This document shows positions 1 through 64,000 of a stretch of 64,000 bases of DNA, piece after piece. Position 1 is the stretch's first letter. Each line of letters begins with the position of its first letter. The DNA is taken from positions 1 through 64,000 of the IMG/VR virus record IMGVR_UViG_3300005340_000038; one strand, 5' to 3'. The notes beneath the pieces were generated by a model. The model saw only the letters and a list, made by a program, of their open reading frames with translations. It was not told where the DNA came from and ran no database searches. The DNA is from a virus. The position numbers were made by a program, and so were the translations under genes.

Positions 1-377
1 ACATCGGAATAATAGCGGTACGGTATGCCCGTGGGGGATACGCCGCCCGTGCGCCCCGTGCGCTGGTTCTCATGCGTGCTGAGGGCGTGCTCTGATGTGT
101 ACCCTACCGTAGCCTGCCATCCGCTTGATGTGCGCTTTGGCCCATCCATGTAAGCCGTGTCGCGTAGATGCTCGCCCTTGCGATGCTGCACAGTGCCTGA
201 TGCGCCACGCGATGAGGTCGTGCCGTGCAGTGCGCCGTAGGGAGCCGCTTCACGCGATGCCTGATAGAGCCTTCGCATGGCGTCTTGCGCATAGAACCGT
301 GAGGCAGATTGTTGCTGCGCGTCGAGGGCGTATAGATTCTCTATGACTTGGCTTAGGCCGCGTAGTTCAAATGGCAT
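1..377 (-). CDS. HK97 gp10-like neck/tail-completion protein (partial)
   Basis: The first 125 codons are present; the gene runs off the left edge. It starts MPFELRGLSQVIENL after a strong AGGAGGT site at 381-387. A region with APYG, then LRD and HENQRTGRTGG resembles the HK97 gp10 family, which completes the head-tail interface. Its place just downstream of a head-closure-type gene in the leftward head operon supports that. The family call rests on order and weak sequence likeness, so a different neck protein is possible. Confidence 0.6.
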   Translation of the reverse strand, partial: MPFELRGLSQVIENLYALDAQQQSASRFYAQDAMRRLYQASREAAPYGALHGTTSSRGASGTVQHRKGEHLRDTAYMDGPKRTSSGWQATVGYTSEHALSTHENQRTGRTGGVSPTGIPYRYYSD

Positions 378-386
378 ATTTACCTC

Positions 387-704
387 CTAAACCCTGATTT
401 CCCAATGATGCGGCGACGTCTCGTCGTACATAAGCTCTAGCCGCAATATCGGTGGCGTAGTGCCGTCCGGCATGGTGAGCCGCGAGTCATACCGTATCGT
501 CGACGTGCTATCGAGTATCACTAACGCCATAGACGTTACATCGCGCCCTGTCACGTCCCTGATGATGCGTATCTGATGCTCTACTCGCGCCGCGACTGAT
601 ACGGCTGTGCCATAGGTCGGCGTGCCGTAGTCGTCCAGTGAGGCGAACGGCGCGATGGATACGCGATGGATGAGGAGGCTGCGAAACTCAGGGTCTAGGG
701 GCAT
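387..704 (-). CDS. Head closure / head-tail joining protein
   Basis: 105 residues, typical for small head-tail adaptors that close the portal channel after packaging. The sequence is rich in short beta-strand-like segments (for example RVEHQIRIIRDVTGRDV and LRLELMYDE), as in gp7/gp16-type stoppers. It lies between the gp6-like connector and the gp10-like gene, the canonical position. No good ribosome site precedes the ATG (only GAGAAG), and its first seven codons are echoed at 1092-1118, suggesting that a cassette was inserted just upstream. Confidence 0.55.
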   Translation of the reverse strand: MPLDPEFRSLLIHRVSIAPFASLDDYGTPTYGTAVSVAARVEHQIRIIRDVTGRDVTSMALVILDSTSTIRYDSRLTMPDGTTPPILRLELMYDETSPHHWEIRV

Positions 705-727
705 GCTAGTTACTTCTCATTCCAGGG

Positions 728-1069
728 TTAAGAAGGCCACGAACCCAACATTTCTATCTTCTCATCTGTTCTGCCAACGGTCAAACACGATGCGACATTG
801 CCAAACACCGGGCCAAGGTTAAAATCAGCATAGCCATCATGGAATGTAAATCCCTGCCCTATGCAGACATATTGTCTTTCATCTGGCTTTACATGCTTTT
901 CGATGGAAAACTCTTCAATCTTATCTTCGTCTTCTTTATTCCCAGATAGGTTTATCCTAGAATAGAATGCGTCTCCTTCTACCTTATTGACAACACCTAA
1001 CGGGCGAGACATAATATCATGGAAATTGTCTATTTCTTCTTTTGTGAAACCGTCCCAGAAATTGCTCAT
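728..1069 (-). CDS. Hypothetical protein, inserted cassette
   Basis: 113 residues, no recognised domain. The start is fixed by TTCAGGAGGCAAATATG. The base composition is more AT-rich than the flanking head genes, and acidic/lysine codons are common (NKEDEDKIEEFSIEKH). Its leader is identical over about 16 bases to that of the next gene upstream, and the start of the head-closure gene is duplicated on its 5' side. I infer a moron-like insertion in the connector operon. Confidence 0.6.
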   Translation of the reverse strand: MSNFWDGFTKEEIDNFHDIMSRPLGVVNKVEGDAFYSRINLSGNKEDEDKIEEFSIEKHVKPDERQYVCIGQGFTFHDGYADFNLGPVFGNVASCLTVGRTDEKIEMLGSWPS

Positions 1070-1091
1070 ATTTGCCTCCTGAATTCGTTAG

Positions 1092-1118
1092 CTACTTCGA
1101 CTCAGGGTCTAAGGGCAT
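1092..1118 (-). repeat. Truncated duplicate of the head-closure gene start
   Basis: Reads MPLDPESK then stop. The intact gene at 704 begins MPLDPEFRS; the first 20 bases differ at one position. The copy abuts the stop of the 1119-1454 gene as TAGATG, the same tight spacing seen between adjacent head genes here. This is the scar expected if a cassette holding the 728-1069 gene entered next to the original start. Confidence 0.6.
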
Positions 1119-1454
1119 CTACGCTGCTTCAGTCTCGTTTTGACATTGCGCCATCTGATTGGACATATCCCCCATGATTTCACTACGCAAGTCTAGTTTT
1201 GCTATCCCCTTGTCCCATGCCTCCTTGAAAAGCTGACGATTGAGGTCTTCGTCTATTCCTTGCAGCTTATATTCATAGCTCATCATACTACCATCGAAAT
1301 GCAAAGATATCGATTCTGGATAGCGAAGGAGTTTCCCATATCTAGGGATAGATAAGCGAATTTTTGCATGTGATGATTCGCAGATTTCGGCCATATCCTT
1401 ATTGCGGAAAGGCTCAGCGCATGCCTCGCATACAAACATCTGCACTGCGTACAT
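1119..1454 (-). CDS. Hypothetical protein with N-terminal zinc-finger-like motif
   Basis: 111 residues. An N-terminal CEAC pair followed by a C-x3-H near residues 25-29 suggests a small zinc site; the rest is unrecognised. Start by TTCAGGAGGCAAATATG, shared with the 728-1069 gene. It sits between two canonical head-tail connector genes but resembles neither, so it is probably accessory rather than structural. Confidence 0.55.
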   Translation of the reverse strand: MYAVQMFVCEACAEPFRNKDMAEICESSHAKIRLSIPRYGKLLRYPESISLHFDGSMMSYEYKLQGIDEDLNRQLFKEAWDKGIAKLDLRSEIMGDMSNQMAQCQNETEAA

Positions 1455-1471
1455 ATTTGCCTCCTGAATGC

Positions 1472-2173
1472 CTATACTGCCTCAATACTGCGTTTGTATG
1501 GCCATAAATAGTTTAATGAACTCTCGCACAGCCCGCCACCACCCTGCGTGCTGCTTGAGCCATAGCTGATCGATAGCGAGCCAATGCGACGTTGCGTCAC
1601 CGTTTGGTTGCGCTGCTCGTTGTTGTATCGGTGCATGACCGACTCAATCGCTGCCTGCCTAATGTCAGCCGGTAGCGTACCGGTCTGTCCCGTAGTGTAC
1701 CCAGCCGTATACGTCACACGGTACCGTGGCCGCTCTGATCCCGGCATGGGGTATCGCTCCAGCGTCTGCCCGTACTGCGTGGACCAGCACCACCCCGTCT
1801 GGCGGTACAGAATGCCCGCCATCGCGTCTGCAATCTCGTAGTCAGTCAGCGTCTCGGGGTCGTCGGGGTTGAGTATATCCTCGACGAGCGATACAGCCGT
1901 GATGGGGACTCCAGGGTAAGCGCCTCCTACACGCTGGCACCCTAGCAGTAGATGCACATTGCCATAACCCGGCACTGTCTCACGGTACACCTGAGAAATC
2001 AGATGGTACCCGAGATACTGACGGATACTGGCACTGACTGACGTAATGACGTCGATCATATGCGCCTCATCCGTCACGACATTAGCCTGGCTCAGAAAAG
2101 ACTCAGGCAAATCCTGAACCTCAATGAGCCGCGTGTCGTTCACTGATGCCGGGGTAACAATGCTGATCGCCAT
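1472..2173 (-). CDS. gp6-like head-tail connector
   Basis: 233 residues. An N-terminal helical part (ISVSASIRQYLGY-like segment, residues 40-60), a beta-rich middle and a C-terminal part with LPADIRQAAIESVMHRY match the gp6/gp15 connector family that forms the ring below the portal. A glycine-rich loop (STQGGGGL) precedes the C-terminus. The ATG overlaps the stop of the upstream gene by one base (TAATG), implying translational coupling. Position after the capsid genes agrees. Confidence 0.7.
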   Translation of the reverse strand: MAISIVTPASVNDTRLIEVQDLPESFLSQANVVTDEAHMIDVITSVSASIRQYLGYHLISQVYRETVPGYGNVHLLLGCQRVGGAYPGVPITAVSLVEDILNPDDPETLTDYEIADAMAGILYRQTGWCWSTQYGQTLERYPMPGSERPRYRVTYTAGYTTGQTGTLPADIRQAAIESVMHRYNNEQRNQTVTQRRIGSLSISYGSSSTQGGGGLCESSLNYLWPYKRSIEAV

Positions 2174-2577
2174 TACTCACCCTGCATGAGCTGTTTGATC
2201 AACTCATCTGCGTCGGCCTCACGAATGGCATGCGGATTGACCACGTTGCCCTCAGCATCAACAACGTCCCACCATGCGGGGTTGGGTCGTTGCTGCTTCG
2301 TATACTGCGCGGGCGCGTCAGGGTCAACGACAGGTACGGGAAACTCCTCATCGCCATCCTCGACTACCACGGGCTCTTTGGCAACGGGGGCCGCATCCAT
2401 CATCTTATCCATAGGCGGGGCGTCCATCGCTTTCGCCTCGGGCATCTCGTCGTCCATCACCGCGACCTTTTTTACATACACGAGATAGTTGGCTTTCTCA
2501 GGATCGCAAGTAATTCTATCTTGCGTATTGTAAGGCGGGTAACCGCAAATAAACCGGACAACTACATCTTCTGCCAT
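2173..2577 (-). CDS. Acidic head-associated protein (function unknown)
   Basis: 134 residues with a Pro/Ala/Met/Asp-rich low-complexity centre (KAMDAPPMDKMMDAAP, then VVDPDAPAQ). The N-terminus VVVRFICGYPPYN and the C-terminus with PAWWDVVDAEGN look folded. Small acidic proteins at this place after the capsid gene are often virion accessory or adaptor proteins; no family is recognised. Confidence 0.55.
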   Translation of the reverse strand: MAEDVVVRFICGYPPYNTQDRITCDPEKANYLVYVKKVAVMDDEMPEAKAMDAPPMDKMMDAAPVAKEPVVVEDGDEEFPVPVVDPDAPAQYTKQQRPNPAWWDVVDAEGNVVNPHAIREADADELIKQLMQGE

Positions 2578-2588
2578 GAGTTAGCCTC

Positions 2589-3050
2589 CTATGTTGCAGG
2601 GTAAATCTGGCCGCCGCCGAACACAAACACAGCAGAGACTACTGCCGTGTCGGTATCCGCTGCGCTCAGATCAGCCGTGCATTGCAGCCTGATATACTGC
2701 CGAGCCATGTCGAGGGGGATATCCAGCGTGATCATTCCTGAGATCGTATCGTCACCCGTACCTACAACCGTCTCAGGATAGGCAGGCGACAAGTCGGCGG
2801 GTGCGTCGCTGAAATCGTCTGCCGTGTCGTCCTGAACGTTTGCCGTAATCGTTAGCGTCTCATCAGCCGCTAACACAGCCGAGTACGTGATGACCACTTT
2901 GCAGCTTAGATAGATACTGCCGAGAGCGAGTCGGTCAATCGTAGGCCCGTTGACCTCTTCACCGTCATCGCCCGCACCCGCTACTAGCGATGCAGGCGTT
3001 AAGGCGATTGCAGAGGCAATGTAAGCACCAATATCATGCGGACCCATCAT
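2589..3050 (-). CDS. Capsid decoration-like protein, paralog 1
   Basis: 153 residues. Clearly paralogous to the next gene upstream: both have (H/Q)DIGAYI, TLTITAN, QDDTA, PADLSPAY and ending IFVFGG/VFVFGG. Beta-strand-rich with no cysteine-based site. Its place one or two genes after the major capsid gene suggests a head decoration or stabilising protein (inference). Starts with two Met codons after AGAGGATAACG. Confidence 0.6.
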   Translation of the reverse strand: MMGPHDIGAYIASAIALTPASLVAGAGDDGEEVNGPTIDRLALGSIYLSCKVVITYSAVLAADETLTITANVQDDTADDFSDAPADLSPAYPETVVGTGDDTISGMITLDIPLDMARQYIRLQCTADLSAADTDTAVVSAVFVFGGGQIYPAT

Positions 3051-3080
3051 CGTTATCCTCTATATTGCCCCTGCAATGGG

Positions 3081-3536
3081 TTAAGCGGGGTAAGTGTCCA
3101 CACCACCAAACACGAAGATGCCGCAAATCGCGACCGTGTCCGTGCCACTCGCGCTCAGGTTCGCTGTCACCTGTGCACGGATATACTGGCGTGCCATCGT
3201 CAGCGGCACGTCAAGATGCACAGTGTTGTAGATCGTCCCGGCACCCGTCTCCACCACGGTCGCAGCATAGGCGGGCGACAGGTCGGCAGGCGTGCCATTG
3301 AACGCGCTCGCTGTGTCGTCCTGGAGGTTTGCTGTAATCGTCAGCGTCTCAGACGAGGCGAGCACGGCACGATAGCCAATGATCAACTGGACGCTTTGAG
3401 GATGCGTGGCCAGCCCAAGCAAATTACAAGCGGGGCCATTCACTTCCACGCCATCATTGCCTGCACCTGCTGTAATTGTGGCAGGGATCAGCGCCAACTC
3501 AGACGAGATATAGGCCCCAATATCTTGTGGCACCAT
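3081..3536 (-). CDS. Capsid decoration-like protein, paralog 2
   Basis: 151 residues from MVPQDIGAYISS, chosen because AGGAG lies 8 bases before this ATG; an upstream in-frame start would lack a site. Shares the full length with the 2589-3050 product, so this is a tandem duplication. Follows the major capsid gene directly. Function by position only. Confidence 0.6.
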   Translation of the reverse strand: MVPQDIGAYISSELALIPATITAGAGNDGVEVNGPACNLLGLATHPQSVQLIIGYRAVLASSETLTITANLQDDTASAFNGTPADLSPAYAATVVETGAGTIYNTVHLDVPLTMARQYIRAQVTANLSASGTDTVAICGIFVFGGVDTYPA

Positions 3537-3587
3537 TTCAGTTCTCCTAAATGTAATTGTACCCAAGTGTTACCGTATTGGGGGCTA

Positions 3588-4880
3588 TTACGTCGTTACC
3601 GTTACCCAGTCCACGTCCTTGAGATAGGCGATGGACTCGGCATGTCGCACAACCATGTCATGCTCGACAATAGCGCGAACCACGTTCTGATCCAGCGAGA
3701 AGGCAGACACCACGCCAGAGCCGTCATGGTACGCAGCGGTGTCAGAGGCAGACAGCATCAGAGAGGTCGTCTCGCCAATCACCACGTCAGCGAAATCAGC
3801 CAGGTACAGCTCGCTTTCAGCCGAACCCGTTACCGTCAAGTCAATCGGGATTTGCGTGGTCGTGGCAAAGGGCCATCCCCACAGCGTTCCGCCGAGCATC
3901 TCTTGCCGGAAGACATAGTTGCTGTTGGCGTCAAGCGCGGTCATGAGAGCGATCTGGGTACGCGGGGCCATCACCCAACTGGGGCGAATCATGCGAACGT
4001 TGGATTGCATGAGCAGCGTGATCAGACGACCGAGGTCATTGATGACGTTCTCAGTCACGGGAGAGGCATTGCAGGCGATGGCATTGGCCGATGGTGTCCA
4101 AAACTTCAGACCTTTTGGGCTTCCCGCCGTACCATCACCGCGAATAAATGCGAGATCGGAACGTTGGGCAATCGCGGCCACGAGGTCATCGCGGATCATC
4201 GTATTGGTGTCGCCAGCCGTGCGCCGAATCATGTCGTTGGAGACAGGCACGATAGCAGCCAATTTCTTCGCCACCATCTGCACCTGGCCAAACACAGGCT
4301 GAGTTGCCGGGGCATTCTGGTTCTCACCGATGTATCCAGCCGCGCTGCCTGCCGTAAGCTTGGGCAGAAGGAACGTGCCGCTCGTCATCGACATGGTGAT
4401 GGGATTTAGCTGGCGGATGGCCGACATGGGGCGCAGCAATTCGATAACGCTGGTGGCCATCTCTTCCGGCACGAGGAACCCGCCCGCCGTGGCATCCGTA
4501 GCGGCGAGGGCCTTGCAGATGGGGTCATCGCCATAGTTCTTGTAGTACCAATCGGTCGCGGCAGAGACAATGCCCTTGCCCGCTGCGATGGCACGAATCA
4601 TGCGCGTCACCTGATCCACTTTGGCGAGCTGATGAGGCGGGGCCGACACAGCGCCGCCCGCCTGGCGCACAAGCGCGTTGACGTGAGCCAGGGCACTCGC
4701 CACGCCGTCTTGTGGAACCTCGGAGGTAATGATGTTTTTGCCAGCAAGGAATTTGTCATATTGCTCGCGCATGGGAGCCATATGCGCTTCAATGGTCTCG
4801 GCAATGATCGGACCGCAGATGTCCTTGAGCATGCCAATCATGCGGACTTCGTTGTCTTTTGTGAGGGTAGCTGCTACCAT
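3588..4880 (-). CDS. Major capsid protein, HK97 fold
   Basis: 430 residues. The N-terminal ~110 residues are helical and charged, like the delta/scaffold domain removed by the prohead protease. The HK97-fold part follows, with the hallmarks LVPEEMATSVIELL (N-arm end), GYIGENQ, KKLAAIVPVSNDMIRR, the RGDG(T)AGSPKGL loop and a C-terminal YLKDVDWVTV. Start after AAGGAAATTGAG. The protease gene lies just upstream, as in HK97-type head operons. Confidence 0.9.
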   Translation of the reverse strand: MVAATLTKDNEVRMIGMLKDICGPIIAETIEAHMAPMREQYDKFLAGKNIITSEVPQDGVASALAHVNALVRQAGGAVSAPPHQLAKVDQVTRMIRAIAAGKGIVSAATDWYYKNYGDDPICKALAATDATAGGFLVPEEMATSVIELLRPMSAIRQLNPITMSMTSGTFLLPKLTAGSAAGYIGENQNAPATQPVFGQVQMVAKKLAAIVPVSNDMIRRTAGDTNTMIRDDLVAAIAQRSDLAFIRGDGTAGSPKGLKFWTPSANAIACNASPVTENVINDLGRLITLLMQSNVRMIRPSWVMAPRTQIALMTALDANSNYVFRQEMLGGTLWGWPFATTTQIPIDLTVTGSAESELYLADFADVVIGETTSLMLSASDTAAYHDGSGVVSAFSLDQNVVRAIVEHDMVVRHAESIAYLKDVDWVTVTT

Positions 4881-4904
4881 CTCAATTTCCTTAGTAGGTA
4901 AGGG

Positions 4905-6470
4905 TTAGCGGGGCAGACGTCCGTACGTCCTCAGTACTTCCTCGGTCAGCAGCTTGTCAGTCTCCTCACGGACAACATCACTGACTAACGCGACCATGCT
5001 CTTCATCCAATCATCATCCGGCTCAGGATCAGGCTCTTTAACCTCAGGCTCTTCAATCAGCCCTGTGAACCACTGGTTAAACTGCACCACTTCATCAATG
5101 TCGATGACCTCGCCTTGTACCACTTCCACTAGCTCAGCCTGCTCGGCCTTCTCAGGCTTCAGCGACTCGGCTTCTTCGAAGAATCCCGCCATCTCTAGCA
5201 GGTTGACCAAGTCCGCATCTCGCACGTCGTCTTTGCCAATGGCGCGAACGAATTTGGCATAGGCTTCCCAGGCGTCAGGGTCGCGTTGCCAGGGCGCAGA
5301 ACGGCCAAATGCCTGGTAGTGGCTGGCTAAATGTGCAAGTGCTGCATCAGCATCGTCGGAGGCAACAACGATGAGCGGCAGCTTCGATGCAGCACTTGCG
5401 ACGCCGCGCCATGACACACTGCCGTCATGGCTGTTATGGTGTGGGAGCAGGAGGTCATCGTAGGAGCGGGGCGGCATGTGCTTAGCCACAGCGAAATGGC
5501 CAGCAATGCGCTTTGTCTCGCGCGTAGAGAGGGTGTGGAACGGGGTGTCTGCGCCTGCGAAGTCTGCAAGTTGCGGGGATTTCCATTCGGCGGACATCGG
5601 GGCCGTGCGAGCGGATACGTCGCCTGGAACGTGTAGCGTGCGATGCGCCTCATTGACTGGCTCAGTAGAAGCCTCAGCCTCAAGTCTCTTGATATGATCA
5701 TTAATGTCTGCTCTAATGTCAGACATGTCAGCAACAAGAGTTAGGGAGACTTCTGAGGAACCTGTTGAGGCTAGCCCAGGATTACCAAGCGAATATGTTT
5801 TGTGATCAGCCGCGGCCTTATGTGCGGCCTCTACCTTGCTCTTGGGTACCCAGATACCCGCCTCGCCGTGCCATTCGTCTAGCACGCGCTCACACCACGC
5901 CACATAGGGCGCAATCGTGTCCGCACCGAGTGCAGACCGGGCCTCGACTAGGGCTTCGGGGTTAGATGGGACGGAGACTACGGAGTGTTCGAGCAAGAGT
6001 TGCGAAGTGAAGTCAACGCCGTTGCGCTCGTTGTTGATGACATACGTGCGCGGGGCGAATCCGACAGAGACCGCGTTGAGGAAACCGCCTTTGACGAGTT
6101 GGTAGATGGTGTCAGCGAATGGATAGACGTCTCGTGTGGCAAACTCGTCAATGGAGCTGAGACGATTCGGGGCTTGGTGGAGTTCTACGGACTTGCCAAT
6201 AGACGGCTCGCCGTAGATATGGCCCCAGAGCACGACAGGACACTGCCGGTACTCGGTAATATCCCAGCCCTGTTGGTCAATTGTATCTCTGTCGCGGTCT
6301 ACGGATGGGGTAGAGAGCGTAAACTGAATGCGCCGGGTTTCCTCCGCAAACGTCTTCGAGGTCGCACCGGCAAAAGATTTGCGGAGCAATAGATCATCAG
6401 GGCTAGATTCGCCCTGAATCGCCTTTTGCTTCCATTCATCGAGGGGGATATAACGAAATCGGTTGGACAT
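4905..6470 (-). CDS. Prohead protease (S78/HK97 gp4-like) with long C-terminal extension
   Basis: 521 residues from MSNRFRYIPL. The N-terminal ~190 residues are a phage prohead protease: FTLSTPSVDRDRD, then LWGH (catalytic His about 84), NAVSVGF (Ser about 135) and LLEHSVVSVPSNPEAL (Glu about 161). The remaining ~330 residues are unusual for the family (usual length is about 150-250): a helical linker, a segment with HHNSHDGSVSWRGVA resembling phage self-protein inserts, and an acidic C-terminus that may serve as scaffold. The first start in frame lies 45 bases upstream without a clear ribosome site. Confidence 0.85.
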   Translation of the reverse strand: MSNRFRYIPLDEWKQKAIQGESSPDDLLLRKSFAGATSKTFAEETRRIQFTLSTPSVDRDRDTIDQQGWDITEYRQCPVVLWGHIYGEPSIGKSVELHQAPNRLSSIDEFATRDVYPFADTIYQLVKGGFLNAVSVGFAPRTYVINNERNGVDFTSQLLLEHSVVSVPSNPEALVEARSALGADTIAPYVAWCERVLDEWHGEAGIWVPKSKVEAAHKAAADHKTYSLGNPGLASTGSSEVSLTLVADMSDIRADINDHIKRLEAEASTEPVNEAHRTLHVPGDVSARTAPMSAEWKSPQLADFAGADTPFHTLSTRETKRIAGHFAVAKHMPPRSYDDLLLPHHNSHDGSVSWRGVASAASKLPLIVVASDDADAALAHLASHYQAFGRSAPWQRDPDAWEAYAKFVRAIGKDDVRDADLVNLLEMAGFFEEAESLKPEKAEQAELVEVVQGEVIDIDEVVQFNQWFTGLIEEPEVKEPDPEPDDDWMKSMVALVSDVVREETDKLLTEEVLRTYGRLPR

Positions 6471-6603
6471 AGCAATACCCTGTGATAGAGTATCGCGCCG
6501 TCTCAACCGAACCAAGCGCGGGGGATATTAGATTATTCTGCTATAAATATATATAAAGGCTAAGCGTTTGTCCACAAATAGGATAAATATCCATGTGAAT
6601 CAT

Positions 6604-6633
6604 CTCGGCATTGGATATTGGCACAATGCCGAG
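6604..6633. other. 9-bp stem hairpin between head operon and cassette
   Basis: CTCGGCATT pairs perfectly with AATGCCGAG across a 12-base loop. It lies just after the stop of the 6658-6879 gene in leftward transcription. No U-run follows on either strand, so it is either a Rho-assisted pause or an mRNA-stability element at the boundary of the accessory cassette. The rest of 6471-6657 is AT-rich leader for the protease gene, with a possible weak leftward promoter. Confidence 0.5.
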
Positions 6634-6657
6634 AGCTAATGGCGAGTGCTATTTTGG

Positions 6658-6879
6658 CTACAGTGCTTCCTCATATCCCTGTTGTGTCAAGACGTATCCC
6701 GCGCCTGTGCGCTTGATATAGCCTCTGGTTTCCCACCGTCTCAACGTCGAATCACTCGGCATTACGCCTCTGAGTAAATCACCGGAGCGATGCTGCCCAT
6801 AGATGCGGTCAGATTTTTGGCCTAATGCAGCTCTGAGTTTTTTCGACGTAGTTGGATGAACATTATGATGCAAGGCCAT
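6658..6879 (-). CDS. Small helix-turn-helix-like protein
   Basis: 73 residues. Basic N-terminus (TTSKKLRAALGQKSDRIYG) followed by PSDSTLRRWETRGYIKRTG and a QQGYEEAL end, which reads like a winged/MerR-like recognition helix with wing. Start after GAGGAG that overlaps the previous gene's stop. Last gene of the leftward cassette controlled from 8.15 kb. Specific target unknown. Confidence 0.55.
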   Translation of the reverse strand: MALHHNVHPTTSKKLRAALGQKSDRIYGQHRSGDLLRGVMPSDSTLRRWETRGYIKRTGAGYVLTQQGYEEAL

Positions 6880-6884
6880 CGTTA

Positions 6885-7064
6885 TTACTCCTCATCTGTG
6901 CCAATAATTTCTAAGTCGAGAACTCTTCTAATCTCATCTCTAGTCATCGCGTTATCAAAGTCTTGCCTCTCATACTCCTCGATTGCATTCATGATGGCAT
7001 CCTCTTCTGTCTCTCCCTCTCCCATCATACACAACCCTAGCCAGACTCTGTATGTCTCAGTCAT
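6885..7064 (-). CDS. Small acidic hypothetical protein
   Basis: 59 residues from MTETYRVWLGL. I prefer this start (GAAGGG 11 bases upstream) because the longer frame would overlap the preceding gene by 47 bases. The GETEEDAIMNAIEEY segment resembles small HicB-like/NTF phage proteins that bear an alternating beta-helix pattern, but the likeness is too weak for a call. Confidence 0.5.
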   Translation of the reverse strand: MTETYRVWLGLCMMGEGETEEDAIMNAIEEYERQDFDNAMTRDEIRRVLDLEIIGTDEE

Positions 7065-7071
7065 ATACGTT

Positions 7072-7461
7072 TTACCCTTCGTGCTCAACAACAAAAACCC
7101 AATTCCGTTCAACTCCATCTATTTTCTGCATAATCAACATTCTGTCATCGTCAAAAACGATGAATGGATTTAGTAAATCAGATTCGAGTCTGTCAGATGT
7201 TGCTTGTGTCGTAAAAGCAAACGTTTTGACCCATCCACATAGCACTATCTCTGCTTGTTGTGCACATACTTTCCATAGAACGGAAATATCATGGTCTTTT
7301 ATATTTTCTCCATCATGGCCTTGGCACATAGATTTTTGACAGCCATCAAATTCAACTACTTTATATATTTTACGACCTAGCAAATTCAGGGCAACATCTG
7401 CAACTTGTTCTACATTAAGAGAAGTAAGCGTTCCAGCCCAACGTCGGTTAATCTTTCTCAT
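7072..7461 (-). CDS. Hypothetical protein
   Basis: 129 residues starting MRKINRRWAGTLTSLNVEQVADVALNLLGRK. Contains three scattered cysteines and the cluster CQGHDGENIKDHD, but no motif I recognise. Lower GC than the head genes on both sides, like the other cassette members. Lies in the leftward cassette between the 205-residue-type gene and the small HTH genes. Confidence 0.5.
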   Translation of the reverse strand: MRKINRRWAGTLTSLNVEQVADVALNLLGRKIYKVVEFDGCQKSMCQGHDGENIKDHDISVLWKVCAQQAEIVLCGWVKTFAFTTQATSDRLESDLLNPFIVFDDDRMLIMQKIDGVERNWVFVVEHEG

Positions 7462-7489
7462 ATCTGTTGTCTCTTCGTTATTCTAATTA

Positions 7490-8098
7490 CTAAGCTGCTT
7501 GCAACTGTGATTCGCGCATCTGAGCGTACACTTCGCGCAGAGCTAAGGCAAAGGCTGCCCGATAAGAGTCACAAGCATCTCGAATTTCTTTGGCGATCTG
7601 ATGAGCGCGGTGAAACATATCAGCTTTGCTTGCCACAGGGAACAAAAACATCTGAGATGCGTGGGATTTAGAAGCTACCTGAGTCGTCTGTGGTTTGACG
7701 CGGATGAGTACTTGTGTTTCCGTGCGGTGCGTCCCTGTTACGTGCTGAATAGTTGCTTTACTATGATAGTTGAGCCAAGACTCAGCGTTCTTAATAGCTG
7801 AGTCAGAATCCACATCCCAGAATGAATCCACAAAATTTTTGCCGTCCCAAATGCAGACTAAGTAAGGCGCAGTCAGTTGCGTCGCTTGTGGGTCTGCGTC
7901 CGTGGACGCGTATTCAGCTACCAGAGTCAGAACACCATACTGAGAAGTCCGACGGTAAATTTCAGATCGAATCCCAGAAGCAGCGATAGTCTTAGCCCAA
8001 GCGCGCGCTTTCTTAAGAGTCGAAGTCTGGCCATAATCAATACCCCAAGAAGGAGCGCCTTTGGGATACGTGGTCACCAAGTAGAATGCCTTACTCAT
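7490..8098 (-). CDS. Hypothetical protein, first gene of repressor-controlled cassette
   Basis: 202 residues from MSKAFYLVTTYPKG. Early part has YPKGAPSWGIDYGQ, later a helical C-terminal ending EVYAQMRESQLQAA. No family recognised. It is the first gene after a near-consensus leftward promoter (8150-8178) overlapped by repeated operators, so its expression is probably repressed by the Xre-type product of 8264-8518 in a resident phage. Confidence 0.55.
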   Translation of the reverse strand: MSKAFYLVTTYPKGAPSWGIDYGQTSTLKKARAWAKTIAASGIRSEIYRRTSQYGVLTLVAEYASTDADPQATQLTAPYLVCIWDGKNFVDSFWDVDSDSAIKNAESWLNYHSKATIQHVTGTHRTETQVLIRVKPQTTQVASKSHASQMFLFPVASKADMFHRAHQIAKEIRDACDSYRAAFALALREVYAQMRESQLQAA

Positions 8099-8149
8099 GT
8101 CTATCACCCTTCAGTTAGTTCTTGTTGCTGTTCTCATCCTCTAATCATT

Positions 8150-8178
8150 AATATACTACGAGTGGTGACATATGTCAA
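8150..8178 (-). promoter_or_regulatory. Leftward sigma-70-type promoter of cassette
   Basis: TTGACA (8173-8178, read on -) and TATATT (8150-8155) with an exact 17-base spacer: six of six and five of six consensus bases. It fires toward 7490-8098. One operator copy covers the -35 box and spacer. Confidence 0.75.
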
Positions 8179-8202
8179 CGCTTTGGGTGGTGAAAAATGT
8201 CA
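8162..8202. promoter_or_regulatory. Tandem operators
   Basis: Two 16-base direct copies, GTGGTGA-n3-ATGTCA, at 8162-8177 and 8187-8202, start-to-start 25 bases. Each contains a TGA..TCA dyad. The first overlaps the leftward -35, the second abuts the rightward -35 at 8203, the layout of a lambda-like operator pair bound by a dimeric Xre repressor. Confidence 0.65.
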
Positions 8203-8231
8203 TTGCGCCAATTTTTTTATTCGGCTATATT
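8203..8231 (+). promoter_or_regulatory. Rightward promoter of the Xre gene
   Basis: TTGCGC (8203-8208) and TATATT (8226-8231) separated by 17 bases. The -35 is poor, as is common for repressor-maintenance promoters that need activation by the repressor bound next door. A run of seven T lies in the spacer. Confidence 0.5.
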
Positions 8232-8263
8232 ACACTATATATAATAATATTAAAGGAGGTAAT

Positions 8264-8518
8264 ATGGAATCATTCGGTGACAGATTGCGTCGGTTGAGGG
8301 AATCCAAGGGGCTGAGCGGGCGGGGACTGGAGGCATCAGCGGGCATATCTAAGGGCATCGTTCAGCGGCTAGAGGCTCATAGTAGAGACTACCCCTCGGT
8401 GCCTACGGCTAAACGGTTAGCTCGCATCCTCGGGGTGACGTTGGACTATCTCTGCGGCATGGACCAGGAGTGGGACGAGGCAGGCCACGCAGAGCCTACC
8501 TCGAAGCGTGGCGCGTAG
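8264..8518 (+). CDS. Xre-family repressor (Cro/C1-type HTH)
   Basis: 84 residues from MESFGDRLRRLRESKG, after a near-perfect AAAGGAGGTAAT site. The HTH spans about residues 8-60: LSGRGLEASAGISKGIVQRLEAH, then VPTAKRLARILGVTLDYLCGM, the classical HTH_3 ending. It is the only rightward gene in the first 48 kb. It is divergent from the 7490-8098 cassette over two operator copies, so it likely represses that promoter and itself. No peptidase domain, so induction would not be through LexA-like self-cleavage. Confidence 0.85.
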   Translation: MESFGDRLRRLRESKGLSGRGLEASAGISKGIVQRLEAHSRDYPSVPTAKRLARILGVTLDYLCGMDQEWDEAGHAEPTSKRGA

Positions 8519-8720
8519 ACAATGCGACGTGGGTGGATGACGTCTTGGCGCACACCCACTCGCTCATTTCTATTTTAGATCGTGACTCGTTGAAATAGAT
8601 GACGAACCGCCCCACGGGCCTTCGCTCTAGCTCGCCATCGCAGTGTGAGAGCAACAGCATAATGTCGAGCATGCGGGGCGACAGGGGTATCTCTTTGCCA
8701 TCGTAGAAGACTTGCAGCAT
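8496..8720 (-). CDS. Hypothetical protein
   Basis: 74 residues, MLQVFYDGKEIPLSP... Converges with and overlaps the Xre gene by 23 bases. Ribosome site is weak (GACGAG). No domain recognised; leucine-rich middle (MLDIMLLLSHCDGELERR). Kept because frame and position fit the leftward run from the portal gene. Confidence 0.4.
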   Translation of the reverse strand: MLQVFYDGKEIPLSPRMLDIMLLLSHCDGELERRPVGRFVIYFNESRSKIEMSEWVCAKTSSTHVALSTRHASR

Positions 8721-8730
8721 ATTGCACTCG

Positions 8731-8940
8731 TCAGGCTGTTAGGTATTGGTCGATGTGGCTAGTAGTCTGCAAACACTCGTGCATAGACTTATCTTCTGGA
8801 TGTTCTATAAACCAAATATCGGCTAGGTCATCATAATTTCTATTCTGCTCATGAGTAAATGTGTAGCCTTGGTACATATAATATATCACTGCTTCTTTTT
8901 CTAGCCACCAATGCTCACGGTAAAAATCATCTTGAGTCAC
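8731..8940 (-). CDS. Small hypothetical protein, GTG start
   Basis: 69 residues starting (GTG) MTQDDFYREHWWLEKEAV; AGGAGG sits 6 bases upstream. Aromatic and acidic, without a recognisable motif. Overlaps the coiled-coil gene upstream by 14 bases, typical of a coupled pair. Confidence 0.55.
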   Translation of the reverse strand: MTQDDFYREHWWLEKEAVIYYMYQGYTFTHEQNRNYDDLADIWFIEHPEDKSMHECLQTTSHIDQYLTA

Positions 8941-9178
8941 GATTGCCTCCTAATCGCATAATCTCAACTCCGCGCTGTATCGTCTCATTGAACGGGCTAG
9001 CCAATCGCGCCCTGATCAAGTCGCCTTCCTGCTTCTGTAGCCGCTTCAGGCTCAATCGCAACCCCGCAATCTCTTTCTCGTCTTCTACGCTGAGATTGTC
9101 GCGTCGCTGCAAATCGGCGACGCGTTCATATATCCGGTCAATGCGCTGATTAATGGCCTGAATGGCTTCTTGGGCCAC
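8927..9178 (-). CDS. Small coiled-coil protein, GTG start
   Basis: 83 residues from (GTG) MAQEAIQAINQRIDRIYERV. Nearly entirely helical with heptad-like hydrophobics through residue 55 (LQRRDNLSVEDEKEIAGLRLSLKRLQKQEG). AGGAGGCAACC precedes the GTG. Right after the portal gene, so a portal/head-associated role is possible, but unproven. Confidence 0.6.
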   Translation of the reverse strand: MAQEAIQAINQRIDRIYERVADLQRRDNLSVEDEKEIAGLRLSLKRLQKQEGDLIRARLASPFNETIQRGVEIMRLGGNRDSR

Positions 9179-9187
9179 GGTTGCCTC

Positions 9188-11608
9188 CTAGTCATACTTG
9201 ATACTCTCTCCGCACCGGCACAGCACATGCAGTGGTGCGCCCTCCATCGGTCCGTCAGGCGTCTGGAATTTCTCGCCCCACGGAACCCCGTCGGCATTCA
9301 TCGCCGCTGTCTCCTCGCAGAACGCCTCTAGCCGCTCGTCGGGCGTAACCACCAGAAAGCGACGCGCTCTATTCTTATCAATCGACCCAGAATCAACCGC
9401 CTGCGTCCACAGCATCCGCTGGCCCTCGTTCGCTGCGGTATACATCTCGTGTCGCGCAATCGTCTCAGCCCGCCGATAGAGCAGCGAGTCCGCATAGGTC
9501 TGCGCCCGTCGCTCGATCTCGCCATCCGGCCTACCATTCTCGGCCAGCTTAGCACGGAACTTCTCGACCTGTAGCCGTTGCTGTGGCAGGAGGCCGATGT
9601 GTGCCTGCACTTGCGCCGCAATCTCGCTCGCATCGAGGCTCTGCGCGATCCCATCTGCGATGATCTCGCGTACTGTAGCGCGGCTAGATTCGCTGATGTG
9701 CGTCACTAGCGCGGCGGCATTGCGTCTTGCGTAGTCAGCCAGGAACGCGATGGTTTCGTCGAACGAGAGCGGTGAGCCAACACGGTCGCTGAGTTCCCTC
9801 GCTGCGCCCTGCCCGCCATCACGCATGGCATTGGCGATTGCTGCGCCCAGGATGGCCCCTAGCGCCGCCTCTAGCGCACCCCAGGGGACCGCATCCCCTG
9901 CCGCTGCCTGCTGTGCTGAACGTAGGGCAATCTCTAGGCGTTGCATGTCGATACCGCGTTTCGCATCATCGAATGCGGCGAGTAGCTCACGTCTCAGCCC
10001 TGGCTCAAGACGGTCAGATACCCGGTGCACCATGAGGTAAAACTCATCGGGGTCAATCGCGTCAACATGACGTACTTTAGATACGATTTGCTTAGCCGTG
10101 GATTGCCTCTCTACCGGGTCATCTTCGATAGCGGGATCATTCTGCGGGTCGGCTTGGGGTTGTTGCGGGCCATTGCCGCCCTGGCCATTGCCGTTACCAC
10201 TCGCATCGCCACCGTTGCCATCCATGCCAGGCACATTGGTAGGCGCCGGCTCCTCGTATTCCAGGTCTGTCAGGCTATCGACATAGACCAGCCCACTCTG
10301 CACCACGTAGCCCGTGGCCTTCGGGTCTGCGTCATAGCCCTGAAGTTCTCGCCATTCGTTGACACTGAGCGCCCACGGGGCCGCTTGCGCTGCGGCTAGC
10401 TTCTCTTCTTTATCCTCAGGGATAGGCGAATCGTAATCGATAACCAGGCGTGCGTCATACTGAGGCATGAGACGGTATTGGAGCACCTCACGGAGATGCT
10501 CAAGTCTCGGGATGACGTTATTAGTGGCGAACAGAGTCTTGGACGCGATGATGGTGGCCTTGTTGCTGGCGTCTAGAATACCGAGTTGCTCAGGGGGGAT
10601 ACCGAGCACTTGGACAACCCGGTCACGTAGGCTGTCGCGGAGCTCAACAAATTGCTGGCTCTCAAAGCTGGTAGCGAGTTGATGAACCTCAAGCGAGCGC
10701 GTGCTAAACCACATTTTGAATGCCCGCATATATCCTTGCAGTTCATTTATCCACTTCTGCTTGAGACGGGTAAGATCATCGGCATTCGCTGGGCTATCAG
10801 TAGTCGGTGAGATAATCGTAGGAGATAACGCACCATTGAGGTAGTATGATTTGAGATACTTGCTGCTATACTCGTCTGCGTCAAACTCATCGCCTAGCGA
10901 CTTAACGATGCCGCTACCGCGGGCGAATGGGTTGAGCGGGTCGGGCGATACAAAGCGCAACACCTCCGTCTCAGGGATCACCCCTTGCCAGCCCTGGAAG
11001 CTGACTTCGTAACCCGGTTGCCCTGTATGCGGAATGGACACAATCCACGTTGGCGGAATGGGAACGGCAGATACAGGGATGTTACCTGTCCCACGTTCTA
11101 GGAGCCAGTACGCCTCGCCGAGAATGTCCAGGTAAATCTGAGTCAGCTTACGCAACGTGCTGCCCATGAAATAGGCACTAGGCGCATGTAGCAGGGTAAG
11201 TACGGGATGCTCTTGTATCTCAACCAATTGACCCCGTATACGCATCGTGTCCAGAGATTTGCAACGCGACTCGAATCCTGTACTGAGCATATCGCGTGGA
11301 GGAGCAACGAACTTAGGCCGATAAGGTCCAGGCCGACGCCCACGAGGGGCCTGCACGGCATAGACACGCCACGGGACAGCCGCGACGTTGCTGGCAATCA
11401 TGTCTGTGGTGGCGCGTAGCCATGGGATATTGCTGTACCCTTTAAGGAATTCAGTGGCACCACGGGGCGGAGAGGTACGGTTCGACAGGCCGGGCACGAC
11501 AGCGCCGAAATTAGAGGCGGATAGGTCTGCGGCACGAGTTTGCACCGCATCAGGCTCAGTGCTCATAAAGGCAGTAAAGGCGGATTGGAGTCTAGTGAGG
11601 AGCGGCAT
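9188..11608 (-). CDS. Portal protein fused to MuF-like minor head protein
   Basis: 806 residues from MPLLTRLQSAF. The ATG overlaps the TerL stop as TAATG. Residues ~35-440 are an HK97/phage-type portal (LRATTDMIASNVAAVPWRVY, PTWIVSIPH, DPLNPFARGSGI, FVELRDSLRDRVVQVLGIPPEQLG). A Gly/Asn/Gln-rich linker (about 455-490) joins a C-terminal domain with RRAETIARHEMYTAANEGQR and a terminal HVLCRCGE, the hallmarks of SPP1 gp7/Mu F-type head morphogenesis proteins. Separate genes in most phages, so this is a fusion. Confidence 0.85.
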   Translation of the reverse strand: MPLLTRLQSAFTAFMSTEPDAVQTRAADLSASNFGAVVPGLSNRTSPPRGATEFLKGYSNIPWLRATTDMIASNVAAVPWRVYAVQAPRGRRPGPYRPKFVAPPRDMLSTGFESRCKSLDTMRIRGQLVEIQEHPVLTLLHAPSAYFMGSTLRKLTQIYLDILGEAYWLLERGTGNIPVSAVPIPPTWIVSIPHTGQPGYEVSFQGWQGVIPETEVLRFVSPDPLNPFARGSGIVKSLGDEFDADEYSSKYLKSYYLNGALSPTIISPTTDSPANADDLTRLKQKWINELQGYMRAFKMWFSTRSLEVHQLATSFESQQFVELRDSLRDRVVQVLGIPPEQLGILDASNKATIIASKTLFATNNVIPRLEHLREVLQYRLMPQYDARLVIDYDSPIPEDKEEKLAAAQAAPWALSVNEWRELQGYDADPKATGYVVQSGLVYVDSLTDLEYEEPAPTNVPGMDGNGGDASGNGNGQGGNGPQQPQADPQNDPAIEDDPVERQSTAKQIVSKVRHVDAIDPDEFYLMVHRVSDRLEPGLRRELLAAFDDAKRGIDMQRLEIALRSAQQAAAGDAVPWGALEAALGAILGAAIANAMRDGGQGAARELSDRVGSPLSFDETIAFLADYARRNAAALVTHISESSRATVREIIADGIAQSLDASEIAAQVQAHIGLLPQQRLQVEKFRAKLAENGRPDGEIERRAQTYADSLLYRRAETIARHEMYTAANEGQRMLWTQAVDSGSIDKNRARRFLVVTPDERLEAFCEETAAMNADGVPWGEKFQTPDGPMEGAPLHVLCRCGESIKYD

Positions 11609-13200
11609 TAGAGTATGTCCCACTGGAGAGCCTGGCGAACAGGCGCAAATGTCAACCCAAGTCCATCGGCTAAGTCCGGCGAACCCGCCTCAAGTTCATT
11701 GTCTTTTAGCCGACCCTTCATTGCTTTCTTGCTCTCGATGACGAGCCGCCCGTTGCTATCAATACCAGCCAATTTGATACTAGATAGCTCGCCGCTTAGC
11801 GTATCCATATGATCGGGTGGGCCTGCAAATATCGGCTCTTCATCTCGGAGCCATTGCATCATCTGAATCCAGAGATAATCGCGCAATGATTGACCCACAG
11901 CATCAGCCTTCTGATCTACCCAATCAGGCACAGACTCTGTTACATTCACAGCGTAAACTTCAGCATGGAGCTGGTCCTGTGGCGGGATTAACCCTAGCTT
12001 GCTCTGTGCACGTATCTCTTTCAGCCTGTCGTAGACGCCAGCCCCAAGCCCCACCACATCAACGAATATCTCATCTACGTCCCAAGCGCGTGCGTGGATA
12101 ATAGCCTTGCCGACTGTGATCATTGTCTCTTGCTTAGCATCAACTTCGGCATGAGAGACGAGTCTCCCGTGACGGCAGACATACGTGATGCGGTCGTCGC
12201 CAAACCTAGCCACGTCAATCCCCATACGGCGTTTGCCACGAGGCTTATAGTCGCCAATCTCGCGGTGTAAGGCTAGCTCAACATACTCAATCGAAATAAA
12301 GCTGTCGTCGTCGGCATTGGGAAACTCGCCGTCAGCACGAACACGAACGATATTAGACGACTCGCCGTACTTGCGGACTAACCCATCACGGTAGCCGGGC
12401 GCACTGAGCGGCGAATCCTGAGACCTAAAATGCAGTGCTGTATATTCTGCTCGGTGCTCTTTATGACTCGCGGCGAAAAACCCACGGTTGCGCGTCGGGT
12501 TGCCGATCATCAGAACGCGAGAGTTAGGCGATGCTAGCGCACCTTCTGCCGCCTCATAGATCGTGTCAGGGATACCCGAGCTTTCGTCGAGGATAAACAG
12601 CAACTCAGCCGTAAACTCACTCTCATCACCTACTAGGGCATCACCTGATTCACTAACTTCAACCTCAGACGCATGAAGGCCTTGCAACGCTTCAGGGTTC
12701 TCTTTTCGTGCTGTACGAGCAACCGCATACCATTCTCTCGGTGCGCCCAAATCGTAGAGACGATCATGCGTCAACTCAAACATGTTGGTGACCCACAATC
12801 GCTCGTGGTCGCCTCTCTGTCGTGATAGATCACGTGATCGACGACGCCACTTAGCCAGTTCACCCCAGAGAATGTCATGGAGCTGATGCCCTGACGGCGC
12901 TGTACACGCACACCGAGAGAAATCTCGCGTCTCGATGTGCCAGAGGATGATACCCGCTGCAATCGCATCTTTCCCGATGTTATGGCCAGAGCGGACGCTG
13001 ACTTTTGCACCTGGAGGCGTGATAGCATCGAGTATCTGTCGTTGCTGCCATGTTGGGTTGAGACCGAGACGTTGCCGACAATACCGCTCAGGGTCGCCAT
13101 GCCACAAGCGACGAAGCGTCTTGTACGCTTCGTATTGCTCGGCAAAGCCAGCTGGATAAGCCTCGCTAGTCTTTTTCGTCTTTTTGCTTGCTGCGGTCAT
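11608..13200 (-). CDS. Terminase large subunit
   Basis: 530 residues. ATPase half: adenine-binding region WQQRQILDAI, Walker A variant SGHNIGKD (Lys about 77), Walker B LLFILDESSG (Asp205-Glu206), coupling motif MIGNPTR. Nuclease half (RNase H-like): GIDVARFGDD (Asp about 329), FVDVVGLGAGVYDRL and SPDLADGLGL. It translocates DNA into the prohead and cuts the concatemer. Overlaps TerS by 35 bases. Length typical. Confidence 0.92.
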   Translation of the reverse strand: MTAASKKTKKTSEAYPAGFAEQYEAYKTLRRLWHGDPERYCRQRLGLNPTWQQRQILDAITPPGAKVSVRSGHNIGKDAIAAGIILWHIETRDFSRCACTAPSGHQLHDILWGELAKWRRRSRDLSRQRGDHERLWVTNMFELTHDRLYDLGAPREWYAVARTARKENPEALQGLHASEVEVSESGDALVGDESEFTAELLFILDESSGIPDTIYEAAEGALASPNSRVLMIGNPTRNRGFFAASHKEHRAEYTALHFRSQDSPLSAPGYRDGLVRKYGESSNIVRVRADGEFPNADDDSFISIEYVELALHREIGDYKPRGKRRMGIDVARFGDDRITYVCRHGRLVSHAEVDAKQETMITVGKAIIHARAWDVDEIFVDVVGLGAGVYDRLKEIRAQSKLGLIPPQDQLHAEVYAVNVTESVPDWVDQKADAVGQSLRDYLWIQMMQWLRDEEPIFAGPPDHMDTLSGELSSIKLAGIDSNGRLVIESKKAMKGRLKDNELEAGSPDLADGLGLTFAPVRQALQWDIL

Positions 13201-13537
13201 AATCCAATAGCCCGGCCAACCCCTGGCCTGATACAGTCATATCAACCTCGGAACGCTCGACATAGCCTCGGTCGCGGCCTATCGTTTTGAGCGTGAGCGA
13301 GACAGCCCACCCCTCTCCGCGCATGACCGCGTTATACAGGGCTAATTCTGCAACATCGATAAACTTCCCACGCTCGGCTTTAAGCGCATCAGCCACGATA
13401 GGGTATCTATCTCGGTAATCGTAAATCATCTGCGCTGAACAGCCTAACCGCTCAGCAGCATGATAAACGCCGCCCTTCATCTCTATCAATGCCTGAGCGA
13501 CTTGCTCTGGCTGAAATTTTGGTTTGCTGCCAGCCAT
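13166..13537 (-). CDS. Terminase small subunit
   Basis: 123 residues with an N-terminal helix-turn-helix, VAQALIEMKGGVYHAAERLGCSAQMIYDYRDRY, as in small terminases that recognise the packaging site. A helical middle (oligomerisation) and a short Lys/Asp tail (KQKDEKD) likely touching the large subunit follow. Immediately upstream of TerL in the same operon. Confidence 0.8.
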   Translation of the reverse strand: MAGSKPKFQPEQVAQALIEMKGGVYHAAERLGCSAQMIYDYRDRYPIVADALKAERGKFIDVAELALYNAVMRGEGWAVSLTLKTIGRDRGYVERSEVDMTVSGQGLAGLLDYDRSKQKDEKD

Positions 13538-13592
13538 AAATAACTCTCATGCGCGCATAGATAACAAAATGATAAATACGAAACCAGCAATC

Positions 13593-14528
13593 TCACTCGA
13601 CCTGACCTTGCGCAAAGTCAGATTTTTTATTCTGCGCTGACTCAGAGAGCGACTCAACGAGAAGATTTTTCACAGCTTGGCTCTTGATCTCAGGCTTAGC
13701 TTGGACGAGATGCATCCCGAATTCATTTTTTGAATTCTCTAGTGACGCCCAATCGATATCTTTTCGCCTAATGAGAGGCGTGTCAAAGTGACCCCAAGTA
13801 TACCGAATAACATGTTGCGGACGCTTGAACCTACGCTTCGTCTCAACGACATACGGCCACTCTCTCTCAAGGCTACGTGCCATTCTGAGCCTACCGTCAC
13901 CTTGATATAGTTCTGTCATATTGCCTCCTTTCATCGTCATCGTCGTCATTTTGTCTATGAGAAAGATATTCGTTAGTATTGTACATAATCCCATAGATAA
14001 GACTTGAAGACACAAATCTGTATCTTCGTTGTATCGCCCTCTCCATCTTACACTCATATTATTTAATATCAATAAACATGAATAGACGTGGACATTTAAA
14101 GTAAATGCGTTAATGCTAGTTTTATCTTTTGCGAAAAACGTATAATTCATTCCCGCTATGCCAATATTCTCATATCGATCTACAAACTCTTCTATAGCTG
14201 AGAATGCAGGCCCTGATGCACATTCTATTCTCCTTGTTTTGTATCTTCTCCGAATCCTCCTAATGTTGTCATCTAGAATCCAATGCCTATCATGTCCTGA
14301 ATCTTTTGAATGCTCCCAAATCCAATTTCTAGCAGGTATTGAACCCAATCCTAAGTTACTAAATGGCAATGTCAAGATATGATGTTTAGATATAGATTTT
14401 CTATACAAATGCTCTTCTTGCGGCTCTACTACAATGTAGAACGGCACATTGTCTTTTTCTAAAAAATTAGCAGTCAGAGGTTTCTCATACCTCCCTTTCG
14501 ATACTATATAAATAGGATATTTAGTCAT
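13593..14528 (-). CDS. TET-associated glycosyltransferase-like (TAGT) enzyme
   Basis: 311 residues, GT-A-like. N-terminal strand YPIYIVSKGRYEKPLTANFL, a PARN turn near 66, the metal-binding HWILDDNIRR (Asp86-Asp87) and a later W-RGRYNEDTDLCLQVL (Glu168-Asp169 as likely catalytic/acceptor-site acids) are the signature of TAGT enzymes. In phages these add sugars to hydroxymethylated pyrimidines in DNA. It overlaps no gene, and follows the tandem ParB gene by 3 bases. AT-richer than the terminase genes, hinting at transfer. The base-hydroxylating or hydroxymethylating partner is not in this window. Confidence 0.75.
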   Translation of the reverse strand: MTKYPIYIVSKGRYEKPLTANFLEKDNVPFYIVVEPQEEHLYRKSISKHHILTLPFSNLGLGSIPARNWIWEHSKDSGHDRHWILDDNIRRIRRRYKTRRIECASGPAFSAIEEFVDRYENIGIAGMNYTFFAKDKTSINAFTLNVHVYSCLLILNNMSVRWRGRYNEDTDLCLQVLSMGLCTILTNIFLIDKMTTMTMKGGNMTELYQGDGRLRMARSLEREWPYVVETKRRFKRPQHVIRYTWGHFDTPLIRRKDIDWASLENSKNEFGMHLVQAKPEIKSQAVKNLLVESLSESAQNKKSDFAQGQVE

Positions 14529-14531
14529 TTT

Positions 14532-15599
14532 TTACTCATTGAATCTTAAAGAAGCTATATCTTCTCTTTCAGTATAAGGCCACCTCGTACTCCAGGTCTT
14601 AGAAGATTTGTAATCTATTATAATGCCATTTTCTTCTACAAATCTTTCTCTGTCTGACTCATTATTAAAATTCATGATTATTTTGAAGTATTCTTCGCCT
14701 GTATCATAGTCTGGCATCCCCATCCACTCAGCCGCTTCATTCTTATCTCTAATTTCACTCTCTGGCCTAGTCACCATAAGTAGTGCACTCAATTGCTCTT
14801 CATTGAATCCAGAGCCAATAAGCCCATCAGCATCATTGCCGAGAATAGATTTAAGCATCTCAGTCAATTTTCTATCATCTACTATCGCATAATGAGAAAT
14901 TTCATTATCACTAACAAGAACTTTTAGAGCGCGAGTATCTAGCGAATCGATGTCGAGTATAATAGCCGGAACATATTTTTTACCCATTTTCTTAGATGCC
15001 TCAACAACACCGTGCCCAGCTAGTATCGTATAGTCTCTAGAGACAATCACATTTCTATAATATCCGTTTTTCTTTATGCTATGTATGATATGATCAATTT
15101 GGTCATCAGGATGCTCTTTATAATTATTAGGATGCTTCTTCAAGTCTGAAATTTTCAATCGTGCTACCATGAATGGGTCTACAGAAGAAAAATAAACTTG
15201 GTCTAAAGTTTCTCGAATGTAACTACTATTTGTTGAGAAATCTTTTAGTAATTTTTCTAATTGATCCGAGCTAGATTCTGCTAAAGCCGTAATAGGGTCA
15301 AGAGACAATAGAATCAGCTTTTCTTCTTCTTCGCTCAACTCCACATAGACGACAGGGACTTCTTTGGCTTTTTGCTCTAATGCAAGCGCCACACGGAGAT
15401 GGCCATCAATGAGATGGTTGGTTGTCTTGTTCACCACGACTTGCTGTACCCACCCTACATCGCGGAGGACATCGTTGAGTACAGCTTTCTGCGTCTCGGG
15501 GTGAACGCGCCAATTGAGCGGGTGCGTCATCTTGCTCAGGTCTTTAGGCGATTCTGCGCCATGCCCTACAATGCGGTTCGTATATGATGAGTCGGCCAT
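14532..15599 (-). CDS. Tandem ParB-like nuclease/NTPase-domain protein
   Basis: 355 residues with two ParB/sulfiredoxin-like domains: the first about 25-110 (NWRVHPETQK..., LIDGHLRVALAL), the second about 145-240 (HPNNYKEHPDDQIDHIIHSI, ILAGHGVVEASKKMG). The second has GHG where the canonical motif is GE(H/R)R. C-terminal ~110 residues contain an EWMGMPDYD segment often seen in phage ParB-like proteins next to DNA-modification genes. Adjacent to the TAGT gene and starting right at the upstream stop (TAGATG). Partition is unlikely; DNA modification is the better guess. Confidence 0.7.
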   Translation of the reverse strand: MADSSYTNRIVGHGAESPKDLSKMTHPLNWRVHPETQKAVLNDVLRDVGWVQQVVVNKTTNHLIDGHLRVALALEQKAKEVPVVYVELSEEEEKLILLSLDPITALAESSSDQLEKLLKDFSTNSSYIRETLDQVYFSSVDPFMVARLKISDLKKHPNNYKEHPDDQIDHIIHSIKKNGYYRNVIVSRDYTILAGHGVVEASKKMGKKYVPAIILDIDSLDTRALKVLVSDNEISHYAIVDDRKLTEMLKSILGNDADGLIGSGFNEEQLSALLMVTRPESEIRDKNEAAEWMGMPDYDTGEEYFKIIMNFNNESDRERFVEENGIIIDYKSSKTWSTRWPYTEREDIASLRFNE

Positions 15600-18035
15600 C
15601 TACTTCCCTGTCCCTGGACTGCTTGACATACCACCTGATGCCTTACTCACTAGCACCGTTGACGTGTTGCTATATACATATTCACCACCGCTTGTGCGGC
15701 CTCTTGCCTGCCACCGGTGTGGGCCATTCGATACAAACTCGGTATTCCATTCGATTGCATACGGCGGGTCGATATCCTCATCACCGTAATCCGCATCATC
15801 CATCAGAAATGTCACTCCGACAATATCGCCGGTAGCTGTGACCGTGATAGGTATATCCTCAACATCATTAAACATCGCACCGTCATGAGGGGCATCGAGT
15901 GCAACCGATGGCTGCGAAACTACAACTGGCATCGCTGAGACTTCAGACGAGTTCGTACTCTCAGCACCGTTATCAGATGATATAACATAATAGTATGTTA
16001 TATCATTTGATACATCATAATCATTATATAATGTCCCGCCAACTCTAGCAATCTCAGTGTATGGGCCGCCCTGGATCGTGCCCCGCTTGACATGATAACT
16101 CGTCGAGTCGCCTACTTCTGACCATCCAATCGTAATCACGCCGCCACTTGCCGATGCGGTGACGGTTTGAGGTGCTACGGGCAGGTTCGACTGGATCTCT
16201 GGCATCGCGCTAACTTGAGAAGAAACAACACTTTCTGCGCCATTGCGTACAGTGATGATGACGTAGTAATAGGTCGTGCCGTTGGTGACAGAGCTATTGG
16301 TATACTGGTTGATCGAGGGCTGTGCAATCTCGGTGTAAGGGCCACCCGAGACGGTACCGCGCTTGACACGGTAAAATGTTGCGCCTGCGACGCTGTCCCA
16401 CGACAGAGCGACCTGGCCGTTACCTGCCATAGCGACAACATTACTAGGAGCGGGAGGTATCGTCGGCGGGTCACAGGTCGTCGTCACGCTAGTTCCATAG
16501 GTCGAGCCGATGCGATCCGTACTACATGCGCTGAGATGAAGCGCGCCTATCGTCGTGCCGTCGGTAGCCAGAATGCGGGCATTAGAGAGCGTGTCAGGCG
16601 TGAGGTCACCACCTGAGTAGAAACGCGGTCGCCAATCCTCATTGAGTGACCCCGCATCACAGTTGCACAGAGCGCGCCAGGCATCGAGCGTAGAAAAGTC
16701 GGCATCGCTCGCTTGCCCCGATTTGTTCCACGCGCCCACGCGATTGGTTGGCGTGACAGACGGGCCGACCCAGTAGATGTTACGGTCTACGCCTGTCGCA
16801 TCGCCAAATGTACTGCGCGTGTGCACCGCGCCATTGCCGTTGTTGACGCTATTGCCGACCATGCAGAGGTTGTACTGAGCGGTGAGCGGCGTGCCCTGGT
16901 GGAGTAGCATGCATGTGGCGACATCAACGATGGTGTTATGTGTAAAGCTACCGGCGTTGCCTGATGTCTCAAGGCGATAACCAAGCGGCCAGCCATTGAT
17001 GACGTTGTAGCGGTAGGTGTTGCCATAGGCGCGAGAGCCGTTATAGATGGCGGCACGGTCTATTTCGTCGGAGTTACCGAGCACAGTGAATTCATAGCCG
17101 ACTGCATCGACGATAGGCTTATTGCTGATGTAGTTGTATTCAGCAATATTACTCTCTGCGCCGTTTTCGATGTAAATACCATGATTTGACATGCCGCTCA
17201 GCGTGCCAAGCGCCGAGCAGGTTTGCGCGTCGAGCGACTCGATGGCGTTTTGCCGAATGGTGATGCCGGTTGACTCGCCTGAGACGTGGATACCTGTCAC
17301 GGTCGCCTTGCCATCGCTGCCTACCGCACATATGCCGTTCTGAATGCCGTTGTTCTCAATCGTGCCGTCCTTGATACCCGCAACGCGAATGCCCTCTACG
17401 ATATAGCCGTAGATCGTATTGTCCTTGATGACGACATTACGAATCCATTTTTCATCAGGGCAGGTATTCTGCCCGCTATCGCACTGATTCGCGGTGTTAT
17501 CGATGTTGATGACGCGCGATTTCTCATAGCTCACGGGGCCGCTCGATGTGCCCCAATTTGTGAACGTGTTGCCCTGAATGGTGATGTTTCGGCTATTGGT
17601 CGCAGACGTCGTATTGATCATCGAGAGCGCGAAATGGCTTGTGGTTTTGCCCGTACAAGCGAATGTCAGCCCCTGGATGGTGACGTTGTTATTGTTCGCG
17701 AGATTGATTGACCCCTGAAAATTCCCCAGGTTGCCGTTGCATAGGATGGGCACATGACCCGGAGACGGTTCAATCACAATGGGATTGCCGTCGCATCCCG
17801 ATTTCGTGAGAGTCGCTTGCCCGGAATACTCACCCGTCGAGGACATGATACGGATATGGTCACCACATCCTAACGTGCTGAGGTTAAATGCGTTTTGGAT
17901 GCTGCAAAACGGCGAGGATGCAGAGCCGAGGCCGGGGCAGGCGTTGTCTCGGTCCACATAAATATCAGAGGCACGCGCCAGTCCGGTGCAGGCTAGCATC
18001 ACGATACAGAGGGTGATATAGGCATATCGTTGCAT
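15600..18035 (-). CDS. Exported beta-helix protein with FN3 and Ig-like domains
   Basis: 811 residues. Signal peptide MQRYAYITLCIVMLACTGLARAS with cleavage after ARA. Then a right-handed parallel beta-helix (about 25-510; repeated N-ITIQGN, NVVIKDN, GTIENN turns and cysteines), two fibronectin type III domains (about 530-710; PxxVxASxxxGxVTxxWxxV and YYYVI) and a C-terminal Big-type Ig domain (ALDAPHDGAMF). Several Cys pairs suggest oxidation outside the cytoplasm. Ribosome site AGAGGCACAGCG. Substrate unknown; polysaccharide binding or cleavage is plausible. Confidence 0.8.
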   Translation of the reverse strand: MQRYAYITLCIVMLACTGLARASDIYVDRDNACPGLGSASSPFCSIQNAFNLSTLGCGDHIRIMSSTGEYSGQATLTKSGCDGNPIVIEPSPGHVPILCNGNLGNFQGSINLANNNNVTIQGLTFACTGKTTSHFALSMINTTSATNSRNITIQGNTFTNWGTSSGPVSYEKSRVINIDNTANQCDSGQNTCPDEKWIRNVVIKDNTIYGYIVEGIRVAGIKDGTIENNGIQNGICAVGSDGKATVTGIHVSGESTGITIRQNAIESLDAQTCSALGTLSGMSNHGIYIENGAESNIAEYNYISNKPIVDAVGYEFTVLGNSDEIDRAAIYNGSRAYGNTYRYNVINGWPLGYRLETSGNAGSFTHNTIVDVATCMLLHQGTPLTAQYNLCMVGNSVNNGNGAVHTRSTFGDATGVDRNIYWVGPSVTPTNRVGAWNKSGQASDADFSTLDAWRALCNCDAGSLNEDWRPRFYSGGDLTPDTLSNARILATDGTTIGALHLSACSTDRIGSTYGTSVTTTCDPPTIPPAPSNVVAMAGNGQVALSWDSVAGATFYRVKRGTVSGGPYTEIAQPSINQYTNSSVTNGTTYYYVIITVRNGAESVVSSQVSAMPEIQSNLPVAPQTVTASASGGVITIGWSEVGDSTSYHVKRGTIQGGPYTEIARVGGTLYNDYDVSNDITYYYVISSDNGAESTNSSEVSAMPVVVSQPSVALDAPHDGAMFNDVEDIPITVTATGDIVGVTFLMDDADYGDEDIDPPYAIEWNTEFVSNGPHRWQARGRTSGGEYVYSNTSTVLVSKASGGMSSSPGTGK

Positions 18036-18045
18036 CGCTGTGCCT

Positions 18046-21000
18046 CTAGTTGGGGATATGGTTCCAGATAAATTGACTGGTAGTCGCAGTCGGTGATATG
18101 ACCGGCGTGCCCCACCCCGCGATAATGACCTTGTTTACTGTCGGTGCAACGGTCGTATAGTTCACTCTAAAGCCATCGTCTGTGTAGGCGTTAAGCGTCC
18201 CGCTGACGATGACAGTCCCGCTATCGTTGAGTATCTCGTAGAAGCGATCCGCCACACGCGACCGCGTAACGGTAGGGGATACATCGTCTTTTTCAAGGAA
18301 TGATGCGGTGGTATTCGTCCCGGAGGCATCGCTGAACATCAGGCTATACGCACCCGCATTGCTATTGTCGATCACGTTCGCCGTGGTCATCGATGCGCCA
18401 ATGCCCCGGATGGCTAGGGGCTTAAAGCTGAACCCGCCATGATTGGAAAGACCTGTCGTCGTTGGCGTATCAATGATTTGTATCTCAGGGGTGGATGTCG
18501 GTGCCATGTCAAAGGCGAGGAAATAGAGCGAGTGGTCCTGGCTCACGACATTAGACCGCACAGAGAACCCCTGCGAGGTAAACGACTCGACTGAGGCTCT
18601 CAGGATATAGCTATAACACCCCGATGTCGGCACGGTCCAGGCATTACTAGTATCGATAACCCCATAGATGTCTGTGGGGTTAGAGGCCAGCGTAGACCTG
18701 ACGCCATAGGCTGATTGTGTAACGTTGGCTCCGTCATTCGCTGCGAACCCGAGCGATTGCCGGTAGTTCGTTTGTGACAGTGGCCCCAGCGTGCTTTGCA
18801 GCGATGCGCTCGCGGCGATGAGGAAGTTGGCTTCAAAGCCCACGTTGTTGACGAGGGTCGTGCCGCCGGTCGTCGTATTCATGATCAAGCCACCAGCGAA
18901 TGTAGCTTTGATGTCAGTGCCGCCATAGAAATCGACGATCATTTGATACGGCGCGGCTGCGGCTTGCGACCAACTAAGCTCAATGCCGTCTGTCACGTAT
19001 CTCGACACAGCCGCAATGCCCTGCGTCGTAGCATCAACGGCGGCATTCTCCATGCGGATGATGGCATTGTCGCCAGAGGCGCGGCGTGTAGCAACAGTGG
19101 CACTGGCGTCTTTGCTCGCTGCCCCGATGTACCACTGGTGCCCCTGGTTGTCAGCACATCCATACGATATGCGGAACGGAGCTACTGTAGAATTGGTGGA
19201 CGTAGCCGACGATACCGTGATACATACGGCTGATGGCGTACCTATACCGGGGATAGTAATCGACTGCGTACCCACCACGGTAGATGCGGATTGCCGTTTA
19301 TGCTGCACGACCAGAGGCGATGGAGGTGCAACAACGGGCTGTGCCTCAATCGCGCCGATGTCGCATGCGCCGCCGGACGGCTTGGGACGATATCCACCGG
19401 TAAAATCCGTGGAGTAGCCCGTAACGCACGTACCCGCGTCACGCGCTGGGCTGAGCGCACCCAGGCCGAAGTTGCCGCTCGAAGGGCTAAGCCAGAGCGG
19501 GTTAGCCGTCAGGTTATGGTCTTGCGTAATGCCAGAGCCAGTAATGGCCCCGCTGCTGTTTCCGTACATGATGGTATTAGACACAGTAGTAGACGTGACG
19601 CCAGAGCCGACGAATATGCCCCACTGACTATTGTTGCCGATGGAGTTGTAGTAGAGTTGTTGCGTGCTCACGCCTGAATCAACGAGGTTGACACCGGATA
19701 ATGTATTGGCATAGATGAGATTGTTATAGAAAATGTTGTTCGAGCCCTCGTCGATGAGAATACCATTTTGCCCGTTATTACTAATCCGGTTGCGGAAATA
19801 AACGCCGTTGCTGGGTGATGATGTGGCCTCATTGAACAGATAGAGGCCGTTTTGGGTATTGGATTGAATCGTGTTGTCAAAAATCGTGTTATTGACACCA
19901 CTTACGCCTATACCCGTGCGATTGTGATGGATATAGAGGCTCGATAGTGTATTGTCGCTAGACCCTGCCCGCAGATGAACGCCGCCACCTAGAGCTGCGT
20001 TGGCAACCTCAAAATTCTCCAAGATGAGATGGTCTGCTGAACTACCGGTCGTGCCTTCATACCCCTCGGCCACGACATTATCACCCGTTACGTGAGCGCC
20101 ATCGAACAGCAGATAGCCGCCGCTGCCGCTCACGCGCACATAGATCGAGTTGTCCGTGATCGTCAGAACATGCAACCCCGAGTTGGGGCGCACGATAACA
20201 TTGGCGTTGTCTGCTACCAGAAGCGAGTAAATACCTGAGTCGGTGGCATCGTTACCAAATTTGCTAGCAATCGTGAGATTTTCGGCATACGTACCAGAAT
20301 TGATAATGCATTTGTCGCCTGGAGATGCGAGGGCATTGATGCAATGCTGGATCGTAAGGAAAGGGGTTCCCACATCGCCATTATTACTATCGCTACTGCC
20401 CGTTTTGGCAACATAAAAGGTGTGGATGGTTGGTCCGCCGCCGCCTCCACCGCCACCACCCCCACCTCCTGTAGAGCCTCGCTCATAGGCACCTGCGTCA
20501 TACTTGGAGCCGACAGGGCGTGCACCGCCTGTAATATCAGTAGTGATGCCACCGACCTGATTGTAGGCATCAACCGCCGCATTAGTCCCAGACTTGAGGG
20601 AAAAGTCGTTGCCTGCTGCGTTGTTGAACATTGCTGATGAGCCTGTGATATTCCCTGATACACAGCTCCCACTTTGGCAGATATTGTTTTGAACAAGGTC
20701 CGACAAAGTCGTGTTCTTGTCGCATGCTGCTATACCAGCGCAGCCGTTCGGGTTAGCGAAACCTTCAGAGTTGTTATAGCACGTATTATGGTAAGCGCGC
20801 GATGTATCATCATGCAGAGATAGACACCACGAAGTATTTCCAGCTATGACGTTATTATATGCCGTTACGCCCCTGCCAATAGAGAGCGCGTCGCCTCTGA
20901 CGATGCACCCGTTAGGGTCTGTGCACCCATAACACTTATCGGGGTGCGTGACCTTGCTAGTTAAAATGAGATTGTTGCGGATAATGCCATTCGCTAATCC

Positions 21001-21912
21001 GCCAGGCCCATTCACCCCATCATCGCGGCCATTAGAGAAAGCTCCTAAATCATCATTCATCGGGTTGTCGTGGATATAATTGCCATCGACAATAAAATCG
21101 TGGGCACGTTCCTTGATGTCAATCGCCTCTTTGCGTGTACCCTTAATCTCATTGCGGAGAATCTGGAAATTATAGCTCCCCATCTTTGATTCAGTAGAGT
21201 CAGAGATGTAGATACCCTCGCCCGACCCACCATCTGGGCAGTCAGGAACCTCACCACTATCCTGAATCAGATTGTCCGAAATTTCAAAGTCGTGGGGCTC
21301 AGCCCCTGAAACTGTCCCGCTATCGTCGCTATTGGCCCTATCAACTTTAATGCCATTCCAGTCATTCTTTTCGATCCAATTCCATCTAAAGATAAAATGG
21401 TCAGCCCCATTGCGGAGACGAATGCGGAACAATCTTTTGAAATGAATGTGCTCAACAATGAACCAATCTCGATTGTCCCAGTTTGGGTCTAATTTGCCTT
21501 GATATGTGCAGCAAAAATCCCACTGAATAATCGGCATTGCACCGGAACCAAATGACCCAAATATCGTATAGTTGCCAGATGTGCCAGAGGGCATAATAGT
21601 GAACTTGGGGTCTGAGTTGGTCCAAACAGACCCGCGCTCAAAGAGCATGCAATCGCCAGGTCCCCACTTAGTCCGCATTTTAGTGAACGTACTACATTTC
21701 TGAGATGCGCTATCGCAAGAATTATTATCACTCGCACCCGATAGCGTCGAAAAATACCACTTATCGCCATGGCACTGAGATAAATCCGTATTTTGCCCAT
21801 TGTCGGCCCAGGCGCTGAATGGTGGAGCAGCATGAGTTTTAATGGCACAAATGCAGAGCGCGAGTATAGCGAGAAAGATAAACTGTGAGATGACGACAAT
21901 GCGGCGCGGCAT
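18046..21912 (-). CDS. Exported double beta-helix protein with poly-glycine hinge
   Basis: 1288 residues. Signal peptide to about residue 28 (ending KTHA|APPF). First beta-helix about 35-478, closing with GGARPVGSKYDAGAYE; then twelve glycines (482-493); a second beta-helix about 497-865 opening with TFYVAKTGSSDSNNGD and closing with GACDIGAIEAQ; then a beta-rich ~420-residue C-terminal part. R-x-G...DIGAxE endings are typical of choice-of-anchor/beta-helix surface proteins. First helix is Cys-rich. Stop lies 10 bases before the next gene. Confidence 0.8.
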   Translation of the reverse strand: MPRRIVVISQFIFLAILALCICAIKTHAAPPFSAWADNGQNTDLSQCHGDKWYFSTLSGASDNNSCDSASQKCSTFTKMRTKWGPGDCMLFERGSVWTNSDPKFTIMPSGTSGNYTIFGSFGSGAMPIIQWDFCCTYQGKLDPNWDNRDWFIVEHIHFKRLFRIRLRNGADHFIFRWNWIEKNDWNGIKVDRANSDDSGTVSGAEPHDFEISDNLIQDSGEVPDCPDGGSGEGIYISDSTESKMGSYNFQILRNEIKGTRKEAIDIKERAHDFIVDGNYIHDNPMNDDLGAFSNGRDDGVNGPGGLANGIIRNNLILTSKVTHPDKCYGCTDPNGCIVRGDALSIGRGVTAYNNVIAGNTSWCLSLHDDTSRAYHNTCYNNSEGFANPNGCAGIAACDKNTTLSDLVQNNICQSGSCVSGNITGSSAMFNNAAGNDFSLKSGTNAAVDAYNQVGGITTDITGGARPVGSKYDAGAYERGSTGGGGGGGGGGGGPTIHTFYVAKTGSSDSNNGDVGTPFLTIQHCINALASPGDKCIINSGTYAENLTIASKFGNDATDSGIYSLLVADNANVIVRPNSGLHVLTITDNSIYVRVSGSGGYLLFDGAHVTGDNVVAEGYEGTTGSSADHLILENFEVANAALGGGVHLRAGSSDNTLSSLYIHHNRTGIGVSGVNNTIFDNTIQSNTQNGLYLFNEATSSPSNGVYFRNRISNNGQNGILIDEGSNNIFYNNLIYANTLSGVNLVDSGVSTQQLYYNSIGNNSQWGIFVGSGVTSTTVSNTIMYGNSSGAITGSGITQDHNLTANPLWLSPSSGNFGLGALSPARDAGTCVTGYSTDFTGGYRPKPSGGACDIGAIEAQPVVAPPSPLVVQHKRQSASTVVGTQSITIPGIGTPSAVCITVSSATSTNSTVAPFRISYGCADNQGHQWYIGAASKDASATVATRRASGDNAIIRMENAAVDATTQGIAAVSRYVTDGIELSWSQAAAAPYQMIVDFYGGTDIKATFAGGLIMNTTTGGTTLVNNVGFEANFLIAASASLQSTLGPLSQTNYRQSLGFAANDGANVTQSAYGVRSTLASNPTDIYGVIDTSNAWTVPTSGCYSYILRASVESFTSQGFSVRSNVVSQDHSLYFLAFDMAPTSTPEIQIIDTPTTTGLSNHGGFSFKPLAIRGIGASMTTANVIDNSNAGAYSLMFSDASGTNTTASFLEKDDVSPTVTRSRVADRFYEILNDSGTVIVSGTLNAYTDDGFRVNYTTVAPTVNKVIIAGWGTPVISPTATTSQFIWNHIPN

Positions 21913-23027
21913 TACTGGTCACTCCACGAGTCATGAAGCACCTCGGCCACGGCGCTGATAAGCTGGACATGAGAGGTATCTGCTGTGGTACCCGAGCCCT
22001 GCACCGCGCGGACGTAGAGCATGTCCCCCTTAGCGCACGGGCCATTGGGTAGAAACGCGGCAGTTGTGAACTTAAAATGCTGGTTCTGGCTCACGGGAAA
22101 GGAGACAAAACTGACTGTGATAGTCGGAGCCGCAGCCCACAGCGAATTGTATACATCGCCTGACCCTCGGCACTGCGCTGCGATATCCCAAACCATTGTC
22201 GTCGATGTGAGTGCGATATCCGATTTAGCATGTATCGTAATGGTCATGGGCTGATTGGGCGCAATCGATTGACGGAGCGGCGAATTGAAATGGAAATGTG
22301 AATTGATCGACGTTGGGCATGTCACAATGATCGACTCAGGGCCTCCCGAAGCCAGCGCAATCTCAGACCGCGCGCATGCAGAACTCGCGATGTACCATGA
22401 CCCCGCTGGGAATATATAGGGGTGATACTCACGCGCGCCGAGGAATAGCGTGGTTTGGCCTGTGGAGGTCGTTGTGCGAAGCGGTGCCCCTGCACCGAGA
22501 ATGTTCCCAACCTGGCCATTAGGTATGTTGAGGTTAAATCCCCCATCTCGACCCCCGGTGATGCTACTAATCGTGCAACCATTCGTCGGATCAAACCAAA
22601 ATCGGCACTCATTCTCTTCGTTTGGGCCGATAGCAAAATAATTGGCAGAGTCTACCGCAGTTGATATGCGGGGATTGACGAGGAAATTCTCTTCCAACCC
22701 TTGAGCCGGTGCACCTCCACTACCCCCACCACTCTCTAATACCCATGCGCTATTGATGCATAGATAGCTCTGCGCCACACCCGCATTGTTGACCTTGCGA
22801 GACGTACCCGTCGTGCACGCACCGGTAGGCACAGCGCTATACATCGGCGGGACTTTGCTGGAGCCGTCTGTGTTCCACACGTCGCCGCCCTGAACATTCG
22901 CGCCCTGCTTAGGCGGGGTAAACGTCTGAGCGTAAGCCGTATTAGGGAATCGTAGTACGACCGCCAAACTCAATAATATCAGTACCCGTATGCCAGAGCA
23001 TAAGGCTGGAGAATCGCGTAATTTCAA
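21912..23027 (-). CDS. Exported protein, unknown, tail-fibre-like features
   Basis: 371 residues with signal peptide MKLRDSPALCSGIRVLILLSLAVVLRFPNTAYAQ (cleavage AYA|Q; given in full it exceeds 20, key residues are LILLSLAVVL then AYA). Mature part begins TFTPPKQGANVQGGDVWNTDGSS, then a Gly/Ser stretch and beta-rich segments. It overlaps the upstream gene by 86 bases, which is long; a start nearer LILL is possible. Stop/start overlap with the 1288-residue gene by one base. Confidence 0.65.
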   Translation of the reverse strand: MKLRDSPALCSGIRVLILLSLAVVLRFPNTAYAQTFTPPKQGANVQGGDVWNTDGSSKVPPMYSAVPTGACTTGTSRKVNNAGVAQSYLCINSAWVLESGGGSGGAPAQGLEENFLVNPRISTAVDSANYFAIGPNEENECRFWFDPTNGCTISSITGGRDGGFNLNIPNGQVGNILGAGAPLRTTTSTGQTTLFLGAREYHPYIFPAGSWYIASSACARSEIALASGGPESIIVTCPTSINSHFHFNSPLRQSIAPNQPMTITIHAKSDIALTSTTMVWDIAAQCRGSGDVYNSLWAAAPTITVSFVSFPVSQNQHFKFTTAAFLPNGPCAKGDMLYVRAVQGSGTTADTSHVQLISAVAEVLHDSWSDQ

Positions 23028-23367
23028 AATCTCTACCGCCCGCTAGGCGTATATTGCCCGGTGAGTGTTTGACTGTGATGGTGTGGCCCGTCGCGCCTAG
23101 GACGACGATCACGTCACCCTGTTGCATGCCCAGAATAGAGGACAAATTGTCAGTTGTGCCAGTCTGTGCCGACAGGATGTAAAACTGCCACGCCACAGAC
23201 CGGATGGATTTATCTACGTCAGCCGCACTCAAATCACCGGCGCTGATCGTAGATGTCCCACCCGGTTGTATGCCGTCAATGGCGAGCGTCCGCAAATAGA
23301 CCTGATACCGCGTTACGGTAAACTGGTCATTTTGTAGCGTCACCGATTTGGGCGCGAAATGAGGCAT
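22942..23367 (-). CDS. Beta-rich protein with tail-fibre-tip-like motif
   Basis: 141 residues, no signal peptide. The C-terminal ITVKHSPGNIRLAGGRDFEI followed by FSSLMLWHTGTD matches the pattern seen in many phage fibre and spike ends (heat/trimerisation-like GNI-L-GG-DF element). Upstream half is beta-rich. Suggests a cytoplasmic virion protein among exported neighbours. Confidence 0.55.
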   Translation of the reverse strand: MPHFAPKSVTLQNDQFTVTRYQVYLRTLAIDGIQPGGTSTISAGDLSAADVDKSIRSVAWQFYILSAQTGTTDNLSSILGMQQGDVIVVLGATGHTITVKHSPGNIRLAGGRDFEITRFSSLMLWHTGTDIIEFGGRTTIP

Positions 23368-23377
23368 AGATATCTAT

Positions 23378-23704
23378 CTACGGCAGCGAACCCTCGACCA
23401 CGCGAACGGCCTTAAGCCATTGCCGATGAAAGCCCTCGCCGCCATTGAAAACGAGCTTGAGGTCCAGCAGATCATCTACCCCCACATCTAGCGAGTAGTC
23501 GATCTGCCCGTGATAATCGCCATCGCTGCCGATGACGTGGAACAGGTAAACAGGCCACGCCTGGCCCGTCACCTCGGTCGTCGTGCCACGCCGGTACAGC
23601 GTCGCCTGAACAGTCGCATCATTGATCGGGTCGCCCGTCGACGCCGAGCGGGCATTGGTGATTTTGAGCAGATGGTCACTGCCGTAAAGATAGGCTTCCA
23701 TCAC
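23378..23704 (-). CDS. Hypothetical beta-rich virion-type protein
   Basis: 108 residues beginning GTG-ATG (MMEAYLYGSDHLLKI); either codon may start. The pattern DATVQATLYRRGTTTEVTGQAWPV followed by GQIDYSLDV and LKLVFNGGEG is common in phage Ig-like adaptor or baseplate accessory proteins. Ribosome site weak. Confidence 0.5.
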   Translation of the reverse strand: MMEAYLYGSDHLLKITNARSASTGDPINDATVQATLYRRGTTTEVTGQAWPVYLFHVIGSDGDYHGQIDYSLDVGVDDLLDLKLVFNGGEGFHRQWLKAVRVVEGSLP

Positions 23705-23720
23705 AGTATCTCAGTTCAGG

Positions 23721-24158
23721 TTACGCGCTAATCTGGATAAGGCCCTCAGTATTGACGACGAACGTCACGTTTGTTCCCTGTGCAGTGAACGGCATATTGT
23801 CATCAATAAACGCGATGGGATAGGAATCAGAGTCATTTGTAACATGGACATAAATGACATGGCCGGCCATCTGCCGTGTGCCCGCGCCCAACGCTGTATA
23901 AGCGATATCCTCGGTGTCTAGCTCAGTGCGATCATTGGCGTTGTCTTGCGTCACGGTCTGCGTAGCAAATGTCGTGCGGGCATAGTTCGCGCCGTTAAAC
24001 TCGTCCAGAGTCGTGAAGTCAGCAATGAAGTTCACATCTTTTTCGGTGTCAGCGGTCGTATTGGTCATGACGGCAAGTGCGCGAATATCAGCCGTGCTCA
24101 TATTGAGGGCAGCGGTAGCGAGCTTATTCGTCACTTTGGTATAGGCAAAGTTGGCCAT
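23721..24158 (-). CDS. Hypothetical beta-rich virion-type protein
   Basis: 145 residues from MANFAYTKVTNKLA, chosen for AGGAG 7 bases upstream; the longer frame would read through a terminator. Repeated Thr/Asn/Asp-rich strands and a terminal NTEGLIQISA. No family recognised. First gene after the 24.2 kb terminator, so it needs its own promoter or readthrough. Confidence 0.55.
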   Translation of the reverse strand: MANFAYTKVTNKLATAALNMSTADIRALAVMTNTTADTEKDVNFIADFTTLDEFNGANYARTTFATQTVTQDNANDRTELDTEDIAYTALGAGTRQMAGHVIYVHVTNDSDSYPIAFIDDNMPFTAQGTNVTFVVNTEGLIQISA

Positions 24159-24171
24159 GTCATATCTCCTA

Positions 24172-24236
24172 AAATAAAAAAGGGCCAGCAACATCCCCAT
24201 TAGAGGTATTGCTGGCCCAAGGGGTCTACCCTGTCA
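24172..24236 (-). terminator. Rho-independent terminator, copy 1
   Basis: On the - strand GGGCCAGCAA pairs with TTGCTGGCCC (24182-24191 with 24209-24218), followed by TTTTTT ATTTT. A short GGGT..ACCC stem lies just before it. It closes the 24311-26752 gene. Homologous to the element at 32831-32889. Confidence 0.85.
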
Positions 24237-24310
24237 CAAAGGACAAGGCGATCTCGATACCAGAGTTATTTAGTTTTGCACCGACACAAATGTAATAGTC
24301 TTACCTCCTG

Positions 24311-26752
24311 CTACGCATCGGGTTCAATTAGCTCAATGTTAGTAACGAGGACGGTCGGTGTAAATATAATGCTATCGATCAGTACCCCTCCATATTGGGC
24401 AGGAGGTGTTAGCCCAATAAACATCGTAGGAGGTATAACCCTGATCCTGGCAAACCCCATCGCAACAATTTCATCTATCGTCATGAATGGCGAGCTGACA
24501 CCAATCACGGCAGGCGATAGGGGCACCTGCTCGATGAGATTGAGTGCCTGAGTAGGCGCGCCTATGGAGATGTTGACAGGCGTGAGGTAGATGGGCCGAT
24601 GATACGTCATTTCAGGGACGATAAGAGATATCGTCGCAGGCGACAAGTCTACTGTCTCGGCAATAGAGACAGATGGCGCTGACAGGCTAATCAGTACAGG
24701 CGTGAGGAAAAACTCGAATAGTTCCTCGAATGACAGCGGCGGGACAGCCAGAGATATAACGATAGGTGATAGGCCAATTGTGCAGAGGACAGTAGTGGGT
24801 GGCGCGATGAGACTGATTGGAACGGGAGACAAATCAATCGTCTCATTGAGCCCAAAATTGCGCGCGTAAACGCCAATAGTTACCGGGTCACACTCGATAT
24901 ATTCGTCAAGGCTCACCATACTAGGAACAGAGAGGGAAACAGAGGCGGGCGCTAGGCTCATAGTCTCAGAAACAGTTACTGTCGGGCTCGTCACACTGAT
25001 CGGAATAGGAGATATGTCAATCATCTCATAGCGATCTGTGCTCGGGATAGTCAGCGATAGCATGACAGGCGTTAAATGAAACAGGAGTCCGGCCAGCATG
25101 CCAAGCGTCGGAATATTGACGGTTATGACCGCGGGGGTGAGATCAATCGCTTCAGACACATGAGTAGTCGGCAAGATCAGGTCAATAGAGACAGGTACGA
25201 GATCGATTGTTTCATAGTAGTCTGTTGCAGGCACGCCTAGAGAGATAACCGGGGGTGTTAGGTAAAATACCTCACTAAACGGCATGGCGGGAACAGACAG
25301 GGATATCGTAGTCGTATTGAGTGAGATCGTCTCGTTAACATGCGTTGCTGGCGAAGACAGATTGATCCTGACCGGCGTCATCGTAAACGCTTGCAGAGGC
25401 CTGAACCCAGGAACGCTGACATATATGGACGCTGGCCCCAGATTCATGGACTCGAAAAATGTCGTCTGCAACGGAGAGACAGAAAGATTAGCGGGGCCAA
25501 ACCCGAGAGACTCGGAAATGCTCGTAGACGGGGCCGATAACGAGATGACAACTGGGTTCAGTTGGAACACAGAGGATGTGAGCAGCCCAGGGACATTGAC
25601 AATAATATTGACAGGCGTGAGGGGTATCGCCTCGCTGATGCCTACGGCTGGGCTGTCAACTGTGATTACTGCCGGAGCCATCAGCACTTGTTCAGCTCGC
25701 CCAAGCGTCGGGACAGTCAAATTAATGTCTGCGGGGCTTAGCGTGATGGACTCAGAAATGCTCACAGCGGGCGGCGTTAGCGAGATTACAACAGGCGTCA
25801 AATTGATGCTGACAGGCTGCTCAGGCTCGTCAAACCCGATGTCCCAGGTTGCAAACGTCTCGCCGTCTACGTCGTCATCGAAGGGGTAAATCGAGTCGCC
25901 GCTGAGATTGGTACCATACCCTAACGCGCCGGTATCGGAAAGACTTAGATGGTAGTTTTTATTGCTGACATCGACGAACGTGAAAGTCTGGCTGTGCCTA
26001 CTATGCGCGCCTGGAGCTGTTGTATCGCCCGAGGAATTGTAGTCGCCATTCGTTCCGGTAACTAGGAATCCACCATTCGTATTGCTAACCCCGATACAGT
26101 TATAGCAATACATCGACGACGTATTTGACGCAGCAAACCCATAGTCGCCATTGCTAGCTGAGACGCTGTTGTAGATATAGGCAACATGCCCTGAACTGGC
26201 GTGGAACCCGCGCTTCTCATTATTGTGGGCTAGGCAATCTACGAAAACATAAGTCGCGGTGCCCGCACATGAGAACCCGTGGTTTTTTTCCGTCCCAGAA
26301 TTAACGCAATTATTGGCAATACAACCAATAACCCTATTACCAGTCCCTGCACATCTATAGCCATGGCGCTCGTTTGTCGAGTTATTTGTAAGCTTAACAT
26401 CCAGGTCTTCAGCAGCGGCATAGCTCTCATTGCCGAGGTTGACAACATCGGAGTCGCCCGTGTAGTAGAGCGCGAATCCGGTGCCATAGACGCCAGTGTG
26501 CTTATGGCCTACGGCTGCTCGAATTTTGCGGAAGTGGGTTGCGTCTGTGGTTCCACCGATAGGGAGCCAGCGCTGATTATAGCTTGCTGAATCTGTATAC
26601 CCCTCAATGGTATACGAGACATTATTGCTAACCATGTTGACATCGGTATCAGACTCGTAGACAGCGAGGTCTGTGTAGTCGCGACCGTGGCCACTCGCGC
26701 CAAATGTGTTGACGACCTCATTGACGCCATTTTTACGGGCTGATACCATCAC
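24311..26752 (-). CDS. Beta-helix protein with 20-residue repeat shaft
   Basis: 813 residues, no signal peptide. Residues 1-~300 form a beta-helix-like head (NNSTNERHGYRCAGTGNRVIG, CLAHNNEKRGF). Residues ~316-777 hold about 23 copies of a 20-residue unit, roughly xxLTPVxISLSxPxxxxSEx; the key proline falls at 320, 340, 360, 380 ... 540 without slip, later with three 1-2 residue inserts. A fibrous beta-solenoid or beta-prism shaft is likely. Gene order among fibre-like genes suggests a virion fibre; the function is unproven. Confidence 0.75.
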   Translation of the reverse strand: MMVSARKNGVNEVVNTFGASGHGRDYTDLAVYESDTDVNMVSNNVSYTIEGYTDSASYNQRWLPIGGTTDATHFRKIRAAVGHKHTGVYGTGFALYYTGDSDVVNLGNESYAAAEDLDVKLTNNSTNERHGYRCAGTGNRVIGCIANNCVNSGTEKNHGFSCAGTATYVFVDCLAHNNEKRGFHASSGHVAYIYNSVSASNGDYGFAASNTSSMYCYNCIGVSNTNGGFLVTGTNGDYNSSGDTTAPGAHSRHSQTFTFVDVSNKNYHLSLSDTGALGYGTNLSGDSIYPFDDDVDGETFATWDIGFDEPEQPVSINLTPVVISLTPPAVSISESITLSPADINLTVPTLGRAEQVLMAPAVITVDSPAVGISEAIPLTPVNIIVNVPGLLTSSVFQLNPVVISLSAPSTSISESLGFGPANLSVSPLQTTFFESMNLGPASIYVSVPGFRPLQAFTMTPVRINLSSPATHVNETISLNTTTISLSVPAMPFSEVFYLTPPVISLGVPATDYYETIDLVPVSIDLILPTTHVSEAIDLTPAVITVNIPTLGMLAGLLFHLTPVMLSLTIPSTDRYEMIDISPIPISVTSPTVTVSETMSLAPASVSLSVPSMVSLDEYIECDPVTIGVYARNFGLNETIDLSPVPISLIAPPTTVLCTIGLSPIVISLAVPPLSFEELFEFFLTPVLISLSAPSVSIAETVDLSPATISLIVPEMTYHRPIYLTPVNISIGAPTQALNLIEQVPLSPAVIGVSSPFMTIDEIVAMGFARIRVIPPTMFIGLTPPAQYGGVLIDSIIFTPTVLVTNIELIEPDA
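24422..25807 (-). repeat. 60-bp-period coding repeat (20-residue units)
   Basis: About 23 units, conserved in protein pattern but diverged in DNA: hydrophobic-Ser/Thr-Pro, then alternating I/V-x-L/V, then Pro, then an acidic Glu near the end. Exact spacing over the first 12 units argues for structural selection on unit length rather than recent duplication. Confidence 0.85.
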
Positions 26753-26758
26753 ATCATC

Positions 26759-27193
26759 CTAGATGTAAGTCTGCGTCATTTTGTCAAACACGAGCCCATC
26801 GACATCGAACACATGCGCATCGAAGAGGTACAGCCCTGTCTCCGAATCAACATGGAGGAACGGCTGATAGACATCGCTCACGTCATAGAGCCGGTCAAAA
26901 TCGAGCGGGTGGAGTTCATTGAGCCGCTCAAACGGGATGCAATAGCGGCGCTTGTCGTACCACGTCTCGCCCTCATAGAGCGGCTCCATCAGGGCTTGCA
27001 TGTCGTAGTCGTCCAGCCCATCGATGCGGAGGTAGAGCAAATGCCCCATCTCGCGGAGACCTACGCCATTCGTTGGCTCACGCACGGTGATGATGTCGCC
27101 TGATAGCCCTCGTTCGCCACCCGCGTCACCCGCATAGCTTGGGATGAGCAACCCCGCTTCCCAGACTCTAAATTGTTGATAGGTCTGAGGCAT
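26759..27193 (-). CDS. Hypothetical protein
   Basis: 144 residues, MPQTYQQFRVWEAGLLIPSYAGDAGGERG. Rich in acidic and aromatic residues (DGLDDYDMQ, YEGETWYDKRRY). Starts three bases after the stop of the membrane gene region and ends 6 bases before the repeat protein. No family recognised; the position suggests a fibre-associated or assembly role. Confidence 0.5.
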   Translation of the reverse strand: MPQTYQQFRVWEAGLLIPSYAGDAGGERGLSGDIITVREPTNGVGLREMGHLLYLRIDGLDDYDMQALMEPLYEGETWYDKRRYCIPFERLNELHPLDFDRLYDVSDVYQPFLHVDSETGLYLFDAHVFDVDGLVFDKMTQTYI

Positions 27194-27196
27194 AGG

Positions 27197-27391
27197 TCAC
27201 CTTAGCTGCAAATGGCCAGATGGCAATAAGCCCACCCACGACAGCAGATAAACGATCATAATGATGACCACAACGGCAATCGCAACCGTGCGCAACCATA
27301 GCAACGATGGGGGCAAGGGTATCTGCGTCATTAGCCACGCGATCAGGCCCATGACCAGAATGAGAACCAGAATTTGGATGAGTGGCAACAT
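27197..27391 (-). CDS. Small two-helix membrane protein (holin-like)
   Basis: 64 residues from MLPLIQILVLILVMG, chosen because an upstream frame overlaps the previous gene. Two hydrophobic helices (about 1-20 and 30-52) separated by PLPPSLLW. Resembles the widespread small membrane family with start MLPLIQ and a final WLLS/YLLSWVGLL segment in bacteria and phages. Holin activity is possible but not shown. Confidence 0.55.
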   Translation of the reverse strand: MLPLIQILVLILVMGLIAWLMTQIPLPPSLLWLRTVAIAVVVIIMIVYLLSWVGLLPSGHLQLR

Positions 27392-27398
27392 ATAATCT

Positions 27399-27968
27399 CT
27401 AATCGCTCGATGACACATCGTTTTGCAATGCGTCAATTGCGTTCTGGAGCGTCAAACTGTCGGGCAGATTCGGGTTGATATGAGAGTATCCATTCACTGC
27501 GGTTTTGATTGCCGCTAAACTTCCAGCCGCAGCTAAGTCAGTCTTATATTGCTCCCACTGTGTAATCATCGCATTCGTTTTGCCATTCGTCGCATTAAAC
27601 AAACTGATTAGGCGCTTGAGTAACGCTTTAAACACTTTGCGCCACCTCGGATGGTTATTGATAGAAGTCAGAGCCTGTGTTGCGTCAAGAGCATCGCGCC
27701 AGGCGGCCTCTGCTGGGGCAAAGGCGTCAATCTCGCCCTGCGTCGCGTTGCGGATGGTGTTGCTGCCAGGTAGGGCAATCTTGGCAAACCCGAGTACGCG
27801 CATCGGACCAAGTACGCCGTCTACGACCTCGGTAACATCGGGCCCATCGGTTAGTGTTGGGTCTACTAAAACACCGAAGTAGGTAGGGTCGGACTCAGAG
27901 AACGATTGCCCCGCCACTGATATTTTGAGGACTTCGCCGCCATCGATGCGATAGAGTGCCGTGGGCAT
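27399..27968 (-). CDS. Hypothetical, fibre-associated-type protein
   Basis: 189 residues from MPTALYRIDGGEVL. The GGAAGGAG site lies inside the stop region of the previous gene, fixing this start; the open frame extends upstream but is not coding there. An N-terminal beta part (GGEVLKISVAGQSF) and a helical C-terminal (FKALLKRLISLFNATNGK, LQNAIDALQND) resemble tail-fibre connector or assembly proteins. Confidence 0.55.
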   Translation of the reverse strand: MPTALYRIDGGEVLKISVAGQSFSESDPTYFGVLVDPTLTDGPDVTEVVDGVLGPMRVLGFAKIALPGSNTIRNATQGEIDAFAPAEAAWRDALDATQALTSINNHPRWRKVFKALLKRLISLFNATNGKTNAMITQWEQYKTDLAAAGSLAAIKTAVNGYSHINPNLPDSLTLQNAIDALQNDVSSSD

Positions 27969-27969
27969 G

Positions 27970-28203
27970 CTAACTCCTTCCACAAACGCGGATACGGTCG
28001 CCGACTTGGCATTCGTTGGGGAACGGGCCGTCATGGTCTGTCGATCCCGCGAGATGAATGCGGTAAACCGATGACCCTGCATAGGTTTCGATGATTTTAG
28101 GAAGCCCCGCATTGGGGCCATCAAACTGCCCATCTGTATCTTTGCTCCCATCACAGCCTGTAAAATTAATAGTAAAATTGCCCAAATAGAGAGGTGTATA
28201 CAT
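27970..28203 (-). CDS. Small hypothetical protein
   Basis: 77 residues, MYTPLYLGNFTINF..., with an SSVYRIHLAG segment and a DRIRVCG end. Ends in a TAG that overlaps the ribosome site of the next gene. Beta-rich; function unknown. Confidence 0.5.
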   Translation of the reverse strand: MYTPLYLGNFTINFTGCDGSKDTDGQFDGPNAGLPKIIETYAGSSVYRIHLAGSTDHDGPFPNECQVGDRIRVCGRS

Positions 28204-28214
28204 ATATTATCCTG

Positions 28215-31200
28215 CTATTGCTCAAAGACACCGATATCAGGAGCCGAGCCCAAATAGATATATGAGATGCCCTCGCCCTGTGTCCATGTGATGGCAGGGC
28301 TTACTGTAATAGTCCTTGTCGATATATCGATATTGGTAATCCTGGCCGTTTTTTTCCCGGTCTGCGTCATGATGAGGTCGCCCTTGTACCCCGGTATACC
28401 ATACCCATCAGAAAAACACCGCGCATCGCTGACCACAAACGTTGATGTCGGGCTTGAGGCTGTCGCAGATGTAATGGTCGCCAAAAACACTCCTGCATTG
28501 AGCTGAGCAGAGGACGTCAGGTGAAAGTCGCTATCGTTGACAGAGGCAAACGTTACGGCTGAGGTGATATTATTTGACCAGTTATTGGGGAGGCTGGACT
28601 GCAAAGAAGAAACAGAAAGCACAGTACCGAGATTGGTTGGGTTTGGATCAGGGTCGCCGCCATACCTAACATCATCTATGATGTCATTCCCGCGCCAGAC
28701 ATTCTCGGAGCGTCCGTTGATTTCCTGACCTCCAAACCAGATATCGCTCTTCCCCAACGAATTGTATATATTGTTCAGAAAAATATTATTCAATACATCA
28801 AGATAAGCGGGGGAAGAACTGTTCCTATACATACCATTCTGGTCAGTATTATAAATAACATTATGTGCCCAGCACTGTTCCTTAGTGCCTTGGTCAAAAG
28901 AAATTTGGCCATTATTATTGAGTGAATTTCGGCGAATGATATTACCGAGTGCTAAAACATACTGAGTAGAAGATTGCGCACCAGATGCATTACCTGTTCC
29001 AGTCTGAATGCCTGACTGATCCCCAGCGGCTCTAGAGGCATTGGTCCCATAGAGCCAGCCATTTTGCGTGGCAATAATTCCTGAATCGAGAATTATATTA
29101 TCTTCCAAGACATCAAATTGAGATGAATACAGAGCCACATTTGAATGCCACGTATTGCGAATTTTATTTCGTCTGTAAATATTATGATGAGTTGGGTTGC
29201 CTACGCTAGAAGCTGCGTTAAGAGCGACATGCCTGCAATTGCCAATATCATTATCCTCAACTAAATTGTGATCAGCGCCACCAAGTGGGCGAAAACAATC
29301 CTGGTACCCCTTGCAATTATTTGTGCAGGATTGTGTTGTGATGTCGTTAGCAACCGACTGATTACCACGGATCAAATTATAATCACCGCTCCAGCGTATA
29401 GCGTTGCCGCCACCAGTGATATTTGTTTGGGTGAGCACGTTATCGCGTATGATATTGCGATTGCCTGAATCAATCAGCACTGCCGTTCCACTCACATTAT
29501 TGATATGCATGCCCGCAATGACGATATATGATTTTCCAGTCAGGTCTGCCCCATTGCCGCTTGTTCCGGCCCCTCCGCTGCCATCTCTCAGGATGATGGC
29601 GGTCTCTCCAGGATACGCTAAGTAGGAAATATACGCGCTGGCATTGCCGTTGTTGGTGGGTTGAATTTGCTGATAATAAGTACCGCCTCTAATCCACACC
29701 GTCTGCCCGGCTTGGAGTGCGCCATTCGCCTTGCTGATCGTTTTCCAGGGCTGGCTGATCGTTCCGGGATTGCTATCACTGGCTGATGCCGATGTCGAAA
29801 CGTAATACTGAGTGCCCGTGTTGACGACGACAGTCGTAGAATCGCTAAAGGGTACACCCGTATCTCCCTGGCAGGTAATGATGTAATTGGTTGTACTAGT
29901 TGGAGATACCGCAAACGATCCGTTCGTTGACTTAGCCCCTGTCCATGCACCCGCCGTGGTCGCCGCACAAGAACTAGCGTACATCGATGACCATGTCAGG
30001 GTTGTACTTTGGCCTGTTGTAATAACGCTAGGATTAGATCCAATCGTAGCAACGGCATTAACCGTGCCGCCACCACTTGGCGATGACTGGGTGACAGTAG
30101 AAGTACGGAAGGAGGGCGTTGTAGATATATTCCCAGATGTGTCATATGTCCACATGCGATAGCAGTAAGATGTATTCGGGGTCAGCCCAGAATCTGTAAA
30201 TGTAGTTAGCGAGGTATCGCCTATAAATATCCACGGAGAACAGGAATCTGTCGACCCACTGCAAACACCCAAACAATGCTGAACATGATAATGATCGACT
30301 GCCACATTATCGGTGGCTGCGCTCCAATTGAGATCGATGGCTGTAGAGGGAGACGTAGAGTTTGGCGCTGCCGATATGGTCGTGACAATACCAGGGGGCT
30401 GCGTGTCGGGGGCAATAATATTATTTATCGTAAGCGAAACGCCGGCAGAGGTCGCAGTGAGTCCAGAGCCATTATACGCCTTAGCCGTCAAGAGGGCGGT
30501 GCCATTCGCCCTTTGGGTAGTATTGAATGATAGAGCCCAGGGAGCTATTGTCACCTCGCCAAGCAGGGCAGTCCCCCAATAATATTCAACCGCGACAATG
30601 CCAGAGACGGTGTCCGCTGGATTAGACGTGAGATTAATGGTACCGCTATACGTTCCGGCGCTAGGCGATGTGATGGATACCGTAGGGGCCGAATTGTCTA
30701 CAGTTATGGCTACAGGTTCGGCAAAAACACTATTGCCGACATTATCGAGCAATTTGATCTTCGCCTGGAGTACCGTACCATCTGCCTGAGTGAGTGGATA
30801 GGTGCCCTCAAACGGGCTTGTACTATCTATTATGCCAACCGCACTATCGTTTATATAGAGTTGGGCTCCCGACACGCCAGAATTCTCATCAGACATCTCA
30901 ACACTCCATGGTAGTGTGTTGGAGACATATTGGTCAGATTCTGGCGAGGAGCTATCAATAGATGGCGGAGTGACATCTATCATGACCATTTGTGCTGATG
31001 AGTCTGTATAATGATTATCTACATCTAGGCAACGGACCTTCACCGTCACGCTGGCATCAGAGGTATAGGGTGCGGTCCAAGTACCAGAAAATGGGGGTAT
31101 AGTATCAGGCGTTCCCACGGGAGACCCATCAGCCAAGAGTTGCATGGATTGGATCGGCACAGATGAATCACACGTCGCATTCCAGTCCACAGTACCGCCT

Positions 31201-31403
31201 AGATAGTAGGGGTTTGACCCCACCTTGTCCGGTAAAGTCAGAACCACGTTGCCCGGCGTAGGTACGATCGTCATGACCGACGGGTAGCTTATAGCAGGCA
31301 TTCCACCCGGGAAACTGGGAGTCGCAGCATTAGCCCTGGCGTAATAATCTACGCAGCACAAAATGAATAATGCGACAGCCAACGTGGCGCTGAACACTCT
31401 CAT
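28215..31403 (-). CDS. Exported Ig/FN3/beta-helix protein
   Basis: 1062 residues. Signal peptide MRVFSATLAVALFILC to ANA|A (about residue 27). Domains: two or three Big-type Ig domains (about 90-330; VRCLDVDNHYTDSSAQMVMIDV, SITSPSAGTYSG), one FN3 domain (about 335-440), a PKD/Ig-like linker, then a long right-handed beta-helix (about 545-1062; TQYYVSTSASASDSNPGT to the closing APDIGVFEQ). Cys-rich. Similar in plan to the other three helix proteins; substrate unknown. Confidence 0.8.
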   Translation of the reverse strand: MRVFSATLAVALFILCCVDYYARANAATPSFPGGMPAISYPSVMTIVPTPGNVVLTLPDKVGSNPYYLGGTVDWNATCDSSVPIQSMQLLADGSPVGTPDTIPPFSGTWTAPYTSDASVTVKVRCLDVDNHYTDSSAQMVMIDVTPPSIDSSSPESDQYVSNTLPWSVEMSDENSGVSGAQLYINDSAVGIIDSTSPFEGTYPLTQADGTVLQAKIKLLDNVGNSVFAEPVAITVDNSAPTVSITSPSAGTYSGTINLTSNPADTVSGIVAVEYYWGTALLGEVTIAPWALSFNTTQRANGTALLTAKAYNGSGLTATSAGVSLTINNIIAPDTQPPGIVTTISAAPNSTSPSTAIDLNWSAATDNVAVDHYHVQHCLGVCSGSTDSCSPWIFIGDTSLTTFTDSGLTPNTSYCYRMWTYDTSGNISTTPSFRTSTVTQSSPSGGGTVNAVATIGSNPSVITTGQSTTLTWSSMYASSCAATTAGAWTGAKSTNGSFAVSPTSTTNYIITCQGDTGVPFSDSTTVVVNTGTQYYVSTSASASDSNPGTISQPWKTISKANGALQAGQTVWIRGGTYYQQIQPTNNGNASAYISYLAYPGETAIILRDGSGGAGTSGNGADLTGKSYIVIAGMHINNVSGTAVLIDSGNRNIIRDNVLTQTNITGGGNAIRWSGDYNLIRGNQSVANDITTQSCTNNCKGYQDCFRPLGGADHNLVEDNDIGNCRHVALNAASSVGNPTHHNIYRRNKIRNTWHSNVALYSSQFDVLEDNIILDSGIIATQNGWLYGTNASRAAGDQSGIQTGTGNASGAQSSTQYVLALGNIIRRNSLNNNGQISFDQGTKEQCWAHNVIYNTDQNGMYRNSSSPAYLDVLNNIFLNNIYNSLGKSDIWFGGQEINGRSENVWRGNDIIDDVRYGGDPDPNPTNLGTVLSVSSLQSSLPNNWSNNITSAVTFASVNDSDFHLTSSAQLNAGVFLATITSATASSPTSTFVVSDARCFSDGYGIPGYKGDLIMTQTGKKTARITNIDISTRTITVSPAITWTQGEGISYIYLGSAPDIGVFEQ

Positions 31404-31420
31404 ACAGATCTCATGTGAGG

Positions 31421-31750
31421 TTAGAATCCGTGCTGCCAGACGTAATCCCAGAATTTTTCCTTGAGATCGCTAGAAAACTTATGCACCCAGTCGTCGGCGC
31501 TTTTATCGATATCGTCTGAGCTTTCAATATCGTGGTCTGTAATCTCGTTGGTCACCGGAAAATGAAAGGTTTGTTGAGGATTGGAACGATATACCATCTC
31601 AGCCCGCACCTCGGTTTTGATGGGGCCGCGTTCATAAAGGACCGATGTCACTACCGCATTACCGCGAAGCAATTGTAGGTTCAGGTTATACATGAAGTCC
31701 TGTACCTTGCCGCTTGGCCACTCGGGTTCCATCTCATCAAACGGTCGCAT
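31421..31750 (-). CDS. Hypothetical protein
   Basis: 109 residues with an acidic start (MRPFDEMEPEWPSGK) and a C-terminal DDIDKSADDWVHKFSSDLKEKFW. Lies between dTMP kinase and the exported 1062-residue gene. No motif recognised. Confidence 0.5.
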   Translation of the reverse strand: MRPFDEMEPEWPSGKVQDFMYNLNLQLLRGNAVVTSVLYERGPIKTEVRAEMVYRSNPQQTFHFPVTNEITDHDIESSDDIDKSADDWVHKFSSDLKEKFWDYVWQHGF

Positions 31751-31760
31751 AAACTACCTC

Positions 31761-32351
31761 TTAACCTAAATTCTCAAGGCCAAGACTCAGCACGGCCTGT
31801 GCCCACACTTGGCGTTCTACTTCGAGTTCATTCTCAGATGCGTCGATCTCGACCCACCCCGGCATTGTGCTCATCGAGCGGTATATCTCGCGGACTCTTT
31901 CGAGGTATCCAGCAGAGCGCGTAAATTCAGAATGACGGTGCCTATCCTGCCTTTTGATGGATAGGTCAGGCTCCAAATCGAGATAAATCAGAAGGTCAGG
32001 ACGCAGCGCCCATGCCTGGTGGAGCTGATAAATCACTTGAATATCGACCCCCTTCGCACCCTGATAGGCCATCGTCGAGTAGTAGTAACGGTCCTGTATG
32101 GCAATGTCGCACGGGGTATAGTCCTGTATCCCTGCCTGCGCCGCTCGGTCGGCCATATACAGCCCCGTCTCCACCCACGGGTCGAGGCCCTCAGCATATT
32201 TAGCGAGGCGACCGAAGTAACTCCAGCTCGGCTCTTTGTGCAACACGACACGTAGCCCAGACTGACGCAACCGCTGCATGAGGCGCCTGGCCTGCGAGGT
32301 CTTGCCGGAGCCGTTGAGCCCCTCAAATACGATGAGCCGTTGATTGGTCAT
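31761..32351 (-). CDS. tmk: Thymidylate kinase
   Basis: 196 residues from MTNQRLIVFEGLNGSGKT. Walker A GLNGSGKT, the DRYYYST (DR-Y) motif near 100, a LID with RQDRHRHSEF, and the YLDLEPDLSIKRQ segment mark a dTMP kinase, which phosphorylates dTMP to dTDP for phage DNA synthesis (and for any modified thymidine pool). I start at the ATG that follows the GTAGGGCT site rather than the upstream frame, which overlaps a membrane gene. Confidence 0.85.
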   Translation of the reverse strand: MTNQRLIVFEGLNGSGKTSQARRLMQRLRQSGLRVVLHKEPSWSYFGRLAKYAEGLDPWVETGLYMADRAAQAGIQDYTPCDIAIQDRYYYSTMAYQGAKGVDIQVIYQLHQAWALRPDLLIYLDLEPDLSIKRQDRHRHSEFTRSAGYLERVREIYRSMSTMPGWVEIDASENELEVERQVWAQAVLSLGLENLG

Positions 32352-32355
32352 AGCC

Positions 32356-32553
32356 CTACTCTGATGCCCTAGTGCCAGTCCCGGGATGCGAATAGAATCC
32401 CACAGCCGTCGCACCTGCCAAGACAGCGCCCACAAGGAGCCGTGCCCATTCAGGGGTATCTGCTGGCATATTGGCAGAGAAGAACCCCAGCACGGCTAGA
32501 ACAAACCCGATCAGCGTCAACACCCACGATGGAATGCCTGTTTGCTCTGCCAT
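32356..32553 (-). CDS. Small membrane protein, holin candidate
   Basis: 65 residues with two helices: WVLTLIGFVLAVLGFF (about 9-25) and LLVGAVLAGATAVGFY (about 38-53), short termini. The pattern and size fit small two-helix holins. Paired with the gene at 32553-32810 through a one-base overlap. Confidence 0.55.
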   Translation of the reverse strand: MAEQTGIPSWVLTLIGFVLAVLGFFSANMPADTPEWARLLVGAVLAGATAVGFYSHPGTGTRASE

Positions 32554-32810
32554 TACGCCACCATGCTCGCATTTTTAATCGCTACCGTATTGTCAATAAC
32601 CGTGCTGGCCACAGCCATCAACTTGCCACGGTCTACGGCGGCGAATTGAGGGTCACTTTGTTGGCACGTATCAATGCAAGACTCAACCGCATCCATCACT
32701 AGCTTCTTTTTCTCGGGGCCTGCGCCTTGCTGGTCAATAATGTCGACTACGCTTTTGACAGACGAAACTAACGCAGGGAGAATTTGCAGAATCAACAGAA
32801 AAACACCCAT
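32553..32810 (-). CDS. Small phage protein with N-terminal hydrophobic helix
   Basis: 85 residues: MGVFLLILQILPALVSSVKSVVDII, a polar linker, then KLVMDAVESCIDTCQQ and a helical end. This type (LQILP-A-SSVK then GPEKKKLVMDAV) is a recurring small phage family next to lysis genes. Follows the 32.85 kb terminator. Confidence 0.5.
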   Translation of the reverse strand: MGVFLLILQILPALVSSVKSVVDIIDQQGAGPEKKKLVMDAVESCIDTCQQSDPQFAAVDRGKLMAVASTVIDNTVAIKNASMVA

Positions 32811-32830
32811 TTGTATGCTGCCTCACAAAA

Positions 32831-32889
32831 TAAAAAAGGCCGGAGCACCCCTAATCTGGGGTATTGCTCCGGCCTGAGTGGGCTAGCCC
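32831..32889 (-). terminator. Rho-independent terminator, copy 2
   Basis: On the - strand GGCCGGAGCA pairs with TGCTCCGGCC (32838-32847 with 32865-32874), followed by TTTTTTATTTT. The loop holds a second CCCC..GGGG stem, and GGGCTAGCCC (palindrome) precedes it. Ends the pectate-lyase-like gene. Homologous in layout to the 24.2 kb terminator. Confidence 0.85.
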
Positions 32890-32995
32890 TGCATGGGAGG
32901 GCCGCTCTAAGTACCGCGTATTTTGTTTTCTGATGCGTCGAGAGATGTCAACTAATTATGACACATTGCGCTTTAAAATGCATCAAATTGCGAAC

Positions 32996-35041
32996 TTATG
33001 GCGATACAGTTGCAAGCGCCTGAATGTCCGAATTCGATAGCGACGTGTTATATATCCGCACATCATCAATGAGGCCATCGAATTGCCCCACTGTCGTCGA
33101 GACATTCGCGCCGATAATCAGCGAGTTGGTATTCGTAATCGCCTGCGCGGTCGTCGTATTCGATGCCACGCTAACCCCGTTGACAAATATCGCATGGCCG
33201 CTTGAGCTGGCTCTGCACGCGATGTGATACCACTGGTTGGGATTGAAATTGCTTGAGGCATAAGTCAGCGTGGCATTCCAAGCCCGGCCCATCCCGCACC
33301 GAAGACTATTCTGGTAGAACACGAGGAAATAGCTATTGCTGAAATTCCAATCGCCCTTCATCAGAATCGTGTCGCCAAAGCTGGTATTGGTGTCGAGGGT
33401 ATCCATCTTCACCCATGCCGAGATCGTCATAGCTGTCGAGGGATTCAGCGCGGAGGCATGAGGAATCTGGGCATAGTCATGTGACCCATCGAGCGATATC
33501 GCCTGGCCAATCTTGCCCGTAGTGAATAGCGGGCATCCAAGCAAATCTCCGTTGTAGTTGCCGAATGCGTCATCTGCCGAATTGTCAAACTCGTATTTAG
33601 CGACAGGGGTAGGCACTGAAACCGTAGGCACGGTATCGCCAGCTAATTCATTGAGATAGTTCTCTAAATTGCTGTAGCCGTTCGAAGCTATTTTGGGGCC
33701 ATCAAGGTCATTAACAGGGCTATTAGGGTTGAGACCATGCTGTGTTTCCCACGTATCCGGGATGCCGTCATTGTCAGAGTCAGCAGGAGCCGCAGCACTT
33801 GCGTAGGGAGGGAACTGTACACAGCTCTCAATCGTTATCGGCGGCGGGTTTCCCGTGCCACAGATGCCACCCGTGTTATTATTGACGTACCCGAGGACTT
33901 TATTATCAATGGGATCGCGCTTAGGCACCGTTGCGCCAGCCCGAGCAATGACTTGGGCTTTAGAGGCTACAGCAGTGGTCTCAGTAGGAATAACCGGACC
34001 ACCAGATACACGGTTCGTCGACTGCATCGTGTAGGCCTGTCCCCCGATATCTACCATGGCAAACTCTGACCCCGTCGATGCATCCGGGCGCCTAACCGTA
34101 TGCACATTCCCCTTGATGAAATAATCCGATGCTGCCTGGTCCTCTGGCTTGCATTCCCAACTGCTAGCATATCCACAGCCGACGGTCAGGATATTGGATG
34201 CGCCCCGGTTGAGCCAGTTATATGCAATATCAGCGTGGATAGCATCGTATTCTGCCCAGGCGTAGATGCACTGCGACTCACACATATAGACCACGTTGTT
34301 GATAATCTGCGTGTAATCTGCGCCTACCGTCGGTGTACGCTTGGCGATATTGCTAAACAAATTGTGCAAATACGAGGTGTGTATATCCGACGTCTGCCCA
34401 CCTCCAACCCAACTACCACCTGCCGACCCCGCACCGCCTGCTGAAACCTGTTTGAGCGTCTCCGAGATAAATGACCACTGGAGCGTACAGTTGATATTGG
34501 CTCCGTCGGTTAGCGACGAGCAAGACCAAAAGTCGTCTGTGCTCCAGCCACCCGAGATATGATCGAAGATGACATAGTTTATCCCTGGCCCCTGCCCCGC
34601 AGAAACCCCGTTGGTATTGTCCGTGATGGGAGACGTTCGTCCAGGCCCCCGTATGCGACAATGCCTCACAATGACATTATTTGTGGCCTGAAACCCGAGC
34701 GCCCCGCTGACTGGCGGTCCCTTGATCATAATTCCATCGCCCGGTGCTGTCTGGCATGCTAGCGTCACATTGCTCTTTATGCTACCAATCTGCGAGCTTA
34801 GCGTTATCGTCCCGCCAACTGTAAAGATAATCGTGCGCGTACCCGTCTGCTGTAAACAACTCCGCAAGCTACCCGTACCGCTGTCATTGAGGTTCGTCAC
34901 TTTACAGACAACACCACCACGACCCCCAGATGCAAACCGGCCAAATCCCTCAGCCGTAGGGAACGCGAGTTGCTGTGCTTGAGCCGGAACCCATACTGCC
35001 AGGAGACATATCGCCAATATTAAGCCAGAAAAATACCGCAT
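32996..35041 (-). CDS. Exported pectate-lyase-like protein with LamG-like domain
   Basis: 681 residues. Signal peptide MRYFSGLILAICLLAVW to AQA|Q. N-terminal FPTAEGFGRFASGGRGG, KVTNLNDSGTGSLR, TIIFTVGGTI and NVIVRHCRIRGPG match polysaccharide lyase family 1/pectate-lyase beta-helices. A calcium-type DSDNDGIPDTWETQHGLNP (thrombospondin-3-like) linker follows at about 425, then a LamG-like lectin domain to the end. Likely degrades or binds a pectin-like or other host glycan outside the cell. Starts directly at the upstream stop (TAGATG). Confidence 0.85.
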   Translation of the reverse strand: MRYFSGLILAICLLAVWVPAQAQQLAFPTAEGFGRFASGGRGGVVCKVTNLNDSGTGSLRSCLQQTGTRTIIFTVGGTITLSSQIGSIKSNVTLACQTAPGDGIMIKGPPVSGALGFQATNNVIVRHCRIRGPGRTSPITDNTNGVSAGQGPGINYVIFDHISGGWSTDDFWSCSSLTDGANINCTLQWSFISETLKQVSAGGAGSAGGSWVGGGQTSDIHTSYLHNLFSNIAKRTPTVGADYTQIINNVVYMCESQCIYAWAEYDAIHADIAYNWLNRGASNILTVGCGYASSWECKPEDQAASDYFIKGNVHTVRRPDASTGSEFAMVDIGGQAYTMQSTNRVSGGPVIPTETTAVASKAQVIARAGATVPKRDPIDNKVLGYVNNNTGGICGTGNPPPITIESCVQFPPYASAAAPADSDNDGIPDTWETQHGLNPNSPVNDLDGPKIASNGYSNLENYLNELAGDTVPTVSVPTPVAKYEFDNSADDAFGNYNGDLLGCPLFTTGKIGQAISLDGSHDYAQIPHASALNPSTAMTISAWVKMDTLDTNTSFGDTILMKGDWNFSNSYFLVFYQNSLRCGMGRAWNATLTYASSNFNPNQWYHIACRASSSGHAIFVNGVSVASNTTTAQAITNTNSLIIGANVSTTVGQFDGLIDDVRIYNTSLSNSDIQALATVSP

Positions 35042-35503
35042 CTACTCGTCATCCATCTCGTCGTCGGTTACTGCACTCGGGTCGTATAGCGAGTGCAACC
35101 ATGCGTTGGGGGCCATTGAGTATACCAAATGCTGCACGAGCGCGTCGCGGCCTGGGAAGCCCCACTTGCTGCCCCGCCTACGCCTGCGAGCAATCTGCCC
35201 TGCCTGCGCTTTCTCGCCCGCCTTGATGACTGTAGGCCCCTCGTTGTTGCCTTTGTAGCGCAGCCCTCTCAGGGGCCGCATGTAGACCCAATCGATGCCG
35301 TAGCGGTCCATCAGGTCATTCATGCGATGCTCACCGATGCGAGCCGTTCTCGCTGCCATGCGCTTGGTGACATTCGGGTCTGCTGCGAGTTTACGAATGA
35401 TCTCTACGCGAGGATCAATGGGGCGAGTGGTGTCTACCTCGTCGGGGAGATCATCAAGGTCATATTCGCTCGGGTTATAGCCGACATAATCGAGTTGATT
35501 CAT
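35042..35503 (-). CDS. Small basic DNA-binding-like protein
   Basis: 153 residues from MNQLDYVGYNPSEYD. Middle segment RMAARTARIGEHRMNDLMDRYGIDW reads as a helix-turn-helix, then a basic RRRRRGSKWGF. The longer open frame overlaps the membrane gene, so I take the internal start. Probable regulator, target unknown. Confidence 0.55.
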   Translation of the reverse strand: MNQLDYVGYNPSEYDLDDLPDEVDTTRPIDPRVEIIRKLAADPNVTKRMAARTARIGEHRMNDLMDRYGIDWVYMRPLRGLRYKGNNEGPTVIKAGEKAQAGQIARRRRRGSKWGFPGRDALVQHLVYSMAPNAWLHSLYDPSAVTDDEMDDE

Positions 35504-35519
35504 GCGGATCGAATGCCTC

Positions 35520-35750
35520 TCAATTCCTGTGCTTCCAAGACTCATGATATTCGTCGTCGTAGCCCTCGTCATCCCCAGCATGCGCCGCCTCACATGCCTC
35601 GCATTCGGCATAGCACAGCGCCACGTATGCCGCTGAGCATAGATAAATCCGGTAGGCATAAAACGCGATGGCGACCATTGCCCCTGCAACAATGGCACCG
35701 ATCAGAACATAGGCGAGAGGTGCATAGGCGGTCAGCGTGGCGATGGGCAT
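35520..35750 (-). CDS. Small membrane protein, acidic tail
   Basis: 76 residues: one long hydrophobic stretch (about 7-33, APLAYVLIGAIVAGAMVAIAF), a Cys-rich segment (YLCSAAYVALCYAECEACEA) and an acidic/His tail. Cys spacing C-x2-C resembles a small metal site. Starts three bases after the stop of a 42-residue zinc-type microprotein. Confidence 0.5.
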   Translation of the reverse strand: MPIATLTAYAPLAYVLIGAIVAGAMVAIAFYAYRIYLCSAAYVALCYAECEACEAAHAGDDEGYDDEYHESWKHRN

Positions 35751-35753
35751 GGG

Positions 35754-35882
35754 TTACCCTTTCGGCGCGGGATAGAGTTGTCGAGCGAGATGCCAGATTG
35801 ACCACGATTCGCAATCATCACAGCAATCTCGATACCACGGGATACGCGACCATTCATGGCAGATGATACAGCGCGAGTGCAA
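35754..35882 (-). CDS. 42-residue zinc-ribbon-like microprotein, TTG start
   Basis: Starts TTG-CAC after GTAGGAGG (spacing 7) and ends three bases before the next gene. Sequence has CIICHEW and later CCDDC, so two C-x2-C pairs about 14 residues apart. Too small for standard gene callers. Coupling with the membrane gene and the good ribosome site make it credible. Confidence 0.45.
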   Translation of the reverse strand: MHSRCIICHEWSRIPWYRDCCDDCESWSIWHLARQLYPAPKG

Positions 35883-35911
35883 AGACTGAACCTCCTACCC
35901 AAAAGTATACC

Positions 35912-36277
35912 CTACAACCCCATCTCGTTCGCAAATATGACCGTAAGCCCGCGCTTCTTCGCCTTCCTCACCATGTCCGCCGTGCCGTTGTTCCCAGGGA
36001 ACGCAATACATATCGCATCGTCTGAGACGTATGCAGCCATCTCAGTGTTTCGCCTGATCGGAGCCATCCGGTCGGGGTATTCGCCATAGGTCGGCAGCAT
36101 CACTTTGACCGGGATGCCCTTGCTCTTAGCCCAGGCGTGCGCGTCTCGGTCAACGCCACGCGCACCACCATGAACGACCTCGGTGAAGTGATACTTGGCG
36201 TGCAAGGCGTTGAGGATCGCTATGCCACGGGGGTCGATAAACTCGTCTCTGCCGCCGCATATGATTGCTTGCACCAT
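35912..36277 (-). CDS. SLOG-superfamily nucleotide-binding protein (DUF2493-like)
   Basis: 121 residues from MVQAIICGGRDEFIDPRG. The N-terminal ICGGRD, the HGGARGVDRDAHAWAK loop, and FPGNNGTADMVRKA define a YspA/DUF2493 SLOG protein. SLOG domains bind nucleotide-derived ligands and act as sensors or hydrolases, often in defence contexts. Starts two bases after the stop of the upstream gene. Confidence 0.75.
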   Translation of the reverse strand: MVQAIICGGRDEFIDPRGIAILNALHAKYHFTEVVHGGARGVDRDAHAWAKSKGIPVKVMLPTYGEYPDRMAPIRRNTEMAAYVSDDAICIAFPGNNGTADMVRKAKKRGLTVIFANEMGL

Positions 36278-36279
36278 GC

Positions 36280-36510
36280 CTATACAGCTCCGATGAATGC
36301 AATGCATACAGCCGATGGATCCATCTGTTTCTGGCGAAGACATGCCTCTAGCTCGCCTATTGTTGGCTGCGACGCAACCATTCCATCATCAGTGGCAGCA
36401 ACCCAAGTATTCTTGGGCAGATGATTACGGTTATCCTGAATCCACAACCATCCGCCAACGCCTAGATGTGATGCGGCCGTTTTCGTAGCGTCCTGGCGAT
36501 CATAAGTCAC
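36280..36510 (-). CDS. Small hypothetical protein, GTG start
   Basis: 76 residues from (GTG) MTYDRQDATKTAASHLGVGG; AGGAG lies 9 bases upstream. Ends with VCIAFIGAV. GELEACLRQKQMDPS suggests a short helix. Coupled to the SLOG gene, which may share its function. Confidence 0.5.
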   Translation of the reverse strand: MTYDRQDATKTAASHLGVGGWLWIQDNRNHLPKNTWVAATDDGMVASQPTIGELEACLRQKQMDPSAVCIAFIGAV

Positions 36511-36531
36511 TGTTATAGGCTCCTCACTTCC

Positions 36532-36684
36532 CTAACGCTCATGGCGGAACTGTGTACGCTTACGCTTCTCGACACGTCGATTCGCCGCCCGCAGTTTATC
36601 GCCATAGGCACTGCGCCCGTTGGCAATAATATCGAGATACGCTGCCCATCTGATCCTATCTCTCTGTCTCTTTGTGGCAGCCAC
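36532..36684 (-). CDS. 50-residue basic protein, GTG start
   Basis: Reads MAATKRQRDRIRWAAYLDIIA, then a helix rich in Arg/Lys, ending KRKRTQFRHER. Starts two bases after the previous stop; no strong ribosome site, so translation would rely on coupling. Strongly basic and helical, perhaps nucleic-acid binding. Confidence 0.4.
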   Translation of the reverse strand: MAATKRQRDRIRWAAYLDIIANGRSAYGDKLRAANRRVEKRKRTQFRHER

Positions 36685-36686
36685 AA

Positions 36687-37034
36687 CTAGCCCAAACCAG
36701 GAAGACAAGCAACTTTAATAGCGGCTTCATAATTCCTGATTGCATCACATAGAGGACTCTCTTTCGAGATAGACTTGCTCCTAAGGGCAATGACATCTTC
36801 ATCAATCTGTGCAATATCTAATGCCATTGCAATATGTAAAAGTTCTGCCAATATGGCAGGCTGCTCATCGGCATCTTTAATTATCTCTTTTATAGCTCCA
36901 ATAATTTCATCACGACTACAGCCTCTCGCCATCCTATACATTAGGAGGATTTTGCTAGAACCTTCCCAATTCTTATTATGACTCGCATCTAATTCTGATA
37001 GCATTCGGTATTTATATTCAACCAAATCAGTCAC
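36687..37034 (-). CDS. Hypothetical protein, GTG start
   Basis: 115 residues from (GTG) MTDLVEYKYRMLSEL after GGAGGTAGGCA. Helical and acidic (EIIKDADEQPAILAELLHIAMAL). AT-rich compared with neighbours. No family recognised. Confidence 0.5.
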   Translation of the reverse strand: MTDLVEYKYRMLSELDASHNKNWEGSSKILLMYRMARGCSRDEIIGAIKEIIKDADEQPAILAELLHIAMALDIAQIDEDVIALRSKSISKESPLCDAIRNYEAAIKVACLPGLG

Positions 37035-37084
37035 TGCCTACCTCCATTCATGTCGGTCTTTCTGTCGCTTGCTCATTGCCACGG

Positions 37085-37429
37085 CTACTTCGCCCCCCTG
37101 CCCTTGCCCCACGCAATCAGCTCTTCCATACCATCGGCGCAGATGTCTAGCAGGTCGGTGCCGATCTTGCGCCAACGAGTTAGAGCATCTATCTCAGGCT
37201 CTGCATGAGCATCCTTGGCTCTACCTTCCTCTTTGCCAGTAGGTAGAGGGTCAATAGAGAGAATAATTTTCTTATAGGTGTGATTAAAATCTACAGATTT
37301 AACAGTACGCCAATGCCTTAGCATATCTCCAAATATAACAATATCATATCCATTCATGTCACAAATAAGGTCATTTACAGACTCAGGCTTTGATGCTTTG
37401 AACTTCTCTATCATCGTATGCAGAATCAT
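37085..37429 (-). CDS. Hypothetical protein
   Basis: 114 residues, MILHTMIEKFKASKPESVNDLICDMNG, ribosome site GGGAG. Contains CDMNGYDIVIFGDMLRHW and a LDICADGMEELIAWGKGRGAK end. No recognised domain. Confidence 0.5.
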   Translation of the reverse strand: MILHTMIEKFKASKPESVNDLICDMNGYDIVIFGDMLRHWRTVKSVDFNHTYKKIILSIDPLPTGKEEGRAKDAHAEPEIDALTRWRKIGTDLLDICADGMEELIAWGKGRGAK

Positions 37430-37438
37430 ATCAACTCC

Positions 37439-37726
37439 CTATTCCTTAGCTACCCAGATCGGTAAATCTATATCCTCATCACTCTGCAAATACCCTACTA
37501 CATACCACTCGCGTCCCTCATCCATCTCGGCCATCAAGAGAGCCGTTCCGTCTTCCAGCCCCTCTGGTCTCGCTAAACTGAAGCGATAGAACGGCGGCGC
37601 GATGTCTTCTGCCCACGCTCTCACGCAGGGCAGTTCCAGAAGAGCATCAAGGCTGCCTATAACGTATGGCTCTGGCTGTAGTCCATCAACAAATCCTGGG
37701 ACATGCGGACGAATCGTGATTGCCAT
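37439..37726 (-). CDS. Hypothetical acidic protein
   Basis: 95 residues, MAITIRPHVPGFVDGLQPEPYVIG, after GGGGGTTAA. Repeated Leu and Glu (ALLELPCVRAW, DEGREWYVVGYLQSDEDIDL). The frame ends right at the start region of the next gene. Unknown function. Confidence 0.5.
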   Translation of the reverse strand: MAITIRPHVPGFVDGLQPEPYVIGSLDALLELPCVRAWAEDIAPPFYRFSLARPEGLEDGTALLMAEMDEGREWYVVGYLQSDEDIDLPIWVAKE

Positions 37727-37936
37727 TTAACCCCCTGTTGTCTCATCTAAATCAAACACATCAACCTGCCCATTCCGTCTCAGCCATCGCACGAGATTAT
37801 CTAGCGGCTGGCCTACGAATCGTCGCGTGATCGGTGCTGTATCGCGTATGACCTCCCTGCCGCCAACCGACTCTGTGCGGACGTAGACGGCTATCGGCTG
37901 ACGACGAGGGAGATAGCCAGCAACTTGCAGGCGCAT
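37727..37936 (-). CDS. Small hypothetical protein
   Basis: 69 residues: MRLQVAGYLPRRQPIAVYVRTESVGGREV, basic and beta-rich, ending FDLDETTGG. Sits three bases downstream of the helicase-methylase gene, so it may be its accessory subunit (inference only). Confidence 0.5.
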   Translation of the reverse strand: MRLQVAGYLPRRQPIAVYVRTESVGGREVIRDTAPITRRFVGQPLDNLVRWLRRNGQVDVFDLDETTGG

Positions 37937-37939
37937 GGA

Positions 37940-40207
37940 CTACAGAAGACTCATCTGCTTCACATTGGCAAGTGCTCGGTCCATGTTCTTCAGAGATGTC
38001 TCGACATAGCTAGGTTTTAGCTCATAGCCCACATATCGCCTCTTAAGCTGCAATGCCTTGTATCCTGTGCTGCCGATGCCGTTAAATGGGTCCAGTACTA
38101 AATCACCAGGGTTAGACCAGAGTTTTATAGCTCTTTCAATCACCCCTAACTGTAATGGGCACACGTGTCTTTCGTCATTTACTTCTTTTGCCTCTAGCGT
38201 GTTAAGCACATCGGTCTCAGAGATACCACCAGGATAGTGCGCTGTCTTTTTATACCAGACAGGCGCGGCCCATTCGATCCATTCTTCAGGCGTAATCCAG
38301 CCATCCTCGTTCTTGTATCTCTTGGATATGCCCGCTTTTATAGGGGCAGGACTCTCTCCGGGCTTGCGGAACTGCAAGAGATAATCGGCTAAAGCCATGT
38401 GCATGTGCTCGGCATTACTCGCTAGGGTCTTAAAGAGCAACCCCCGATCCTTCGTTCGTATAGCCCTCAACTGAGGGTCTTTGTCAATCAAAACCTCACC
38501 GTAATATATCCATCCTTCATCTTCCATTATACTAATGACCTTGCCACGGAAGTCTCTAATGCCCACATGCCCGTCAAGATACTTAAATATTGGCGTCTGG
38601 GTAAGGTGGATGCAACAACTTCTGCCTGGCATCATTGCCCTTAGAAGCTTATCTTCGCTCACAAGGTAACGGAATTGATCCAGCATTTGCTGCATATTGG
38701 TCGTATTACCCATATCGTGAGGCGAGTTAGTGTAAGCATACATCGCGGGGAACGGCGGCGAGAATACAGCCAGACCTACAGCGTCGTCGTCCATCGTGTC
38801 AATTAAGTCAACGCAATCGCCCTGCCGGATCATCCATCCTGGGCCCTCGAATATCTTCGATTCCATCTTCATCTCCTCCCGGACAGCGTGAAATTCCAAA
38901 GATAGACCGCGCATTTTGCCAATAATCTCGTCAATCATCTGCGTCGATTCGGTCTCTTTTCGTCTGATATTCTCAAGTACCGCAACTTCTGTATCCGCGC
39001 TAAAGATGTGGACATTGACTTTGTGCTGCTGAAAAAATCTATAGAATCGGCGTATCGCTTGGTAGAGCATTTCATAGGAATCGTTTAATCCTACAAACGC
39101 TGTATTGTGGCAGTGCTGCATATTGATGCCGTATCCCGTAATGCTCGGCTTGCTGATCAAGATCGGCTTTTCGCCCCGTAGCCACGCAATCAAACGCTCT
39201 TCTTTTTGCTCCGGCTTGAGTGACCCATAGATCGAGATGGCTTTATCGCCCAATGCCCGCTCTAGCGCCCGTTGTTCATCGTCGAGATGACACCATACCG
39301 CCCACGGCTCATCGAGGCTCTTGACGACATCCACGCATGCCTCAACGCGCCCAAAGATACTGGCCCGCTTTGCCCCTAATCGTTCTTGCTGCGTGTGTGC
39401 GGCTACGGGCAAAAGCGTATCACGGCTCCGAGGGTCTGTCTTGATCTCGTGCATGTGGTATTCAATCTCAGGCAGTATAAGCGGCCCATCGTCGTAGCCG
39501 AGATCGCTTGGCTTGCGGAAAGCAACCGCCCACGTTGCTACCCACTTCCAGAAGTCGTCAACAGCATGGCGACGCAACCGGAATTTATTCGAGCTATTGC
39601 CGTCCTGCTTGAAGAAATTAGCAATCACCTCTTTGTACAGCATCACCCCTAAAAACTCGCTATGCATAAGCAATTCAGGCAAGTCATTAGGGGCTGGCGT
39701 GGCAGTACAAGCCAACCGATAAGGAATAAAGCTCGCAAACTCCGTTATCTGCCGACGCATCTTGCCCATGAGGTTTTTGAGTAAACTCGACTCATCCGCA
39801 ACGATGCCGCCATATAACTCTGGGTCAATATAGTGCATGCGATCATAATTGATGATGTGGATCATGGATGTATGATCGCCATCAGCCCGGCAAGCCTCGA
39901 TGCCGAATTTCTCACCCTCGCGTATCGTCTGGTGCGATACGGCTAGAGGGGCTAGGATAATCACTGGCTTACCCGTATGGCGGGCAACCTGATCGGCCCA
40001 TGCAAGCTGCATCGGCGTCTTCCCGCAACCACAATCTGCAAACACAGCCGCTCGGCCCTTAAAGACGGCCCATCGCACAACCTTGCGCTGCCAATCAAAT
40101 AACGCCTGCGGGAACGTGTCCATATCACACTCAAACCCCGCATGGTCAAATGCTAACCGTTTCGACTCCAAGAATGACTCGTAGTCCATCGCTACCTGTA
40201 TCGCCAT
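37940..40207 (-). CDS. SF2 helicase fused to beta-class DNA methyltransferase
   Basis: 755 residues from MAIQVAMDYESF (GAAGGG 8 bases upstream; a GTG 9 bases further up is less well placed). N-terminal half is an SF2/SNF2-like helicase: Q-like FPQALFDWQRK, Walker A FADCGCGKTP, DESS (motif II), TATPAPND (motif III), and YQAIRRFYRFF (motif VI). C-terminal ~300 residues are an N4/N6 methyltransferase: FSPPF (catalytic, about 483) before LDPFNGIGSTG (SAM-binding), so the order is beta-class. A helicase-coupled methylase would modify phage or host DNA, comparable in plan to phage anti-restriction proteins; specificity unknown. Confidence 0.85.
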   Translation of the reverse strand: MAIQVAMDYESFLESKRLAFDHAGFECDMDTFPQALFDWQRKVVRWAVFKGRAAVFADCGCGKTPMQLAWADQVARHTGKPVIILAPLAVSHQTIREGEKFGIEACRADGDHTSMIHIINYDRMHYIDPELYGGIVADESSLLKNLMGKMRRQITEFASFIPYRLACTATPAPNDLPELLMHSEFLGVMLYKEVIANFFKQDGNSSNKFRLRRHAVDDFWKWVATWAVAFRKPSDLGYDDGPLILPEIEYHMHEIKTDPRSRDTLLPVAAHTQQERLGAKRASIFGRVEACVDVVKSLDEPWAVWCHLDDEQRALERALGDKAISIYGSLKPEQKEERLIAWLRGEKPILISKPSITGYGINMQHCHNTAFVGLNDSYEMLYQAIRRFYRFFQQHKVNVHIFSADTEVAVLENIRRKETESTQMIDEIIGKMRGLSLEFHAVREEMKMESKIFEGPGWMIRQGDCVDLIDTMDDDAVGLAVFSPPFPAMYAYTNSPHDMGNTTNMQQMLDQFRYLVSEDKLLRAMMPGRSCCIHLTQTPIFKYLDGHVGIRDFRGKVISIMEDEGWIYYGEVLIDKDPQLRAIRTKDRGLLFKTLASNAEHMHMALADYLLQFRKPGESPAPIKAGISKRYKNEDGWITPEEWIEWAAPVWYKKTAHYPGGISETDVLNTLEAKEVNDERHVCPLQLGVIERAIKLWSNPGDLVLDPFNGIGSTGYKALQLKRRYVGYELKPSYVETSLKNMDRALANVKQMSLL

Positions 40208-40230
40208 TTGCCTCACCCTTCACCATCGCA

Positions 40231-40446
40231 TCACACGTATTGCAGCCCCACCTCGATCAGTTCCCGTACCGCCTGCGCCTCGCTCACGTGCCCCTCGTGG
40301 CCTTCCGCCCGGCGCTCGGCCAAGTACGCTTTAATCTCCGCCCTCATCGCGTCGGGGATGCGTAGCGTGAAATTATCGCCTACGGTGCAGGGCTTGGGTG
40401 GCCTGCCGAGTTTCTTCTTTACCCGAGTCTCAGTCTGATGCTGCAT
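40231..40446 (-). CDS. Ribbon-helix-helix DNA-binding protein
   Basis: 71 residues from MQHQTETRVKKKLGRPPKP (an AT-hook-like GRPPKP), then FTLRIPDAMRAEIKAYLAERRAE and EAQAVRELIEVGLQYV, a typical ribbon-helix-helix fold. The ATG is 10 bases after AAAGGAG; a GTG 3 codons upstream is possible. Likely a small transcription regulator of this block. Confidence 0.7.
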   Translation of the reverse strand: MQHQTETRVKKKLGRPPKPCTVGDNFTLRIPDAMRAEIKAYLAERRAEGHEGHVSEAQAVRELIEVGLQYV

Positions 40447-40515
40447 ATCGTTCACGGCTCCTTTCTGACAGAGTATATCAGCTACGCATATTTATGCAAG
40501 CAAAAATATAGTGCT

Positions 40516-40770
40516 CTAGCGATTGAGGTTGTATTTCTCTGAAAAGAACTTATGTGCAGCCTCTAGGTCTCGCCTTTCCTTGTAATGATTATCCGATGTG
40601 TTCCTATGCCACATAGCCAAGTAGGTATATATCCCAGATATACCCTCGCTGATCATGTTCTCTAGCTCACCTATGCGGACCTGTAACGCCATCACGTCAT
40701 ATTGCAGGCGCATAATGTCAGCGTCAGTGATCTGGCCGTCTGAGTCAGCACCGAGCGGGGGAATTGGCAT
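40516..40770 (-). CDS. Hypothetical coiled-coil protein
   Basis: 84 residues, MPIPPLGADSDGQITDADI, then a coiled-coil-like RLQYDVMALQVRIGELENMI and a YKERRDLEAAHKFF helix. AGGAG precedes the ATG. Unknown function. Confidence 0.5.
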   Translation of the reverse strand: MPIPPLGADSDGQITDADIMRLQYDVMALQVRIGELENMISEGISGIYTYLAMWHRNTSDNHYKERRDLEAAHKFFSEKYNLNR

Positions 40771-40791
40771 AGTATAGCTCCTGTGTAGTGC

Positions 40792-41361
40792 CTAGCGTGG
40801 CCGATCCGGCGGGATATCGCGGTTGCGGCCACGCTCGTATGCTGCTAGCAACTCTTTGGTTTCTTCGTAAGCTCCGCTTTTTCTTGTGTGATACCTCGGA
40901 CAGCCGTAAACGTGTCTGTTGCGGGGCCATCTCCCCTCGAATTGCATCTCGACAGCCCCGCATCCTGGGCATTGACACCACAAATGCGTGTCGTCCATCT
41001 CCTTGCCGGGGTAGAAGTGGAAAGCCCGGTAGGGAGGCACGCCGATACTCGCGCGGCCTGGTAGACCGTGGATCAAGATGGCATCGCATTCTGTGTAATC
41101 AGATAGCATCATTAGCCTGCTAATATAGCTATGAGAGACACCTTCACCATCAGCCAGTGGAGGCTTGATCTCTATCCAATAGCTCTGGTTAGGAAGCCAG
41201 AAATCAGGTAAATACCATATCCCGGCGAGATCATAGCCCTCCATCTCATATTTCCACGGCATCCCTAACGCATCGAAGAACATTGCCCATCTGGCTTCGA
41301 GACGACTTCTAAAATCATCACCGCCATATCGCGTAGGAATTGGTCTGATCTCATCGCTCAT
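40792..41361 (-). CDS. PD-(D/E)XK nuclease with zinc-binding tail
   Basis: 189 residues. FRSRLEARWAMFFDALG (Glu22), YLPDFWLP (Asp53) and YWIEIKP (Glu64, Lys66) make a PD-(D/E)XK endonuclease core of the phage type. A C-terminal CQCPGCGAVE...YGCP cluster may bind zinc. Gene start overlaps the primase-helicase stop by 4 bases (ATGA). Likely acts on replication or recombination intermediates. Confidence 0.75.
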   Translation of the reverse strand: MSDEIRPIPTRYGGDDFRSRLEARWAMFFDALGMPWKYEMEGYDLAGIWYLPDFWLPNQSYWIEIKPPLADGEGVSHSYISRLMMLSDYTECDAILIHGLPGRASIGVPPYRAFHFYPGKEMDDTHLWCQCPGCGAVEMQFEGRWPRNRHVYGCPRYHTRKSGAYEETKELLAAYERGRNRDIPPDRPR

Positions 41362-43097
41362 GCAATGAAATCCTCATCGCTGTCGCTATAATTTGGCTCT
41401 TCGGGTTCGCATGGGCTGAACCGTGCCGAATTGTAGTCGAAAAGTAGCTGTGTCGCGCCAATATGGCCGATCTCTGGGAACTTAACCTTTTGCACATGGA
41501 CTTCTACAACCTTGCTATCACTATCCGTATCACGCCAAACAGTTAGTATGTTAGTACTTTTGTTTCTAAAGTTCGCACCGCCAGAGAAGTCATATGCTGT
41601 AGGTGGAGGGTATTTTCCTGCATACTTTCCAGATTGCGCCTTCTGCAACTTTGTTGGGTGAGCGATGATCCAGATATGGACACCATGATTCTGGGCGAAT
41701 CTCCGTATATTCCTGTAATGCTTAGCAACAAACTCTGTCTCAGTCATGCCTTTTTCTCTGGCGCTATCTATCTCGTTCCAAGGGTCAATCACAAATCCCT
41801 TAATCCCCTTGCGGTAAACCTCTATTTTCGCAAGTGAAAGGAGGTAATCGACTGTTGGATCTTCATCCTCTCCAAGTATCCACGTAAAGCTATCTGCGCT
41901 TTCGTAGTAAGCTCTCGCAAGCTCTTGTTGCGACATGCTATAAGGGCCTCCGAAAGGTTTTCCTGCCCATTGCTGAATGATCGTTGCCGCCATACGATCC
42001 TGTGGATGCTCTGGGGAATAAACTAAGAATCGCCATTGATAGGTTTTGGCTAGATGCACCATCATGGCAGACATGACGGTTGACTTCATGTGACCGGGGA
42101 CGCCTCCAATCGTGGTCACTTCTCCCGGCCTAATCGTGTAGAGCTTATCCAGATTTGGCCAACCGGTTGATAGCCCGCGAGAGATACCGTTGTTAAACAT
42201 GTCCCATAGACGCTGCTCGATATCCCTAATCGATGAGAGACCGTTTATAGGCCAGGGCTTAGCGTCCTCGATACATTCTTTGATCTTTTCAGGGCCATAG
42301 GCAACGAGAACGTCGTTGGCGTCTTTGCATCCTTGTGGCCAATCGACAAGCCAACATCGCTCAGCCCCAAAGCGACGAACAAGTTCCTCAGTCAGCCGAC
42401 GACCAGGCGTATCGTTATCCCCTGCCATAATGATCTTTTTCATCGGCATGAAAAGCGACTCGGCTGCGTTGATGAAATCCAGCGCGGCATCATAGTTCTT
42501 AGTATCTGGCGGAGGTGCCCCGTTAGGAACAGACGTCACAGAGTCATACCCTGCCAACTCAACCGACAATGCGTCAATCTCACCCTCGACGATGATGATG
42601 TGATCGCTTGCAAAGCTATCCAGGCGATAGGGGATAAGCTGTGCGCCGGTGTGCATGCAGAACTTTTTGTCATGGGTGCGATATTTGACGTTGACAACCT
42701 CGCCGTATCGCATGTATGGGAACTGAATCGCCTGCTTTTCTTTCGGGGCCAATGGGAAAGGGCCATAACTGATGGAATTTTTAGCCAGAATAGATTCAGG
42801 TATGCCACGCTTAGCAAACCACTTCACTACGTTCTCAGGCAGTGGTGTCAACCGATAAACGGGCTTCTTGTGCGATTTTTGAGGTTTCGGCAAGTCGACA
42901 AAGCCGTTTGGCCTAGCATCAAGTTTGCCTGTCCACCCACAATTATGGCATCGCCAACACCCCTCGGCCAGATTGACGGCAAGGTCGGGTTGCCCGGGGT
43001 GCGCCCTGACAAGATCGCACCTCGCACATGGCATCTTTTTCCAATCCCCGCCGCCCTTAGCCTTTGAAATATCAATACCTATGTCGAGCCAATCCAT
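41358..43097 (-). CDS. Primase-helicase (T7 gp4-like)
   Basis: 579 residues with the complete T7 gp4 plan. Zinc domain with C24-x2-C27 and C47...C50/C53; TOPRIM with IIIVEGEIDALS (Glu171) and MAGDNDTPG (Asp227, Asp229); RecA-like helicase with GGVPGHMKST (Walker A, residues 331-340), GFVIDPWNEID (Walker B) and IWIIAHPTK. It makes primers and unwinds DNA at the fork. Lies just downstream of the initiator gene. Confidence 0.92.
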   Translation of the reverse strand: MDWLDIGIDISKAKGGGDWKKMPCARCDLVRAHPGQPDLAVNLAEGCWRCHNCGWTGKLDARPNGFVDLPKPQKSHKKPVYRLTPLPENVVKWFAKRGIPESILAKNSISYGPFPLAPKEKQAIQFPYMRYGEVVNVKYRTHDKKFCMHTGAQLIPYRLDSFASDHIIIVEGEIDALSVELAGYDSVTSVPNGAPPPDTKNYDAALDFINAAESLFMPMKKIIMAGDNDTPGRRLTEELVRRFGAERCWLVDWPQGCKDANDVLVAYGPEKIKECIEDAKPWPINGLSSIRDIEQRLWDMFNNGISRGLSTGWPNLDKLYTIRPGEVTTIGGVPGHMKSTVMSAMMVHLAKTYQWRFLVYSPEHPQDRMAATIIQQWAGKPFGGPYSMSQQELARAYYESADSFTWILGEDEDPTVDYLLSLAKIEVYRKGIKGFVIDPWNEIDSAREKGMTETEFVAKHYRNIRRFAQNHGVHIWIIAHPTKLQKAQSGKYAGKYPPPTAYDFSGGANFRNKSTNILTVWRDTDSDSKVVEVHVQKVKFPEIGHIGATQLLFDYNSARFSPCEPEEPNYSDSDEDFIA

Positions 43098-43113
43098 TGC
43101 CTCTGCCCCTCTG

Positions 43114-44184
43114 CTATGTCACAACCGGGATATCGGATGTCCGCTGTTGCCGTTGCAATCTCATCTGCTGACACCTCTCGCGCCATTCCATGCAACGAAC
43201 GCGATGGTCCTCGACGTTTTTGCAGATACTGAACGGCGCGAGCATGTTAGAAGCCAATGGGGTAGGGCTACCGTCATCGGTGCGTACCTTGGTACTCTTG
43301 GCACGGCGCAGATACAGGCATATGTTGAGCATGAGTGGAAGGCCGTACTCGTGGATCGTTTCAAACACAATCGGGTCAATCCGGCGGGATTCGGCAAATG
43401 TGGACTTAGTGCCCAACACATCGCCCCGGGCTTCATCCACAGCAGAGAGAAATTTACGAGCCATGTTGATTTGCTCTTGGTCGAATGAAGTAGCGAAGGG
43501 GTCATAGGCGGGGGCAAGAGGGTGATGAGTTGAAGCCGGGGTTTCTGTCTTGGTAGGGATAGGTGCAGGCTCGGGGGTGGCGATGGGCTCAGGGTCGATG
43601 TCAACCTCTTTCCCATCCTGGCTTACTTCGTCAGAATCTCCAGTATATATATTCTTATTCTTATTCTTTGTTTTAGTCTTAAAACGCGCGCACGCGCGCG
43701 CGGGTACATTATATGCGTCGTCCGAAAATGAGGTGCAATCTTTGCACCCAATCTCGGAATGAGGTGCAATCTTTGCACCCGATTCTTCGGATGAGGTGCA
43801 ATCTTTGCACCCTATTTTTTGATCGAGTGCAATCTTTGCACATGATCCATTTTCATCATTATGTCGTTCTTCTATGATCTTTTTTGATGATATGAGCTTG
43901 CGGGGAGGGGTGCAGGGTAGATGATCTATGGCCAGCCTGTAGCGATTATAGGAACCCTTTTTCGACTTTCTGACGATCTCGATGGCTTCGTATGGTGGCT
44001 TACTGAGTTCGTCGATTATCTTTACGAGATTTCTTTTGCAATATCCTGTCTTAGATGAGAGTGCGTTGATTCCCTCTTCGCTAAATCCAGCATCGTTTGA
44101 TGCGTCGGCAATTGCTAGGAGGACTAGCTTATGCCGAGGTTCGACTTTAAGGCGCCAAACTTGACCTTTTGTACTATCTGACAT
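43114..44184 (-). CDS. Phage replication initiator / replisome organiser
   Basis: 356 residues from MSDSTKGQVWRLKVEPRHK. N-terminal winged helix (VLLAIADASNDAGFSEEGINALSSKTGYCKRNLVKIIDEL, quoted in part), a low-complexity middle, and a C-terminal helical domain (ETIHEYGLPLMLNICLYLRRA). The middle is coded by palindromic iterons and an AT-rich stretch, as in lambda O-type genes, so the protein likely binds its own gene to load the helicase. I start at the ATG after ATAGGGCAAGCC; an ATG 15 codons upstream has no site. Confidence 0.75.
   Translation of the reverse strand: MSDSTKGQVWRLKVEPRHKLVLLAIADASNDAGFSEEGINALSSKTGYCKRNLVKIIDELSKPPYEAIEIVRKSKKGSYNRYRLAIDHLPCTPPRKLISSKKIIEERHNDENGSCAKIALDQKIGCKDCTSSEESGAKIAPHSEIGCKDCTSFSDDAYNVPARACARFKTKTKNKNKNIYTGDSDEVSQDGKEVDIDPEPIATPEPAPIPTKTETPASTHHPLAPAYDPFATSFDQEQINMARKFLSAVDEARGDVLGTKSTFAESRRIDPIVFETIHEYGLPLMLNICLYLRRAKSTKVRTDDGSPTPLASNMLAPFSICKNVEDHRVRCMEWRERCQQMRLQRQQRTSDIPVVT
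43641..43842. other. Candidate phage replication origin (iterons plus AT-rich tract)
   Basis: Four copies of a 17-bp palindrome GGTGCAA-TCT-TTGCACC start at 43732, 43763, 43795 and 43827 (last one partial at its first base), spaced 31, 32 and 32 bases, about three helical turns. Next to them are a purine-pyrimidine alternating tract CGCGCGCACGCGCGCG (43685-43702) and a 40-base A/T tract 43641-43680 suited to strand opening. Spacing that is not a multiple of three means the DNA is read in different frames, so selection is on DNA. Confidence 0.75.
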
Positions 44185-44297
44185 GGCTTGCCCTATCCAT
44201 GCAAAGTTACAACGTTGTTCACATGGCATACGGGCAAAATCAGCATGGCCATCATGGTATGCTGAGATACTCGGCCAGTAATAGACTGATGGACTCC

Positions 44298-44326
44298 TTG
44301 TCTCATCATCTTATTCATGCTAAAAT
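44298..44326 (+). promoter_or_regulatory. Rightward sigma-70-type promoter
   Basis: TTGTCT (44298-44303) and TAAAAT (44321-44326) with an exact 17-base spacer. It lies in a gap between leftward genes and faces a terminator 140 bases downstream, so it would make a short RNA. Four of six and five of six consensus bases. Confidence 0.5.
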
Positions 44327-44332
44327 CCTCAT

Positions 44333-44487
44333 TAGGATTGTTTGGATTTGACGCAAAGAGGCTGCGTCATGACAAATTATTGATTTGCCATCTCTTTCGC
44401 ACCCGCACAGGCTTGGCAGCTTCACTCGCGGGCGCTACCCAATTTTCTCGCTATCCATAGCAGGGCCGGACGGCCATCCGGCCTTTT
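44333..44487 (+). ncRNA. Candidate structured small RNA, antisense to gene direction
   Basis: About 155 nt between the promoter above and a GC-rich terminator. A 7-bp hairpin TGACGCA/TGCGTCA (44349-44369) is extended by ATTTG with CAAAT. The stretch has no leftward gene and no sound rightward open frame. Function unknown; may regulate the initiator or the Xre/Tad2-like genes in trans or by transcription interference. Confidence 0.4.
44464..44487 (+). terminator. Rho-independent terminator (+)
   Basis: GGCCGGA (44464-44470) pairs with TCCGGCC (44477-44483), then TTTT. The U-run is only on the + strand, which supports rightward transcription here. Confidence 0.6.
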
Positions 44488-44518
44488 GCTATTTCAGGGC
44501 ACCGGCGCTAGTCATAGG

Positions 44519-44755
44519 TCATTCGCTCTTCTCGCTTATCCATTGCCGATGTTGGGTTTCGAGATTGATCCATAGCCGCTCATCTATGCCAAGTACAGAT
44601 TCCAGCGCGGTAGCTATCGAATCGTCCATCTTGACTCTGCCATGCATGATTGAGCTGACGATCAATGATCCTAGTCCGGCAGGCGTCATACAACGGGTTT
44701 TTAATTCGTCCGCTAATATCTCACAAGGCGGGTATAATTCGGCGGGGCGCCTCAT
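44519..44755 (-). CDS. HigA/VapI-type Xre protein
   Basis: 78 residues from MRRPAELYPPCEILADELKTR. This is the start signature of HigA-type antitoxins (PPxEIL-DEL), followed by MTPAGLGSLIVSSIMHGRVKMDDSIATALESVLGIDERLWINLE, the rest of the HTH (quoted in part). No toxin neighbour is obvious, so it may act as a transcription regulator. The ATG overlaps the upstream stop as ATGA. Confidence 0.65.
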   Translation of the reverse strand: MRRPAELYPPCEILADELKTRCMTPAGLGSLIVSSIMHGRVKMDDSIATALESVLGIDERLWINLETQHRQWISEKSE

Positions 44756-44943
44756 TTCACCACCTCCCACTCCCCATCCGTTCCCAACCTCTGGTCGTCG
44801 CCGTACCATACGTCGAGGCATGTGCCGTTGCTCCATAGCCGTATCTCGCCGCTTGTCGGGTCCAGGCACATCCCTTCTGGCCATGCACATTTACGGATGA
44901 TGTGGCCCGCATCGAGTTGTTGTTTGGCCTCCTCGTAGGTCAT
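44752..44943 (-). CDS. Small protein resembling DUF2829/Tad2-like anti-defence proteins
   Basis: 63 residues. MTYEEAKQQLDAGHIIRKCAWPEG, then IRLWSNGTCLDVW and a terminal EWEVVK, match the short phage DUF2829-type plan (EA-L-G-R--W ... DWE-V). That family includes Tad2, which sequesters the Thoeris signal molecule. Coupled by ATGA to the HigA-like gene and by overlap to the zinc-ribbon gene. The call is by pattern only. Confidence 0.5.
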   Translation of the reverse strand: MTYEEAKQQLDAGHIIRKCAWPEGMCLDPTSGEIRLWSNGTCLDVWYGDDQRLGTDGEWEVVK

Positions 44944-45128
44944 GCCCGGCTACCGCCTTGTCCCTTCGTCACTACAGGCGGCACGATGCGCGTTTTCTTA
45001 TCCTGGCAATCTCGGCACAAATCCCAATAGATCGGGTGCGCCTGAATCATCTTGGTGATGGGGTTGCGGATCACGGTATTGCACTTGTAGCACTGGATAA
45101 TCATGTTATCTGTATTGGGTCTGATCAT
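44940..45128 (-). CDS. Small zinc-ribbon protein
   Basis: 62 residues from MIRPNTDNMIIQCYKCNTVI (GGAGGG site). A CYKC and CRDC pair (C-x2-C twice) about 24 residues apart form a zinc ribbon, then a basic tail (KKTRIVPPVVTKGQGGSRA). Likely a nucleic-acid binding accessory. Confidence 0.6.
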   Translation of the reverse strand: MIRPNTDNMIIQCYKCNTVIRNPITKMIQAHPIYWDLCRDCQDKKTRIVPPVVTKGQGGSRA

Positions 45129-45303
45129 GCCTGCCCTCCCACGTCTGCCGCCGTTGTATCTCACGGTCGCACGCATCGGCCATCGCTCGCGCTGCGTACT
45201 GCACCGCCCGTATCCTGCCCGTCTCTAGCCGCTGAATGATCGCCTTGAGCGCCATCCCGTCAAGCGCCGTCATTTCAATGAGGGCATCCAGGGATATACT
45301 CAT
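45106..45303 (-). CDS. Small hypothetical helical protein
   Basis: 65 residues: MSISLDALIEMTALDGMALKAIIQRL, then a basic AVQYAARAMADACDREIQRRQTWEG. Ribosome site is too close (GGAGGC-ATG), so a later start is possible. Unknown function. Confidence 0.45.
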   Translation of the reverse strand: MSISLDALIEMTALDGMALKAIIQRLETGRIRAVQYAARAMADACDREIQRRQTWEGRHDQTQYR

Positions 45304-45395
45304 GCCTCCAAACCGCCTACGATTGATTTTAAGGCCATATCATTTTGCCTCTTCGTTTGCTACGTCCAGAATCATGAAATCAAAATAAGGCCATC

Positions 45396-45833
45396 CTAGG
45401 ACGTTATGGGGGTATATTCCGCATGTAGGTGGTTGTCGTGCCCCGCCGCATGCCGAGTTAGCCCCGCATTGATCAGTGCATCATCGTTGAACAGGAACTG
45501 CCTGAACCCGGCGCACCGCAACTCGACAATGAAGCTCACCATCGCGGCGCGGTCGTAGACGGGGTAGGTGACGTAGCAGGCGTCGTGAGCGCGATCTTTG
45601 CGGATGGGCCGAAAGTCGATCTCGACGCCTAGCTTGTGCTGCTTGTGCGGGTCGACAGGCCCGCCGTGTTCGAGTGAGCAATTACCCACGCCGATCTCGA
45701 TGCCGTAGCGGCAGAGCATCCGCGCACAGGCAATGCCCGCCGCCGCGATCACCTCGGGCTTGCCCCAACGCTTTTCATCTGGGCAGTAGCCGTAATAGCC
45801 AATCCCGCTCTCCGGCATGTGGATAAAGCTCAT
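45396..45833 (-). CDS. MepA-like (M74) murein endopeptidase, candidate lysin
   Basis: 145 residues. CSLEHGGPVDPHKQHKLGVEIDFRP contains His66 and Asp73 of the H-x3-G-x3-D-type LAS metallopeptidase site (HKLGVEID), and GHDNHLHAEY supplies His135/His137. The plan matches penicillin-insensitive murein endopeptidase, which cuts D-Ala-meso-DAP cross-links. No signal peptide, as expected for an endolysin released by a holin. Confidence 0.75.
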   Translation of the reverse strand: MSFIHMPESGIGYYGYCPDEKRWGKPEVIAAAGIACARMLCRYGIEIGVGNCSLEHGGPVDPHKQHKLGVEIDFRPIRKDRAHDACYVTYPVYDRAAMVSFIVELRCAGFRQFLFNDDALINAGLTRHAAGHDNHLHAEYTPITS

Positions 45834-46054
45834 AGCGTGCCACTCTCGCCGAATTTCGATAGTTCAACGGCATTCTTCTCAATGATCTTCTGATATTGAG
45901 CATGGAGTATGCCGTTATCTAGCAGGGTCATCAGCATTTCAATCGTGTAATCAACGAGAATGGGGTCGTTAGTAAATTTAGAGCAGGATGTATCGATCCA
46001 TATGGGGTGCATAGGATCGTAGGCTCCATCCTGCCATGTGTTGAATATTTTCAT
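45830..46054 (-). CDS. Hypothetical protein
   Basis: 74 residues, MKIFNTWQDGAYDPMHP, after AAGGGCAGT. Helical middle (VDYTIEMLMTLLDNGILHAQYQKII). Overlaps the lysin gene by 4 bases. Function unknown; might help lysin control. Confidence 0.45.
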   Translation of the reverse strand: MKIFNTWQDGAYDPMHPIWIDTSCSKFTNDPILVDYTIEMLMTLLDNGILHAQYQKIIEKNAVELSKFGESGTL

Positions 46055-46061
46055 ACTGCCC

Positions 46062-47072
46062 TTAGTTGTCGAGCGGTTCAGCTCTTTTCTTCCTGCTCGC
46101 CCGAGTCGTCTTTTTGGCTGTTTTCTTCTTAGGTCGTGTCGGCGGCTCTATCGGCTCAGACTCGGTGGTGATGGCGGTATAGCTGATGCGCTGTTTGCAA
46201 ACGGTGCAATGCGTCGGTCGCTCTTTATTGATGACCGCGCTTGCTCCGCATCCGTCATGGACTAAGAGGTGGAAATCTCGGCTTTGCTTGAGTCCGGCAT
46301 AGGGCTCCTTTGTAGCCGCATGCGTTCGTATCCGAGTGACATACGTCATGTCTGCCGATCCTGCCGATAGAGATAATGGATTTTCACTGAAAAGGTAATT
46401 GACAGAGACCAAAATATCATCTACTCTTTCAGAAGTCAATTTATTTCTTATTTCTTCCTGAAATACACTCATAACCGATTGATTTATTAGGTTGTTATGT
46501 TCTCTATCTATGTAATTGCTGGTTACAGAATTGAGGAAAAACAGCTTTAACGCTTTCTTAATATCAGCCATAGAGATAATCGAATAGGTATCCATATCGT
46601 GAGGAATCGGTATATCAAGGATATGCGGGGCGTTATGGTTAGGGTCTACCGGGTAAAGTCGTGTCCAATAATAGGTGTAATCCCCGAAGAAAAGCACATT
46701 AACCAATTTGGTTACTGGCCTTATAGTCCCATCAGCCATAACGATAGGGCTAATATACGTCCGTTGAACTTGATTAATACCTGCCCTTTCACCGATAGCG
46801 CGCGATAGGCCGAGCAAAGAGCTATGCATATTCACCATCGGCGTCATTGTGTAGGACTGAAATTCGAATCCAGGGCTTCCAAGGTCGGATTTAAACATCT
46901 GTTTGGCGGGCGGCGTCGAGTGAATATACGTCGCATCCCGCACGATGACGCCAGATGGCATTTCTTCTTCGACATATCGCGTGATTGTGCACGCATCAAC
47001 GAGTGGGTCTATCTGTTGAAGCACAACCTTAATTGCTGTAGAATCTTCGGGTACTGTAGGGGTTGCTTGCAT
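46062..47072 (-). CDS. Hypothetical replication-block protein with zinc knuckle and basic tail
   Basis: 336 residues from MQATPTVPEDSTAIK (AGAGGAG 10 bases upstream). Alternating alpha/beta body, a C-terminal zinc cluster (HDGCGASAV...THCTVCKQRI), and a histone-like lysine tail (RPKKKTAKKTTRASRKKR). DNA-binding is likely. No family recognised. First long gene after the small gene driven by the leftward switch promoter. Confidence 0.55.
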   Translation of the reverse strand: MQATPTVPEDSTAIKVVLQQIDPLVDACTITRYVEEEMPSGVIVRDATYIHSTPPAKQMFKSDLGSPGFEFQSYTMTPMVNMHSSLLGLSRAIGERAGINQVQRTYISPIVMADGTIRPVTKLVNVLFFGDYTYYWTRLYPVDPNHNAPHILDIPIPHDMDTYSIISMADIKKALKLFFLNSVTSNYIDREHNNLINQSVMSVFQEEIRNKLTSERVDDILVSVNYLFSENPLSLSAGSADMTYVTRIRTHAATKEPYAGLKQSRDFHLLVHDGCGASAVINKERPTHCTVCKQRISYTAITTESEPIEPPTRPKKKTAKKTTRASRKKRAEPLDN

Positions 47073-47177
47073 CGATTGATATCTCCTCTTGGATATACTT
47101 ACAGTGCTCTTGCCCTGCTGTCCTTGGCGGGGGTAGGGCAAGATAAAAAATGTATCTTCCGATTACATTATGCTTGT

Positions 47178-47429
47178 CTAACTGCCGCTAGATGCCGCGT
47201 ATCTTTTTCGTTTTTTCGATCTAGCCTCCTGAATCATATTTTCCAATGCCTCAAATGGATCAATGCCCACTTCATCGCATCGACGCATGAGGTCCAATAC
47301 CTCCTCAAAAAAATCCGCTATGAGCCTATTTGTCTCCGTGCAATAGACGCGCGCCCATATAAAGGTGGGGTCAGTGATCCTCATTGTCCGGCGTTGAGCA
47401 CCTGGGTTTTTTATCTTCCGTCTTGCCAT
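47178..47429 (-). CDS. Small basic protein, first gene of the leftward operon
   Basis: 83 residues, MARRKIKNPGAQRRTMRITDP, with AGAGGAGGCGGATT upstream. Basic ends and an acidic helical centre (LIADFFEEVLDLMRRCDEVG). It is the first gene after the strong leftward promoter with operator palindromes, so a Cro-like regulatory role is plausible, although no HTH is clear. Confidence 0.55.
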   Translation of the reverse strand: MARRKIKNPGAQRRTMRITDPTFIWARVYCTETNRLIADFFEEVLDLMRRCDEVGIDPFEALENMIQEARSKKRKRYAASSGS

Positions 47430-47486
47430 AATCCGCCTCCTCTGAGTACCTCATCATCGGCCTGTCTAGTCTGCCCAGACAGACTT

Positions 47487-47515
47487 ATAATATTCTTGCT
47501 TGACGTATTTGTCAA
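47487..47515 (-). promoter_or_regulatory. Strong leftward promoter of the switch
   Basis: TTGACA (47510-47515, -) and TATTAT (47487-47492) with a 17-base spacer: six of six and five of six. It drives the leftward replication operon from 47429 down. Confidence 0.8.
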
Positions 47516-47528
47516 TGAGAAGTATAGT
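47500..47528 (+). promoter_or_regulatory. Rightward promoter of the switch
   Basis: TTGACG (47500-47505) and TATAGT (47523-47528), 17-base spacer. Its -35 region and spacer overlap the leftward promoter's, so the two compete for polymerase. Confidence 0.7.
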
Positions 47529-47553
47529 CTGTCTAGACAGTCTAGACTGCTTA

Positions 47554-47598
47554 ATGAAACAGGCGCAGAAATGGCATTGGCGTGAGGCTAAGGACTGA
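47554..47598 (+). CDS. Possible 14-residue leader peptide
   Basis: MKQAQKWHWREAKD, the only short frame right after the rightward switch promoter and before a stem-loop. It has two tryptophans and a histidine, as in some attenuator leaders. No ribosome site, so doubtful. Confidence 0.15.
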   Translation: MKQAQKWHWREAKD

Positions 47599-47616
47599 TT
47601 TCTCAGAGCCTTAGCC
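47586..47616. other. Nested hairpin after the rightward promoter
   Basis: GGCTAAGG pairs with CCTTAGCC, and inside it CTGA with TCAG. No U-run on either strand. Sits between the rightward promoter and the 3' end of the convergent GNAT-like gene; an attenuator or a mutual pause element is possible. Confidence 0.4.
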
Positions 47617-47636
47617 CGTGGGCAGCGATGGAGTAG

Positions 47637-48302
47637 TTAAGATGAGAGTGTGGCGGCGGGGTAATCGAACGAGGCAAGGAAGCGGTTTTTATCGGCCCGA
47701 AGATACGCTTGCCGTTCACACTCGGCGGTATCTTCTGGGCGAAGCGTGTGGACGTGGGCAGCGTCCCATTCACCATCCCATTGCGCGAATTTGGGCACCT
47801 CCGCGACCCACTCAAAGCCCGATTTGGCGATTGACTTTTTCGCTACCAAATTGGTCCTCCGGCATGCGGCAAAAATCGAGTAGATACCGAGTTGTGATGC
47901 CCAAACGAACATCCCCTGCTGATCTCGCACGCCGAGATGAGATGTGCTGCGAAACTCCGGCAGGTGATATAGCGCCATCCATGCCGTGGGGCTGCCCTGG
48001 TAGGTGGAGAGGTCGTGCAACCAACTCGCTCCGGCAACTTGCCCCCGATAGTAGATCAGGCAGAAGTGCATCTGGCCTGTCGCTGTTTTGTCTAAAAATG
48101 TTTCGAGTGAGCGAGGTAGTGGATCAACGTACTTCCCAATGCAGGCATCATCACGGTGGAATCGGCTCCAGAATTGGCTTAACTCCGAGGCCGAAAAGTC
48201 AGAAGAAACAAATACTTCCACTTGTGAAGCCATGGACTTTGTGGACTGGATACGCGGGTGCTGGACCCAAACACCATCGGGTAGGCAAAGAAGGGTTGGC
48301 AA
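47637..48302 (-). CDS. GNAT-like protein, TTG start
   Basis: 221 residues beginning TTG (MPTLLCLPDG) with AAAGGAGGTAACGC upstream. A beta-alpha pattern with IYYRGQVAGASWLHDL, then FVWASQLGIYSIFAACRRTNLVAKKSIAKSGFEWV resembles an acetyltransferase fold (first quoted, second in part). It runs toward the rightward switch promoter, so that promoter makes antisense RNA across it. Phage head-assembly proteins of similar type exist, but function is uncertain. Confidence 0.6.
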   Translation of the reverse strand: MPTLLCLPDGVWVQHPRIQSTKSMASQVEVFVSSDFSASELSQFWSRFHRDDACIGKYVDPLPRSLETFLDKTATGQMHFCLIYYRGQVAGASWLHDLSTYQGSPTAWMALYHLPEFRSTSHLGVRDQQGMFVWASQLGIYSIFAACRRTNLVAKKSIAKSGFEWVAEVPKFAQWDGEWDAAHVHTLRPEDTAECERQAYLRADKNRFLASFDYPAATLSS

Positions 48303-48352
48303 GCGTTACCTCCTTTCAACGAATTGGCATCTAGAGATAAGGGTATCCCTTA

Positions 48353-48598
48353 ATGATCAATTATGTCCATGGATATAGAAATCAATTTAATGGCTATACA
48401 CATGAATATATCATTGATCATTTAAATGATACGGCCTCTAGAGACTGCTGCCCAAGGATATCGTACAACATGAATATCGAGATGACTAGAGCGATGAGGC
48501 TATTTTTTAGACATAGCGGGCGGGTGAAATGCCCCTCTAGTTATTTCCCTGAAAAGGGAATCTGGGACAATATGACCGAGAATTGGTTAGAAACATGA
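48353..48598 (+). CDS. Hypothetical protein
   Basis: 81 residues: MINYVHGYRNQFNGYTHEYI, Cys pair SRDCCPR, then a basic MRLFFRHSGRVKCPSSYFPEKG. A TAAGGG-TAT-CCCTTA dyad lies just upstream at 48340. No ribosome site is visible. AT-rich first half unlike flanking genes. Weakly supported. Confidence 0.35.
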   Translation: MINYVHGYRNQFNGYTHEYIIDHLNDTASRDCCPRISYNMNIEMTRAMRLFFRHSGRVKCPSSYFPEKGIWDNMTENWLET

Positions 48599-48765
48599 CA
48601 TTGTGTCACTCGCAGCGGCAAAGCGGCGAAGTCGCTTGTCTCATCCGCAAGCGCGCCCCATCGAAACCTCTGGGGTTCCTCCAACGTCGCGTATCGTACC
48701 CCGTGCAACCCGATGCTGCCAGAGGTATCGAGTGCCGCTGCGAGAGATGGATTGGTTTTGATGAG

Positions 48766-49384
48766 TAGCAGGCGCAGAGGAGCTAGGACAGGTGTGGCAT
48801 CGCCTTGCGTGGACGGGCAAGGCAGGGCATTACAAGGCGAGGCAATTATCATAGTAGTGGCAGAGCCCGGAATAGATTGGTAACGCGCGAGAAGCCGTGA
48901 CAAAGCAGGATATATTATCGCTATCTCTATCAATGCGGCATGGCGTGGCCAGGCGATGCGCAGCGCTGTGAGGCCAGGCGGGGTAAAGCGAGGCAAGGGT
49001 AGCTTAGTCGCGGTTGAATAATAAGACCAGGCTAGTCCCGGCTCGGCTAGGATGGGCGCAGAGAGGCAGGGCGTGGCCGCGCAAGGCGAAGCAAAGATTC
49101 ATATCATCCGCAATCATATTTGTTAACAAGGCAAGCTATAGTAGGTCTATCAATGGAGCAGGAGGCATTATAGATAGCTGGGCAATGCATGGACAGGTTA
49201 GGCTCGGCACGGAGAGGCTGGGCGCAGCAAGGCACAGCAAGGCGAGGCTAGATAGCACCATATAGCACAGAATATAAATATTAATCATAAGTTATAGATT
49301 AAAATTTCAATGTTCATCAGATGAGGCGTGGCATGGGGCGGCACTGCCTGGCAAGGATGCGCGCAGCACAGCAAGGCAATCTAA
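48766..49384 (+). repeat. Degenerate 5-bp-phased arrays A-E (NGCNN units)
   Basis: Five G-rich blocks, A 48766-48845, B 48932-49001, C 49030-49094, D 49176-49255, E 49325-49384, each 11-16 units of five bases with GC at phase positions 2-3 (GGCAA, GGCAT, AGCAA, TGCGC, GGCTA). AT-rich spacers of 28-95 bases lie between. The last block ends in the AGGC of the ribosome site for the 49397 gene. No sound gene is present in 48599-49396; overlapping frames there are disrupted by the 5-bp phase. Confidence 0.8.
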
Positions 49385-49396
49385 TGGAGGCAACCA

Positions 49397-50011
49397 ATGA
49401 GTGTATTAAGTGCGTTACGCAAGGGTACTAGTGGATTAATCAAACGTCAGGTCGTCGTCGTCGGGCAGACAGATATCATGTTTGACCGATATGCGGGTGA
49501 CAATAATACGGAGTTGCAACCTTGGGACCGAGCCTATTACGCTCCAGACGGAAAGACGTTCGTGCTCCCTTCACTAAATATCATGAGTTTTTTATCGGGC
49601 ATGAACACCAGTTCGGCACCCAAGCGACTTTTGGACCCTCGAAAATACAAGAAGATTGCGGCGGCATGCCTGAGCTACATCCAGATAAGCCCAATGATCA
49701 TCCCATTTATGAGGGATGGGAAGCCGATTATTCTTGGTACCCCTGATGGCGACAGAGATGAACAGAGCGGAGCCTTTATTACCTATGGTGTAGCGCGGCT
49801 CGAAAAAGGCATCCCCAATCCGAAGGCTCGTCCTACGCTGCCTGTCCCGTGGTCGCTCATGTTCAACCTTGATATTTTCCCTAATGACGAAATCCAAGAG
49901 CAGCAGATATGCGATCTCTTCGTCAGGGGCGGGCTAGCGCTGGGATTTGGTACTTACCGCGGGGTGTATGGCAAATTCGTCGTTGAGTCATGGGATGAGC
50001 GCATAGATTAA
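49397..50011 (+). CDS. Conserved-looking phage protein of unknown function
   Basis: 204 residues, MSVLSALRKGTSGLIKRQVV, with GGAGGC 6 bases upstream. Core has VGQTDIMFDRYAGDNNTELQPWDRAYY, SLNIMSFLSGMNTSSAPKRLLDPRKYKK (in part) and VARLEKGIPNPKARPTLPVPW, then GGLALGFGTYRGVYGKFVVESW. It looks like a folded enzyme or binding protein and I recall similar phage proteins, but have no function. Flanked on both sides by phased arrays. Confidence 0.65.
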   Translation: MSVLSALRKGTSGLIKRQVVVVGQTDIMFDRYAGDNNTELQPWDRAYYAPDGKTFVLPSLNIMSFLSGMNTSSAPKRLLDPRKYKKIAAACLSYIQISPMIIPFMRDGKPIILGTPDGDRDEQSGAFITYGVARLEKGIPNPKARPTLPVPWSLMFNLDIFPNDEIQEQQICDLFVRGGLALGFGTYRGVYGKFVVESWDERID

Positions 50012-50033
50012 CGATTAACAACATAACTAACCT

Positions 50034-50419
50034 GGCGGGGCTAGGCGATGTGCAGCACGGCTCTGCGGGGCGCTGACGGGCAAGGAAAGGCGAGTGTACT
50101 TAAGTCGGATGGATAAGCATAAGCTAGAGCTTGTATAGAAATAAGATAGGTTAATCACGGCCCGGCAGGGTGGGGCGGGGCAATGCTCTGCACCGCCAGG
50201 CCTGGCATGGCTAGGCAAGTCGGGGGTCCATAGAAAAGCCACACATATCTGTTTATTAAGATGAGTCAGGGCAAGGCACTGCACTGCGCTGCAAGGCGTT
50301 GCAAGGCAGCGCAAGGCAAGGCAAGGGTTATAAGGGTGAAAGTAAGGCGCGAATGACGTAGCTCTGCATGGATGGGAAGGGAAGTGCACGGCAATGCATT
50401 GAGGGGCGAATCAAGGCAA
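50034..50419 (+). repeat. Degenerate 5-bp-phased arrays F-I (NGCNN units)
   Basis: Four further blocks: F 50034-50093 (12 units), G 50159-50218 (12), H 50270-50324 (11; almost pure GGCAA/TGCAA/CGCAA), I 50360-50419 (12). Block I ends in AAGGCAA, just before the ATG of the 50426 gene. Spacers are AT-rich. The 50012-50425 interval holds no other gene. Confidence 0.8.
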
Positions 50420-50425
50420 ATAATC

Positions 50426-51601
50426 ATGCGAACATCATTTAAGCTCAAAACGAGGATGGATAAACCCAAATACGAAGAATATCAGCATCAGTTGTGGTCA
50501 AATCGTATGAGTCAACTCGGGCATCATGGAGGCAAGGCAATGGCGAAACGTGCATCAACAGTGGCAATTATGAGCAATGGGCACATGGACGAAGCAGAGG
50601 TAGAGGAAATGACACCTATCATCGAGAGCGACATTGACAATGCAGGGCGAGATGGCAACTACACGATTAAGTCTAGAGAAGAGGTATGCAGCGTTGATCG
50701 ATGCCGCCTCTATCTGACCTACAACACCTACGAGCATCAGCGCCCGATTCGTGGGCATCACGTCGCGGGGCTCAATGTTGAGATGCGGCAAGGAACGTTC
50801 CGGCAGAGCACCGACATCTGCCTCGGAGTCGTGCGCGGCAAGAAAATGCTGATGGATGGGCAACATCGCCTACTAGCCGCATGCATGTGCGATATCCCTC
50901 AGCAATTTACGATCAAAGAATACCATCTTGACTCAATGGCCCAATTTGCCTCGCTCTATGCGACATTTGACCGGCACCTCATCAGGAGCCATATGGATGC
51001 GATGGGCGCATTTGGCGCAGCAGAAGAGGCGGGGGTGACGAAGAGTTTTATCCGCCGAGCTATTAGCGCGTTCCCCCTGTTGTCTACAGGTTTTGGACCG
51101 CGCATCCAGCATTGGTCTCAACCGATCATGCGAAGCTCCAATATCCGGTACAAGATGCTACTAGATTGGAAACGGGAGATTCATTTTTATTCTGATGATT
51201 TAACTGGCAGTAAAGATGCCGGATCTGTTAAAGGCAACATGATGCTGCGGCAAGCCGTCATGGCGCTAGCTTTTGTAACATACCGATACCAACAGGAAAA
51301 AGCGCATGAGTTTTGGAGCGGGATTGCTCGTGATGATGGACTCAAAGTAGGCGACCCGCGCAAGGTAGCGTTGAATTTTCTTTTTAACAATGATACGCAC
51401 GCATACTCTCCGTCTATGTATTGCCGTTTCCTTGCCTCGGCCTGGAATTCGTTCTACGCCAGCAAGGAGCGTAATAATATGCGGTCGGGCAATGCCGGGA
51501 ACCCGATTCATATTGCCGGGACGCCGCATACAAGCAGGCAAGTCATGGTCTACGTAACGAGAGGTGGAGACGTTTTGCATGACCCAATTCCGTTTGAATA
51601 A
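50426..51601 (+). CDS. DGQHR/ParB-like domain protein
   Basis: 391 residues from MRTSFKLKTRMDKPK. The central LMDGQHRLLAACMCDIPQQF is the DGQHR/ParB-like signature (Asp-Gly-Gln-His-Arg), with RPIRGHHVAGLNVEMRQGTF before it and YATFDRHLIRSHMDAM after. C-terminal ~200 residues are helical. Such phage proteins bind or nick DNA or act on nucleotides. Upstream frame extends 18 codons into array I but has no start support. An internal GGAGGCAAGGCA-ATG at 50540 may give a shorter form. Confidence 0.65.
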   Translation: MRTSFKLKTRMDKPKYEEYQHQLWSNRMSQLGHHGGKAMAKRASTVAIMSNGHMDEAEVEEMTPIIESDIDNAGRDGNYTIKSREEVCSVDRCRLYLTYNTYEHQRPIRGHHVAGLNVEMRQGTFRQSTDICLGVVRGKKMLMDGQHRLLAACMCDIPQQFTIKEYHLDSMAQFASLYATFDRHLIRSHMDAMGAFGAAEEAGVTKSFIRRAISAFPLLSTGFGPRIQHWSQPIMRSSNIRYKMLLDWKREIHFYSDDLTGSKDAGSVKGNMMLRQAVMALAFVTYRYQQEKAHEFWSGIARDDGLKVGDPRKVALNFLFNNDTHAYSPSMYCRFLASAWNSFYASKERNNMRSGNAGNPIHIAGTPHTSRQVMVYVTRGGDVLHDPIPFE

Positions 51602-51614
51602 AGGAGGCCGAATA

Positions 51615-51875
51615 ATGAGCAACATCATGGGACTCGACGCATCAGTGATGCCGGATATGATCCTTATGCTTCTGCGTAACCCTGAAGTCACCGCTCACAT
51701 GAAGCATCAGGAGATTGACGAGGCGATAGAGCTACTCGTCAGAGCCGACGCGATAAAGGCGAGCGGCAGTCTCAATCGCCAGGCCGAGAGGCATCACACA
51801 CCAGCCGCGAGGGCATTGGGCGACCTAATGGCGATGTCTAGTATGGAGCCAGAGATCATGGATTGCGATTCATGA
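51615..51875 (+). CDS. Small hypothetical protein
   Basis: 86 residues, MSNIMGLDASVMPDMILMLL, after AAAGGAGG. Helical and acidic/basic mixed (HMKHQEIDEAIELLVRADAI). No family recognised. Confidence 0.6.
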   Translation: MSNIMGLDASVMPDMILMLLRNPEVTAHMKHQEIDEAIELLVRADAIKASGSLNRQAERHHTPAARALGDLMAMSSMEPEIMDCDS

Positions 51876-51882
51876 GCATCAT

Positions 51883-51960
51883 ATGATCAAGATATTACTA
51901 GGTGTAGCATTTATACTTTGGGTATATACTATATATGTTCTACTGAGAGATATTAACTAA
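51883..51960 (+). CDS. 25-residue micro membrane protein 1
   Basis: MIKILLGVAFILWVYTIYVL then LRDIN. One membrane helix. No strong ribosome site (starts 8 bases after the previous stop). First of three consecutive micro-genes. Confidence 0.4.
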   Translation: MIKILLGVAFILWVYTIYVLLRDIN

Positions 51961-51979
51961 CAGGGAGGGATATGAATAG

Positions 51980-52066
51980 ATGAGTCTTCTAGGTGTCGTC
52001 ATAGTCGCATTGTTGTCTATATTGATCTACAAGTATTTTACTGAGCATGGCAATCCGGGAGAATGA
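51980..52066 (+). CDS. 28-residue micro membrane protein 2
   Basis: MSLLGVVIVALLSILIYKYF then TEHGNPGE. GGGAGGGAT lies 8-12 bases upstream. One membrane helix with a short polar C-terminus. Confidence 0.5.
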   Translation: MSLLGVVIVALLSILIYKYFTEHGNPGE

Positions 52067-52075
52067 GAGAACGTT

Positions 52076-52171
52076 ATGGTGCGGGAAGCAGTACTCCTAG
52101 CCGTCACTATCGTCCTTATAATGGCGACATGGGGCGTATATGTGTGGCTGATGTACAACAAAGATGAATAA
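52076..52171 (+). CDS. 31-residue micro membrane protein 3
   Basis: MVREAVLLAVTIVLIMATWG then VYVWLMYNKDE. GAGAG lies upstream. One membrane helix; charged N-terminus (R) and tail (KDE). Confidence 0.5.
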   Translation: MVREAVLLAVTIVLIMATWGVYVWLMYNKDE

Positions 52172-52203
52172 GTGTGGATTGTGCAGGGTCAGTAGATGAG
52201 AGG

Positions 52204-52237
52204 GGCGGGGCAGGTGAAGGGTGAGAAATGCCCCGCC
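52204..52237 (+). other. Nine-base stem upstream of the RDF-like gene
   Basis: GGCGGGGCA (52204-52212) pairs with TGCCCCGCC (52229-52237). Its sequence keeps the 5-bp array phase (ggcgg ggcag gtgaa gggtg). No U-run follows, so leader control of the next gene is more likely than termination. Confidence 0.5.
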
Positions 52238-52275
52238 AAGGCACCCTAATTAATCATACAAGGACGGGAAGAATT

Positions 52276-53535
52276 ATGCAACGACCGATGGCGATTAGCG
52301 AACGTCGCATGCCGGAATTGGGGCGCATCCGTATGGGCGCCAAGCGCACGACCAAGAATAAGGCGGGGAAAGAGATCACATTCCCCACCTCGCTCGAAAC
52401 ATGGCGTCTCACAAGCCCAAGCCGAGAACGCCTGCTTGCCGCCGTTCAGCTTGGGTGGGGCGAGGAAGTCCAGCCTTGGCAATCCCCCGGCGGGCCACAG
52501 TGGGAACTCTATACCACGCTATCTGAGATCAATGTAGTTGTGCCGCCGTGGTCATCATTCAGCCGATTCTATGAGCAATGGGGCAGCAATCTCCTGGCGC
52601 GGCGTTGCGATGGCATGAATATTCTGGAGTCTAGCGAGGAGTCGGATATAGGTAGGCCCTGCATATGCATGGACCCTGACCAGAACGTGCCTGATAAATG
52701 CCCGTTGGTCACCCGGCTTCAAGTCATCATTCCTGAGCTGCCCGGTTTTGGCGTATGGCGCTTCGAGACGCATGGGATTAATAGCAGCATTGAGATGGCC
52801 GCCATCGTGCCATTTCTCGAAAAGCTGAGCTGCGAACGCACAATGGTCAACTGCGTACTCTCTATCGTGTCGCAGTCCAGCCGAGATAAGACGACAGGGC
52901 AGACGCGGCGATACAAGGTGGGCACGATCCAGCCGCGCCACGCTACCATGCTAGAGCTTGTGGCAGGGATGGTGCCCGATTCAGCCCTAGCGATACCACG
53001 CACTCCAGACCGCAAGCAGATACAGGCAGCGATGGGCGACCTGGGCTACGGAGATGAAGATATCCCTGTCCAGCACCACTCTATGATTGGGGATAGGATG
53101 CGAGAGTCGGAACCAAACCCGTTTGCCCCAGGGGGTGAATACGAGCATATTTCCGCTCCGGCGCAGGGCAGGCCGGAGGCTACGATTGTCCCTGAGGTAG
53201 ATGACCCTGACGGCAGCCTTGCCGAGATGCTGCGCCAATGCGATTCGTTGTTGTCGTTCGTGGGTGACGAGAGGTTTGTATCCGACCTCCTGACGCAGAT
53301 ATTCCACGGCAAGCCCGCTACCCGTGAATCGCTCGCCAAGGTGCCCGTAGCCGGTCGCGCTCGCGTGCTGCGCGTGTTGCGCCACTGCGTACAGGAGATC
53401 AAGCGCACGCATATGCCCCCGGCTGGCCGACTGCCCGAGTGGGTGCAGGAGGAGCGGAAGCGGATCGAGTCGATGACGGTACCGGCTGGCGATGGGGATA
53501 AGGCAAAGACTGAGGCGCTGAGCCTGGAGGGCTAA
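52276..53535 (+). CDS. phiC31 gp3-like recombination directionality factor family protein
   Basis: 419 residues from MQRPMAISERRMPELGRIRMG. The start (R-MPELGRIRxG), LETWRLTSPSRERLLAAV, GGPQWELYTTLSEINVVVPP, RRCDG and the Cys set RPCICMDPD...DKCPLVTRL, then PELPGFGVWRFETHGINSSIEM, follow the gp3-like family plan (quoted in part). In phiC31 gp3 turns serine integrase toward excision, but many homologues have unknown early-phage roles. C-terminal ~120 residues (HMPPAGRLPEWVQEERKR) differ. No integrase is present in the window. Confidence 0.7.
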   Translation: MQRPMAISERRMPELGRIRMGAKRTTKNKAGKEITFPTSLETWRLTSPSRERLLAAVQLGWGEEVQPWQSPGGPQWELYTTLSEINVVVPPWSSFSRFYEQWGSNLLARRCDGMNILESSEESDIGRPCICMDPDQNVPDKCPLVTRLQVIIPELPGFGVWRFETHGINSSIEMAAIVPFLEKLSCERTMVNCVLSIVSQSSRDKTTGQTRRYKVGTIQPRHATMLELVAGMVPDSALAIPRTPDRKQIQAAMGDLGYGDEDIPVQHHSMIGDRMRESEPNPFAPGGEYEHISAPAQGRPEATIVPEVDDPDGSLAEMLRQCDSLLSFVGDERFVSDLLTQIFHGKPATRESLAKVPVAGRARVLRVLRHCVQEIKRTHMPPAGRLPEWVQEERKRIESMTVPAGDGDKAKTEALSLEG

Positions 53536-53538
53536 GTA

Positions 53539-53742
53539 ATGCCGAAATGCAAGGGGTGTGCTGATCTCGGGATAGAGTCGGGGGCAGATTGCGTATCCGA
53601 TGGTGAGTTTTACTGTGATATGTGCTTCGCATTCCACGAAGTCTACAAGAAAGTCAACGCTATGATTAAGGCGTTAGACGATCTCAAAGAGGTAGCTGAG
53701 GAGCTACCAGGGCAAGTGAGACGACTACTCAACGAGGCATAA
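53539..53742 (+). CDS. Small zinc-ribbon protein
   Basis: 67 residues: MPKCKGCADLGIESGADCVS, then YCDMCFAFHE, with C-x2-C pairs, and a helical tail (VYKKVNAMIKALDDLKEV). Ribosome site GGAGGG inside the RDF stop. Accessory or regulatory, unknown. Confidence 0.6.
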   Translation: MPKCKGCADLGIESGADCVSDGEFYCDMCFAFHEVYKKVNAMIKALDDLKEVAEELPGQVRRLLNEA

Positions 53743-53747
53743 ACGCG

Positions 53748-54245
53748 ATGTCGAAAGCCTATCCAGAGAGCAAGTTTATTCGGGAAACAATGGACCTCTT
53801 ATATAAGAGCCATTGGCACGGGTTCCATGATTGGGCCGTCAATTTCAAGCATATCAATATCCCTGGCTATCCCGATATACAGGCTCTTTGGGCAGGCTCC
53901 TCACGCGCGACATCTTTTATCGTCGATCTGAAGGTTGATGGCAGGCAATTGACGCCTGAGCAAGACTCGTGGCTCATGCATTTCCATATGTGCGGATATA
54001 ATACCTTTGTCTGGCGTGAAGAACATTGGGACATGATGATTCATCACATCACTAATCATATATTGCCACCAATGGAATCCAGACACGGTTGGTACGCTCT
54101 GAATGAAGGGTATAGACGCACCATCAAAGATGTTATGACCATCGATGAGATATTGGAGGCAAGAGAAAAACGTAGACTCAAGACAATAGGTAAACGACGG
54201 GGAAAAGCGCCAACATCGAAAACCACCCGAACCAAGGATAGCTAG
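53748..54245 (+). CDS. VRR-NUC-type nuclease
   Basis: 165 residues. IPGYPDIQALWAG (Pro42-Asp43), then FIVDLKVDGRQLTPEQDSWL (Asp60, Lys62, Gln72) gives the VRR-NUC pattern PD...(D/E)-x-K...Q. Basic C-terminus (EKRRLKTIGKRRGKAPTSK). Likely a replication/repair or Holliday-junction-type nuclease. Confidence 0.7.
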   Translation: MSKAYPESKFIRETMDLLYKSHWHGFHDWAVNFKHINIPGYPDIQALWAGSSRATSFIVDLKVDGRQLTPEQDSWLMHFHMCGYNTFVWREEHWDMMIHHITNHILPPMESRHGWYALNEGYRRTIKDVMTIDEILEAREKRRLKTIGKRRGKAPTSKTTRTKDS

Positions 54246-54257
54246 AGGGAGTCAACC

Positions 54258-55292
54258 ATGGCTCAGGTCCTTATGATTACGAACGATGAGCAGGAATCGC
54301 AGCATGCATTGTCCATAGGCCCCGTAATCAGCCAGAATCCCAGGATGCGAGCCATCTATGATATGGTGTCTCGCGTGGCGCAGACGAACGCTACCGTGCT
54401 CATTACGGGCGAGACGGGCACGGGCAAAGAACTGATCGCCAACTCGCTGCACGCGCAAAGCCCCAGGCGCAAGGGACCATTTGTCGCTGTCAACTGCGCC
54501 GCATTGCCCAACGATCTCATCGAGAGCGAGCTATTCGGGCACGAGCGGGGCACATTCACAGGCGCATATCAACGCCACATCGGCAAATTTGAGCAGGCGG
54601 ATGGCGGGACGCTATTCCTTGATGAGATTGGTAGCCTGCCCGTTCATCAGCAAGCCAAACTCCTGCGCGTCATCCAATCACGTCTCGTAGACCGCATCGG
54701 CAGCATCAGACCCACGCCCGTAGATATCCGCATCGTTGCCGCTACAAATGAACCCATCTCGGCACTCGTGCAGAAAAAGCTATTCAGGGAAGACCTATAC
54801 TACCGGCTCAATGTCGTCTCGGTCGATCTGCCACCCCTAAGAGAACGCAGGGGCGATATCCCCCTACTCGCTAATTACTTTTTGGCGAACCTATCCGCTA
54901 CAGTCGGCAGGCACCTGGAACTGACGGATGAGGCAATGGCATGCCTCGTACAATATGAGTGGCCTGGCAATGTCAGGGAGTTAGAGAACCTGATAGATCG
55001 GCTGATCGTGGTCATTCACCGTAAGCTGAAGAAAATAGGGATTTGCCACCTACGTAAAATAAACTTCAATGTACATAATGTCAAAGACGAATCTTCGCGT
55101 GACGTAGGATCATTGTTCGATATTAGTGATATCAATGAGGCAAAAAACGCATTCGAGGAACGATTTATAATAAATGCCTTGAAGCGTAATAATTGGAATC
55201 ACACAAAGACAGCTAAGGACATTTGTATACATCGCAACACACTCATTATGAAGATTGAAAAATTCAACATAAGGGGCGCTAGCGATGAATGA
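54258..55292 (+). CDS. Sigma-54 enhancer-binding protein (AAA+ activator) with Fis-type HTH
   Basis: 344 residues after GAGGGAG. A short N-terminus without receiver domain, then an NtrC-class AAA+ domain: GETGTGKE (residues 51-58), a GTFTGA loop (98-103; canonical GAFTGA with Ala to Thr), GGTLFLDEIG (Asp122-Glu123), LREDLYYRLNVV, and LPPLRERRGDIPLLANYFL. A Fis-type HTH closes it (FEERFIINALKRNNWNHTKTAKDI, then RNTLIMKIEKF). It would open promoters with host RNA polymerase-sigma-54. Lacking a sensor domain, it would be constitutively active once made. Confidence 0.88.
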   Translation: MAQVLMITNDEQESQHALSIGPVISQNPRMRAIYDMVSRVAQTNATVLITGETGTGKELIANSLHAQSPRRKGPFVAVNCAALPNDLIESELFGHERGTFTGAYQRHIGKFEQADGGTLFLDEIGSLPVHQQAKLLRVIQSRLVDRIGSIRPTPVDIRIVAATNEPISALVQKKLFREDLYYRLNVVSVDLPPLRERRGDIPLLANYFLANLSATVGRHLELTDEAMACLVQYEWPGNVRELENLIDRLIVVIHRKLKKIGICHLRKINFNVHNVKDESSRDVGSLFDISDINEAKNAFEERFIINALKRNNWNHTKTAKDICIHRNTLIMKIEKFNIRGASDE

Positions 55293-55533
55293 TCATAGCC
55301 CCCTGCTCCTTTGCTCTGTCTGTGGCAAGCCAGTCCGTGGCACGGATTATAATCTCATCTACCACGAGATCGTCCACACCGATTGGTCATGCTCAGGGCG
55401 AGTCATCAACAGACTCGCTATACCCTGCTCCTATCGCCTCAGATGGGTCGCTAGCGGCATGACACTAGGTGCGGCTCTGACGATTATCGGACTGGCTTTG
55501 TACGGCCATCTCCGCATCGCATGGGGGTGGTAG
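55285..55533 (+). CDS. Zinc-ribbon protein with membrane helix
   Basis: 82 residues: CSVCGKPV near 10-13 and DWSCSGRV further on give a zinc ribbon; WVASGMTLGAALTIIGLALYG near 54-74 is one membrane helix. Overlaps the activator gene by 8 bases. Might anchor or modulate the activator (speculative). Confidence 0.55.
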   Translation: MNDHSPLLLCSVCGKPVRGTDYNLIYHEIVHTDWSCSGRVINRLAIPCSYRLRWVASGMTLGAALTIIGLALYGHLRIAWGW

Positions 55534-55549
55534 GCATGAACGGAAGTAG

Positions 55550-55807
55550 TTAGGCCGCCATAAGATCGCCTGTAAGAGCCTTCAGTCTACCATCCGGCAC
55601 CTCAACCGAGATGCGGATGTTCAGCGCATTATTCTGGGCGAGGCGAGAAGCTTCCGCCACTGTCGCACCCCAGGGGCTATTGAAATCACAGACATTGACG
55701 CGGGCGGCGTGCGAATTGTTGCCTATGATGAATACGGCAAACGAGAATTGTATATCAAGACAAGCCAGCCGCTACGCATTGCAGACTTTCTGAGCGGGGG
55801 AAAATGA
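55550..55807 (+). pseudogene. Apparently frameshifted gene
   Basis: An 85-residue good-looking frame (RHKIACKSLQSTIRHLNRDA ... GGVRIVAYDEYGKRELYIKT, ending ADFLSGGK) has no start codon; its frame follows a TAG at 55547. An ATG with GGTGG upstream lies at 55536 in another frame, reading MNGSS then stop. A one-base shift near 55550 would join them. The next gene starts two bases after the end, which shows it is coded. Confidence 0.5.
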
Positions 55808-55808
55808 C

Positions 55809-56015
55809 ATGGCTATTGCAACCACAACAACTACGTGTTGGCATTGCGGGCGCATCTTTTACGCTGACGCGATGGGGATCAACCATACATGCTGCGAGTG
55901 CCAGGAGAAAGGCCACGCTGACCGCATGCCGGGGTTCTGGCCTTATGCCTGCGAGCAATGCCACCGCGACGAGATGAGTGATACAGAATCAAACGGAGTT
56001 GATTTCGATGATTGA
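55809..56015 (+). CDS. Zinc-ribbon protein
   Basis: 68 residues: MAIATTTTTCWHCGRIFYAD, then TCCECQEKGH, then YACEQCHRDE. Three C-x2-C pairs suggest one or two zinc sites. GGGGGAAAA precedes the start in the previous gene's end. Unknown function. Confidence 0.55.
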   Translation: MAIATTTTTCWHCGRIFYADAMGINHTCCECQEKGHADRMPGFWPYACEQCHRDEMSDTESNGVDFDD

Positions 56016-56220
56016 CGAGATTGAGTATCCAGGCGAGAAATATTGCGACCAGTTCGACTGTAGGGAGAAGGCAAAGATTCACTTGGAGTGTTGGCGGCTT
56101 GATGCGCCACAAAAGCCGCACAGAGTGGTATACTTATGCTACCGACATTTTCAGCGGGTGGTCAATATAGGCGAGTTCATGGATATCGCGGGAATGCGTA
56201 ATCTAGATGCGATGGGGTAG
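56008..56220 (+). CDS. Hypothetical protein
   Basis: 70 residues from MIDEIEYPGEKYCDQFDCRE (GGAG 9 bases upstream; overlaps the previous gene by 8). Cys/His rich (YCDQFDC, HLECWR, LCYRHF), so a possible zinc-binding fold. Confidence 0.5.
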   Translation: MIDEIEYPGEKYCDQFDCREKAKIHLECWRLDAPQKPHRVVYLCYRHFQRVVNIGEFMDIAGMRNLDAMG

Positions 56221-56221
56221 G

Positions 56222-56776
56222 CTATTGCTGCTCTGCGCGAGGGGAGATATAATCCCGGCTGATGACCTGGAGCCTCCCTTTCATGTCGTCTAAAGACCGC
56301 TCTAGTGACCTTATACGCTCGTCCCAACGCAGGCTGAAAGACTCAATGCGAGTGAACATATCCTTGATGTCCTGCCCGCGTGATTCTAGCGTCTCGATGC
56401 GGAGTTGGGTCACAGCCATCTCTTTGTTGATCGCGCCCTGTTCTTTGTTAAGTGATTGAATATTATCGAATAAAGTCTGCACGGACTGTTGGTATTTGCT
56501 GGTAATATCTTTATTTAACTCGACAGCGGCTTGTATTGTCTGGCTATTGCGCTCGATGGAGTTCCATATCTTGATGCGATCCTCTCGGCTACCCTGCCAG
56601 TCAAGCCATACCGACGCAGATACAGCGAAGATGGCAGCGAGCACGGGGCTAATAATGCCGATAAATAGGGGGTTCTCCCATACTCGTTTTAAGCTGGTCT
56701 CACCAGGGGGCGGCGACAGTGGCATGGGTTCCCCTTTGTGGTCTAATAATGTAGGCTCGGGGAACATATATATCAC
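56222..56776 (-). CDS. Membrane-anchored coiled-coil protein
   Basis: 184 residues. One membrane helix near 36-58 (NPLFIGIISPVLAAIFAVSASVW, in part), then ~120 residues of coiled coil (KIWNSIERNSQTIQAAVELN, IESFSLRWDERIRSLERSLDDM). Two starts are plausible (56776 or 56725, the latter after AAGGGGAACCC). Converges with the rightward genes. Spanin, exclusion or signalling role is possible. Confidence 0.65.
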   Translation of the reverse strand: MIYMFPEPTLLDHKGEPMPLSPPPGETSLKRVWENPLFIGIISPVLAAIFAVSASVWLDWQGSREDRIKIWNSIERNSQTIQAAVELNKDITSKYQQSVQTLFDNIQSLNKEQGAINKEMAVTQLRIETLESRGQDIKDMFTRIESFSLRWDERIRSLERSLDDMKGRLQVISRDYISPRAEQQ

Positions 56777-57170
56777 TCCATGTTGCCATCATATAGTGCC
56801 CTTATCTCAGGTTGCATCCGTGCTAGGTCGGTTGGCGCTTGCCTAGCACGGTACTCGGTGGGTGGATTGGTTACCCACCCACCGGGGCGCGTATTCATAA
56901 ATCACATTTTTACATTATAGTATAGCGGATTTGTCATTGACTTTCTATATTTTGACTTTTAAATGGTTAAAATAAAGTCACCTTGTCCCTGTAGATTACA
57001 GAATAGACGTGAGATATAGCAGAGATGACGTGATTACGCGCATAGGACACAAATCAGAATAGGGGTATGAGGGGGCAGGCTCTTACATAACGCGCATATA
57101 AGGGGAGGCCAGTCTTTACAGTGATTCGTGTGGCTGGCAGACCCGCGTGGGGCCTGCCCCTTGGGGTGGG
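56777..57170. other. 394-bp regulatory gap with two hairpins and AT-rich core
   Basis: No gene seen. GTGCTAGG/CCTAGCAC (56819-56849) and GGTGGGT/ACCCACC (56856-56881) are stem-loops. A strongly AT-rich stretch around 56900-56990 holds a rightward TTGACT box with only a weak -10 and, on the - strand, a TATAAT without a matching -35. A GGCAG...CTGCC hairpin (57133-57160) follows the MazG-like gene. Confidence 0.45.
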
Positions 57171-57860
57171 TTAGTAGCGTTTATTCCCGTGCCGTATCGG
57201 GCGAGACTTGTTGTACTCGTGCTTGGCGACGATGGCTTCGGCGAGGGGGTAGCCGCGTAGTTGGGCTATGGCCATGATGCTTAATGCTAAATTAGCCAAG
57301 TTTGATACAAAATTCGCCCCTCGCCAGTCACCAATATAGCCTGATGTTATCATGCAATGATTGAGACGAATTATTAATGTTGCCTGCACATCAAGATCAT
57401 CCTGATAATCTAGGCTCGGCATATAGACAGGCTCATTTAGAAAATGGAATAAATCTACCGTGTCGGTTAGCCTGCTGTAAGCTTCGATGAATGGGCAGAG
57501 ATCACGCGAGACTAGCTCTTCATCTTCTAAGTTCCTGCCAGCATCCCATCCAAATGTAAGGTTAGCCATTTTTCTACTGAGATCAATGCCGAGATGCGCC
57601 GCCATGTCCATAATGCGGATTATCGTATCCGCTAGCTCTTCGTGTATTCCCTGAAAATCGGGTATATGCTCAGACGGCCCAGGCTTACGTATCGCCTCCA
57701 CTCCCTCGCCTAAACACTCGCTAGCGATCAGCATCAGCAGCCCATAAACCGAACGAGGTTGATCCCACCACCCCTTAGCTTTAGCTAGCTCGTGTACATC
57801 ATGGCTCATACGGTCAAACGCTACGGCGAAATCGACACAGACTTGGAGCAGATCAGTCAT
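57171..57860 (-). CDS. MazG-like nucleotide pyrophosphohydrolase, two lobes
   Basis: 229 residues. First lobe has LLMLIASECLGEGVEAIRKPG and IHEELADTIIRIMDMAAHLGI, the ExxE and ExxD metal-binding helices. The C-terminus ends KHEYNKSRPIRHGNKRY, the usual close of phage MazG-like proteins. The second lobe lacks the acidic set, so it is likely structural. It may hydrolyse non-canonical NTPs or alarmones. Expressed from its own leftward promoter at 57.9 kb. Confidence 0.75.
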   Translation of the reverse strand: MTDLLQVCVDFAVAFDRMSHDVHELAKAKGWWDQPRSVYGLLMLIASECLGEGVEAIRKPGPSEHIPDFQGIHEELADTIIRIMDMAAHLGIDLSRKMANLTFGWDAGRNLEDEELVSRDLCPFIEAYSRLTDTVDLFHFLNEPVYMPSLDYQDDLDVQATLIIRLNHCMITSGYIGDWRGANFVSNLANLALSIMAIAQLRGYPLAEAIVAKHEYNKSRPIRHGNKRY

Positions 57861-57885
57861 TGAGTACCTCCTATTTATAGCAAAC

Positions 57886-57932
57886 TTGACATAAATCTGA
57901 TATTTGACTACTATTCTACACTATCATATAGA
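57886..57932 (+). promoter_or_regulatory. Two overlapping rightward promoters
   Basis: TTGACA-17-TACTAT (57886-57914) and TTGACT-17-TATAGA (57904-57932). Both face the MucR-like gene. A leftward promoter overlaps them, so this is a divergent control region. Confidence 0.6.
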
Positions 57933-57941
57933 CTAGATCAA
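57913..57941 (-). promoter_or_regulatory. Leftward promoter of the MazG-like gene
   Basis: TTGATC (57936-57941, -) and TAGAAT (57913-57918) with a 17-base spacer. Confidence 0.6.
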
Positions 57942-57981
57942 TCGTGTATATGCTATTAGTTAACACTAAGGAGGCTCACTT

Positions 57982-58488
57982 ATGTCTCAGTCCGTTCTTG
58001 AAATGGCAAAAGACTTGACCGCAGCGCTTATCAACTCAGGTCAATTGACATGCGATACGATGCCAGGGAGTTTACAATCCACCTACATCATATTGGCCGA
58101 GATCGATTACAGAGAGAAGAACCCCGCACCAAAGGCTGAAGCCGTGGCGCCTCAAGCCTCGGCGCAGAGTTGGCGGCAAAGCATTCATAAGCACACCATT
58201 ACCTGCCTCGTGTGTGGGCAGGACTTTAAACAGCTATCCGTGAGGCACCTAGAGACTCATGGCCTCGATAGCAAGAGTTACCGCGACCAGTTTGGCATCC
58301 CCCGCACGCAACATCTGGCGGCGAGAGCCACGACGCAGAGGCGCCAGGAAGTAGCGCAGGCGATACAGCCCTGGAAGCGAACCCCGAGATACATCCAGTC
58401 CCTCCGTAATAGAGACAACGGCACGGTAGCGGCAGAAGACGAACGTGCTACACCGCGGCGGCGCGGGCGTAAGGCGGTTGCGGTGTAA
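57982..58488 (+). CDS. MucR/Ros-family zinc-finger regulator
   Basis: 168 residues. N-terminal helix (MSQSVLEMAKDLTAALINSG), then the Ros/MucR zinc finger TCLVCGQDFKQLSVRHLETHG with C-x2-C and H-x3-H, GLDSKSYRDQFGIP, and a basic tail (RRRGRKAVAV). MucR-type proteins bind AT-rich DNA and silence genes. Strong site AAGGAGG. Divergent from MazG-like gene over several promoters. Confidence 0.8.
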   Translation: MSQSVLEMAKDLTAALINSGQLTCDTMPGSLQSTYIILAEIDYREKNPAPKAEAVAPQASAQSWRQSIHKHTITCLVCGQDFKQLSVRHLETHGLDSKSYRDQFGIPRTQHLAARATTQRRQEVAQAIQPWKRTPRYIQSLRNRDNGTVAAEDERATPRRRGRKAVAV

Positions 58489-58518
58489 GTCGTATTGGCA
58501 GAAAGAGCGGAGGTGGAT

Positions 58519-58803
58519 ATGCCTGAGAAGGACGAATTGGTTAATCTCGTTCAAGTCATTAGAGACAATCCCGGATGTATCGCGACTATTGATAATGATT
58601 GTTGGTGGATAAATCCAGCTCCTCCGAAGCCTACAGAAGAAATGGATGATGAGGAATTTGAGCAGTGGCATGGAAACATCATTGCCCATTCTGATGGAAT
58701 AATTCCACTAGGGGATGATGGATATGGCTCTGGCCGATGTTACGGCGGTGATATATTACAAGCCCTGGCAATGATCGTCGGCATTGAAATACGTAGCGTT
58801 TAA
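58519..58803 (+). CDS. Hypothetical acidic protein
   Basis: 94 residues from MPEKDELVNLVQVIRDNPGC (GGAGGTGG upstream). Contains IATIDNDCWWINPAPPKP and GDDGYGSGRCYGGDILQALAM. No family recognised. Followed by a strong terminator. Confidence 0.55.
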   Translation: MPEKDELVNLVQVIRDNPGCIATIDNDCWWINPAPPKPTEEMDDEEFEQWHGNIIAHSDGIIPLGDDGYGSGRCYGGDILQALAMIVGIEIRSV

Positions 58804-58853
58804 TTACAAACGGGCGTATAATCTGAGTCGGGTTCTGTATGGTTGGCAGGGTT

Positions 58854-58889
58854 AAAACCCCGAGTTGCCGTTTGGTGATTCGGGGTTTT
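58854..58889. terminator. Bidirectional rho-independent terminator
   Basis: AAAACCCCGA (58854-58863) pairs with TCGGGGTTTT (58880-58889), giving a T-run on both strands. It separates the rightward 57.98-58.8 kb genes from the leftward block at 58.9-60.2 kb. Confidence 0.85.
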
Positions 58890-58898
58890 GTATTGGAG

Positions 58899-59025
58899 CT
58901 AGTAACGCTTCTGGAAAATGTTTCCTACTAGATCAACAGCGCAAGCTCCTATTATGCCTAGCAGGATCACAGTACCTAGCCAAATCCAGAATGAGCTAAA
59001 AAATGAATTGTAATACGCCTAGCAT
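58899..59025 (-). pseudogene. Micro membrane protein with homopolymer frameshift
   Basis: ATG at 59025 follows AGGAGAGAGGT and reads MLGVLQFIF, then hits TAG at a run of six T. Removing one T continues in frame as SSFWIWLGTVILLGIIGACA and ends GNIFQKRY at 58899, one membrane helix. An indel, a +1 shift or a sequencing error are possible. It overlaps the gene upstream by 7 bases. Confidence 0.45.
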
Positions 59026-59366
59026 ACCTCTCTCCTGATTCCTATCAACTCCTGAGTCACTAGCCGCACGATGTCTCTATGCCCCTGCTCGGCGTCCTCC
59101 CATGTCGAATACCGGCGCGTGTATTGCTCGTCAATCTCGGTGATAAACTCGGCCGCATCTCGCCTATCCTGGTGCCTAAATACGTCAGTGCGGAAGATAT
59201 CAGGCGACACACCGACGAACACGGTACTGACCTCGACCTTGCCGAATATGTAATGCTTGGCGACGATGAGGTGCTTAATGTGCGTCTCGCTGCGCCAGGT
59301 TAGATGGCGATCCATATCCGGCTCTTCTAGCACGGTGCGCCCGTCAGGGGCGAGGATGTAGTACAT
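59019..59366 (-). CDS. Hypothetical protein
   Basis: 115 residues, MYYILAPDGRTVLEEPDMDR, then RRDAAEFITEIDEQYTRRYSTWEDAEQGHRDIV, an (in part) Trp/Asp-rich helical pattern, ending RREVC. Frequent phage-type hypothetical; no function known. Confidence 0.55.
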   Translation of the reverse strand: MYYILAPDGRTVLEEPDMDRHLTWRSETHIKHLIVAKHYIFGKVEVSTVFVGVSPDIFRTDVFRHQDRRDAAEFITEIDEQYTRRYSTWEDAEQGHRDIVRLVTQELIGIRREVC

Positions 59367-59375
59367 AGATTGCTC

Positions 59376-59615
59376 CTATAGGCCAAGCTGATGGCCGCAC
59401 GTCACCCACCACCCATGGAACATGGACTTAAACGCCTCCGTGAAGTCGAGTGACCCATCTTCCCAGGGCGGACATTCCAGTTGTGACGCATCGCGGAGAT
59501 AGGCGTATGCCGAGAGCTGCGGATTGTCGTCTAGGAACCGGGCGAGGATAGCCTTCTGTCGGTCGTCGTAGAACTGCGAGAGTCGCAAGGCGCGGCGAGT
59601 GTCTTCTAGGGTCAT
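59376..59615 (-). CDS. Small hypothetical helical protein
   Basis: 79 residues from MTLEDTRRALRLSQF (AAAGGA 9 bases upstream). Basic/acidic helix pairs (DDRQKAILARFLDDNPQL). A longer frame would start 13 codons earlier without a site. Confidence 0.5.
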   Translation of the reverse strand: MTLEDTRRALRLSQFYDDRQKAILARFLDDNPQLSAYAYLRDASQLECPPWEDGSLDFTEAFKSMFHGWWVTCGHQLGL

Positions 59616-59663
59616 GGCGTGGTTCCTTTGTATAGTAGGTACGGATAAAGACATTTATCGGGA

Positions 59664-59984
59664 CTAATTATCGCGTGTGGGTTCTTCCAGATCGTCAATG
59701 AGCCTGATCGTTTCTTCGATGCACTCGATATTGTGAGCATAGTTTTGCTCGATGTCTTCACGCTGTACCATAGCCTCATGGTGGAGTATCGCCCTAGCGG
59801 ACTTGAACGAATCACAGAAGACATGCCCCATCTTGTAGAGCCGCGTATATACGCCGCGTTGGTGGCTAATGCTCTCGACTAGAAATTTCTCATTGTCTTC
59901 ATCGATGACACGGTAAACGCGGACTTGAGGATCGCTACTAAGCAGTATTGGTACATATATGATACGGGCCGTGGATTGGGTCAT
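59664..59984 (-). CDS. Hypothetical protein
   Basis: 106 residues, MTQSTARIIYVPILLSSDPQ, with a helical acidic C-terminus (EETIRLIDDLEEPTRDN). ATGA overlap with the Xre gene, so co-translated with the repressor. Confidence 0.5.
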   Translation of the reverse strand: MTQSTARIIYVPILLSSDPQVRVYRVIDEDNEKFLVESISHQRGVYTRLYKMGHVFCDSFKSARAILHHEAMVQREDIEQNYAHNIECIEETIRLIDDLEEPTRDN

Positions 59985-60223
59985 AGTTTGTTGTCCTTAA
60001 ATTCATCGCTATTCCCAGCCAGATAATCCAGGGAGACATCTAGAGCCTTTGCTATCTGGCATATTATAGAGAACCCTGGGTCTTTTGTCTTCCCTCGCAT
60101 AATAGAGCTTAGACTTGTGCGAGAAATATGGATTTGTGACGCTAAATCCTGTTGCTTGATGCCCTTCTCGAACATAGCTAACCTAATCCTATACCCCAAA
60201 TTGGGGATGCTGTTTTCTGTCAT
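59981..60223 (-). CDS. Xre-family repressor
   Basis: 80 residues from MTENSIPNLGYRIRLAMFEKG. HTH: IKQQDLASQIHISRTSLSSIMRG (in part), FSIICQIAKALDVSLDYLAGN. Own leftward promoter upstream (60273-60301), and rightward genes diverge, so this is a probable switch or immunity repressor for the right arm. Confidence 0.8.
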   Translation of the reverse strand: MTENSIPNLGYRIRLAMFEKGIKQQDLASQIHISRTSLSSIMRGKTKDPGFSIICQIAKALDVSLDYLAGNSDEFKDNKL

Positions 60224-60272
60224 TATTCTCTTTCTATGTAACGCCATAGAGCACCAATCTATCACAGGCATG

Positions 60273-60301
60273 ATGATAACAGAAAAATAATGTAATCGCA
60301 A
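60273..60301 (-). promoter_or_regulatory. Leftward promoter of the Xre gene
   Basis: TTGCGA (60296-60301, -) and TATCAT (60273-60278) with a 17-base spacer. A weaker rightward TATGCT -10 lies in the same gap near 60352, facing the 60412 gene. Confidence 0.55.
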
Positions 60302-60411
60302 CATATGAGATGCAGGATTTATTTTTGTCTTGTATTCTTGTCCCAATGTGCTATGCTTAGGTCACTCATGGGCAAGAGCGGGATGAGGAAACCAAAAGAG
60401 GAGCTACTCAG

Positions 60412-60627
60412 ATGGCCGACCAAACTCAAAAGACCGACGCGCAGAAGATGTTCGATTCGCGTATGAACGTTGTCCGCAATACGTTAGAAGATATCGCCAT
60501 TGCGCTAGATGCCCTAGAAGAAGAGCAATACGACAACCCGCAGAATTGGGGTATCGTGGCGATGCTGAACCGCCTGCAAGAGAAACTCGCAGAAGTATGC
60601 GATGAGGCTGATGGGTTTCTGGGGTAA
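60412..60627 (+). CDS. Small acidic hypothetical protein
   Basis: 71 residues, MADQTQKTDAQKMFDSRMNV, helical and acidic (LDALEEEQYDNPQNW). GAGGAG upstream. First rightward gene after the Xre divergence. Confidence 0.55.
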   Translation: MADQTQKTDAQKMFDSRMNVVRNTLEDIAIALDALEEEQYDNPQNWGIVAMLNRLQEKLAEVCDEADGFLG

Positions 60628-60655
60628 TCATAACGTCAAGATAGGAGACACCACA

Positions 60656-60853
60656 ATGGCACACGCAGCGCACGCAGAACAAAAACTCGACGCGATCATA
60701 GCGAGCCGTAGCGCCGCGCAGCTTAAAGAGATGGCGCGGCTACTCAATACGAACTATGCGACAGATGCCGATATCGTCATGGAGAAAGTGCTAGAGGCAC
60801 TAGAGGGACGGATGGATGAGGCGGCGTATGTAGCGTTCTGTGATGGGCTATAA
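60656..60853 (+). CDS. Small helical hypothetical protein
   Basis: 65 residues from MAHAAHAEQKLDAIIA (AGGAG 8 bases upstream). Reads as two or three helices (RSAAQLKEMARLLNTNY, DIVMEKVLEALEGRM). Function unknown. Confidence 0.55.
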   Translation: MAHAAHAEQKLDAIIASRSAAQLKEMARLLNTNYATDADIVMEKVLEALEGRMDEAAYVAFCDGL

Positions 60854-60891
60854 TTGATCTGGCGCGATAGCAAAACACGGGAGAATGAGCT

Positions 60892-61416
60892 ATGGGTTTA
60901 GACATGTATCTCAATAGAAGAATATTCCTATGGGGCGACGAGAGGAAAAATCTAAAAATAACAGGCTTAAGAAGAGAAATACGGACTGATAAGGTCAGCT
61001 ATATAATTGAGGAGATAGGCTATTGGAGAAAAGCTAATGCTATCCACAAATGGTTTGTCGACAATGTCCAGGGAGGCAATGACGATTGCGAGAGATATAA
61101 CGTATCAGCGAGGGATATGAGAGGACTATTAGAAACTGTAAATAGGGTTTTGGAAAGTTCAGAATTAGTAGATGGTGATGTTCACACTGGCACAAGGTAT
61201 CATGCATCAGGTGAAGTGGAGGAACTTATTGAGAAGGGTAAGATCATAAAAGACCCAACAGTCGCTAAAGTATTGCTACCTAGCTCTAGCGGGTTCTTCT
61301 TCGGTAGCGATGATTATGATGAATATTACTATGAGCAACTTATAAAAACGAAGGAAATTCTAGAGCAGGCGTTGGAAAATGATGAGGATTACTATGAGTA
61401 TCATTCAGACTGGTAG
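60892..61416 (+). CDS. Conserved phage protein, unknown function
   Basis: 174 residues: MGLDMYLNRRIFLWG, then IGYWRKANAIHKWFVDNVQGGNDDCERY and LPSSSGFFFGSDDYDEYYYEQL (each quoted in part). The plan matches a family common in phages and without known function. AT-rich composition. Confidence 0.75.
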   Translation: MGLDMYLNRRIFLWGDERKNLKITGLRREIRTDKVSYIIEEIGYWRKANAIHKWFVDNVQGGNDDCERYNVSARDMRGLLETVNRVLESSELVDGDVHTGTRYHASGEVEELIEKGKIIKDPTVAKVLLPSSSGFFFGSDDYDEYYYEQLIKTKEILEQALENDEDYYEYHSDW

Positions 61417-61457
61417 AGACTCACGATATTACCGGATTCAGACTATGGATATACATT

Positions 61458-61697
61458 ATGATAAATAGACATGTTAAGGATATACTAGAATCAAATAATA
61501 CTAGTGAAATTGATAGTATATTACTAGAATATGTTTATACTCATCATAACGTTTCTATGAAAAAAGAGGAGAATAGACGGTACACTTCTTTGGCAAAAGA
61601 TATTAACGATGGTGTTTTGGATGAAATGATTAGGGCAGCGAGAGCAAGAATTAGTGATCTAAAAAGAGAGATACAAGCATTTGCTGATGGACTATAG
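61458..61697 (+). CDS. Small hypothetical protein
   Basis: 79 residues: MINRHVKDILESNNTSEIDS, then a helical tail (ARARISDLKREIQAFADGL). AT-rich like the gene before it. No strong ribosome site. Confidence 0.5.
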   Translation: MINRHVKDILESNNTSEIDSILLEYVYTHHNVSMKKEENRRYTSLAKDINDGVLDEMIRAARARISDLKREIQAFADGL

Positions 61698-61707
61698 GAG
61701 ACAACTC

Positions 61708-61908
61708 ATGCGACAACTCACCCTAGACCACCTAAATTGCCTGCCGAATTGGATGTCGGCTGATGATATCGCTAGCCTATTGCGCATCGGCAAGTTACGC
61801 ACCCGTCTCATCATGTGGCGGAATTTCGATGGATGCGAGAGAGTCTCTAGGCCGACATTCGCCAAATGGGTGATGCGGAGTCGGTACTTTCAGCCAATTC
61901 AATACTAA
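61708..61908 (+). CDS. Small HTH-like protein
   Basis: 66 residues from MRQLTLDHLNCLPNW (AGGAG 7 bases upstream). MSADDIASLLRIGKLRTRLIMWRNF reads as an HTH (in part), with basic ends. Possible regulator. Confidence 0.5.
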   Translation: MRQLTLDHLNCLPNWMSADDIASLLRIGKLRTRLIMWRNFDGCERVSRPTFAKWVMRSRYFQPIQY

Positions 61909-61917
61909 GGAAGCAAA

Positions 61918-62577
61918 ATGAAAGAGTATCATAAAATCCAAACTCTTTGGGCGCGAGAGAGTGCTAAGCCACACAATATGATCCTGGGTGAATTTGCCTT
62001 ACCTGAGTTTGAGGCATTACAAAACATCACATGGGTTGCCACTGAGAAGATTGATGGGACAAATGTCCGCGTATTCTGGGACGGCCATAACGTGTCATTT
62101 GGTGGCAAAACAGACGATGCACAGATGCCTGTATTCCTTTTCGATAGGCTACAGGAGCTATTTGGTGGCGAGGCTAATGCCCAAGTCTTTGAACAGGCAT
62201 TTGGCGAGAGTCAGGTATGTCTTTACGGCGAGGGGTATGGACACAAGATTCAGAAGGTCGGGCATCTCTACGGCGACGTTGACTTTATCCTGTTTGATGT
62301 GCGCGTTGGCGATTGGTGGCTAGAGCGCCGGAACATAGAGGATGTGGCAGGCAAGTTTGATATCGACATTGTACCGATTGTCGAAGAAGGGACATTATAC
62401 GAGCTGAGTGATCTCGTTAAGCACGGGTTCCCGTCAATGTATGGCGACTTGCTCGCAGAGGGAATTGTAGCCAAGCCGAAAGTTGAGTTATTTAATCGCA
62501 AAGGAGAACGGATTATCACAAAGCTGAAACATAGGGATTTTGTTAAGCTGGAACGCCAACAGAAGCATAATGGGTAG
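61918..62577 (+). CDS. RNA ligase (Rnl2-like)
   Basis: 219 residues. EKIDGTN (nucleotidyl-Lys44), FGGKTD, YGEGYGHKIQ, DFILFDVR (motif III-IIIa), EGIVAKP (motif IV) and IITKLKH (motif V) match nucleotidyltransferase-type RNA ligases of the Rnl2 group. Likely reseals tRNAs cut by host anticodon nucleases. Length is short, without a C-terminal specificity domain. Confidence 0.88.
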   Translation: MKEYHKIQTLWARESAKPHNMILGEFALPEFEALQNITWVATEKIDGTNVRVFWDGHNVSFGGKTDDAQMPVFLFDRLQELFGGEANAQVFEQAFGESQVCLYGEGYGHKIQKVGHLYGDVDFILFDVRVGDWWLERRNIEDVAGKFDIDIVPIVEEGTLYELSDLVKHGFPSMYGDLLAEGIVAKPKVELFNRKGERIITKLKHRDFVKLERQQKHNG

Positions 62578-62591
62578 ATAAGAGGGGCTCT

Positions 62592-62792
62592 ATGCTTTGG
62601 GCTATGATAGTAATAGACATACTACTAATTATGTTGTCTGTGATATTTGGGGTGTTTACCTATTATGAGATAAGATTCCATAGGGCAGTTTGCAGGGTAA
62701 TAGATTCTATCGACGAAATACTAGGTGATATGTATAAAAGCGTAGACAAGATAGAGATGGATGATAAGGGCAAGGAGAATCAAGATGCCTAA
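62592..62792 (+). CDS. Small membrane protein
   Basis: 66 residues: MLWAMIVIDILLIMLSVIFG (helix), then a basic/acidic cytoplasmic tail (VCRVIDSIDEILGDMYKS). AGGGG upstream. Confidence 0.55.
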   Translation: MLWAMIVIDILLIMLSVIFGVFTYYEIRFHRAVCRVIDSIDEILGDMYKSVDKIEMDDKGKENQDA

Positions 62793-63165
62793 CCCAACCA
62801 CCGCCCCCGATGCGATGGACGCATGGTTTAGCCACCCGTCAGCCCAACCCAACGCACCCATGCCGCAAACGCGCGGCTGCGATCTCGGTGGCGAGCGGTA
62901 CTTTCGCCCGTACAACCGACGCGAGGTCCGTGATATGCACCTCATGCAGGGCGATAATACCCACGGATGGCGCATCCTCGACACCAACCGCGTGCTGATA
63001 GCCCAGGATGAGCGGAGAGATGGAAGGGGGATGAAGCGTTTGTATAGGTATCCCGCGACTGAGACAAGGAAGCAAAGTTGGAGTATTATGGGGGATGACG
63101 ATAGGCTAATCTCGTGCGTGGCGTGGGATGAGGCGCAGGCGATTGGGTGGTTCGAGAGGGCATAG
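62785..63165 (+). CDS. Hypothetical protein
   Basis: 126 residues from MPNPTTAPDAMDAWFSHPSA (AAGGAG 9 bases upstream). Middle HGWRILDTNRVLIAQDERRD and an acidic/aromatic end (VAWDEAQAIGWFERA). No family recognised. Confidence 0.5.
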   Translation: MPNPTTAPDAMDAWFSHPSAQPNAPMPQTRGCDLGGERYFRPYNRREVRDMHLMQGDNTHGWRILDTNRVLIAQDERRDGRGMKRLYRYPATETRKQSWSIMGDDDRLISCVAWDEAQAIGWFERA

Positions 63166-63176
63166 GAGAGCGAGCG

Positions 63177-63266
63177 ATGCAAGATGAATACTATGACAAC
63201 CGGCTGGCGATACTGATTGCGGTACTTGTGGTGATTGGGGTAGCGATGATGATCGTTTCGTGGTAG
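63177..63266 (+). CDS. 29-residue micro membrane protein
   Basis: MQDEYYDNRLAILIAVLVVI then GVAMMIVSW. GGAGAG 7-12 bases upstream. One membrane helix; very like the three micro proteins near 52 kb in plan. Confidence 0.5.
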   Translation: MQDEYYDNRLAILIAVLVVIGVAMMIVSW

Positions 63267-63275
63267 GAGGCAATC

Positions 63276-63500
63276 ATGGCCGTATTTATCGAATTGACGT
63301 TGGCTGAGGACATCGGGCTAATGGATTTTAAGGGCGGATCACCTATCACCGTCAATGCTGAATACGTGATGTATGTGCATATCGACAGCAAGAATAGGAC
63401 GCATGTCACGATGCAGGACGGCTATCTTCTGATCGTGCAGGAGCGATATGACCATGTGTGCCGGTTGGTTTGTGGGGCAGTACAGCATAGAGTGGACTAG
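63276..63500 (+). CDS. FlbD-like small protein
   Basis: 74 residues: MAVFIELTLAEDIGLMD, SPITVNAEYVMYVHIDSKNR, THVTMQDGYLLIVQERYDHV. The FlbD-like pattern (I-VNAE-I-V ... T-V-M-DG--L-V-E) is present. In flagella FlbD-like proteins are regulators; in phages the role is unknown. AGGAGG upstream. Confidence 0.6.
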   Translation: MAVFIELTLAEDIGLMDFKGGSPITVNAEYVMYVHIDSKNRTHVTMQDGYLLIVQERYDHVCRLVCGAVQHRVD

Positions 63501-63612
63501 GGTGCCAAAATGTTGGCAGGGGTGAGGGCTTTTTTATTTGCCGTGCGTTGGTATTATTTTAGGGCTATAATAGTATTAAGGTCTATGGATAATGCATGGA
63601 TGGGAGGAAGCC

Positions 63613-64000
63613 ATGATCATTGTCTGCGGCGGAACGAAAGGGGGTAGCGGGAAGACAACCGTATGCACGAATCTTGCCGTCATGCGAGCAATTGACGGCA
63701 GAGATGTGCTGCTTGTAGACGCAGATGAACAAGGGAGCAGTACCCTATTCAGCACCCAGAGGAGGCAGGACTATGGGGATAAGGCAGGGTATACGTCCAT
63801 CGTACTGAGTGAAGAGAGGGTACGTACTGAAGTCTTGGCCATGCGTCATAAGTTTGACGACATCTTGATTGACACGGGCGGTAGGGATTCAAAGTCACAG
63901 AGGGCTGCAATTTCGATAGCTGACCTGTTAGTCATTCCGTTCAAGCCGAGTTCACTTGATATATGGACGCTCGAGAATAATCAGAAGGTCATAGACGACA
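63613..64000 (+). CDS. ParA-type ATPase (partial)
   Basis: The first 129 codons; cut by the right edge. MIIVCGGTKGGSGKTTVCTN has the deviant Walker A KGGxGKTT; LLVDADEQGSS and DDILIDTGGRDS are further ParA motifs. Good ribosome site GGGAGGAAG. A TATAAT box lies upstream near 63568. ParA moves DNA along the nucleoid, so plasmid-like maintenance is possible. ParB-like proteins lie at 14.5 and 50.4 kb. Confidence 0.85.
   Translation, partial: MIIVCGGTKGGSGKTTVCTNLAVMRAIDGRDVLLVDADEQGSSTLFSTQRRQDYGDKAGYTSIVLSEERVRTEVLAMRHKFDDILIDTGGRDSKSQRAAISIADLLVIPFKPSSLDIWTLENNQKVIDD

Follow-up and report, generated by a model that had tools for sequence, protein, structure and literature searches.

Five genes of a soil-type tailed phage appear, on balance, to encode late-expressed, Sec-exported, glycan-active and adhesive proteins of the tailspike and tail-fibre class. 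This reading is supported by their N-terminal signals, a PL1 fold with conserved active-site residues, precedents among the virion proteins of other phages, the recurrence of such genes in other viral loci and a protein in which homologues of two of the five are fused. The features seen in the sequence itself are Sec-type N-termini, a lyase fold, beta-helix, Ig, FN3 and lectin modules, and a place in a co-directional late block. The initial annotation had proposed that a set of glycan-active or adhesive proteins is secreted and, as predicted export, this is well supported.

The late gene block and its setting

The stretch analysed (the window, 64 kb) is the first part of a 76,361-base IMG/VR virus record, and four further IMG/VR contigs hold near-identical copies (99.9–100%) of the same phage. 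The five open reading frames named in the initial annotation, designated here by their lower coordinates (15600, 18046, 21912, 28215 and 32996), were confirmed. Transcription on the − strand runs from the block (35.7–15.6 kb) through a ParB-like gene, a TET-associated glycosyltransferase, the small and large terminase subunits, the portal and the head protease/capsid to the head–tail connectors. The principal genes are as follows.

32996..35041, − strand: 681-aa PL1 pectate-lyase-type protein with a signal and, at its C-terminus, TSP3-like and LamG (ConA-like lectin) regions (phrog_27797 pectate lyase, E 2e-39; Laminin_G_3, E 5e-27)
28215..31403, − strand: 1062-aa signal-bearing protein with Ig-like Big_7, FN3-like region and C-terminal beta-helix (Big_7, E 5e-14; score 14.1)
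24311..26752, − strand: 813-aa virion-like repeat protein inside the block, without signal, an internal contrast (score −2.2; weak Beta_helix match, E 0.07)
21912..23027, − strand: 371-aa signal-bearing Cys-rich protein, TTG start, no family match (score 12.1)
18046..21912, − strand: 1288-aa signal-bearing protein with beta-helix regions and a C-terminal domain (Pfam Beta_helix, E 6e-16, and NosD, E 7e-9; score 15.4)
15600..18035, − strand: 811-aa protein with a weaker signal, weak beta-helix, FN3-like region and C-terminal Big_7 (Big_7, E 3e-8; Fn3 3mpc, E 5e-14; beta-helix, E 3e-5)
11608..13200, − strand: large terminase, downstream of the block (phrog_2, E 5e-34)
9188..11623, − strand: portal/head-morphogenesis fusion, downstream (phrog_2662, E 9e-73; phrog_3517, E 4e-29)
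4905..6515, − strand: head maturation protease/major head protein, downstream (phrog_617, E 2e-18; phrog_80, E 8e-11)

The five genes had been assigned to the same operon as the packaging and head genes; the common strand and the tight spacing agree with this, and the support is limited to these two features. Lysogenic conversion, in which a prophage or phage-plasmid would express the set and thereby change the lysogen's surface or its adhesion, had also been suggested. We consider it improbable and the suggestion unsupported: the genes are part of the late block and share the direction of the late genes, promoters inside the block are not in excess over shuffles, and no tyrosine or serine recombinase (integrase or resolvase) was found in the record, which is incomplete. 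A cI-like HTH gene (window 59981–60346) and a ParA-like gene with a small partner (L005:3593–4566) speak for conversion and make a temperate or phage-plasmid lifestyle possible, and lambda lom offers the example of an exported gene within a late operon.

Beyond the head–tail connectors, no tail module was seen in the rest of the record. Since the record ends without one, it probably lacks the phage's tail genes, and a conventional spike may therefore be encoded elsewhere, which counts against a spike or fibre role for the exported proteins.

N-terminal signals and domains of the five proteins

Signal peptides were evaluated with a home-made score in which a von Heijne matrix for prokaryotic cleavage sites was combined with the hydrophobicity of the h-region and the charge of the n-region. 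Calibration on 40 genes of a 49-kb E. coli K-12 segment gave 9.4–21.9 for secreted, at most 4.7 for cytosolic and −2 to 10.3 for inner-membrane proteins. On this scale the signals initially ascribed to all five genes were recovered, with scores of 15.4 for 18046 (THA/AP, where the slash marks the predicted cleavage site), 14.8 for 32996 (AQA/QQ), 14.1 for 28215 (ARA/NA, or ANA/AT two residues later) and 12.1 for 21912 (AYA/QT), and a borderline 8.8, the weakest of the five, for 15600 (ARA/SD). The features of Sec type I signals, namely a positive n-region, a hydrophobic h-region and small residues at −3 and −1, are present in the five, borderline in 15600. By these measures the predicted signals of four proteins are strong, and 15600 probably has one as well.

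The remaining 14 window open reading frames of at least 300 aa scored 4.03 or lower, and the strict cut was passed by one of 126 shadow ORFs. Shuffling of residues 2–50 matched the observed score 3–10 times in 2000 for the four strong genes and 93 times in 2000 for 15600. Among the late genes of lambda, used as a control, lom alone passed (13.8), as expected. Lom resembles the five genes in bearing a signal and in being encoded among the tail genes of the late operon; it differs in being a single gene for a small outer-membrane barrel that is not glycan-active. The borderline value for 15600 and the home-made score would favour the view that these N-termini are hydrophobic without being functional export signals (chance, wrong starts or membrane anchors). 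We regard this as very unlikely, as the score separates the five cleanly from all other large genes, the near-identical copies in other contigs retain the signals, and a signal is found on independent families and on a 35–51% identical protein of locus L178, so that it has been kept across deep divergence. The signal peptides and domains are listed below.

34976..35041, − strand: signal peptide of 32996, MRYFSGLILAICLLAVWVPAQA/QQ (score 14.8; N-terminal helix in the model)
33632..34975, − strand: PL1 beta-helix domain of 32996, residues about 23–470, immediately after the signal (fold and alignment)
33020..33490, − strand: LamG domain of 32996, residues 518–674 (Pfam Laminin_G_3; PDB matches 5hon and 4qvs)
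31326..31403, − strand: signal peptide of 28215, MRVFSATLAVALFILCCVDYYARANA/AT (signal score)
22929..23027, − strand: signal peptide of 21912, ...RFPNTAYA/QT (signal score)
21829..21912, − strand: signal peptide of 18046, MPRRIVVISQFIFLAILALCICAIKTHA/AP (signal score)
18127..19290, − strand: C-terminal domain of 18046, residues 875–1262 (26% identity to a signal-less 419-aa protein of locus L196)
17970..18035, − strand: probable signal peptide of 15600, MQRYAYITLCIVMLACTGLARA/SD (score 8.8, borderline)

Two compositional claims of the initial annotation were borne out, with limits. The mature proteins are rich in cysteine (1.86%, against 0.71% for the remaining late genes; p = 5e-7), but early genes reach the same level (1.9%), so that the contrast is valid only against virion-type genes. 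Beta-helix bodies are found in four proteins, by Pfam in 18046, by fold in 32996 and weakly in 28215 (E 1e-5) and 15600, but not in 21912, for which no family match of any kind was obtained. The structure predictions proposed at the outset likewise differed in outcome: 32996 gave a clear PL1 fold, whereas 21912, modelled from its sequence alone, reached a pLDDT of 41, too unreliable for any claim about its fold.

The model of 32996, built from 39 sequences, is nearest to PfPL1 (PDB 9buj; Z 42, 394 residues, rmsd 2.8), and also matches VexL, a periplasmic capsule depolymerase (PDB 6fi2; Z 31), and many pectate lyases (Z 24–31). As modelled, 32996 has the right-handed PL1 beta-helix fold. Residues R235, D160, H161 and Q188 are the same in all 39 aligned sequences and D169 is retained in 36 of 39; in line with PL1 enzymes in general, we take R235 for the catalytic arginine and D160 and D169 for acidic metal-site residues. 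PfPL1 and the secreted bacterial PL1 enzymes share with 32996 the fold, the active-site residues and the signal-to-lyase layout, but they are cellular enzymes, whereas 32996 is encoded in a phage late block and carries LamG in addition. VexL is also an exported PL1-like beta-helix protein acting on surface polysaccharide, but it belongs to a capsule export system and not to a phage.

These likenesses favour a second reading, possible rather than probable, in which the products are free secreted enzymes only, i.e. host-derived CAZymes that are exported while infection proceeds, have capsule, biofilm or plant pectin as their targets and are no part of the virion (an auxiliary-gene or 'virocell' role). 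The order of signal, lyase and lectin in 32996 is that of free bacterial enzymes, a signal is present in 57 of its 75 bacterial relatives, and VexL has a close fold. Because this layout leaves no docking room, 32996 looks more like a free enzyme than a particle part, which counts against the tailspike and tail-fibre reading. Against free enzymes only, the genes sit in a late virion and packaging block here and in other phages, and a lyase is fused to a 28215 scaffold in L178. Among the five proteins, none of which gave a PHROG docking-domain match, 28215, 18046 and 21912 are better candidates for particle parts than 32996.

The fusion is found in two loci, L178 and L180 (3300026075 and 3300023266), where one signal-bearing protein of 1488 aa, encoded just upstream of the terminase, combines homologues of 32996 and 28215. 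Its segments correspond, in order, to residues 50–250 of 28215 (31% identity), residues 20–472 of the 32996 lyase (51%) and residues 249–1062 of 28215 (35%); the lyase domain is thus inserted within the 28215 scaffold and LamG is absent, whereas the phage of the window has two separate genes. This arrangement implies that 32996 and 28215 are functionally linked. The fused L178 gene lies directly upstream of a T7-type tail-fibre gene and the terminase. L178 thus has a conventional fibre without a signal in addition to the exported lyase, so that the latter does not have to be the spike, and this counts against the preferred reading.

Relatives of 18046 occur with a signal in L181 and L195 (in L195 from an internal start) and without one in L196 and in L228, where the gene is near a tail gene. 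The signal-less 419-aa protein of L196 adjoins a signal-less PL1. Signal-less relatives of 18046 and of PL1 thus occur in the late modules of other phages, and the sharing of the 18046 domain with such proteins argues against free enzymes only. The FN3 domains of 15600 are close to those in secreted carbohydrate-active proteins. No match to 21912, 18046, 23721 or 24311 was obtained by tblastn against 50,697 phage records, and single-protein searches of IMG/VR with 32996, 28215, 18046 and 21912 returned either no hit or contigs nearly identical to this phage.

Two further proteins were observed. The 24311 product has a beta-helix-like start followed by a long C-terminal part of many short repeats (like LTPVxISLxxPxxxxSExI), and no database relative was found. 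Outside the window, a transmembrane segment is probable in a 407-aa protein (L005:6951–8174; record 66950–68173, − strand) whose C-terminal part resembles the N-terminal stretch of 18046 (E 4e-11 by blastp); judged from this resemblance, it is a possible sixth, membrane-anchored member of the set.

Signal-bearing genes in other phages

An alignment-based search of IMG/VR for PL1 gave 53 loci. Signals are present on 19 of the 53 viral PL1 genes, often in late modules; in the remainder the protein starts with the lyase domain itself. Runs of at least two signal genes occur at 12 of the 53 PL1 loci versus two of 61 terminase-chosen loci, a comparison that is descriptive and not a test, the first set being PL1-selected and possibly including bacterial contigs. 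Statements on neighbouring genes are accordingly based on L178, L181, L187, L192 and L195, in which recognized phage genes are present. Three signal genes are followed by an endolysin, the terminase and a head–tail adaptor in L187, several by an endolysin in L195 and four by a virion protein in L181, while L192 has a single signal-bearing PL1 downstream of the major head protein. L080 (MT835948, 'Bacteriophage sp.', a faecal clone) was excluded as a phage precedent as it resembles a Bacteroidetes polysaccharide-utilization locus.

Cellulophaga phages were reached by tblastn from 32996. In phi39:1 a homologue of 32996, gp26, has a signal score of 13.5, and gp25, just before it, one of 13.1; both are recorded as virion proteins detected by MS/MS. 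The same is recorded for the structural proteins gp091–094 of phi10:1 (scores 18.5, 10.3, 12.5 and 10.7) and gp08 of phiSM (10.9). The premise of the initial annotation that spikes and fibres lack Sec signals is contradicted by these records, and the assumption that phage spikes never use the host export machinery looks too simple. Among proteins of at least 150 aa in phi39:1, phiSM and phi10:1, signals are found in seven of 36 virion-listed proteins versus two of 55 others (p = 0.03). The virion record of gp26 weighs against free enzymes only. Conversely, the signal-bearing lyases phi10:1 gp095 and phiSM gp09 are absent from the MS-labelled virion proteins, which counts against the tailspike and tail-fibre reading, and gp095, with the same layout as 32996, favours free enzymes.

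The signal-bearing Cellulophaga virion proteins start with the signal and not with a fibre-type adaptor. The lyase-bearing virion protein gp024 of phi13:1, by contrast, has no signal and starts with a fibre-type, adaptor-like N-terminus; one domain family therefore has both kinds of N-terminus. Cellulophaga phages phi39:1 (gp25–gp26), phi10:1 (gp091–gp095) and phiSM (gp08–gp09), together with Nekkels, resemble the phage of the window in having consecutive signal-bearing tail-fibre-like and pectate-lyase genes in a virion module, with a PL1 homologous to 32996. They differ in their marine flavobacterial hosts, in the 200–240 residues ahead of the PL1 domain in the phi39:1 and Nekkels lyases, and in the lack of detected sequence relation to 15600, 18046, 21912 and 28215; for 21912, no significant similarity to the signal-bearing fibres was found.

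The system had been described as possibly new, and this applies to part of it. Signal peptides have been reported on lyases of flavophages Nekkels and Ingeline (Bartlau et al.; PMC8776804) and signal-bearing genes in Porphyromonas phages (Matrishin et al.; PMC10367356), and lambda Lom and phage curli pores (PMC9004378) are also in print. A multi-gene late cassette of signal-bearing genes was not found described in the literature, nor was a paper found concluding that signal-bearing proteins reach virions. The curli pores (CsgG and CsgF) of pelagimyophages and methylophages are likewise phage-encoded exported proteins whose role is unproven, but they form an outer-membrane pore and are not glycan-active beta-helix proteins.

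Proposed route and other genes of the record

According to the tailspike and tail-fibre reading, the five genes would be expressed late, and their products would be exported by Sec, cleaved by signal peptidase and folded in the periplasm, a compartment that allows disulfide formation. Their target would then be the acidic polysaccharide surrounding the host cell, attacked in late infection and during lysis, and progeny would thereby be freed or helped toward new cells. Once outside the cytoplasm, some of the five may become attached to progeny particles; the Cellulophaga records point to such a step for the corresponding proteins. A broader proposal, which we put forward tentatively and think rather doubtful, is that many tailed phages of diderm hosts Sec-export receptor-binding and depolymerase proteins that the particle picks up outside the cytoplasm (in the periplasm, at the cell surface or in the lysate). 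This would constitute a second, unrecognized route of appendage assembly, with signal-bearing and signal-less versions of a family interchanging between phages.

If signal-bearing proteins do join virions, textbook all-cytoplasmic appendage assembly has exceptions in several phage lineages, and signal-peptide screens of phage genomes, usually read as marking host-altering genes, mislabel virion parts. If the proteins stay free, soil and sea phages would release sugar-degrading enzymes to the environment as part of the lytic programme.

Two lines of comparison pointed to no single host phylum: bacterial relatives of the PL1 belong to many phyla (the best, at 39%, in a Verrucomicrobiota MAG), and matches to a sigma-54 activator are similarly scattered. 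The latter (window 54258–55292) is an activator-type AAA+ regulator with a Fis-type HTH (Pfam, E 1e-70), rare in phages, with relatives 42–46% identical on plasmids of many phyla. Three of the four gammaproteobacterial terminase relatives (35–36% identity) were examined, and none of the three has the cassette in the stretches covered. Five distant marine terminase relatives (L015, L027, L064, L065 and L069) have signal-bearing genes resembling curli or CsgG-type proteins, in agreement with the published pelagimyophage curli pores. Finally, the TET-associated glycosyltransferase (Pfam, E 1e-48) and the ParB-like gene adjoin each other (window 13593–14528 and 14532–15599) and have a GC content of 39–40% versus 51% for the window; the pair are likely to be DNA hypermodification genes acquired together.

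Follow-up and report, generated by a model that had tools for sequence, protein, structure and literature searches.

The beta-helix of lyases and tailspikes is usually the part of the protein that faces a glycan. A second group of described structures that is relevant here comprises the triple beta-spiral shafts of the adenovirus fibre and reovirus sigma1, the consensus of which, as given in PMC3150272, has hydrophobic residues at positions c, e, g, k and m and a proline or glycine at position j. In another source it is described that isolated peptides of such a shaft fail to adopt the native shaft structure and that the shaft repeats fold once they are fused to a trimerising domain (PMC8869412).

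The window analysed here, which consists of 64,000 nucleotides and corresponds to bases 1–64000 of a 76,361-base IMG/VR virus record of a phage seen so far solely in environmental DNA, contains a gene for an 813-residue protein in which a predicted beta-helix is followed by a long array of repeats (Table 1). Its start codon may be GTG at 26752 or ATG at 26749. The gene is also present on a second contig, which is 100% identical over 10,032 bases (the twin contig, locus L017). The best explanation that we can offer, and which we judge about as likely as not, is that the product is a tail-associated spike or adhesin of the virion, composed of a beta-helix that touches a surface glycan, an ordered oligomeric shaft and a virion-proximal C-terminal end, the spacer in between being exchangeable.

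Table 1 Features of the repeat gene and its conserved upstream partners, in positions of the window
Feature	Position	Strand	Basis
ORF, 813 aa, beta-helix N-terminal part and repeat array	24311..26752	minus	ORF list and translation
N-terminal domain, residues 1–310, predicted right-handed parallel beta-helix	25823..26752	minus	AF2, VIA-align, family alignments
Short junction, residues 311–317	25802..25822	minus	between N-terminal domain and array
Array, residues 318–764, 22 units each some 20 residues long	24461..25801	minus	unit alignment
C-terminal remainder, residues 765–813	24314..24460	minus	degenerate
144-aa gene directly upstream	26759..27193	minus	tblastn among relatives' loci
251-aa gene, second conserved upstream partner	27399..28154	minus	tblastn among relatives' loci

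The N-terminal domain, which is closed by the family motif WDIGFDE, was modelled by AlphaFold2 with a pLDDT mostly above 90 using 31 aligned sequences, and a structure search with this model identified it as a right-handed parallel beta-helix, an assignment that is a prediction. With VIA-align the top Z score was 20.6, and 303 of the 394 chains had a Z of at least 8. The best matches (Z 20.4–20.6) were the glycoside hydrolase BT_1002, a rhamnogalacturonan lyase and the pectate lyase Pel9A (1ru4, Z 20.4), while phage tailspikes were found at a Z of about 17–18, including those of Pam1 (7eea, 18.3), Acinetobacter phage Fri1 (gp49, 6c72) and phi29 (gp12, 3gq8). These tailspikes and Pel9A share the predicted fold with residues 1–310 (Z 17–20) but differ in sequence, identity being about 9–12% over the aligned part, and the structural match covers the N-terminal domain, with the repeat array outside it. 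Foldseek against viral models gave weak beta-helix and pectate-lyase matches, and the Pfam Beta_helix model, which remains below its cut-off with the window protein (13.1 vs 25.9), matches, at E 0.01, 3 of the 31 members of the family. In the proposed spike this domain, being of the kind found in phage tailspikes and polysaccharide lyases, is the part that likely touches a surface glycan.

The array had originally been predicted at 24422–25807 as about 23 copies of an almost exact 20-residue unit. It is indeed present there, and 22 units, with the consensus L[TS]P[VA]xI[S][LV]xxPxxxxxExIx, can be placed in register between degenerate flanks. The periodicity is real, since self-identity at lag 20 amounts to 25.7% over residues 318–777, compared to a maximum of 15.0% in 2000 residue-shuffles examined at lags 5–60. 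From the first unit to the twelfth, the starts follow one another at intervals of exactly 20 residues; the full series of spacings is 20 (eleven times), 22, 20, 20, 21, 20, 20, 22, 20, 20 and 22, which indicates four small inserts instead of the three that were announced. The description as almost exact is justified for the spacing and fails for the sequence, as the pairwise identity of the units is on average 32% (65% for the best pair) at the protein level and 42% at the DNA level. The series of prolines at residues 320 to 540, reported to run without slip, likewise holds for the most part, with a single gap at residue 480, which is a threonine. The most conserved unit positions are P3 (21/22), P11 (20/22), I6 (19/22), L1 (17/22) and E17 (15/22), and a hydrophobic residue occupies positions 1, 6 and 8 in all 22 units. 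The residues that follow the array (765–813) gave no recognised domain in Pfam or PHROGs.

That the DNA of the units has diverged was correctly noticed. Identical residues in different units are specified by the same codon in 427 of 1461 cases (29.2%), where codon usage predicts 28.9%, and identity at third positions is 28.4%. Neighbouring units are no more similar than distant ones along the array, and Tandem Repeats Finder reported no array within the gene. Since the units share residues and not codons, either the duplications lie far back or codon choice has been randomised, and we infer from the one available sequence, the other copy being identical, that selection has held the protein pattern of the array. 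The alternation of hydrophobic residues and the unit length were retained while synonymous sites became randomised.

Structure prediction of the array gave a different result than for the N-terminal domain. In the AlphaFold2 model of the complete protein, nearly all of residues 326–813 have a pLDDT below 50, which could mean disorder, an outcome that the original prediction had named as evidence against a shaft; the composition, on the other hand, is on the ordered side of the hydropathy-charge plot (hydropathy 0.582 vs a boundary of 0.435, net charge 0.06 per residue). The same holds for all six arrays tested, the one in the window included (hydropathy 0.53–0.58), whereas two of the three Ser/Pro spacers tested are below the boundary and the third, from L035, is just above it (0.421 vs 0.415). 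An extended flexible linker, with a regularity that stems from old tandem duplication and compositional constraint, would explain the low pLDDT, the proline content of 12%, the complete lack of lysine and tryptophan, and the occurrence of Ser-rich linkers at the same position in relatives. In view of the hydropathy, and of a hydrophobic alternation and length that survived the randomisation of synonymous sites, we consider such a disordered linker quite improbable.

It was originally suggested that the array may form a new beta-solenoid or beta-prism shaft. A single-chain solenoid in which each unit makes about one coil of 20 residues agrees with the fixed spacing, with the hydrophobic residues that are always present at unit positions 1, 6 and 8, and with a six-unit AlphaFold2 model in which the strands mostly recur at two places of the unit, about positions 5–9 and 17–21. 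The confidence of this model is low (mean pLDDT 49.1, pTM 0.30), as it is in the full-length protein, although this weighs lightly with an alignment of 4 rows or segments. A Foldseek search of the PDB with the low-confidence model gave a best E of 0.71 and no match at E 0.001. Thus, a regular repeat of beta type was found, as foreseen, whereas single-chain modelling yielded no confident fold of the solenoid or prism kind, and we regard the solenoid as unlikely.

In the spike that we favour, the 22 units would form a long ordered spacer, in which each unit contributes two short beta-strands, each opened by one of the conserved prolines (P3 and P11), and one face would carry hydrophobic residues in alternation. 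Such an array probably needs several intertwined chains, most likely three, in order to fold. Because the shaft peptides of a known triple beta-spiral do not reach the native shaft structure in isolation (PMC8869412), an oligomeric shaft would agree with the failure of single-chain prediction, which does not by itself demonstrate it.

The repeat was not recognised in the original prediction, and this agrees with the searches that were carried out in Pfam, PHROGs, NCBIfam, PDB sequences and 50,697 phages, which also gave no match to Ig-like domains or to a known repeat family. In Pfam, only DUF411 touches the array (E 1.3, below cut-off); PHROGs gave no match to the window protein at E 0.01, NCBIfam no model matching the array at E 10, and the PDB sequences nothing above threshold for the repeat. 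Searching the 50,697 phages by tblastn produced nothing for the whole protein or its N-terminal domain, nor for the array of L055 or the tails of L028 and L022, while the tail of L021 matched 4 records of hypothetical proteins. A DNA-pattern search for three P[VA]x[ILV]x[LV]xxP units yielded at least 119 stretches, which among the matches listed were mostly low-complexity frames of the Pro-Val type and were rejected as relatives. Stricter repeat patterns applied to IMG/VR found only the twin contig, or the twin together with L188, an Ala/Pro-rich, low-complexity frame that was judged unrelated. With a pattern designed for arrays of the L055 type, a single low-complexity frame was obtained, and in a search for related loci the window array found only its twin and the L055 array nothing. 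The L055 array resembles that of the window by eye and in BLAST (5e-5), but homology is not clearly supported, since 18 of 60 column permutations scored at least as well, and under four further settings 10, 3, 12 and 61 of 150 did so. A profile containing L055 matched, in 395 genomes of the phylum of L055, only the genome of L055 itself and gave one weak hit (4.5e-4). No description of the repeat was present in the part of the literature that was examined, which was searched with terms other than the letters of the repeat and included passages of PMC8869412, PMC3150272 and PMC9127768.

The N-terminal domain did lead to relatives. Searches with it gave 43 loci, 37 viral and 6 from bacterial genomes, with near-copies counted; 42 of these read past the end of the domain, the remaining one being cut by a contig end. 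Sorting by eye of what follows gave 7 repeat arrays, 9 Ser- or Ser/Pro-rich tails, 19 short tails (under 60 aa) and 7 others. Besides the twin L017, there are six arrays, which are of other kinds (L021, L022, L028, L030, L055 and L058, the last judged solely by eye), and the best self-match lags are 20 for the window, 22 for L055, 23 for L028, 22 for L021, 18 for L022 and 20 for L030. In a tree of 27 rows, of which the bootstrap is not fully settled, L021, L022 and L028 group together (98/92) although each has an array of its own, and L030 and L055 (95/93) likewise carry two different ones. The row nearest to the window, L018, has a tail of 28 residues and weak support (82/86). Presence of an array is clustered on the tree (3 changes vs a shuffled mean of 5.5), so that free swapping is not proven and what is inherited may be the array position, with the type of array in it being replaced. 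In L019, at 4001–4936, an in-frame stop occurs shortly ahead of the point where the beta-helix domain ends, and a Ser-rich tail of great length follows.

That varied arrays occupy this position behind a conserved beta-helix indirectly supports a role as shaft or spacer, at a position that would be exchangeable, as related phages place other arrays or Ser-rich linkers there. A bolder proposal, which we put forward as no better than a tentative one, is that uncultured phages maintain a pool of unrelated beta-repeat shafts of 18–23 residues per unit, which they swap as cassettes behind one beta-helix spike domain, and that the array of the window, one member of this pool, is an undescribed oligomeric beta-shaft in which a glutamate (E17) returns each time at a strand position of inward phase.

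The orientation of the protein may be derived from relatives. In L046, DUF2460 follows the Ser-rich spacer with a score above the Pfam cut-off (35.2 vs 30.4 bits), and in L055 a part of 729 residues after the array has PHROG matches annotated as tail and a Phage-tail_3 match that is below cut-off (19.9 vs 23). The array of L028 itself matches a minor-tail PHROG (8.9e-5). The C-terminal end is therefore probably the one next to the virion, as it is there that relatives run on into tail-type domains; for the window protein, which itself carries no C-terminal tail domain, this polarity is extrapolated from L046 and L055. The opposite arrangement, with the beta-helix end on the virion and the array as a distal, multivalent binding part, would resemble fibres that are anchored by a conserved N-terminus and vary at the C-terminus, and it would fit the conserved N-terminal domain, the variable part behind it and the fact that in the window protein the array is not followed by a domain. 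We give it a low probability, since a lyase- or tailspike-type beta-helix would normally face the glycan, tail-type domains come after the spacer in L046 and L055, and the tail is all but missing in 19 of the 43 loci, which is difficult to reconcile with a part that binds the receptor.

On the minus strand, replication genes (about 44–37 kb) are followed by the cluster with the repeat gene and then by terminase, portal, capsid and connector genes, and the genes searched around the repeat gene included no recognised tail machinery. The connector genes extend to the left end of the record (window 1–387), and the first 3 kb share zero 20-mers with the last 14 kb of the record (L187, record bases 62000–76361), so that the tail module probably lies outside the record. 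Of 56 loci searched by tblastn, duplicates counted, 19 (14 distinct contigs) have the 144-aa gene, which there lies upstream of the gene for the beta-helix, and 14 (9 distinct contigs) have the 251-aa gene, which precedes it; no Pfam family fits either of them. Locus L034 has two matches to the 251-aa neighbour (603–962 and 3016–3528), possibly due to a duplication.

Signal-peptide-like N-termini were observed in five minus-strand neighbours (15600–18035, 18046–21912, 21912–23027, 28215–31403 and 32996–35041), four of which have Ig, beta-helix or pectate-lyase/LamG domains. Such N-termini are unusual for virion parts, and these are perhaps secreted carbohydrate-active proteins. Such neighbours would suit a product that is released or exported by the infected cell as an enzyme or adhesin; unlike them, however, the 813-residue protein has no signal-like N-terminus in a simple hydropathy test, and its relatives are fused to tail-type domains, which makes export very unlikely.

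Other genes of the window may be mentioned briefly. A glucosyltransferase (phrog_842, 1.3e-42) at 13593–14528 and a thymidylate-kinase-like gene (phrog_761) at 31761–32435, both on the minus strand, may point to modified bases in the phage DNA. The replication-initiation O-like gene at 43114–44229 contains 3.7 copies of a 31-bp repeat (43727–43841), possible origin iterons, and the minus-strand ORF at 37940–40216 shows matches to DNA helicases along its length and, in its C-terminal part, to DNA methyltransferases.

Fibre shafts that fold only as oligomers easily escape sequence libraries and single-chain prediction. A conserved spike domain combined with different arrays of similar unit length would be a naturally occurring series of shaft solutions, possibly independent of one another, with which it could be tested whether a unit length near 20 residues is a shared structural rule, and which would supply new rod modules.

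A spike with a repeat shaft is of a known kind, whereas the shaft repeat itself is undescribed in the sources searched. Repeat tails of phrog_12240, a family of unknown function, occupy the same place behind the same N-terminal domain in L022 and L030, but their repeat sequence differs from that of the window protein, which lacks a PHROG match. The triple beta-spiral shafts resemble the array in having two short strands per unit, a conserved proline after a strand and alternating hydrophobic residues, and, with the consensus as given in PMC3150272, positions c, e, g and j match unit positions 4, 6, 8 and 11. No register of the 20-residue unit combines both features of that consensus, the mean hydrophobic fraction being 0.54 with P11 as j and 0.47 with P3 as j, and the array does not conform to this consensus. 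With P11 as j, hydrophobic residues occur at positions k and m (12 and 14) in just 5% and 9% of the units, and with P3 as j it is c, e and g that fail. Finally, each unit of the array has two conserved prolines, where the triple beta-spiral has one turn residue.
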